Source: a virus
Virus record (IMG/VR): IMGVR_UViG_3300047560_001789
Span: 1 to 23,507 of that record
Length of the DNA stretch: 23,507 nt
Strand: one strand, 5' to 3'
Shown: piece by piece, positions 1 to 23,507 of the stretch
Layout of the letters: every line of letters starts with the position of its first letter
Numbering within the stretch: the stretch's first letter is position 1
Position numbers and translations under genes: made by a program
Notes under the pieces: model-generated
Seen by the model: the letters and a program-made list of their open reading frames with translations, nothing else
What the model was told of the DNA's origin: nothing
The model's database searches: none

Positions 1-892
1 ATATAAAAAGTTAGAAGTGTTCCGTATTACAGGCGGCGAGCCTTTGATGGATGTTAACACATTTCGCGTTTTAGATTACATTTATGAAAATCCTAATACA
101 TGGTTAGAGGTAAGTGTAACAAGTAACTTTTGCCCTCCTAAACAAGAACTAATGGATAAATTTATTGACAAACTTAAAAAATTAGAAGAAATTCAAATTT
201 GGGAAGATAAGGAACGTTGGAATCCAGGCAGCGGAAACAACTGGTATGTTAACATGGCAATTAAGAATTTTGCTGTGTTTGTAAGTCTCGATAGTGTAGG
301 TAAACAAGCAGAATACATTCGTAGCGGTTTGGATTATGAACTAATGCAAAAAAATGTTCGCACACTGTTAGACGAAACTTGTAATACTACATTAACTTTT
401 ATTAACACATTTAATATCCTTAGTGTTCCTAAGTTTAAGGATTTCTTAAAATACATACTTGAATTGCGTCAAGCGTACAGCAGAGAAAATCAAGGTATTA
501 AGTATATTCCAATTCACGATCCTTGGACTAAACATAACGATTATGAAATACATCCTCGTCAGCGTGTGTGGTTTGATATTCCGTTATTGCGTAGCCCGGA
601 GTGGATGGATTATAGAAACCTTCCTAAAAAGTTTGAAAGTTACTTACAAGAAGGCATTGACTTTATGAAAGAAAATGTTGAATCAGGAAACTTTGCTGGT
701 TTCTATGATTTTGAAATTGCTAAAGCAGAACGTAACTTAGCAATGATGCAAGAAGTAGCTAACGTTGAAATTCGTAATCATACTAACTTTGTTAAGTTTT
801 TTAAACAATACGATGAACGTAAAGGTACAAACTTAGTAGAAACATTTCCGGAGTTAAAAGATTTCGTAAATGGCATTAATATTCAAAGTTGA
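1..892 (+). CDS. Twitch-type radical SAM protein, 5' truncated by window edge
   Basis: This is the C-terminal part of a radical SAM protein. The frame read from base 2 is open to the window edge, so the GTG at 17 is an internal valine codon and not the start. The visible part begins just before the GGEP motif (TGGEPLMD) that contacts SAM in the radical SAM barrel. The iron-sulfur CxxxCxxC motif must lie upstream, outside the window. The later segment FAVFVSLDSVG matches the barrel strand that reads NVSIDGIG and NFSIDALG in the genes at 10877-12145 and 7729-9042. The tail (D-x-x-[RK]-x(2)-N...TFPEL) is also shared with them, which makes it a third paralog of that family (SPASM/twitch-like domain first, then the barrel). 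The gene overlaps the next one by 23 bases. Substrate unknown. Family assignment is firm, function is not. Confidence 0.85.
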   Translation, partial: YKKLEVFRITGGEPLMDVNTFRVLDYIYENPNTWLEVSVTSNFCPPKQELMDKFIDKLKKLEEIQIWEDKERWNPGSGNNWYVNMAIKNFAVFVSLDSVGKQAEYIRSGLDYELMQKNVRTLLDETCNTTLTFINTFNILSVPKFKDFLKYILELRQAYSRENQGIKYIPIHDPWTKHNDYEIHPRQRVWFDIPLLRSPEWMDYRNLPKKFESYLQEGIDFMKENVESGNFAGFYDFEIAKAERNLAMMQEVANVEIRNHTNFVKFFKQYDERKGTNLVETFPELKDFVNGINIQS

Positions 893-1820
893 TACTCCTC
901 CAGATGATTGGATAAATCGCATACCTAGCACTGATCAAGTGTTGTTTATAGACCAACGACTAGAAGGCTGGCCTATATCTGAATACTATGACAAATTACA
1001 TTCAAAATTACTAGATCCTAGTAAAGTAATATTTGCCACTAGTAATCTTAAAGAAGAAGAATTGTATAGTCATTATGTGGCAGACAAAAAACTAAAGATT
1101 GTTTCTTCATTGTTTTTTGCTACTAGGCACAGGCAGTTATTACCAGCATCTTTACATTTAGATTATAAACAAAATAACAATATTAGATTGTTTAGCTGTT
1201 TAAATCGCGTTTATAGAAATCATAGAAAAGCTCTGGTGTTAATGCTACACGACAGAGATTTGTTAAAACATGGCGAAGTAAGTCACAATACTTTTACATA
1301 TATTAATTTTCCAGACTATAAAGAACATAAGTCTTTTAGACAAGAAAACATAGATGCGTTAGCAACTAAACTTCCATTAACAATAGACCAACAAGATTTT
1401 GATGTTAATTGGGCTGACGATTTTTTTAAAGAAACATATTTGAGAACTTGGGTAAGCGTAGTAACTGAAACTTTCTTCTCAGAATATAATAATCAGTCTA
1501 TGTTCTTTAGCGAAAAGATTTTTAAACCAATCCGAGCACACCATCCTTTTATATTAGCAGCCGCACCTGGAAGTTTAACAGCTCTAAAAAATTTAGGGTT
1601 TAAAACATTCGATAATTGGTGGGATGAAAGTTATGACAATATTGTTGATCCTGTTGATAGATTGGAAGCAATATGTGATTTAATAGAAGAACTGTCAACT
1701 TGGTCCAAAGAACGATGGCTAAAAGTATACTCAGAAATTCAACCAAATTTAATAGAAAATTCAACATTGTTACTCAGAACAAACTGGAATGCTCAGTTTG
1801 ACCAGCTAATTACTATATGA
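870..1820 (+). CDS. Putative glycosyltransferase-like protein
   Basis: A 316-residue soluble protein with no signal peptide or membrane segment. The most conserved-looking part is the C-terminal half: FSCLNRVYRNHR at about residues 108-119, then FFSEKIFKPIRAHHPFI at 212-228, then a short loop and LGFKTF...WWDESYD at 242-256. A Ser/Thr-Glu-Lys followed by a Pro-Phe-(I/V) stretch resembles the nucleotide-sugar-binding half of GT-B or fucosyltransferase-like enzymes. From memory, proteins with this SEKxFKPI...GFKTF...DESYD pattern recur in marine phage genomes without assigned function. The start ATG lies inside the preceding gene and the stop overlaps the UDP-sugar dehydrogenase gene by 4 bases, so the two are probably co-translated. 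The sugar-nucleotide neighbour supports a glycosyl-transfer role. It could also be an unrelated phage family. Confidence 0.5.
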   Translation: MALIFKVDTPPDDWINRIPSTDQVLFIDQRLEGWPISEYYDKLHSKLLDPSKVIFATSNLKEEELYSHYVADKKLKIVSSLFFATRHRQLLPASLHLDYKQNNNIRLFSCLNRVYRNHRKALVLMLHDRDLLKHGEVSHNTFTYINFPDYKEHKSFRQENIDALATKLPLTIDQQDFDVNWADDFFKETYLRTWVSVVTETFFSEYNNQSMFFSEKIFKPIRAHHPFILAAAPGSLTALKNLGFKTFDNWWDESYDNIVDPVDRLEAICDLIEELSTWSKERWLKVYSEIQPNLIENSTLLLRTNWNAQFDQLITI

Positions 1821-3001
1821 AGATAGGATATATAGGATTAGGTAAATTAGGATTGCCCTGTGCTGAAATAGTAGCACGTAAAGGGCACGAAGTTGCTGGC
1901 TATGACGTCGACGTTATACATAGCCAGCATATTAAAATGGCCGCAACAATCGCAGATTGCGTCAAAGACAAAGACATAGTATTTGTAGCAGTACCAACAC
2001 CAAACTACAGCGATTACGATGGTAGTGTGCCCAGCGCAGGCACAGAGCCAAAAGATTACAGATATGATATTGTAAAGTCTTGTTTAATACAAGCTGATAA
2101 GCACATGTCTGACGATCAAATACTTGTATTAATTTCAACAGTCCTTCCAGGGACAACACGTAAAGAATTAGGCAAATTAGTTAATAGAACACCATTCATT
2201 TATAACCCTTACTTGATTAGCATGGAAAGCGTATCGACTGATATGGTTCGTCCTGAGATGGTTTTAATCGGAACAGAATTTGGCGTTCGTACTGCTCCTG
2301 TAGAAAAACTTATAAGTTTTTATGAATCGATAATGGAGAAAGACGCACGTTACGAAGTTGGTACGTGGGACGAATGTGAATGTATTAAGATGTTTTATAA
2401 CACTTATGTTACCATGAAAATTACAATGGCTAATATGATACAAGATGTTGCCGTTAAGCAAGGTAACATAAATGTCGACTTTGTTACTACAGCATTAGCA
2501 AAAAGCGTTGAGAAAATTACAGGCCCTGCGTACATGAAATCTGGTATGGGCGACGGCGGATGTTGTAGACCACGCGATAATATTGTATTGCGTAAACTAG
2601 CTAAAGATTTAGATTTAGGTTATGATATGTTTGACTGGATGATGCTAGCCAGAGAAAAACAAGCAGAAAATCTAGCCAAGGAACTTGTTAAGTATGCCGA
2701 GCAAGTTGGTCAACCAATTTATATACACGGCAAAGCATACAAATCCGGAGTACCATATTGCCAAGGAAGTTATAGCTTACTTGTCGGACAGTATTGCGAA
2801 GCAATGGGTTATAATCCAATTTATGTTGATCCATTAACTAAAGACGTATGCGACGAAAGTACAGGAGTCATTTTGTTAGCACACGGCAAAGAATATTGTC
2901 CAATAACAGCCGGAAGTATTGTAATTGATCCTTGGAGGTGTTATAATAATGATGCCGTACGAGTGATACATTACGGCAATACGAGGTTATTCAATGTATG
3001 A
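1817..3001 (+). CDS. UDP-glucose/GDP-mannose dehydrogenase family protein
   Basis: A 394-residue NAD(P)-dependent nucleotide-sugar dehydrogenase, the family that oxidises a sugar C6 hydroxyl to a carboxylate (UDP-glucose to UDP-glucuronate in the best-known members). The Rossmann motif GLGKLG is at residues 7-12. STVLPGTT at 107-114 matches the STVxPGT element. ECIKMFYNTYVTMKI at 188-202 carries the catalytic-region Lys191 and Asn195. GDGGCCRPRD at 245-254 supplies the nucleophile Cys250 and Asp254. The usual NPEFLREG segment is altered: NPYLISMES at 130-138 lacks both glutamates that assist catalysis in characterised UDP-glucose dehydrogenases. The C-terminal UDP-binding domain is somewhat short. 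It starts inside the glycosyltransferase-like gene and overlaps the next gene by 8 bases. Fold certain. Exact substrate and full four-electron activity uncertain. Confidence 0.88.
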   Translation: MKIGYIGLGKLGLPCAEIVARKGHEVAGYDVDVIHSQHIKMAATIADCVKDKDIVFVAVPTPNYSDYDGSVPSAGTEPKDYRYDIVKSCLIQADKHMSDDQILVLISTVLPGTTRKELGKLVNRTPFIYNPYLISMESVSTDMVRPEMVLIGTEFGVRTAPVEKLISFYESIMEKDARYEVGTWDECECIKMFYNTYVTMKITMANMIQDVAVKQGNINVDFVTTALAKSVEKITGPAYMKSGMGDGGCCRPRDNIVLRKLAKDLDLGYDMFDWMMLAREKQAENLAKELVKYAEQVGQPIYIHGKAYKSGVPYCQGSYSLLVGQYCEAMGYNPIYVDPLTKDVCDESTGVILLAHGKEYCPITAGSIVIDPWRCYNNDAVRVIHYGNTRLFNV

Positions 3002-4295
3002 TATTATTTTTATTGGAGCAGACACTCCAGATTTTAGAAAATTAAAAGAACGCTTTCCGTTAGCTAAACGAGCTAACACCTTTATTGAAGCAAATCAAAA
3101 AGTTTTTACAAAAATGTTTTGGGTAGTGTACCCTGACATTAAGGTGCGAGATGATTTTCTTTTTGATTACAATGTTCCAGAATGGGACGAAAAATATATT
3201 CATGTTTTTAAGAATGGCCGCAGTTATGACGGTATAGCGTTATTTCCTAAAAACGCAAAAGTATCTAAAAAAGAATTACAGCATCGTTTCTACTTAACAA
3301 TGAAAGAAGTAGAAATAGATGCTAGCGAGCCTAAGCTGTATGATATCTTTGACATTGACACATACGAAGAATATCTCGATGCGTTAGAAAACTCAACGAC
3401 AGATATGTTCTGGATGACTAGCCGTAATTTTAAGCCACATAAAGACTTTGAATTTGACATGTACTTTGAACACTCAAACGTTGAAGATAGGCAACAAAAC
3501 CATTCTTTTATACATCGTGTAGGTACCATCGAAACCTACAATGGTATTATATTGTGTAGCAAACACAAACCACTAAGCAAGAAAGAAATAGAATACAGAT
3601 TTCCTTTACAGCGTAGAGAGTGGGAAATTATCGCCAGTGTTCCACTAAACTATAGTAGGGCTGTTCCTTCCATTGACACTTACGAAGATTATAAAGAGCT
3701 AATGGACAATGCGTACACTACAGAAATGATATGGTTAGTTCCTGCTGACGTTATGCCAGATCCTGAGTTTAAGTTTAACACTTATTTTACACACGATAAC
3801 GAATTTGATAGAACTATCAATCACGTATTTCTTAACGGAGAACACTACGATGGTATTATGCTGTTAAGCAAACATAGTCCTATTAGCGAGCGTGAATTTA
3901 AAAATAGATTCATTATTAATAAGAAAGAATGGGAGATTGTAGCAAGTACTCCTAAAAAGTTTGACATTTTTTATATTGACACTTTTGAAGAATATGAACA
4001 GGCACTAAAAAATACTACCACAGAATTGTTCTGGATGACTAGTAAAAACTTACAACCTGCTCCAGACTTTGATTTTAGTTTATACATTAGTCATCATAAC
4101 AGAGTAGACCGTGAACAGAATCATGCGTTTATTCACCGAGTTGATGGTAAAGATAATTACAACGGTATTTTCTTGTTAAGCAAAAACAAGCCTTTGACTA
4201 AACGCGAAGTAGAATATCGATTCCCTGTAGAACGCAAAGAGTGGGATATTGTTGCTAGCGGTCCAGTAGTGTACGAGCGCTATGTCTTTAATTAA
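2994..4295 (+). CDS. Tandem glycosyltransferase-like repeat protein
   Basis: A 433-residue protein built almost wholly of four diverged repeats of about 100-116 residues (roughly 1-116, 117-220, 221-322, 323-433). Each repeat runs: an (I)DT(Y/F)EEY helix, a W strand such as MFWMTS or MIWLVPADV, a DFxFDxYF stretch, NHxF, a (H)YxGI strand, an SKxxP(L/I)S-(K/E)-(K/R)-E helix, and an FP-x(2)-R-(K/R)-EW-x-I-x-AS end. The same layout occurs in the next gene, whose last copy carries a DGDA (DxD) motif like the metal/nucleotide-sugar site of GT-A glycosyltransferases. None of the four copies here has an intact DxD at that place, so they may bind a glycan or act as structure. A GAGG element about eight bases before the ATG is a plausible ribosome binding site. 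The repeat series runs on into the next gene, overlapping by 14 bases. Confidence 0.7.
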   Translation: MYDIIFIGADTPDFRKLKERFPLAKRANTFIEANQKVFTKMFWVVYPDIKVRDDFLFDYNVPEWDEKYIHVFKNGRSYDGIALFPKNAKVSKKELQHRFYLTMKEVEIDASEPKLYDIFDIDTYEEYLDALENSTTDMFWMTSRNFKPHKDFEFDMYFEHSNVEDRQQNHSFIHRVGTIETYNGIILCSKHKPLSKKEIEYRFPLQRREWEIIASVPLNYSRAVPSIDTYEDYKELMDNAYTTEMIWLVPADVMPDPEFKFNTYFTHDNEFDRTINHVFLNGEHYDGIMLLSKHSPISEREFKNRFIINKKEWEIVASTPKKFDIFYIDTFEEYEQALKNTTTELFWMTSKNLQPAPDFDFSLYISHHNRVDREQNHAFIHRVDGKDNYNGIFLLSKNKPLTKREVEYRFPVERKEWDIVASGPVVYERYVFN

Positions 4296-4575
4296 CTACG
4301 AATGGTATCTCGATAAGTTAAAAAACAGTCCGACGGAAATGTTTTGGTTTGTTCCGCCGGATGTAGTTATTGCTGACAATTTTAAATTCGACATTTACTT
4401 TCCTCCTGAAAATGAATACGACCGTAAAATGAACCATGCCTTCTTAAACGGCAGACATTACGATGGAATTTTTCTTTTTAGTAAACACAGACCTATAAGC
4501 AAAAGAGAGTTTGAACTTAGATTTCCAGTTGAACGTAAAGAGTGGAGTTTAGTTGCTAGTAACCCTAAGCCTTTT
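3342..4575 (+). repeat. Coding tandem repeats 2-5 across two genes, alternating types
   Basis: Protein-level repeats beginning near 3342, 3654, 3963 and 4282, each about 300 bases. Copies 2 and 4 share WMTS-x-N, an FIHRV turn, a YNGI strand and a KPL(S/T)K helix start. Copies 3 and 5 share a VP-x-DV strand, an FLNG-x-HYDGI turn and an (S/R)PIS helix start. This A-B-A-B order points to duplication of a two-repeat unit. At the DNA level the copies are clearly diverged, so the duplication is not recent. A first copy (2994 to about 3341) and a last one (from about 4576) have a different, longer head (DI-x-FI...RxP-x-AKR). Confidence 0.65.
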
Positions 4576-5241
4576 GATATTGTTTTTATTAGTTACAACG
4601 AACCTAACGCAGATGAAAACTACAAAAAGCTATGTGAAAGATATCCTAATGCTAAACGTGTACACGGTGTAAAAGGAATTCATAACGCACATATCGAAGC
4701 GGCCAAGTTATCTAATACAACTATGTTTTGGGTTATTGACGGTGACGCAGTTTTGTTAGATGATTTTAATTTAACATACCATGTACCTTATTATAGCAAA
4801 AACAATGTGTTTGTTTGGCGCAGTCGTAATCCTATTAACAATTTAGAATATGGGTATGGCGGTGTCAAGTTGTTACCAAAAGAACTAACACTTAACATGG
4901 ATGTTAATAGCGCTGACATGACAACAAGTATCAGCGACAACTTCAACATTATGGATGATGTTAGCAATATTACATCGTTTAACACAGACCCTTTTAATAC
5001 TTGGAAAAGTGCGTTTAGAGAATGTGCCAAGTTAGCTAGTGGTATTATTGCTAGACAAGACAATCGAGAATCGATAGAACGTTTAGACGTTTGGTGTACA
5101 GTTGCTAACGGCAACTTTAGTGAATATGCTTTAGCAGGAGCAAACGCAGGTAAAGAATTTGTAAACGCACATCCAGATGAGCTAAACAAGATTAATAATT
5201 TTGACTGGTTATATGAGCAATTTTCAAGACATTCCATTTGA
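4282..5241 (+). CDS. GT-A-like glycosyltransferase with N-terminal repeat
   Basis: A 319-residue protein. Residues 1-98 are one more copy of the repeat that fills the preceding gene (MFWFVPPDV at 20-28, NHAFLNGRHYDGI at 51-63, EWSLVAS at 87-93). Residues 99-205 form the fuller domain: DIVFISYNEPN at the first strand, RYPNAKRVHG, then TTMFWVIDGDAVLLDDF at about 146-162. The DGDA there (153-156) is a DxD-type metal/nucleotide-sugar site typical of GT-A glycosyltransferases. The remaining 110 residues are less familiar and may be acceptor-binding. It starts 14 bases before the end of the upstream repeat gene with no clear ribosome binding site. Its first residues continue the repeat register of that gene, so the two may be one gene split by a one-base indel or a programmed shift. 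It probably transfers a sugar; donor and acceptor unknown. Confidence 0.65.
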   Translation: MSLINYEWYLDKLKNSPTEMFWFVPPDVVIADNFKFDIYFPPENEYDRKMNHAFLNGRHYDGIFLFSKHRPISKREFELRFPVERKEWSLVASNPKPFDIVFISYNEPNADENYKKLCERYPNAKRVHGVKGIHNAHIEAAKLSNTTMFWVIDGDAVLLDDFNLTYHVPYYSKNNVFVWRSRNPINNLEYGYGGVKLLPKELTLNMDVNSADMTTSISDNFNIMDDVSNITSFNTDPFNTWKSAFRECAKLASGIIARQDNRESIERLDVWCTVANGNFSEYALAGANAGKEFVNAHPDELNKINNFDWLYEQFSRHSI

Positions 5242-6178
5242 GCGTATAATTAGTTTCGGACAACGAACTATGTTGGACCGTCCTTTATTCAGCGTAAGTT
5301 GGATATTAGGCAGATTCTGTAATTATAAATGTAGTTACTGCTGGCCATATGCTCGCAGTGATGAAGTAGATCACCAGCCGCTTGAGGTATATAAAAATAC
5401 TGTCGACGAGATTAAGCGTCAGGCGCGAGCCAATGGATTTGACCAGTTCCATTGGTCGTTCAGCGGCGGTGAACCTACAGCGTATAAACATCTGCTAGAA
5501 TTAGTAAGGCATTTAGAAAGCGATTCGAGTTGCCCGTATCAAAGTGTACACATGACAACTAATCTTAGTCCTAGTATTAATTGGTGGAATTCTTGGAGTA
5601 GTGTTACACAGCCTTTACAGCGCAGGAGTATTACAGCAAGTTTCCATGCTGAGTTTGCCAAGGAAAAAGATTTCGGTGATAAATGTTTAGCCTTAATGTA
5701 TAATGGAGTTTATGTAACAATTAACCAAGTTATGGTTCCTGAGAAATTTTACGAAACACTAGAACGTTGCGAAAGATTTAGAACCAGGGGAATTAATGTA
5801 ACTCTTAAGCCGCAAAGCAATGAATCTGCTTCTGCTATAGTAAATGGATACTCGGAAGATATGATTAAAATCATGAAAGATGAGTTTGCCCAACAAACAG
5901 AATATCAAATAGAATTGACTGACGGAACAAATAAGTATTATATAGATCAAGCAGAACGTTTCAATGCGCTAGGATTTAACAAGTTTTCGGGTTGGGCATG
6001 TAATAGCGGATATCAAAGTGTTATCATAAGAGGAACAGAAGTTAAGCGTAGTTATAGTTGCCATGACGCACCCTTAGGAACACTAGAAAATTTTAAACTT
6101 TTTGATGCTCCACAAAAATGTACAACTCCTAGCTGTGTTAGTTCAGCGGATAGCAAAATACCAAAATGTATAATTTAA
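5213..6178 (+). CDS. Radical SAM protein with C-terminal cysteine cluster
   Basis: A 321-residue radical SAM enzyme from the ATG at 5213; a TTG at 5201 would add four residues and looks less likely. The cluster-binding CNYKCSYC gives Cys36, Cys40 and Cys43, and SGGEPT follows as the SAM-contacting GGEP. The C-terminal region has WACNSG (Cys263), SCHD (Cys283), CTTPSC (Cys303, Cys308) and a final KC. This set fits an auxiliary iron-sulfur site as in SPASM/twitch proteins. The same signature occurs in the genes at 9033-10013 and 9991-10884, so these three are paralogs. The gene begins inside the glycosyltransferase gene and ends inside the next radical SAM gene. Enzymes of this kind abstract hydrogen from a substrate with a 5'-deoxyadenosyl radical. 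The substrate cannot be told. Confidence 0.85.
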   Translation: MSNFQDIPFERIISFGQRTMLDRPLFSVSWILGRFCNYKCSYCWPYARSDEVDHQPLEVYKNTVDEIKRQARANGFDQFHWSFSGGEPTAYKHLLELVRHLESDSSCPYQSVHMTTNLSPSINWWNSWSSVTQPLQRRSITASFHAEFAKEKDFGDKCLALMYNGVYVTINQVMVPEKFYETLERCERFRTRGINVTLKPQSNESASAIVNGYSEDMIKIMKDEFAQQTEYQIELTDGTNKYYIDQAERFNALGFNKFSGWACNSGYQSVIIRGTEVKRSYSCHDAPLGTLENFKLFDAPQKCTTPSCVSSADSKIPKCII

Positions 6179-7149
6179 CAGATATTAAAAGTGTTCATTT
6201 AGAACTGACAACAAAGTGCCAAGCACGTTGTCCTATGTGCCCTCGCAGATTAAATGGTGGCATGTTAAATCCCCTATTTGAAATTACTGATATTAATTTA
6301 GAAACTTTTAAAGAATGGTTTCCTGATAGTTTTATTAAGCAATTGAATAAGTTGTTTATGTGCGGAAACTTAGGAGATCCGATTATAGGCCATGATTGTT
6401 TAGAAATCTTTCAGCATTTGCGCGAAGTCAATCCTAGTATGTTATTAGCAATGCACACTAACGGTTCTGCTAGAAATATTTCGTTCTGGGAAACATTAGC
6501 AAAATTAGATGTTAAGATTACTTTTGGTATTGATGGCTTAGAAGATACGCATAAGTTGTATCGTATTGATACAGACTTTAATAAAATTATTGAGAACGCA
6601 ACAGCGTTTATTAATGCCGGTGGTTATGCCGAATGGCACATGCTAGCGTTTGAACACAATGAACATCAAATAGGTGCTTGCCAACATATGGCAGATATGT
6701 TAGGGTTTAAGAAATTTACAATCAAGCATACATCGAGGTTCAAAGACGATAAGTTAAATGTAATAGATGACACAGGCAAGACTACCCATGTTTTACGACC
6801 TACTCAACGAAGTAAAGAAATGATGCCAAAGATTATTCAATCTTTGAAAGAAGAAAAGCCTTACGTAAGTTGTAAAGTACAAAATAACAAAGAAATTTAT
6901 GTTAGTGCTAATGGTACAATAAGCCCGTGCTGTTGGTTAGACTTTAGTTGGATTTTACCGTCGCAAGATAGTCGCATAGATTATATGGATAAGATAGGCA
7001 AGTTTCCAACACTACGAGAACAATCTTTAGAATCTATTTTTAATTCTGGTTTCTTTAATGATATCGCTAACACTTGGCAAGATAAACCTCTGATGGAATG
7101 TAGTAGACAATGTGGGTCGTTTGACAAATGCGGAGAGCAGTTTAAATGA
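6166..7149 (+). CDS. Radical SAM/SPASM protein
   Basis: A 327-residue radical SAM protein with the usual domain order. The N-terminus carries CQARCPMC (Cys18, Cys22, Cys25). The GGEP position is less canonical (MCGNLGDPI), as in many SPASM proteins. The C-terminus is a recognisable SPASM domain: a Cys at VSCKV, then NGTISPCCWLD, LESIFNSGFF, and a closing CSRQCGSFDKC. Proteins of this shape include peptide-modifying maturases and sugar or alcohol dehydrogenases, which bind extra 4Fe-4S clusters through these cysteines. It overlaps the upstream gene by 13 bases and the downstream methyltransferase-like gene by 4 (ATGA). It differs from the other radical SAM genes here in lacking both the N-terminal SPASM and the CTxxxC tail, so it is a separate lineage. 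Substrate unknown. Confidence 0.87.
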   Translation: MYNLTDIKSVHLELTTKCQARCPMCPRRLNGGMLNPLFEITDINLETFKEWFPDSFIKQLNKLFMCGNLGDPIIGHDCLEIFQHLREVNPSMLLAMHTNGSARNISFWETLAKLDVKITFGIDGLEDTHKLYRIDTDFNKIIENATAFINAGGYAEWHMLAFEHNEHQIGACQHMADMLGFKKFTIKHTSRFKDDKLNVIDDTGKTTHVLRPTQRSKEMMPKIIQSLKEEKPYVSCKVQNNKEIYVSANGTISPCCWLDFSWILPSQDSRIDYMDKIGKFPTLREQSLESIFNSGFFNDIANTWQDKPLMECSRQCGSFDKCGEQFK

Positions 7150-7742
7150 ATATAGATCTTGAACACTTACATTATTGGATGTGTGCTATTAGGGGAAGTG
7201 AAAATCCTATGCGTACACTTGACGCATTTTGGCGCGGACAAATGCGTAGTAAAGAATGGTTAATAGATTGTTTAGACGAACACGTACACTTTGGTAGTAG
7301 TGTAGACATTCACGGCGGATGGGTTGGAACATTGTCCAGTATGTTATTTCAAAGTAACATCCCTGTTACTACGATACGAAGCATTGACATTGATCCTACG
7401 TGCGAGCCTATTGCTACACTTATGAATCAGATGGAATTTGAAGCTGGCCGATTCCGTGCTATAACAGCTGATATGTGTACTGTACGAAGTGATGCTGATA
7501 TTGTTATTAATACTAGTTGCGAGCACATTACACAAGATCAATATGATTTATGGTTAAGCGGAATGCCGCATAGCAGTTTGTTAGTATTACAAAGCAATAA
7601 CTATGATATTCCTGAACATGTGCGTATTGCTAAAGACTTAAATGAATTCAAAGAACAATGCCACGTAGAAGTGTTGTTTGCCGGAGAATTAGAACTTCCG
7701 TTGTATAAAAGATTTATGGTGATTGGTCGTGCCAAGCTCTAA
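7146..7742 (+). CDS. SAM-dependent methyltransferase-like protein
   Basis: A 198-residue protein with a class I methyltransferase-like Rossmann pattern. DIHGGWVGTL at residues 54-63 takes the place of the glycine-rich SAM loop. SIDIDP at 79-84 ends the second strand with acidic residues that would bind the ribose. ITADM at 106-110 would contact the adenine, and VINTSCEHI at 120-128 is the usual fourth strand with a Cys-Glu-His. An N-terminal helical cap precedes this. It sits between two radical SAM genes, overlapping each by a few bases, so it is probably translated with them and may act on the same substrate. Methyl transfer is inferred from fold motifs only. The short length and unusual GGW loop leave room for another SAM-binding role. 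Confidence 0.6.
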   Translation: MNIDLEHLHYWMCAIRGSENPMRTLDAFWRGQMRSKEWLIDCLDEHVHFGSSVDIHGGWVGTLSSMLFQSNIPVTTIRSIDIDPTCEPIATLMNQMEFEAGRFRAITADMCTVRSDADIVINTSCEHITQDQYDLWLSGMPHSSLLVLQSNNYDIPEHVRIAKDLNEFKEQCHVEVLFAGELELPLYKRFMVIGRAKL

Positions 7743-9042
7743 AACATTTTGCCCTTTACCGTGGATTCACGTAGCTACTAGACCTAACGGAGATGTTAGA
7801 CTATGTTGTACGACTAATGCTAGCGGGGCAGGTACTACCGATATCAAAGAAGCTGGCATTGTTCAAGCTGATGGTAAAAATATGAATTTGCGTGACCATA
7901 CTTTAGAAGAAGTATGGAACAGTGATTTCATGAAAAATACCAGGCTAGAAATGTTAAATGGAAAAGTTCCTACAAGCTGTACAAAATGTTTTGACGAGGA
8001 ATCTAAAGGAATAACAAGCAAACGTCAATGGGAAACTGTTGTATGGAAAGAGCGTTTAGATTTAGAAAGCATTGTTGAACAAACACAGATAGACGGCAGT
8101 TTGCCTGTGTACATTCCTTACTTTGATTTACGATTAGGTAACTTATGTCAGCTTAAATGTATTATGTGTAGTCCGCATGATAGTAGTGCTTGGATCAAAG
8201 AATGGAAACTTCAATATCCAAAATATACAGTTTTAGAATTAAAACAAGACCAGCATTGGGATGACCGCAACAGAGATTATACTTGGTATCAAAAAGGCAG
8301 CTTTTTAGACAGTATAAAGAGTCAATTACATTATATTAAAGAGTTGTATTTTGCTGGCGGCGAGCCCTTGTTAATACCTGAGCATTATAAAATACTTGAA
8401 TTAATGGTAGAAACAGGCAATGCTAAAAATTGTGTGTTAAGGTATAACAGTAACGGTTTGGAATTACCTGAAAAACTTTTTGAACTATGGAATCATTTTA
8501 AAGAAGTTAAATTTAATTTTAGCATAGACGCATTAGGCGCCCGAAATGATTACATTCGATATCCATCAGAGTGGAATAAAATTGTTACTAATTTAGAACG
8601 TTTAGACAATACCCCTGACAACATTGTTGTTAATATTGCTTGTGCTGTACAAGCATTGAATGTTTTAACGATTCCTGAATTAGTTAAATGGAAAGAAAGT
8701 AAAAATTTTAAAAAGATTAATCTGCCTCCTTACGGTGCCGGATTGATAGGAACACATTTAGTTTATTTGCCTAGCTATCTTAATGTAAGAGTATTGCCTA
8801 AACATTTAAAAGATAAGGTGGCTAAAGAAGTAGAATATTTTTGTTCTAAACATTCCATTGATTCAGAGTTTGTGAAAAGTCCTTACGGCTACAAGAGATG
8901 GAACGGATTGGTAAAATATATGTACGCAGAAGATTGGTCGCATAAACTTCCTATGTTACAAAATTACATAGAAGTAACAGATCAAACTAGAGGTACCAAT
9001 TTTAAGAAGACATTTCCTGAGTTAAATGATTTATGGAACTAA
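7729..9042 (+). CDS. Radical SAM protein with N-terminal SPASM/twitch-like domain
   Basis: About 437 residues. The N-terminus reads like a SPASM half-domain that normally sits at the C-terminus: FCPLPW with Cys8, NGDVRLCC with Cys26 and Cys27, a TLEEVWNSDFM helix, then CTKC at 84-87. The radical SAM barrel follows with CQLKCIMC (Cys140, Cys144, Cys147), then AGGEPLL and NFSIDALG. The C-terminal TRGTNFKKTFPEL motif recurs in its paralogs at 1-892 and 10877-12145. There is no ATG at the front. GTG at 7729 gives an N-terminus (MPSSKTFC) that matches the paralog best, and TTG at 7723 is two codons earlier. It overlaps the methyltransferase-like gene by 14 bases and the next radical SAM gene by 10. 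It is paired with the downstream gene in an arrangement that is mirrored on the - strand. Substrate unknown. Confidence 0.85.
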   Translation: MPSSKTFCPLPWIHVATRPNGDVRLCCTTNASGAGTTDIKEAGIVQADGKNMNLRDHTLEEVWNSDFMKNTRLEMLNGKVPTSCTKCFDEESKGITSKRQWETVVWKERLDLESIVEQTQIDGSLPVYIPYFDLRLGNLCQLKCIMCSPHDSSAWIKEWKLQYPKYTVLELKQDQHWDDRNRDYTWYQKGSFLDSIKSQLHYIKELYFAGGEPLLIPEHYKILELMVETGNAKNCVLRYNSNGLELPEKLFELWNHFKEVKFNFSIDALGARNDYIRYPSEWNKIVTNLERLDNTPDNIVVNIACAVQALNVLTIPELVKWKESKNFKKINLPPYGAGLIGTHLVYLPSYLNVRVLPKHLKDKVAKEVEYFCSKHSIDSEFVKSPYGYKRWNGLVKYMYAEDWSHKLPMLQNYIEVTDQTRGTNFKKTFPELNDLWN

Positions 9043-10013
9043 TAAGAGTAAAATCTAGTTGGAAAAGAACAGATTTACGAATAGAGTTTGTTCTGGGTAA
9101 TTTATGTAACTGGAAATGTTGGTACTGTTTTCCAGGATCAAACGAAGGTACACATCGTTTTCCTGATTTCGATTTAACAGTACAAAATTTATTACATCTT
9201 ATACGTCATTATAAACAAAACGGAAAGAAACGTTTTTTCTTACATATAATTGGTGGCGAGCCTACGCTATGGCCTAAGCTAGGAGAGTTTGCCGAAATAT
9301 TTTCTAAAGAAGGTTGTGTTATATCTATTAGTACTAATGGTAGCAGAACACTACGTTGGTGGAGAGAATACGGAAAATATTTTAGTAAAGTAATTTTAAG
9401 TTGTCATCATGAGCAGATGGATTTAAAACACAATATAGAAGTTGCTGATATTTTATATGAAAGTAACTGTATTGTTGATGCCAGTGTGTTAATGGATCCA
9501 ACAGCGTGGGATAAATGTATTGGTATAGTACAAGGATTACGCAATAGCAAACATCGTTGGCCTATTGTAGCAAACGAAGTATTCCATGAAACATTAAATT
9601 ATAATCCAGCACAGAAAAAATATCTTAACGGTTTTATTAAACGTATACCTAATTTGTGGTATTACTTTAAAAACAATAAACATCCTTCGGATAATACTAC
9701 AGCAATCTTTTCAAACGGAAATCGTAAATTTGTAAAACCTAATTGGATAATTTTACAAAAGCTAAACAATTTTAAAGACTGGGTTTGTAATTTAGGTGTT
9801 GATAGTCTTGCTATTAGTAAGACTGGAGAACTTACAGGGTCTTGTAATGAAACTTTATACAATATAGATACACGCTATAACTTGTATCAATTAGATTTCG
9901 TTGAAAAATTTAACCCTGAGATAAAACCTGTTGTGTGTACAAAGGAATCATGTTGGTGCCAACCAGAAGCTAATTTACGAAAATATAAAGTTATTCCACT
10001 GGTGCCAGTTTAG
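9033..10013 (+). CDS. Radical SAM protein with C-terminal CTxxxC cluster
   Basis: A 326-residue radical SAM enzyme. CNWKCWYC holds Cys25, Cys29 and Cys32, and IGGEPTLWP is the GGEP element. The C-terminal cysteine set WVCNLG (Cys252), SCNE (Cys271), CTKESCWC (Cys302, Cys307, Cys309) is a likely auxiliary iron-sulfur site. It shares this set, plus a conserved DW-x-CN-x-G-x-(E/D)SL run, with the - strand gene at 9991-10884, and more distantly with 5213-6178. It starts 10 bases before the end of the twitch-type gene, so it is the second gene of a two-gene module. Its 3' end overlaps the - strand gene tail-to-tail by 23 bases. Reaction unknown; the family generates a deoxyadenosyl radical. Confidence 0.86.
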   Translation: MELIRVKSSWKRTDLRIEFVLGNLCNWKCWYCFPGSNEGTHRFPDFDLTVQNLLHLIRHYKQNGKKRFFLHIIGGEPTLWPKLGEFAEIFSKEGCVISISTNGSRTLRWWREYGKYFSKVILSCHHEQMDLKHNIEVADILYESNCIVDASVLMDPTAWDKCIGIVQGLRNSKHRWPIVANEVFHETLNYNPAQKKYLNGFIKRIPNLWYYFKNNKHPSDNTTAIFSNGNRKFVKPNWIILQKLNNFKDWVCNLGVDSLAISKTGELTGSCNETLYNIDTRYNLYQLDFVEKFNPEIKPVVCTKESCWCQPEANLRKYKVIPLVPV

Positions 10014-10884
10014 TCAACGGAATATCTGCTGAACACGTACAGTAATTCCTTGTACAAATAATTGGATCTTCGGGGTTTACAAAAGTACCTTGATATATAT
10101 TTCCTAAGCTGCCGCCTACACGACACGTAGCACGATGTACATCGCCGTCCCAATTAATCATTAAACTTTCTATTCCAGCATTACAACTCCAGTCTTTATA
10201 TTTGTTAAGATGGAGTTTGATAACATCGTTGGAATGAATGATTTGTTTATCATCTATAATACAATTTCCTTGTATTGTAGAATCTTGTTCTTTAATCCAG
10301 TTTAAATCGTCTGGGTGATATCGCATATCATCAAACAAATCGTGGTCTCCTTGAGTCCAGCGTATGCGTCTTACTGTACTAGGGATTTGTCTTTCGTCTA
10401 ACATACCTTTGACAATTTTAGTGTAAGGTATAAAATCATGGTGCGCCATAATTTGTCCAATTAACTTAAATGTTGTTGCGTCTGATAGTTTTGTAAGCGT
10501 AGTTACTACACGCATCCAGTCGTATTCCAAATGAATACTAAACACATATTGATTAACTGGCAGTATCCGATAAAATTCATATGGTCGTGTTCCGTTAGTT
10601 GTAACACTAATCCAATGGATGCCTTTGAATCTACAATAAGTTATCAACTCTTGAAATTTAGGATGTACACAAGGTTCGCCTCCAGTAAAACTTAACCTGA
10701 TAGGCTTGTTAAGTAGCACTAGCTTATCTACAGTTTGTTTAAGTATTTCAATGTCTGTATGATCGCTTACGTTATCGTGTATTTCACTAGGACAATAGGA
10801 ACAATCGTAATTACACCTTTTACCGAGATTCCATTCAACCTTGATACTATCTTGATGCGGCCAGCGACTAGATACTTTATACAT
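9991..10884 (-). CDS. Radical SAM protein, paralog of the 9033-10013 gene
   Basis: A 297-residue radical SAM enzyme on the - strand. CNYDCSYC gives Cys24, Cys28 and Cys31, and FTGGEPCVHP is the GGEP element. The tail has WSCNAG (Cys234), TCRV (Cys254), and CTRNYCTC (Cys277, Cys282, Cys284), the same spacing as the convergent neighbour. The N-terminus KVSSRWPHQDSIKVEWNLG aligns with the neighbour's start, which supports the ATG at 10884. A TTG at 10914 would add ten residues lying wholly inside the upstream gene. The chosen ATG overlaps the upstream gene's stop by 8 bases, so it is probably translationally coupled. It is the second gene of the - strand module; the substrate is unknown but is probably related to that of its paralog. 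Confidence 0.86.
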   Translation of the reverse strand: MYKVSSRWPHQDSIKVEWNLGKRCNYDCSYCPSEIHDNVSDHTDIEILKQTVDKLVLLNKPIRLSFTGGEPCVHPKFQELITYCRFKGIHWISVTTNGTRPYEFYRILPVNQYVFSIHLEYDWMRVVTTLTKLSDATTFKLIGQIMAHHDFIPYTKIVKGMLDERQIPSTVRRIRWTQGDHDLFDDMRYHPDDLNWIKEQDSTIQGNCIIDDKQIIHSNDVIKLHLNKYKDWSCNAGIESLMINWDGDVHRATCRVGGSLGNIYQGTFVNPEDPIICTRNYCTCSADIPLTKLAPVE

Positions 10885-12145
10885 AAGGTTTAAATTCTGG
10901 AGTAACTTCTTCAAAACACTGGTTACGTGTTTTATCTAACCTGTGATTAAATTCTACACAATCATCCCACATATATGATTGGTTACCTGCTAATATAAAA
11001 TTAATAACACCGTCTATTTGACCGTATGTTATGTCAAGTAAGATTGGATTTTCTTTTACATATTTGAAGGTTGGTACTAACTCTCTTACTGCTTTTAATT
11101 TTGTAAGAGCAAGTGCTTTTAATTCGTTAGGTAATACTTGTGCTGATAAAACTGTAGGATATTTTACCATGTTTGTATAAAACACAATACCTAACTCATT
11201 TAAGAACAATTCAATCATTTTATCTAAGATTAATATGTTGCTAATCTGTACAGCTACAGCACCGACAACTCTGCTTACATTAGGTAGAGTTTTTATTTCT
11301 TGTATGTTTTGTACAACTTCGTTCCAATTGCTGTTGCCGCGTATGTACTCGTAAACAGAACCAATCCCGTCAATGCTGACGTTAACGGCAACGCTTCTAA
11401 AATGTGGCCAATAGTCATGTATAGTCCTTCCTTTGCTTATACCAAGTGTTGTACCATTTGTGGCATATTTGATTTCAATTTGATGCCCGTATGGTTTTAA
11501 CATATCTAATATTCTATAGTGCTGTGGATCCATTAAAGGTTCGCCACCGGCAAATTCTACACGTCTGAAATTAGGTAAGTTTTTTTCAAAACTACTCCAC
11601 CAGTTAGGATTATCTTCAAACTTATCTAAGTAAGGTTTTCTAACTAAATTAAGAGTACGTACATTTTCCGATATAAAGTTTTTTTCTTTATCGTAAAATT
11701 CTTCTACTTGATCCCAGTCATTCCAACTTGTGCTATCTGTTGGGTTACACATACGACACTTTAGATTACACAAATTGTTTAGTTTAATTTCCATTGTTGG
11801 AATATTATACGGCATTGTAAAGTCGCTATTCATAGACTCTATAGCACGGGGATATAAACGTATACGTGCTTCGGGTATAGTACCGTTAACATGTCGTTGC
11901 CTTAGACTTTCAACACCTTGATCTTCTAAACTAAAACATGGTTCGCATTCTGGTGGGCGATTGCCTCCAATTACTTGTTTGCGAATACGACGCATATTGT
12001 CGTTATTCCAAATTTCTTCTAAAGTATTATCGTTAATATGTCCAATGGGATGACTACGACAGCAGACTTTGACAGCGCCATCTTCTCTTGTAGCTAAACC
12101 TGTAAAAGGGTGCATACAGAATGTTGGAGGATTAAGAGTGCTCAA
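10877..12145 (-). CDS. Radical SAM protein with N-terminal SPASM/twitch-like domain
   Basis: About 422 residues from a TTG at 12145. The N-terminus is SPASM-like: TFCMHPF (Cys10), DGAVKVCC (Cys28, Cys29), NTLEEIWNNDNM, then CEPC (Cys67, Cys70). The barrel follows with CNLKCRMC (Cys126, Cys130, Cys133), FAGGEPLMD and NVSIDGIG. The end (RNQCFEEVTPEF) resembles the paralogs at 7729 and 1. An ATG at 12196 gives 17 more residues but overlaps the upstream gene by 65 bases. The TTG has a good AAGGA ribosome site nine bases before it, overlaps by only 14, and matches the paralog N-terminus, so it is preferred. The gene follows the PP-loop ATPase and is coupled to the short radical SAM gene after it. 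Substrate unknown. Confidence 0.85.
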   Translation of the reverse strand: MSTLNPPTFCMHPFTGLATREDGAVKVCCRSHPIGHINDNTLEEIWNNDNMRRIRKQVIGGNRPPECEPCFSLEDQGVESLRQRHVNGTIPEARIRLYPRAIESMNSDFTMPYNIPTMEIKLNNLCNLKCRMCNPTDSTSWNDWDQVEEFYDKEKNFISENVRTLNLVRKPYLDKFEDNPNWWSSFEKNLPNFRRVEFAGGEPLMDPQHYRILDMLKPYGHQIEIKYATNGTTLGISKGRTIHDYWPHFRSVAVNVSIDGIGSVYEYIRGNSNWNEVVQNIQEIKTLPNVSRVVGAVAVQISNILILDKMIELFLNELGIVFYTNMVKYPTVLSAQVLPNELKALALTKLKAVRELVPTFKYVKENPILLDITYGQIDGVINFILAGNQSYMWDDCVEFNHRLDKTRNQCFEEVTPEFKPYV

Positions 12146-12857
12146 TTGCCCATTTCCTTTCTTTACACCAGAAACATTTTCCGCATACAGGAACATATTG
12201 TCCTGGTGTGTAGTTTTTATAATTTAATTCTTTGAACGTACCTTCGCAACTGCGAGTAAGTTCTAGTAAATCTTCTAAATTGTTTTCTTTATATTGCTTA
12301 ATGACCCATGACTTATCGGTAAATCTAAAAGGATGTATAGCCCAGCGATCCATATGTTTCATCATATACAGATGTTCGTTTTCTGTAGTAGGTTCTATGT
12401 CGCGTTCTAGCATACCGTTAAAGTTTGCTAGTCTAGGGTTGCGTGTCACAGCATTGTAGTACGCATCTATGTTTTTTTGAAAACAAATGTATTCAGCAAA
12501 CGATCTGATTTCAATGTTGTCACCACTAACCTGTTTGCCATACTCGTCTATTAAGTTAGGACCCATTTTCCCGTACTCTAAATCTGGTGAGATAAAATTT
12601 GTATAACGCTCAAATGTGTGATACGTGAATCTATTAACAAGCCAGCGGTATACGTTTAATCCGTCATATTGTTGCCAGGGTTTTTCCTTCCAACATCTTA
12701 TGTGGCTTATTATATGAAAATGAAAACCTTGCGGAGCAATAGAACATAATAAAAATGCTAATAGTGCTGAATCGGCTCCTCCGCTGAGGCTAATAGCTAC
12801 GCTGTTCCATTTTTTATCAAACGGTAATTTGACACCGTCTATCTCGTAAAAGTTCAT
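12132..12857 (-). CDS. QueC/ExsB-like PP-loop ATPase
   Basis: A 241-residue protein of the N-type ATP pyrophosphatase superfamily. SLSGGADS at residues 23-30 is the PP-loop (SGGxDS) that binds ATP and activates a carboxylate or carbonyl by adenylation. A C-terminal cysteine set, Cys204 then CGKCFWC (Cys225, Cys228, Cys231) followed by KER, has the spacing of the zinc site of QueC, the 7-cyano-7-deazaguanine synthase. No other queuosine-precursor gene (FolE, QueD, a short QueE) is recognisable here, so the substrate may differ; a tRNA-thiolation-like or asparagine-synthase-like role is possible. The ATG at 12857 has an AAGG 11 bases upstream. A GTG at 12884 would add nine residues and run into the palindrome. 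It is the first gene of the - strand operon, so two radical SAM genes are expressed with it. Confidence 0.75.
   Translation of the reverse strand: MNFYEIDGVKLPFDKKWNSVAISLSGGADSALLAFLLCSIAPQGFHFHIISHIRCWKEKPWQQYDGLNVYRWLVNRFTYHTFERYTNFISPDLEYGKMGPNLIDEYGKQVSGDNIEIRSFAEYICFQKNIDAYYNAVTRNPRLANFNGMLERDIEPTTENEHLYMMKHMDRWAIHPFRFTDKSWVIKQYKENNLEDLLELTRSCEGTFKELNYKNYTPGQYVPVCGKCFWCKERKWAIEHS
12155..12159 (-). promoter_or_regulatory. Ribosome binding site deciding a TTG start
   Basis: On the - strand this reads AAGGA, nine bases ahead of the TTG at 12145. It supports the shorter N-terminus of the downstream radical SAM gene. The ATG at 12196 has an AGGA only four bases away, which is too close for normal initiation. 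Confidence 0.5.
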
Positions 12858-12895
12858 GAAATATTTAACCTTAAAAAGTAGCACATAAATATTTT
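12858..12895. promoter_or_regulatory. Divergent intergenic region, candidate promoter with palindrome
   Basis: This is the only gap between divergent genes in the window, 38 bases long and very AT-rich. It must carry, or lie just downstream of, the start signals of the - strand operon (12857 down to 9991). It contains CATAAATA at 12884-12891, one base off the T4-type late promoter core TATAAATA. The palindrome CATAAA-TAT-TTTATG spans 12884-12898 and includes the + strand start codon. On the + strand the late-type core would start transcription at or inside the gene, so it may instead be an operator, or transcription may come from elsewhere. Suggestive only. Confidence 0.35.
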
Positions 12896-13567
12896 ATGTT
12901 ATCACGAACCAATTATACAGTAGATACAAGTCTTTTACAAGAAGCTTTGGATTCTGTCAATCCTAACGACTTCAAAACTACAATTAACGAACCAACTGGT
13001 AACTTTTTCTATGATCCGTGGCAAATCAAAGAAGAATACAAAGGTACAGTTTGGGAAAAACTTCTAAACACTTTACCAACTTCAGTTGGAGAAGCACGTA
13101 TAATCTCATTAGCACCTCAAATGAGTTATCATGCTCACGCAGATATTGATGACAGATATCATTTAACCGTTAAAAGCGAACAGTCATATCTAGTAGATTT
13201 AACTTTTGGGAAACTTCATAAGTTAGAAACTGATGGTGTATGGTATGATATGGATGCTGGTAGGTTACATACTGCCAGTAACTTTGGAAGAGATGTAAGA
13301 ATACAGTTAGTTGTTAGAAAGAATCTTAATAGGGGAATGTTAAAGTACCCTGTTCACGTTAAAATTGTATCAAACATATCTAATCCGGACGATAGCAGAT
13401 TTATGTTTGACAACCAAGTTAGCCCATGGCTCAACAACGCAAATAAGTTAGGGATGATTAACAATTTTAACTATGCACCTAGCGCAGTAGACTTTGATGT
13501 AGAAGAAAGTTATCTAACAGGGCTTAAATGGTTATTAAGTGATAATAATTTTAGGATAGAACAATGA
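12896..13567 (+). CDS. Aspartyl/asparaginyl beta-hydroxylase-like oxygenase
   Basis: A 223-residue protein with a double-stranded beta-helix oxygenase pattern. YHAHADIDDRYHLTV at 78-92 offers the iron-binding HxD (His81, Asp83) followed by an R-x-HL strand as in AspH-type hydroxylases. GRLHTASNFGRDVRIQLVV at 122-140 gives the distal His125 and an Arg (135) that would hold 2-oxoglutarate. Such enzymes hydroxylate aspartyl or asparaginyl residues or small molecules. The last 80 residues are an extra domain with no recognised motif. No ribosome site is evident before the ATG. It is the first of five consecutive oxygenase-like genes and overlaps the next by 4 bases. Fold likely, substrate unknown. 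Confidence 0.72.
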   Translation: MLSRTNYTVDTSLLQEALDSVNPNDFKTTINEPTGNFFYDPWQIKEEYKGTVWEKLLNTLPTSVGEARIISLAPQMSYHAHADIDDRYHLTVKSEQSYLVDLTFGKLHKLETDGVWYDMDAGRLHTASNFGRDVRIQLVVRKNLNRGMLKYPVHVKIVSNISNPDDSRFMFDNQVSPWLNNANKLGMINNFNYAPSAVDFDVEESYLTGLKWLLSDNNFRIEQ

Positions 13568-14094
13568 TATTTTATGGTAATAAATGGGACGCTATCTTAG
13601 AAGAAATTAAAGACGTTCAGGGCGATGCGCGAACTTATGGTGTTGACTTCTATCAAAACAAAGATGGTAGGTTTAATGAAATCATAGACTTGTGGAAACA
13701 AGCTGGATATGATAAATCTGGTACAGTTGAATGGATCAATTACTATCCAGGTAAACATTTTAGTTCGCAAGTAGTAAAAGACTTTGAAGAACTAACAGGA
13801 TATACTTGTGCTAAGTCGTGGATTAGTAAAATACGTCCCGGAAGATACGCACCATATCATTGGGATATCGACGACGACGAAGAAACATACCTAGCACAAG
13901 GTGAATTAAAGCGTTGGAGTTGTACAGTATCAAAACCTAATTACGGACAAGTCTTTATTTTAGAAAATACAGTAGTACACAACCAACCACAAGGATCGTT
14001 ACTCGAGTGGCCTACACATAGAGCATGGCACGGTGGTGGTAATTGTAGTTTTGAACCAAAGTATATGTTTCATTTCTTGGGAATTAAAAAATGA
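13564..14094 (+). CDS. 2OG-Fe(II) oxygenase-like protein, tandem copy 1
   Basis: A 176-residue cupin/oxygenase-like protein. PYHWDIDDDEE at 97-107 supplies the HxD pair (His99, Asp101). The C-terminus EWPTHRAWHGGGN...EPKYMFHFLG supplies the distal histidine (His152 or His156) and a basic residue (Lys166) in place of the usual Arg that binds 2-oxoglutarate. The next gene is a clear paralog sharing PG-x(3)-P-x-H-x-D, LAxG, GQV-x-(I/V)LE and WHGG-x-N-x(3)-EPKx(2)F, so the pair arose by tandem duplication. An AGGA eight bases before the ATG is a fair ribosome site. Overlaps both neighbours by 4 bases. Substrate unknown. Confidence 0.7.
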   Translation: MIFYGNKWDAILEEIKDVQGDARTYGVDFYQNKDGRFNEIIDLWKQAGYDKSGTVEWINYYPGKHFSSQVVKDFEELTGYTCAKSWISKIRPGRYAPYHWDIDDDEETYLAQGELKRWSCTVSKPNYGQVFILENTVVHNQPQGSLLEWPTHRAWHGGGNCSFEPKYMFHFLGIKK

Positions 14095-14627
14095 AATTCA
14101 TCGGAAATAGCTCACAAGTAATTAACTGGCCTGAAGTTCTTACAGAAATAAAAAAACAACCCGGAAGAATTCGCGGTAAGGATCAAAAGGATGATATTCA
14201 TATTAATCCTAAGGTTGCCGAACTACGCAAACGTTGGGAAGCGGCAGGATACGATGAAAAGAATCCTGCTATTGGATGGATTGATTATGATATAACTGAC
14301 GAAACTGTAGAAAAACTAGCAGAGTGGTTAAATGTAACATCCATAGGCGCATGGGTTACAAGTGTTCCTCCGGGATATTGTGTTCCATGGCATGCTGATT
14401 TTACTGATAACGAAGAACAGCTTTTAGCTAAAGGACAAGTGTTAAGATTTACTTGTCATATATGCGAGCCTAAATGGGGTCAAGTACTAGTATTAGAAGA
14501 TCACGCATTTCACATGGAAACTCAAGGTAATGTATATCAGTGGTCAGACTGGCAAAATTGGCATGGCGGAATGAATATGGGTTTAGAACCTAAGTTCTTG
14601 TTTAATTTTATGGGATACGCAAAGTGA
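14091..14627 (+). CDS. 2OG-Fe(II) oxygenase-like protein, tandem copy 2
   Basis: A 178-residue paralog of the gene just upstream. PWHADFTDNEEQLLAKG at 99-115 holds the HxD (His101, Asp103). NWHGGMN...LEPKFLFNFMG at 156-174 holds the distal His158 and Lys168. The N-terminal third is more diverged than the catalytic half, so the two copies have probably specialised for different substrates or positions on one substrate. It overlaps the preceding stop by 4 bases and its own TGA overlaps the next GTG start. Confidence 0.7.
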   Translation: MKFIGNSSQVINWPEVLTEIKKQPGRIRGKDQKDDIHINPKVAELRKRWEAAGYDEKNPAIGWIDYDITDETVEKLAEWLNVTSIGAWVTSVPPGYCVPWHADFTDNEEQLLAKGQVLRFTCHICEPKWGQVLVLEDHAFHMETQGNVYQWSDWQNWHGGMNMGLEPKFLFNFMGYAK

Positions 14628-15181
14628 CTTATGCTGTTGATATAACTATTCCTGTTAGCCCTTTAGCTGATTACTCTGTTTTAAACCAAACAAGCAATGA
14701 ACCAGAAATATGGTTTGCTAAAACTGAAGATGTTGATACAAGTTTTACACAATGGTTAGACCAGCAAGGTTTAGTAATGACGTATCCACCATTGGTATTT
14801 TACACTCCAGCCGGACAACAATGTGGTATTCACATTGACGGGTATGCCGTTAGTGATAGAGCTTGCGTTAATTTTATACTAGGAGGTGCTGGCAGCTTAA
14901 TGCACTGGTATAAACTTCAAGAAGGGCAAGAAATAACAGAACAAGTTGCTACACAAGCCGGTACACCGTATACGTTATATGATCCGCACCAAGTAAAACA
15001 CGTTTTTTCACACGCTGTTAAGTGGCCCACTATTGTACAAACCGGTGTCCCACACAATATTACAAATCACACTCATGGACCACGCTGGTGTATTAGTTGT
15101 GATATTAGCTATAAAGACAAACCTGAAGAAGGTTTAACAATGATACAAGCCTTAGAAGCATTTAAAAAATGGATAATTTAG
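14624..15181 (+). CDS. 2OG-Fe(II) oxygenase-like/cupin protein
   Basis: A 185-residue protein with GIHIDGYAVSDRACVNFILGG at its core, giving the HxD (His70, Asp72) and the following R/N-rich strand. PHQVKH at 121-126, then TGVPHNITN at 140-148 give the distal His144, and GPRWCISCD the Arg154. This TG-x-PH-x-V/I-x-N...R pattern is typical of phage DSBH proteins often annotated as 2OG-Fe(II) oxygenases. The GTG start overlaps the previous TGA (GTGA), a coupling seen throughout the window. It is more distant from the tandem pair than those are from one another. Substrate unknown. Confidence 0.68.
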   Translation: MTYAVDITIPVSPLADYSVLNQTSNEPEIWFAKTEDVDTSFTQWLDQQGLVMTYPPLVFYTPAGQQCGIHIDGYAVSDRACVNFILGGAGSLMHWYKLQEGQEITEQVATQAGTPYTLYDPHQVKHVFSHAVKWPTIVQTGVPHNITNHTHGPRWCISCDISYKDKPEEGLTMIQALEAFKKWII

Positions 15182-15816
15182 ATAAAGCACGTAAAATTTT
15201 AAGATCAGGCATTCCTTGGTTACAATTAGACATTCCTTTTGATGTTATGGAATGGAAGAAACAAGCGTTAGAAGCAGAACAATACTACCAAGAGTACAGA
15301 GAAGGTTACAGTAATGGTTGGTCTGGATGTTGTTTACATGGTTTGGGGGTAGACAAAATCTATACCGCAGACAATTATGGGTATCAAGAGTATAATGCTC
15401 CATATGCCTATACAGACTTAGCTTATAAATGCCCAACTATTACAGACTACTGGAAACATCAGTTTCCGGCCGAACGCTACACACGTATTAGATTCCTAAA
15501 ACTAGATCCTTGGAGTAACATTAACTGGCATTCTGATGGAAAGATACCAGATGACATAGATCCTTTGATGTCCATTTTGCCCATTAATGTTGCTGTAGTA
15601 CATCCAGATCTTTGCCAAATGGAAATAGAAGACAAAACCGTACCTTGGAGAGAGGGTAAAGTTATGATGTTGAACATTAGCAAAGAACATGCGGTGTTCA
15701 ATCGTAGTAGTAAACCACGTATTCATATGATTGCCAACATAATTTTAGGTAATCGTACCAAAGAGTTTTGTGATATGCTAGTGAGATGTTATAATGAGCA
15801 ATATGGTGAAATTTGA
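15169..15816 (+). CDS. AspH-type 2OG-Fe(II) oxygenase-like protein
   Basis: A 215-residue protein. NINWHSDGKIPDD at 117-129 gives the HxD (His121, Asp123). LPINVAVVHPDLCQMEI at 137-153 is the following strand pair. WREGKVMMLNISKEHAVFNRSSKPRIHMIANI at 160-191 is the second iron/2-oxoglutarate region with His174 and Arg184. The first 100 residues, rich in Tyr and Trp, probably form a substrate-binding cap. It overlaps the preceding gene by 13 bases and the next by 23. Fold inferred from motif order; it may hydroxylate a peptide side chain or a small molecule. Confidence 0.7.
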   Translation: MDNLDKARKILRSGIPWLQLDIPFDVMEWKKQALEAEQYYQEYREGYSNGWSGCCLHGLGVDKIYTADNYGYQEYNAPYAYTDLAYKCPTITDYWKHQFPAERYTRIRFLKLDPWSNINWHSDGKIPDDIDPLMSILPINVAVVHPDLCQMEIEDKTVPWREGKVMMLNISKEHAVFNRSSKPRIHMIANIILGNRTKEFCDMLVRCYNEQYGEI

Positions 15817-17143
15817 AACGCTGGCAGGATCGCCAGATATTGTCTTTATATTTTTAGATAGGATTAGTCAATGCCAAACTAAATGGACGGCAGAGCTAAT
15901 TAAAAATTTAAGCGACTATGTCCTAACTAAAATCAACGTACACGGGTTCAATGTAATACAGGGATTGGATGAAGATGCGTTATTAAAAGAAGCCGCACAG
16001 GATTATAACTATGCGGTTGTATTAAGTACAGGCACAGAGTTCTTAAACGGTGATGAATTTTTCCACGAGGTTGAAAAACTTGTTTATTCTCATACAGACT
16101 TTTTCTTAATGGGCCATATTCCTGACAGGGACGATGGCTATTATGAATTACATGAACAATGTTATATAATAAACCTAAATACTTATGAAGAATTAGGTTT
16201 TCCAGTCGTAGGAAAGTTTCAATATTATAGTTCTCACGAACAAGTGAAGCCTATTCGCAGTAAAGATAACGTTCACGATGATTATACTCCTGTATGGATA
16301 AAGCCAGGCAGTCCTTGGCGTGTACATGACTACAAACATAAGTGGCATGGATGGAATATTTTAAGTACGGCACTTAAAAATGACAAACCTGTATTAGTGT
16401 TTGGCCCAGAATTTAGAGATAATAAACGTTATTATTACCCTAATTACGAACCGGCATTTATTAATGCTTGTACATACTTGTACGGCAAAAACGAAGTAGC
16501 GGCACAAACATTATTTTACCCGTACAATACAGAAATATTAGCAGAAGTAGTTTGTAAAGAACCTATAAGACAGTTAGTAATACAAGCGTCAGGCTTACAA
16601 TTTGTTGATTATCTAGCATTACACGGATACAACGAAAATACAGTTGTGAGATTTGTTGATTATAACTTATTTGCTTTAGAATGTATGGAACACATTGTAG
16701 AGCATTGGGATGGAAATAACTACTTAGACTTTGTTAAAGGTTACGTTAGTGCTAGATCTAGTTTCTTAAAAAATAAAACACAAGAGTGGATCACATTAAC
16801 AGGGTTTGAACAAAAAGTCAATCCTTCTGTATGGCAAGATATTATTAATACAGTTAAGTTTGAATTCGCACATCAAGATTTAGTCCTCAATAAAGGATTA
16901 GAAGTAAGTTCTTGGTTAGATAATGTACCTAATACTATAGTTCATTTAAGTCATATTTTTAATTATGATCCTGCGGCCCCGTTTGTTCCTTTAAGACATA
17001 GAATCTACAATGAGAAACTATTAAAGGATAAAATTAAAAAGTATAACCCTGATGCGTATATTGTATTAGTTGATGAAGTATCTGAATTTTTTAAAGACAA
17101 ATTACCTACATGGCATCTAAACGGAGAATGGCATGGTATATGA
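15794..17143 (+). CDS. Two-domain protein: GT-A-like plus possible methyltransferase fold
   Basis: A 449-residue protein I do not recognise as a named family. Residues 15-140 resemble a glycosyltransferase-A-like core: PDIVFIFLD, an ALLKEA helix, then YAVVLSTGTEFLNGDEF, the place where GT-A enzymes have DxD; here it reads TGTE, so the metal site is not intact. The C-terminal half (from about 255) has a Rossmann-like series: QLVIQASGLQFVDYLALHG, VVRFVDYN, ALECMEHIVEHWDG, then NTIVHLSHIF. This resembles SAM-dependent methyltransferases with a weak glycine loop. It may join sugar handling to methylation, or be a scaffold. It sits between oxygenase-like genes, overlapping the AspH-like gene by 11 bases. 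Confidence 0.45.
   Translation: MSNMVKFETLAGSPDIVFIFLDRISQCQTKWTAELIKNLSDYVLTKINVHGFNVIQGLDEDALLKEAAQDYNYAVVLSTGTEFLNGDEFFHEVEKLVYSHTDFFLMGHIPDRDDGYYELHEQCYIINLNTYEELGFPVVGKFQYYSSHEQVKPIRSKDNVHDDYTPVWIKPGSPWRVHDYKHKWHGWNILSTALKNDKPVLVFGPEFRDNKRYYYPNYEPAFINACTYLYGKNEVAAQTLFYPYNTEILAEVVCKEPIRQLVIQASGLQFVDYLALHGYNENTVVRFVDYNLFALECMEHIVEHWDGNNYLDFVKGYVSARSSFLKNKTQEWITLTGFEQKVNPSVWQDIINTVKFEFAHQDLVLNKGLEVSSWLDNVPNTIVHLSHIFNYDPAAPFVPLRHRIYNEKLLKDKIKKYNPDAYIVLVDEVSEFFKDKLPTWHLNGEWHGI
17123..17126 (+). promoter_or_regulatory. Ribosome binding site of the 17133 gene
   Basis: GGAG six bases before the ATG at 17133, inside the end of the preceding gene. It is one of the few clear Shine-Dalgarno elements in the window and fixes this start. 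Confidence 0.5.
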
Positions 17144-17657
17144 TTCTAGCAGGTTGTTGTTAAGAGATACAATTAACAAATTAATACCACAATTTAGAAC
17201 AGAGTTTTTAGCAGTACACGGTACAAATACGTCTGACATTCCACTATATGATACAGGTAAAGAATTAGATGTTCATAAAAAGTGGAGAATGTGTGTATTA
17301 AAGAATATGGGCGTGTGGGACAACCAATCTAAAACATTATATCCTACACTTAATCAGTTTGTAGAAGAAATGGGAGATACTTGTCGTAGTGTAGGATATA
17401 GTATATTAGAACCGGGCGGCAATGTTATTACACATACTGATACAGAAGAAAACCACGAAGATTATGTTATTGTTCATGCTCCTTTGATAGTGCCTGAAGG
17501 TGACGTTGGCTTTATAGAAAATGATGAACGAGGTAAATGGATAGAAGGCGAATGTTTCATTCTTGATGTAGAAAGTCCACATTCTATTTGGAACTATACA
17601 GACAAGCCTCGTGTAGTAGTTCTATTTGAATTATTAAAGAAGGATGTTTATGTTTAA
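17133..17657 (+). CDS. Aspartyl/asparaginyl beta-hydroxylase-like protein
   Basis: A 174-residue AspH-family-like oxygenase. YSILEPGGNVITHTD at 89-103 ends in the HxD (His101, Asp103). VHAPLIVPEGDVGFI at 114-128 is the HxPLxVP strand typical of AspH and places His115. EGECFILDVESPHSIWNYTDKPRV at 138-161 gives the distal His150 and Arg160 that would bind 2-oxoglutarate. Members hydroxylate Asp/Asn side chains in proteins, or free amino-acid derivatives. It is related to the gene at 18242-18958 (both have PLIVPEGD), with a dehydrogenase gene between them. Unlike that paralog it keeps the acidic iron ligand. Confidence 0.78.
   Translation: MVYDSSRLLLRDTINKLIPQFRTEFLAVHGTNTSDIPLYDTGKELDVHKKWRMCVLKNMGVWDNQSKTLYPTLNQFVEEMGDTCRSVGYSILEPGGNVITHTDTEENHEDYVIVHAPLIVPEGDVGFIENDERGKWIEGECFILDVESPHSIWNYTDKPRVVVLFELLKKDVYV
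17640..17644 (+). promoter_or_regulatory. Ribosome binding site choosing the second ATG
   Basis: AAGGA five bases before the ATG at 17650. The ATG at 17644, two codons earlier, overlaps this element and so cannot use it. The later start is therefore preferred for the dehydrogenase. Confidence 0.5.
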
Positions 17658-18252
17658 GAATATAGGAATAACAGGACATACTAAAGGTATAGGTAAAGGA
17701 CTGTATGATCATTTTTCTAAATTAGGTTGTAATGTATTGGGTTTTAGTTTAGAAAACGGTTTTGATATTAGTAAAAATCGTGATGAGATTATTAGCTGGA
17801 CTAAAGAATGCGATTTGTTTTTTAATAATGCTTACAGCGGATATTCGCAAGTTGAATTAGCTAAATTGTGGCAACAAGAACATTGGCACAATAATCATTA
17901 TATCATTAATACAAGTTCAATGGCCGCAGAACCTTTAGCTGATATACCAAATAATTTTCCATGGTTAAAACCTTACGGAGAAGAAAAGTATGCTATTAAT
18001 AAAGTTAGTTGGGAAATAAATCATAGCGGCAGTAAATGTAAAAGTATTGTAATAATGCCAGGTGTATGTCAAACTAATTTTTATAATCCTTACGACACAG
18101 AAGAACAAAACGGCCTAGAGCTGTACAAACGTGTGATGGAAACAGATAGTATTATTACAGTAGACGATTTAGTTAAAACTGTTGATTTAGTTTTACAAAG
18201 CATTAACGGTAGAAATTTTATATCACAGATAACGGTGTTAAATGGATACTAA
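17650..18252 (+). CDS. Short-chain dehydrogenase/reductase
   Basis: About 200 residues, a short member of the SDR superfamily of NAD(P)-dependent oxidoreductases. The cofactor loop TGHTKGIG is at residues 8-15. The NNA motif follows (59-61). INTSS at 86-90 carries the catalytic Ser, and YAINK at 114-118 the Tyr-Lys pair. IMPGVCQTNF is the PG-x(3)-T stretch after the sixth strand. It lacks the longer substrate loop of classical 250-residue SDRs. It lies between two AspH-like hydroxylase genes, overlapping both by 8-11 bases, which suggests it may oxidise a hydroxyl group put in by one of them, or an intermediate of the same pathway. Reaction direction and substrate unknown. Confidence 0.85.
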   Translation: MFKNIGITGHTKGIGKGLYDHFSKLGCNVLGFSLENGFDISKNRDEIISWTKECDLFFNNAYSGYSQVELAKLWQQEHWHNNHYIINTSSMAAEPLADIPNNFPWLKPYGEEKYAINKVSWEINHSGSKCKSIVIMPGVCQTNFYNPYDTEEQNGLELYKRVMETDSIITVDDLVKTVDLVLQSINGRNFISQITVLNGY

Positions 18253-18958
18253 TGAACAATTAATATGGCATAGACATGAGTTGTCTATATTTGAGGAACT
18301 GCTATCCTTTAAAGAAGGGTTAATCAAGGACTACATGGAAGGTTATGCCGACCATAAAGAAGCAATCCTAGCACAATCTGAAAATACCATTAGTCTTGAC
18401 AACTATGATAACACACAGATGAATATGGCGGAAGGTATGTTAGTAGTTAGAGATCCAGCTACATTACAGTGGAATACTAACTTTACTGCTTGGCAAAGTG
18501 TAGGGTTAAAAAATGTTGTTAAACTTAACGGAAAAGTTGAACTGTACGAAACAATGCCTGATGAACAGTTAGCAAAATATCCAACTTGTAAACAAATGAT
18601 GGACAAGTACGGAGATGACTTGTTTGGATTAGTGTATAGTTCAATAGGTCCTTACAGTATTTTACAAAGACATGTTGGCCCAGAGAATATAGACGGTGAA
18701 TATATTAGAATACACATTCCTCTTATTGTGCCTGAAGGTGATATCTTTTTAGAAGTACAAAATCACGAAGTAACATGGAAAGACATATTTGGTTTTAACA
18801 ACCAATATTTACATAGCGCTCATAATTATTCTAACGAATGGCGCACAATTATGATAGTAGACTTATCTCGTAAGGCATGTGGTTTGCCTCCGGGAAGGCA
18901 TTACAGTGAAGGCGGACAAGAACGTGAAAAGCCGTTCGTCCGAGGGTGGGTATTTTGA
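18242..18958 (+). CDS. Aspartyl/asparaginyl beta-hydroxylase (AspH-like)
   Basis: A 238-residue protein and the one closest to classical AspH. YSILQRHVGPEN at 138-149 matches the HxGPxN signature with iron ligand His144. YIRIHIPLIVPEGD at 154-167 is the RxHxxLxxP strand (Arg156, His158). QYLHSAHNYSNEWRTIMIVDLSR at 188-210 supplies the second His (191), the N that follows it, and Arg201. The acidic ligand two residues after the first His is Gly146. Mammalian AspH also lacks this Asp/Glu and works with a two-histidine site, so the loss need not inactivate it. The N-terminal 130 residues look helical. It follows the SDR gene with an 11-base overlap. Confidence 0.82.
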   Translation: MDTNEQLIWHRHELSIFEELLSFKEGLIKDYMEGYADHKEAILAQSENTISLDNYDNTQMNMAEGMLVVRDPATLQWNTNFTAWQSVGLKNVVKLNGKVELYETMPDEQLAKYPTCKQMMDKYGDDLFGLVYSSIGPYSILQRHVGPENIDGEYIRIHIPLIVPEGDIFLEVQNHEVTWKDIFGFNNQYLHSAHNYSNEWRTIMIVDLSRKACGLPPGRHYSEGGQEREKPFVRGWVF

Positions 18959-19371
18959 TTAATGAATGGATTGAACGTATAACAAAACCTAGAGAAGAAC
19001 TAGGAGGGTTTGGCGTATGCCCTTATGCTAAAGGAGCCAAATACGAACTTATAGAAACTGATGGTGGCGATATTAATCCACCTCCTTGGGATTTTGAATT
19101 AATAATTTACAAGCTGCCGGCTGAGTATTCGCCCGATGAAGTGTGTGCTATAGCTAGCGAATATAACAAGATGTATCCTGAATTGGTATTTTTACCAGAC
19201 CCTAAAGATAAAGATACATATATTAATGGCGTACAGACTAACAACGGAAAGTATAATTTGATACTTTGCCAATGGAGAGATAATTTAAATAACGCTAGAG
19301 AAAAATTAGCCAATACAACATATTATTCGTATTGGTCAGAAGAATACTTAAAAGAAATACTTAGTCAATGA
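18955..19371 (+). CDS. Unrecognised small protein with GFGVCPYA motif
   Basis: About 138 residues. I do not recognise the family with confidence. A GFGVCPYAKGAKY motif near residue 21, then two beta-strand-like runs (ELIIYKL; NLILCQW) and a long C-terminal helix, faintly recall the CPFA motif of DUF1415-type proteins. A TTG at 18955 overlapping the upstream TGA (TTGA), with GAGG about nine bases before it, is preferred; a GTG at 18946 would add three residues. It overlaps the following radical SAM gene by 4 bases and so is part of the same operon. A single cysteine in the motif might be functional. Confidence 0.6.
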   Translation: MINEWIERITKPREELGGFGVCPYAKGAKYELIETDGGDINPPPWDFELIIYKLPAEYSPDEVCAIASEYNKMYPELVFLPDPKDKDTYINGVQTNNGKYNLILCQWRDNLNNAREKLANTTYYSYWSEEYLKEILSQ

Positions 19372-20855
19372 ATCATGCTTTAATTTTTAGTGTCCATAGC
19401 ATGGGTGTTAGGAGACCTCCTGGCCCGTACCGCATTGCCTCATTTTTAAGAGAGCACGAATGGGACGTTGAAGTAATTGACTATACTCTACAATGGGACG
19501 AAGAACAATTAAAAGAACTAGTTAAATCTAGAGTCACATCGCAAACTGTATTCTTTGGATTCAGTTGTTTCTTTTATTACTGGACTGAACAGATGGACAA
19601 TTTTGTAAGTTGGCTAAAACAAAATTATCCTAATGTAAAAACAGTACTTGGTGGCCAAAGTCGTGCTATTATGCGTACAGAAAATATAGATTACTATATT
19701 CACGGTTACGGAGAAATGGCAATTCTTGAATTAACTAAAGCAATGATTGGTAACACCAATTCTAAGTTAATTTACGATCCTTTATTCTTTGGTAGTAAGA
19801 AAGTTATAACAGCAAATCATGCTTACCCTGCGTACCCTATGAAAAGCCTTAGCATCAAGTACGAGGACAGAGATGACATACAGCCGTGGGAATGGCTTAC
19901 TATGGAGTTTACTCGCGGGTGTGTGTTTAAATGTGCTTACTGTAATTTTCCAATATTAGGTGTTAAAGAAGACCATACAAGAACTGCTGAAGATTTTGAA
20001 AGCGACGTTAAAGAAAACTACGAACGTTGGGGTGTTAAAAATTATTATGTTGCCGACGAAACATTTAATGATTACAGTGAAAAGATTTTTAAGTATGCTG
20101 ATGTAGCTAACAAGTTAAATTTTGAAACTTTGTTTACAGGTTTTGTACGAGCAGATTTGTTAATAGCCAGACCACAAGACTGGGAAGCAATGGCAAATTT
20201 AGGATTCTACGGACATTTCTACGGAATAGAATCTATGAACAAAGCTACAGTTAAGGCTATTGGAAAAGGAATGGATCCTGAAAAAGTTAAAGCGGGATTA
20301 TTAGACATTAAAAAATATTTTTCTAGTAAAGGTCCGTATAGAGGATCTATAGGTATTGTTGTAGGATTGCCTTACGAAACTGTTCAGAGTCAATTTGAAA
20401 CATTCGACTGGTTAGCTAAGAACTGGGCTGGAGAAAGTTCTCATGTATGGCCTTTAGAGATTCCGCTAGATCCTAAGCAAGACGTTATGTCAACCCTTTC
20501 ACAAAATTACGGAAAGTTTGGTTACAGAGAGTCAGATAAAATGCCGAACGAAATACCTAAAGAAGTTTTAGCTATGGGTCAAGAAGAAAGCAGGATTACA
20601 CATATTAATAAGTGTCTTGTATGGGAAAATGATAATATGAGTTTTGCCGATGCTTGTAAGATAGCTGACGACTGGACATTAAGAGCTATACGCAATGAGA
20701 TAGATGTTGGTATTGGAATGTTTGCCTTTGGTGACTTTACATACCCTGATGTTCCTGTTGAGCATATCTTAAAAAATAAAAAGATGGGTGATCCTGTCGA
20801 TAACGATATAAGTTCTAGAGTTAAAGAATATATTATTAAAAAACTAAACAGATGA
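19368..20855 (+). CDS. Class B-like radical SAM protein with degenerate B12-binding N-terminus
   Basis: A 495-residue radical SAM protein. Residues 1-125 have the Rossmann-like layout of a cobalamin-binding domain (PPGPYRIASFLRE, VDVIDYT-like strand, VFFGFSCFFYY, VLGGQ, YYIHGYGE). The DxHxxG motif that ligates cobalt is absent, as in several members that no longer bind B12 or bind it without that ligand. CVFKCAYC at 185-192 is the cluster site (Cys185, Cys189, Cys192), followed by YYVADETFN and FGIESMNKAT-like barrel strands. B12-type radical SAM enzymes methylate carbons or do other radical chemistry. It is chained by ATGA overlaps to the unrecognised gene before it and the amidinotransferase after it, so a shared pathway is likely. 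Confidence 0.85.
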   Translation: MNHALIFSVHSMGVRRPPGPYRIASFLREHEWDVEVIDYTLQWDEEQLKELVKSRVTSQTVFFGFSCFFYYWTEQMDNFVSWLKQNYPNVKTVLGGQSRAIMRTENIDYYIHGYGEMAILELTKAMIGNTNSKLIYDPLFFGSKKVITANHAYPAYPMKSLSIKYEDRDDIQPWEWLTMEFTRGCVFKCAYCNFPILGVKEDHTRTAEDFESDVKENYERWGVKNYYVADETFNDYSEKIFKYADVANKLNFETLFTGFVRADLLIARPQDWEAMANLGFYGHFYGIESMNKATVKAIGKGMDPEKVKAGLLDIKKYFSSKGPYRGSIGIVVGLPYETVQSQFETFDWLAKNWAGESSHVWPLEIPLDPKQDVMSTLSQNYGKFGYRESDKMPNEIPKEVLAMGQEESRITHINKCLVWENDNMSFADACKIADDWTLRAIRNEIDVGIGMFAFGDFTYPDVPVEHILKNKKMGDPVDNDISSRVKEYIIKKLNR

Positions 20856-21892
20856 TTTATACTAACTGGGATCCTCTGAAAGAAGTCATTGTTGGAAACT
20901 GTTACCACGGACATGCTAGTAATAAACTCGCAAACATCTTAGCAGAAACAAAAGAAGACTTAGATAATTTATCTGAGTATTTGACTAAACTTGGTGTGCG
21001 TGTTCATCGCCCAGTTGTTACTCAATTTCTTAATGATATAGATTTAGGAAACTTTAAAGTACAACACGCTACAGCACCTATTGTTCCTAGGGATCAGTAT
21101 CTTGTATACGGAAAAACAATTTATCAAACTTATACAAGTATGCCCGATAGGTATTTAGATAGCATTAATTATTATCATATTTTTAAAGAGTTTTACGACC
21201 GTGGCTATAATTGGATCAGTCAACCTCCTCCTGTGCTAGACACATTAGTAGGAAAGTGGTGGGCAGAAGGTGACAAAATTTATGGCGAGCAGTTAGCGGA
21301 TCGTATACTGTGGCATACTGCTACAATGTTTAAGTGCGGAGATAAGTTAATTACAAACACAAAAGGTCCTGGAACACAACAGGGTTTAGAGTGGATGAAG
21401 CGTAACTTGCCTGAAAATACTATTGTACCTGCTGGAGCAACACATCAACAAGGTTTTGGTCATATCGACCACGGATGGTTTATGACTAACGACGACTTAG
21501 TATTCTGTGTAAACAAAGACTGGGTTCCAGAGCCTTTACAAAATAAGCAAATAGTAGAACTACAAGATCACTTTGAAAAATTTGATGATGTAAAATTTAT
21601 CACAGACTACTCTAGTACCGAAGGTAAGTTTAGTGATGCGTGGATTGAAAAGTGGTTAACTGAATGGAAGGGTTACGCACAGGAAGTATTTTTTGATAGT
21701 AACGTCTTAGTTATCGATAGTAATAACGTATTGTTTAGCAACCACCAACCTGCTATTTTTAAAGTTATGGAAAAGTACGGAATTAATTGCCATGTAGTTC
21801 CGCAACGACACGGATTATTTTGGGAAGCAGGTGTTCACTGCTTGACTTTAGACTTGGTCCGTGAGGGTCGGAATAGAACTGTAGTCACTTAA
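20852..21892 (+). CDS. Glycine amidinotransferase-like protein
   Basis: A 346-residue member of the amidinotransferase family, which moves the amidino group of arginine to an amine such as glycine or inosamine phosphate. WDPLKEVIVG at 6-15 is the family's N-terminal signature. VPRDQYLVYG at 78-87 matches the PRD...VxG strand. GHIDHGWF at 203-210 holds the catalytic His204 and Asp206. GVHCLTLDLVREG near the end holds the nucleophile Cys330 that carries the amidino group. These core residues look intact, so it is probably active. The acceptor amine is unknown. It overlaps the - strand aminotransferase tail-to-tail by 45 bases, so its last codons are constrained in both strands. Confidence 0.87.
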   Translation: MIYTNWDPLKEVIVGNCYHGHASNKLANILAETKEDLDNLSEYLTKLGVRVHRPVVTQFLNDIDLGNFKVQHATAPIVPRDQYLVYGKTIYQTYTSMPDRYLDSINYYHIFKEFYDRGYNWISQPPPVLDTLVGKWWAEGDKIYGEQLADRILWHTATMFKCGDKLITNTKGPGTQQGLEWMKRNLPENTIVPAGATHQQGFGHIDHGWFMTNDDLVFCVNKDWVPEPLQNKQIVELQDHFEKFDDVKFITDYSSTEGKFSDAWIEKWLTEWKGYAQEVFFDSNVLVIDSNNVLFSNHQPAIFKVMEKYGINCHVVPQRHGLFWEAGVHCLTLDLVREGRNRTVVT

Positions 21893-23038
21893 TGCTTGTA
21901 AGAGTCTGTACTCGATATCTTCAAACCACATAGCAGGAGCATTAAGCGGCACTACAAACAAAACACCAGTGCCTCCTTCATTCCACATACCAGCGTTTAT
22001 TCCATACTGATACAGGAAGCGTTCAAATGTACTATCCATCGGTTTCTCATTTAGTAGTACTAGGTTAAACAATAGTCCGCAGTTTGTAAAGTCTTTAATT
22101 AAATGTCTGTCCTTAAGACGCTGGCACATTAACTTACCCCAACTTTCTAACCTAGCCTGACGTTCTAATAACTGTTCGCTTTCAATTACATCTAAGTATG
22201 CTAAAGCAGAGTATATTCCACTTAAACTAAAACTGTAACTAAACCCATGTACAAATACATCGTATTTGACTTTGTTAAAAATTTTGTCATTAGCACAAAC
22301 GGCACTTAGTGGAAAGTATCCACCGGTTAATGCTTTGCCCATTGTAAAAATGTCCGGACGAACTTTTCCAGTCCACCCAAAGAACGAACCCGTCTTCCCG
22401 CCGCACAATGCGATGTCATCGACAATAAGAACTATGCCCTTATGGGTACATATTGCTCTAAGTCCTTCCCAGAATTCAACGCCCGGATCATACAAGCCAT
22501 TTTGCCAACTGCTAGTTTCAACTATAACAGCCGACAGATCATCTGTAATCATATCTAAATTATAGTCGCTTACAATACAGCGTGGGTCTTTGCCAAACAA
22601 ATCTGTCATGTAAGTTGCGTCACTAACACTACTGCTTAGATATGTACTTCCGTGATAACTTTTTTTGAAACCTAGAAACTTATTACGACCGTTGTACATT
22701 TGTGCTAAACGTAAAGCGCCCTCTACAGCATCGCTACCGCTTAAGGCAAAAGCACTTTTGTATCCTCCGCTCATGGAAGCAATACGATCTGTTAGCTCTA
22801 CTACGGCATCATTAGTAATATAAAACTCTCCACCGCAGAATGGATTATCTGACATACGTTTAGCAACAGCATTTACTATATCTGTACGTTTGAATCCTAA
22901 TGGAAAGCATCCACAAGCACCCAGACTTAAATCTAAGTATTCGTTTCCGTTTTCTATAAATCCGTAGTCTGTGTATTCTTCAATTTTACGAATCGGTTGT
23001 ACATCATTTGTTGCGTAAGGAAAAATAATGTTTGTCAT
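21848..23038 (-). CDS. Class III aminotransferase, glutamate-1-semialdehyde aminomutase-like
   Basis: A 396-residue PLP-dependent class III aminotransferase. SGSDAVEGALRLAQ at 100-113 binds the PLP phosphate. KKSYHGST at 125-132 stacks on the ring (His129). VDDIALCGGKTGSFFGW at 206-222 has Asp207 for the PLP nitrogen. TMGKALTGGYFPLSAV at 232-247 carries Lys235, the Schiff-base lysine. Overall it is nearest to glutamate-1-semialdehyde 2,1-aminomutase and aminosugar/amino-acid aminotransferases of that branch. Whether it mutates or transaminates cannot be read here. It starts with an ATGA overlap with the oxygenase-like gene upstream. Next to the convergent amidinotransferase, it may make the amine acceptor for amidination (inference). 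Confidence 0.87.
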   Translation of the reverse strand: MTNIIFPYATNDVQPIRKIEEYTDYGFIENGNEYLDLSLGACGCFPLGFKRTDIVNAVAKRMSDNPFCGGEFYITNDAVVELTDRIASMSGGYKSAFALSGSDAVEGALRLAQMYNGRNKFLGFKKSYHGSTYLSSSVSDATYMTDLFGKDPRCIVSDYNLDMITDDLSAVIVETSSWQNGLYDPGVEFWEGLRAICTHKGIVLIVDDIALCGGKTGSFFGWTGKVRPDIFTMGKALTGGYFPLSAVCANDKIFNKVKYDVFVHGFSYSFSLSGIYSALAYLDVIESEQLLERQARLESWGKLMCQRLKDRHLIKDFTNCGLLFNLVLLNEKPMDSTFERFLYQYGINAGMWNEGGTGVLFVVPLNAPAMWFEDIEYRLLQALSDYSSIPTLTDQV

Positions 23039-23507
23039 AAAATGCTTAATGATAAAGAAATACGTTTTTTAGTAGGATCTAAGTTTTCAACACTATGTAT
23101 AGTTCTGGTATCTAATCTATGCCAGCGACCTTTTTCTATTTTTATTTCTTCTAATAGATCAAGTCGTTCGTACGGAAAAACTGTTTGGGCATACGCAGTC
23201 AAATGACTGAATTCTTTCTTAGGTGCCCAAAAACAAGTTGATGTTTCACCACCTGTGTCGATGATATAATTATACGCAAAACTTCGCATTTCGTCAATAT
23301 GCGGAGTGATAGTTTTTCCACCATACATAGCTTGAATACTAACGTGTGCTATGTTTAAGTTTATATTGCTTTTAACCCAATCGTTAACTTCGTCGGTTAC
23401 TTCCAAAAAATCAAATTCTGCTAAATTGGTAAAGTGATTCCATACTTCAGACAAATGATATCCTAGCGAGTTGTCTGGATTGTATTCTACATTTTTAATA
23501 GCGTTGA
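23035..23507 (-). CDS. 2OG-Fe(II) oxygenase-like protein, truncated by window edge
   Basis: The frame is open to the right edge of the window, so the TTG at 23454 is an internal codon and the true start lies outside. About 157 residues are visible. TPHIDEM gives the HxD pair, followed by the strand SFAYNYIIDTGG. RTIHSVENLDPTKKRISLSLSI near the end gives the distal His and an Arg that would bind 2-oxoglutarate. This is the DSBH pattern seen in the + strand oxygenase-like genes, but on the - strand and paired with the class III aminotransferase by a 4-base ATGA overlap. The N-terminal visible part has a VWNHF helix of no known role. Substrate unknown. Confidence 0.68.
   Translation of the reverse strand, partial: NAIKNVEYNPDNSLGYHLSEVWNHFTNLAEFDFLEVTDEVNDWVKSNINLNIAHVSIQAMYGGKTITPHIDEMRSFAYNYIIDTGGETSTCFWAPKKEFSHLTAYAQTVFPYERLDLLEEIKIEKGRWHRLDTRTIHSVENLDPTKKRISLSLSIL

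Follow-up and report, generated by a model that had tools for sequence, protein, structure and literature searches.

The 23,507-nt stretch of DNA analyzed here (hereafter, the window) is a viral fragment that is occupied over its whole length by 27 contiguous, mostly overlapping genes (Table 1). It comes from a large T4-like phage that has been seen only in metagenomes and forms part of a biosynthetic island of such phages. Wherever neighboring genes in the window share a strand, they overlap, which leaves no intergenic room for a local precursor-peptide gene, in agreement with an earlier note on this DNA, which had reported no precursor peptide. No tRNA or Rfam match and no T4 late promoter (TATAAATA) was found within the window, and promoter-like sites are not above the level in shuffled sequences. 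Terminator-like sites number 12, compared with 7.4 +/- 2.5 in shuffles.

Table 1. The genes of the window, with assignments and supporting matches or residues
Gene	Position	Strand	Assignment	Support
g1	2..892	+	C-terminal part of radical SAM protein, 5' end off window	PHROG 14086 radical SAM 1e-8
g2	870..1820	+	Glycosyltransferase-like, by resemblance only	Distant relatives in related islands
g3	1817..3001	+	UDP-glucose/GDP-mannose dehydrogenase family	PF03721 1e-14, PF00984 1e-12, PHROG 9148 1e-80
g4	2994..4295	+	Tandem repeat array	Homologous to part of g5
g5	4282..5241	+	Glycosyltransferase-like, with one repeat	PF00535 weak, 0.0075, below cut-off
g6	5201..6178	+	Radical SAM, C-terminal auxiliary cysteines, core	PF04055 3.8e-13, above cut-off
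g7	6166..7149	+	Radical SAM/SPASM, core	SPASM above cut-off, PF04055 9e-6 below cut-off
g8	7146..7742	+	Class I SAM methyltransferase fold, core	AlphaFold pLDDT 94.8
g9	7723..9042	+	Radical SAM, N-terminal twitch domain, core	PF04055 above cut-off
g10	9033..10013	+	Radical SAM	PF04055 7e-14, above cut-off
g11	9991..10914	-	Radical SAM, C-terminal auxiliary cysteines, core	PF04055 1.5e-11, above cut-off
g12	10877..12196	-	Radical SAM, N-terminal twitch domain, core	PF04055 above cut-off
g13	12132..12884	-	PP-loop ATPase, distant QueC relative	PHROG 1550 QueC-like 1.6e-5
g14	12896..13567	+	AspH-like 2OG-Fe(II) oxygenase	H81, D83, H125, R135 invariant
g15	13564..14094	+	DSBH oxygenase	H99, D101, H156 invariant
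g16	14091..14627	+	DSBH oxygenase, g15 paralogue (shared alignment)	H101, D103, H158 conserved
g17	14624..15181	+	Oxygenase, HxD...H...R	H70, D72, H144, R154 invariant in 15 relatives
g18	15169..15816	+	AspH-family oxygenase	PF05118 3e-14; H121, D123, H174, R184 invariant in 14 relatives
g19	15794..17143	+	Conserved protein, no known family; possibly glycosyltransferase-like	
g20	17133..17657	+	AspH-family oxygenase	PF05118 9e-22; H101/D103/H150/R160 conserved, only 4 relatives
g21	17644..18252	+	Short-chain dehydrogenase/reductase-like (SDR)	PF00106 4.5e-4, below cut-off
g22	18242..18958	+	AspH-family oxygenase, HxG site	PF05118 1.5e-12
g23	18946..19371	+	Small conserved protein	PHROG 10325 1.7e-23
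g24	19368..20855	+	B12-binding radical SAM	PF04055 7.7e-14, above cut-off
g25	20852..21892	+	Amidinotransferase	H204, D206, H207, C330 invariant
g26	21848..23038	-	Class III aminotransferase (PLP)	PF00202 6.7e-46; K235 invariant
g27	23035..23505	-	Oxygenase, HxD...H...R, 5' end off window	H69, D71, H137, R148 invariant in 13 relatives

Profile scores and conservation rule out chance motif matches as the source of the enzyme assignments. The earlier note counted eight radical SAM genes; 7 are complete, and the eighth, g1, retains GGEP and lacks CxxxCxxC in the part within the window, because its N-terminal half lies outside (full-length relatives exist in longer contigs). The products of g6, g10, g11 and g24 combine a PF04055 score above the cut-off with the CX3CX2C motif and so belong to the radical SAM superfamily, whereas g9 and g12 are members of NF033640 (NCBIfam; 424.6 and 336.2 bits over nearly the full length, cut-off 170 bits) and have conserved N-terminal auxiliary cysteines. 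In six radical SAM families, the CX3CX2C cysteines are invariant among 50-72 relatives of each, and the auxiliary-cluster cysteines are likewise conserved; in g6, both C36/40/43 and C263/283/303/308 are invariant. The B12-binding domain profile PF02310 matches g24 at 1.2e-7 and 32.0 bits, the cut-off being 32.1. Viperin identity was rejected for g10 and g11, which score about 50 bits against NF038283 (cut-off 180) over the generic N-terminal ~125 residues only.

The metal ligands are conserved among relatives in all eight oxygenase families. The earlier note had described eight HxD proteins, and the description stands except for g22, which has the two-histidine AspH arrangement, H144-x-G...H191...R201 (these three residues are invariant, in only 5 relatives). 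The products of g18, g20 and g22 exceed the cut-off for Asp_Arg_Hydrox (PF05118) and retain the 2OG iron site. The g14 protein scores 16.3 bits against this family, below the cut-off of 22.6, and may nevertheless work like an Asp_Arg_Hydrox enzyme; its best solved-structure relative, by profile, is Cpz10 (7v4f, 5e-18), the caprazamycin beta-hydroxylase, a bacterial antibiotic enzyme (PMC9814697). No relevant Pfam match was obtained for g15, g16, g17 or g27. A structure model of g15 (pLDDT 93) shows an oxygenase fold (VIA Z up to 13.7), matching AspH and prolyl hydroxylases, so that g15, by this model, and g16, by alignment, have the 2OG-Fe(II) DSBH fold with HxD...H.

Among the remaining genes, the nucleotide-sugar dehydrogenase, SDR, amidinotransferase, class III aminotransferase and PP-loop protein named in the earlier note are all confirmed, the last as a distant QueC relative. 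The amidinotransferase g25 is assigned by homology and by the retained active-site His, Asp and Cys, and its profile matches HsvA (2e-32) and inosamine-phosphate amidinotransferase (9e-30) as well as SxtG and AGAT. In the SDR-like g21, the YxxxK motif (Y111/K115) is invariant in 13 relatives. The SGGADS motif and C213/C234/C237/C240 of g13 are invariant in its relatives; g13 itself has no match in Pfam, including the QueC family PF06508, and no meaningful one in the PDB, and its relatives graze PF06508, 1 of 10 records passing the cut-off, only with neighboring pieces. The g8 model matches methyltransferases with a VIA Z of 17.4. The repeats of g4 and g5 align by BLASTP in several segments (34-48% identity in the best four), and relatives of g5 at 55-58% occur in related islands. 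No meaningful match to g2 was found in Pfam or PHROG, nor to g19 in the PDB; the mean column identity is 66% for g19 (15 sequences) and 71% for g23.

The island is widespread among viruses: relatives of g11 are encoded in at least 588 IMG/VR stretches, and relatives of g8 in at least 578. The order of the core, g6-g12, is kept in most of the ~80 loci seeded with g11, and across 74 sources the individual families are represented in 56 (g6), 61 (g7), 67 (g9), 45 (g10) and 69 (g12). Four or more further core genes accompany g8 in 30 of 47 long loci seeded with it. The second block, comprising oxygenases, SDR, amidinotransferase and aminotransferase, keeps its gene order in about 17 of the 23 contigs seeded with g25 (g14-g15/16-g17-g18-g19-g21-g23-g25, followed by g26/g27 reversed). 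Thus, the genes co-occur rather than move independently, the arrangement is not due to chance, and the conserved gene order and iron sites bear out the earlier reading of the locus as a genuine biosynthetic or modification island. Related islands also carry a tryptophan halogenase and a carbamoyltransferase. Profiles of g8 and g11 found no relative in 84,980 prokaryote genomes, each scan consisting of two degenerate peptide patterns, so that distant relatives could be missed; in the searches made, relatives of g8 came only from viral contigs. A DNA search of 50,697 phage records gave no near match to the window, and protein searches of the phage collection gave no match to g8 or g20 and, to g11, only weak ones. 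A search of viral contigs with the lone g24 sequence, no alignment being used, found nothing.

Island-bearing contigs of 158-331 kb carry terminase genes (TerL in 5 of the 16 records tested), and gp23 is encoded in three long ones, which identifies the carriers as large T4-like phages. One carrier TerL shares 52% identity with its counterpart in PA5oct-like Pseudomonas jumbo phages. The earlier note saw no phage structural gene, which holds for the window but not for the surroundings of the island in longer contigs: in four of these, tail- or virion-protein PHROGs (tail-fiber-like, host-recognition genes) lie within about 20 kb, and in one, a gene for a 4416-aa protein adjoins the island. The tail-fiber-like proteins appear to differ between contigs, whereas the island enzymes are conserved. 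GTP cyclohydrolase I is encoded in 6 of 10 long relatives, away from the island wherever both are seen, and a thymidylate-synthase-family protein in 1 of 10.

The reading that we favor, with a probability of roughly 0.4, is that the island directs the synthesis and attachment of a guanidino-bearing, heavily tailored sugar or peptidyl-sugar group with which the phage modifies the host or virion surface. In the order of steps that we infer, g3 and other sugar enzymes would supply a nucleotide sugar as the substrate, the radical SAM proteins and the methyltransferase-fold g8 would rebuild C-H bonds, and the AspH/DSBH oxygenases would introduce hydroxyls. The SDR g21 would then convert a hydroxyl to a carbonyl, to be aminated by g26; g25 would turn the amine into a guanidino group; and the glycosyltransferase-like g2, g4, g5 and g19 would attach or polymerize the product. 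Such a group could alter the surface of the infected cell, causing superinfection exclusion or a receptor change, or that of the virion. The target could be host, virion or DNA; location and enzyme content favor a surface structure over DNA. No polymerase, flippase, transport or anchoring enzyme was recognized in the window. Several observations count against a surface sugar: g2 and g19 are called glycosyltransferase-like solely by resemblance, and g5 does not reach the Pfam cut-off; to our knowledge, no known surface-glycan cluster uses as many radical SAM proteins as the seven or more present here; the usual substrates of class III aminotransferases are amino acids and amines, not sugars; and the substrates of SPASM/twitch radical SAM and AspH enzymes are often peptides.

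The conserved SPASM/twitch-like auxiliary cysteines and the AspH and prolyl-hydroxylase folds matched by g15 would also suit modification of a protein of the virion (a giant tail fiber, for instance) or of the host, with glycosyltransferases decorating hydroxylated residues; the nearby tail-fiber-like genes and the gene for the 4416-aa protein are in keeping with this. We regard it as doubtful: the operon includes no linked substrate protein, the SDR, aminotransferase and amidinotransferase better suit a small molecule or sugar, and the tail-fiber-like proteins appear to vary where the enzymes are conserved. A diffusible specialized metabolite, guanidino or peptidyl-nucleoside-like, made during infection for competition, signaling or inhibition of a host enzyme would account for the likeness of g14 to Cpz10 and of g25 to HsvA, inosamine-phosphate amidinotransferase and SxtG, and for the halogenase and carbamoyltransferase of related islands; it is rather unlikely, given that no NRPS, PKS, precursor peptide or exporter was seen in the window and that a slow secondary product would presumably gain a lytic phage little. 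The QueC-like g13 in the operon brings to mind hypermodification of phage DNA bases or host RNA, and the GTP cyclohydrolase suggests a deazaguanine-type pathway in some carriers, but the distance of that gene from the island, the rarity of the thymidylate-synthase-family protein and the sub-cut-off score of g13 lead us to reject such a pathway as the purpose of the island and, with the AspH/P4H-like character of the oxygenases, make hypermodification in general improbable. Least probable is a RiPP cluster served by a precursor encoded elsewhere; many SPASM/twitch radical SAM proteins are present, but none of the RiPP maturase models scores above its cut-off, and a local precursor is excluded by the lack of intergenic space. 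Returning to the surface glycoconjugate, we tentatively suggest, as one possibility, that the island represents a virus-restricted radical-SAM/2OG-oxygenase line, about as stable as structural genes, producing for the infected cell or virion a guanidino-bearing group of new chemistry by a kind of tailoring that bacteria are not known to perform.

Since 2010, phages rich in radical SAM genes have been termed highly unusual, and they are still unexplained. The island is a large set of conserved order, with intact active sites, that recurs in hundreds of viral contigs from metagenomes, and two of its core proteins had no relative among the prokaryote genomes scanned; it therefore offers defined genes for testing the product and purpose of phage radical SAM cassettes. 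Such cassettes are already known from Campylobacter phage CP220 (PMC2853527) and pelagimyophages (PMC7029224). Like CP220/CPt10, which are large myophages with clustered radical SAM, amidinotransferase and nucleotide-sugar transferase domains (PMC2853527), the island has its radical SAM genes clustered together with an amidinotransferase gene, again in a large myophage, and the CP220/CPt10 glycine amidinotransferase is 28% identical to g25 over 90%. However, the radical SAM proteins are only ~23-31% alike, g8, g13 and the oxygenase series have no match there, and the CP220/CPt10 module is described as interchangeable (PMC2853527), whereas the island core is kept in order. The two are thus alike in kind, and we do not claim homology of the units, given the additional g8, g13 and oxygenases. 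The host-recognition clusters of pelagimyophages, by description, likewise combine radical SAM cassettes with glycosyltransferases, read as host-surface modifiers, in the tail-fiber region of T4-like phages, and AspH, the type of several island oxygenases, is a core pelagimyophage protein (PMC7029224). These cassettes, by description, differ in being hypervariable additions, and the freshwater members lack the radical SAM and LPS genes (PMC7029224). A comparable number of radical SAM genes, 12, is described in the 183-kb T4-like marine genome TARA_ERS488813_N000010, where they are discussed just as Fe-S proteins (PMC5332604). In the Aeromonas jumbo phage 332-Vera, which belongs to another lineage than the island carriers, Chimallinviridae, eight radical SAM genes are described among baseplate and tail-fiber genes in a structural-gene cluster (PMC12390700).

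The radical SAM core of the island recurs in many viral contigs. In IMG/VR scans, which partly share contigs so that the loci are not all independent, at least 588 stretches encode relatives of the core radical SAM protein g11 and at least 578 relatives of the core protein g8; a scan seeded with the amidinotransferase g25 yielded 23 loci. Conservation of gene order, one of the checks proposed in the earlier note, was found: most of the best 80 of the at least 588 g11 loci (65-84% identity) contain relatives of g12, g9, g7, g8, g6, g10, g14 and g15/g16 in consistent order, and about 17 of the 23 g25 loci contain a colinear g14-to-g25 block, next to which g26 and g27 stand in the opposite orientation. 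Of the 47 g8 loci that measure at least 9 kb, 30 have four or more further core genes, and g20, g22 and g24 are variably present within the g14-g25 block. These patterns show a radical SAM core that is joined, in a subset of loci, by an oxygenase/amidinotransferase block. Two conserved protein families with HExxH-like motifs, possibly metallopeptidases, adjoin the radical SAM gene g6 in 27-30 sources.

Phage gene sets rich in radical SAM genes are already known. These include the swapped modules of Campylobacter phages CP220 and CPt10, with five radical SAM genes and an amidinotransferase (PMC2853527), radical SAM cassettes within the host-recognition cluster of pelagimyophages (PMC7029224), 12 radical SAM genes in a T4-like marine genome (PMC5332604), and eight within the structural-gene cluster of an Aeromonas jumbo phage (PMC12390700). 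The consulted portions of these four open-licence PMC papers report no experimentally shown function. The CP220 amidinotransferase is 28% identical to g25. What sets the present island apart from the four precedents is the conservation of its gene order, together with a series of oxygenases and core proteins that lack close relatives among prokaryotes; it is therefore a variant of a type of phage gene set already known. When 84,980 genomes of bacteria and archaea were scanned with profiles of g8 and g11, two short patterns for each, no relative was found, a result that, with two patterns, pertains to close relatives and does not imply the absence of all relatives.

Among 16 records tested, terminase genes were found in five long contigs (158-331 kb) and T4 gp23 in three; the terminase of a 265-kb contig is 52% identical to that of PA5oct-like Pseudomonas jumbo phages. 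Ten long records have 8-19 radical SAM matches each. In a comparison of four contigs, the core proteins of the island show a degree of conservation (mostly 45-73%) similar to that of structural and packaging proteins (mostly 30-79%). In these four contigs, genes resembling those for tail or virion proteins are located no more than about 20 kb from the island. GTP cyclohydrolase I genes, present in 6 of the 10 long relatives (G002, G005, G006, G017, G018, G019), raise the possibility of a separate deazaguanine pathway; in these ten records, QueC-like matches are sparse and weak, the placeable ones belonging to the family of the PP-loop protein g13.

The window, a virus record of 23,507 bases, encompasses 27 genes, of which the first and the last are truncated at the window ends. 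Start and end overlap at every same-strand junction, leaving no space for a precursor peptide, in agreement with the earlier note; the sole gap, about 11 bases, separates the divergent g13 and g14. Neither a tRNA nor an Rfam RNA match was found in the window. The eight claimed radical SAM genes comprise seven complete ones and one that is truncated. Among them, g9 and g12 are clear NF033640 members with an N-terminal auxiliary-cluster domain, g6, g10 and g11 conserve C-terminal auxiliary cysteines, g7 contains a SPASM domain, and the B12-binding domain of g24 scores just at the cut-off. The predicted fold identifies g8 as a class I methyltransferase (pLDDT 94.8; Z 17.4 over 171 residues, 2.5 A); no sequence family gives it a confident identification.

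All eight oxygenases claimed as HxD proteins are present, with iron ligands conserved in the relatives of each (only four relatives for g20 and five for g22), but g22 has H-x-G, the AspH arrangement, instead of H-x-D. In structure comparison, 2OG oxygenases and prolyl hydroxylases came up as matches of the AlphaFold model of g15 (pLDDT 93), with Z values of up to 13.7 over 131 residues at 2.5 A. The anticipated nucleotide-sugar dehydrogenase (g3), class III aminotransferase with its invariant lysine (g26) and SDR with YxxxK (g21) were recovered, as was the amidinotransferase g25, which has intact catalytic residues and is akin to HsvA, inosamine-phosphate amidinotransferase, SxtG and human AGAT. 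The protein g13 retains the PP-loop SGGADS and a QueC-like four-cysteine set but is only a distant relative of QueC, and g5 weakly resembles family 2 glycosyltransferases. The neighboring g4 looks like a multiplied piece of a protein resembling glycosyltransferases.

Judging by enzyme families, a chemically coherent order would be hydroxylation by an oxygenase, oxidation by the SDR, transamination by g26 and amidination by g25, installing a guanidino group at an unactivated C-H position; the radical SAM enzymes and g8 would perform carbon-skeleton or methyl chemistry. Such enzymes could make a diffusible metabolite (the closest solved relative of g14 is the caprazamycin enzyme Cpz10), or act on a protein of the virion or host, or on nucleic acid. 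The reading with the best support, to which these are rivals, is a surface glycoconjugate, given the nucleotide-sugar dehydrogenase, the glycosyltransferase-like genes, the tailoring enzymes (such as the carbamoyltransferase of related islands) and the site near tail fibres.

Locations of additional features in the window and in related loci (L) and longer contigs (G)
Feature	Location	Basis or remark
HExxH-like families	L040:7253-7585, L017:18046-18711; also G003:219120 and 220413	motif
Near-palindrome ACATAAATATTTTATGTT	window 12880-12900	divergent g13/g14 junction; possible two-way promoter
Tandem repeats in g4	window 2994-5241 (with g5)	several degenerate copies of a segment also present in g5
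Radical SAM family	L044:2704-3744 and relatives	12 related sources; HMPTM N-terminal zinc-ribbon domain (in representative)
Carbamoyltransferase	L101:12626-14098 (331-kb contig G002)	PF02543/PF16861 type; related island
Tryptophan halogenase	L115:9300-10865 (265-kb contig G003)	PF04820, 3e-93; related island
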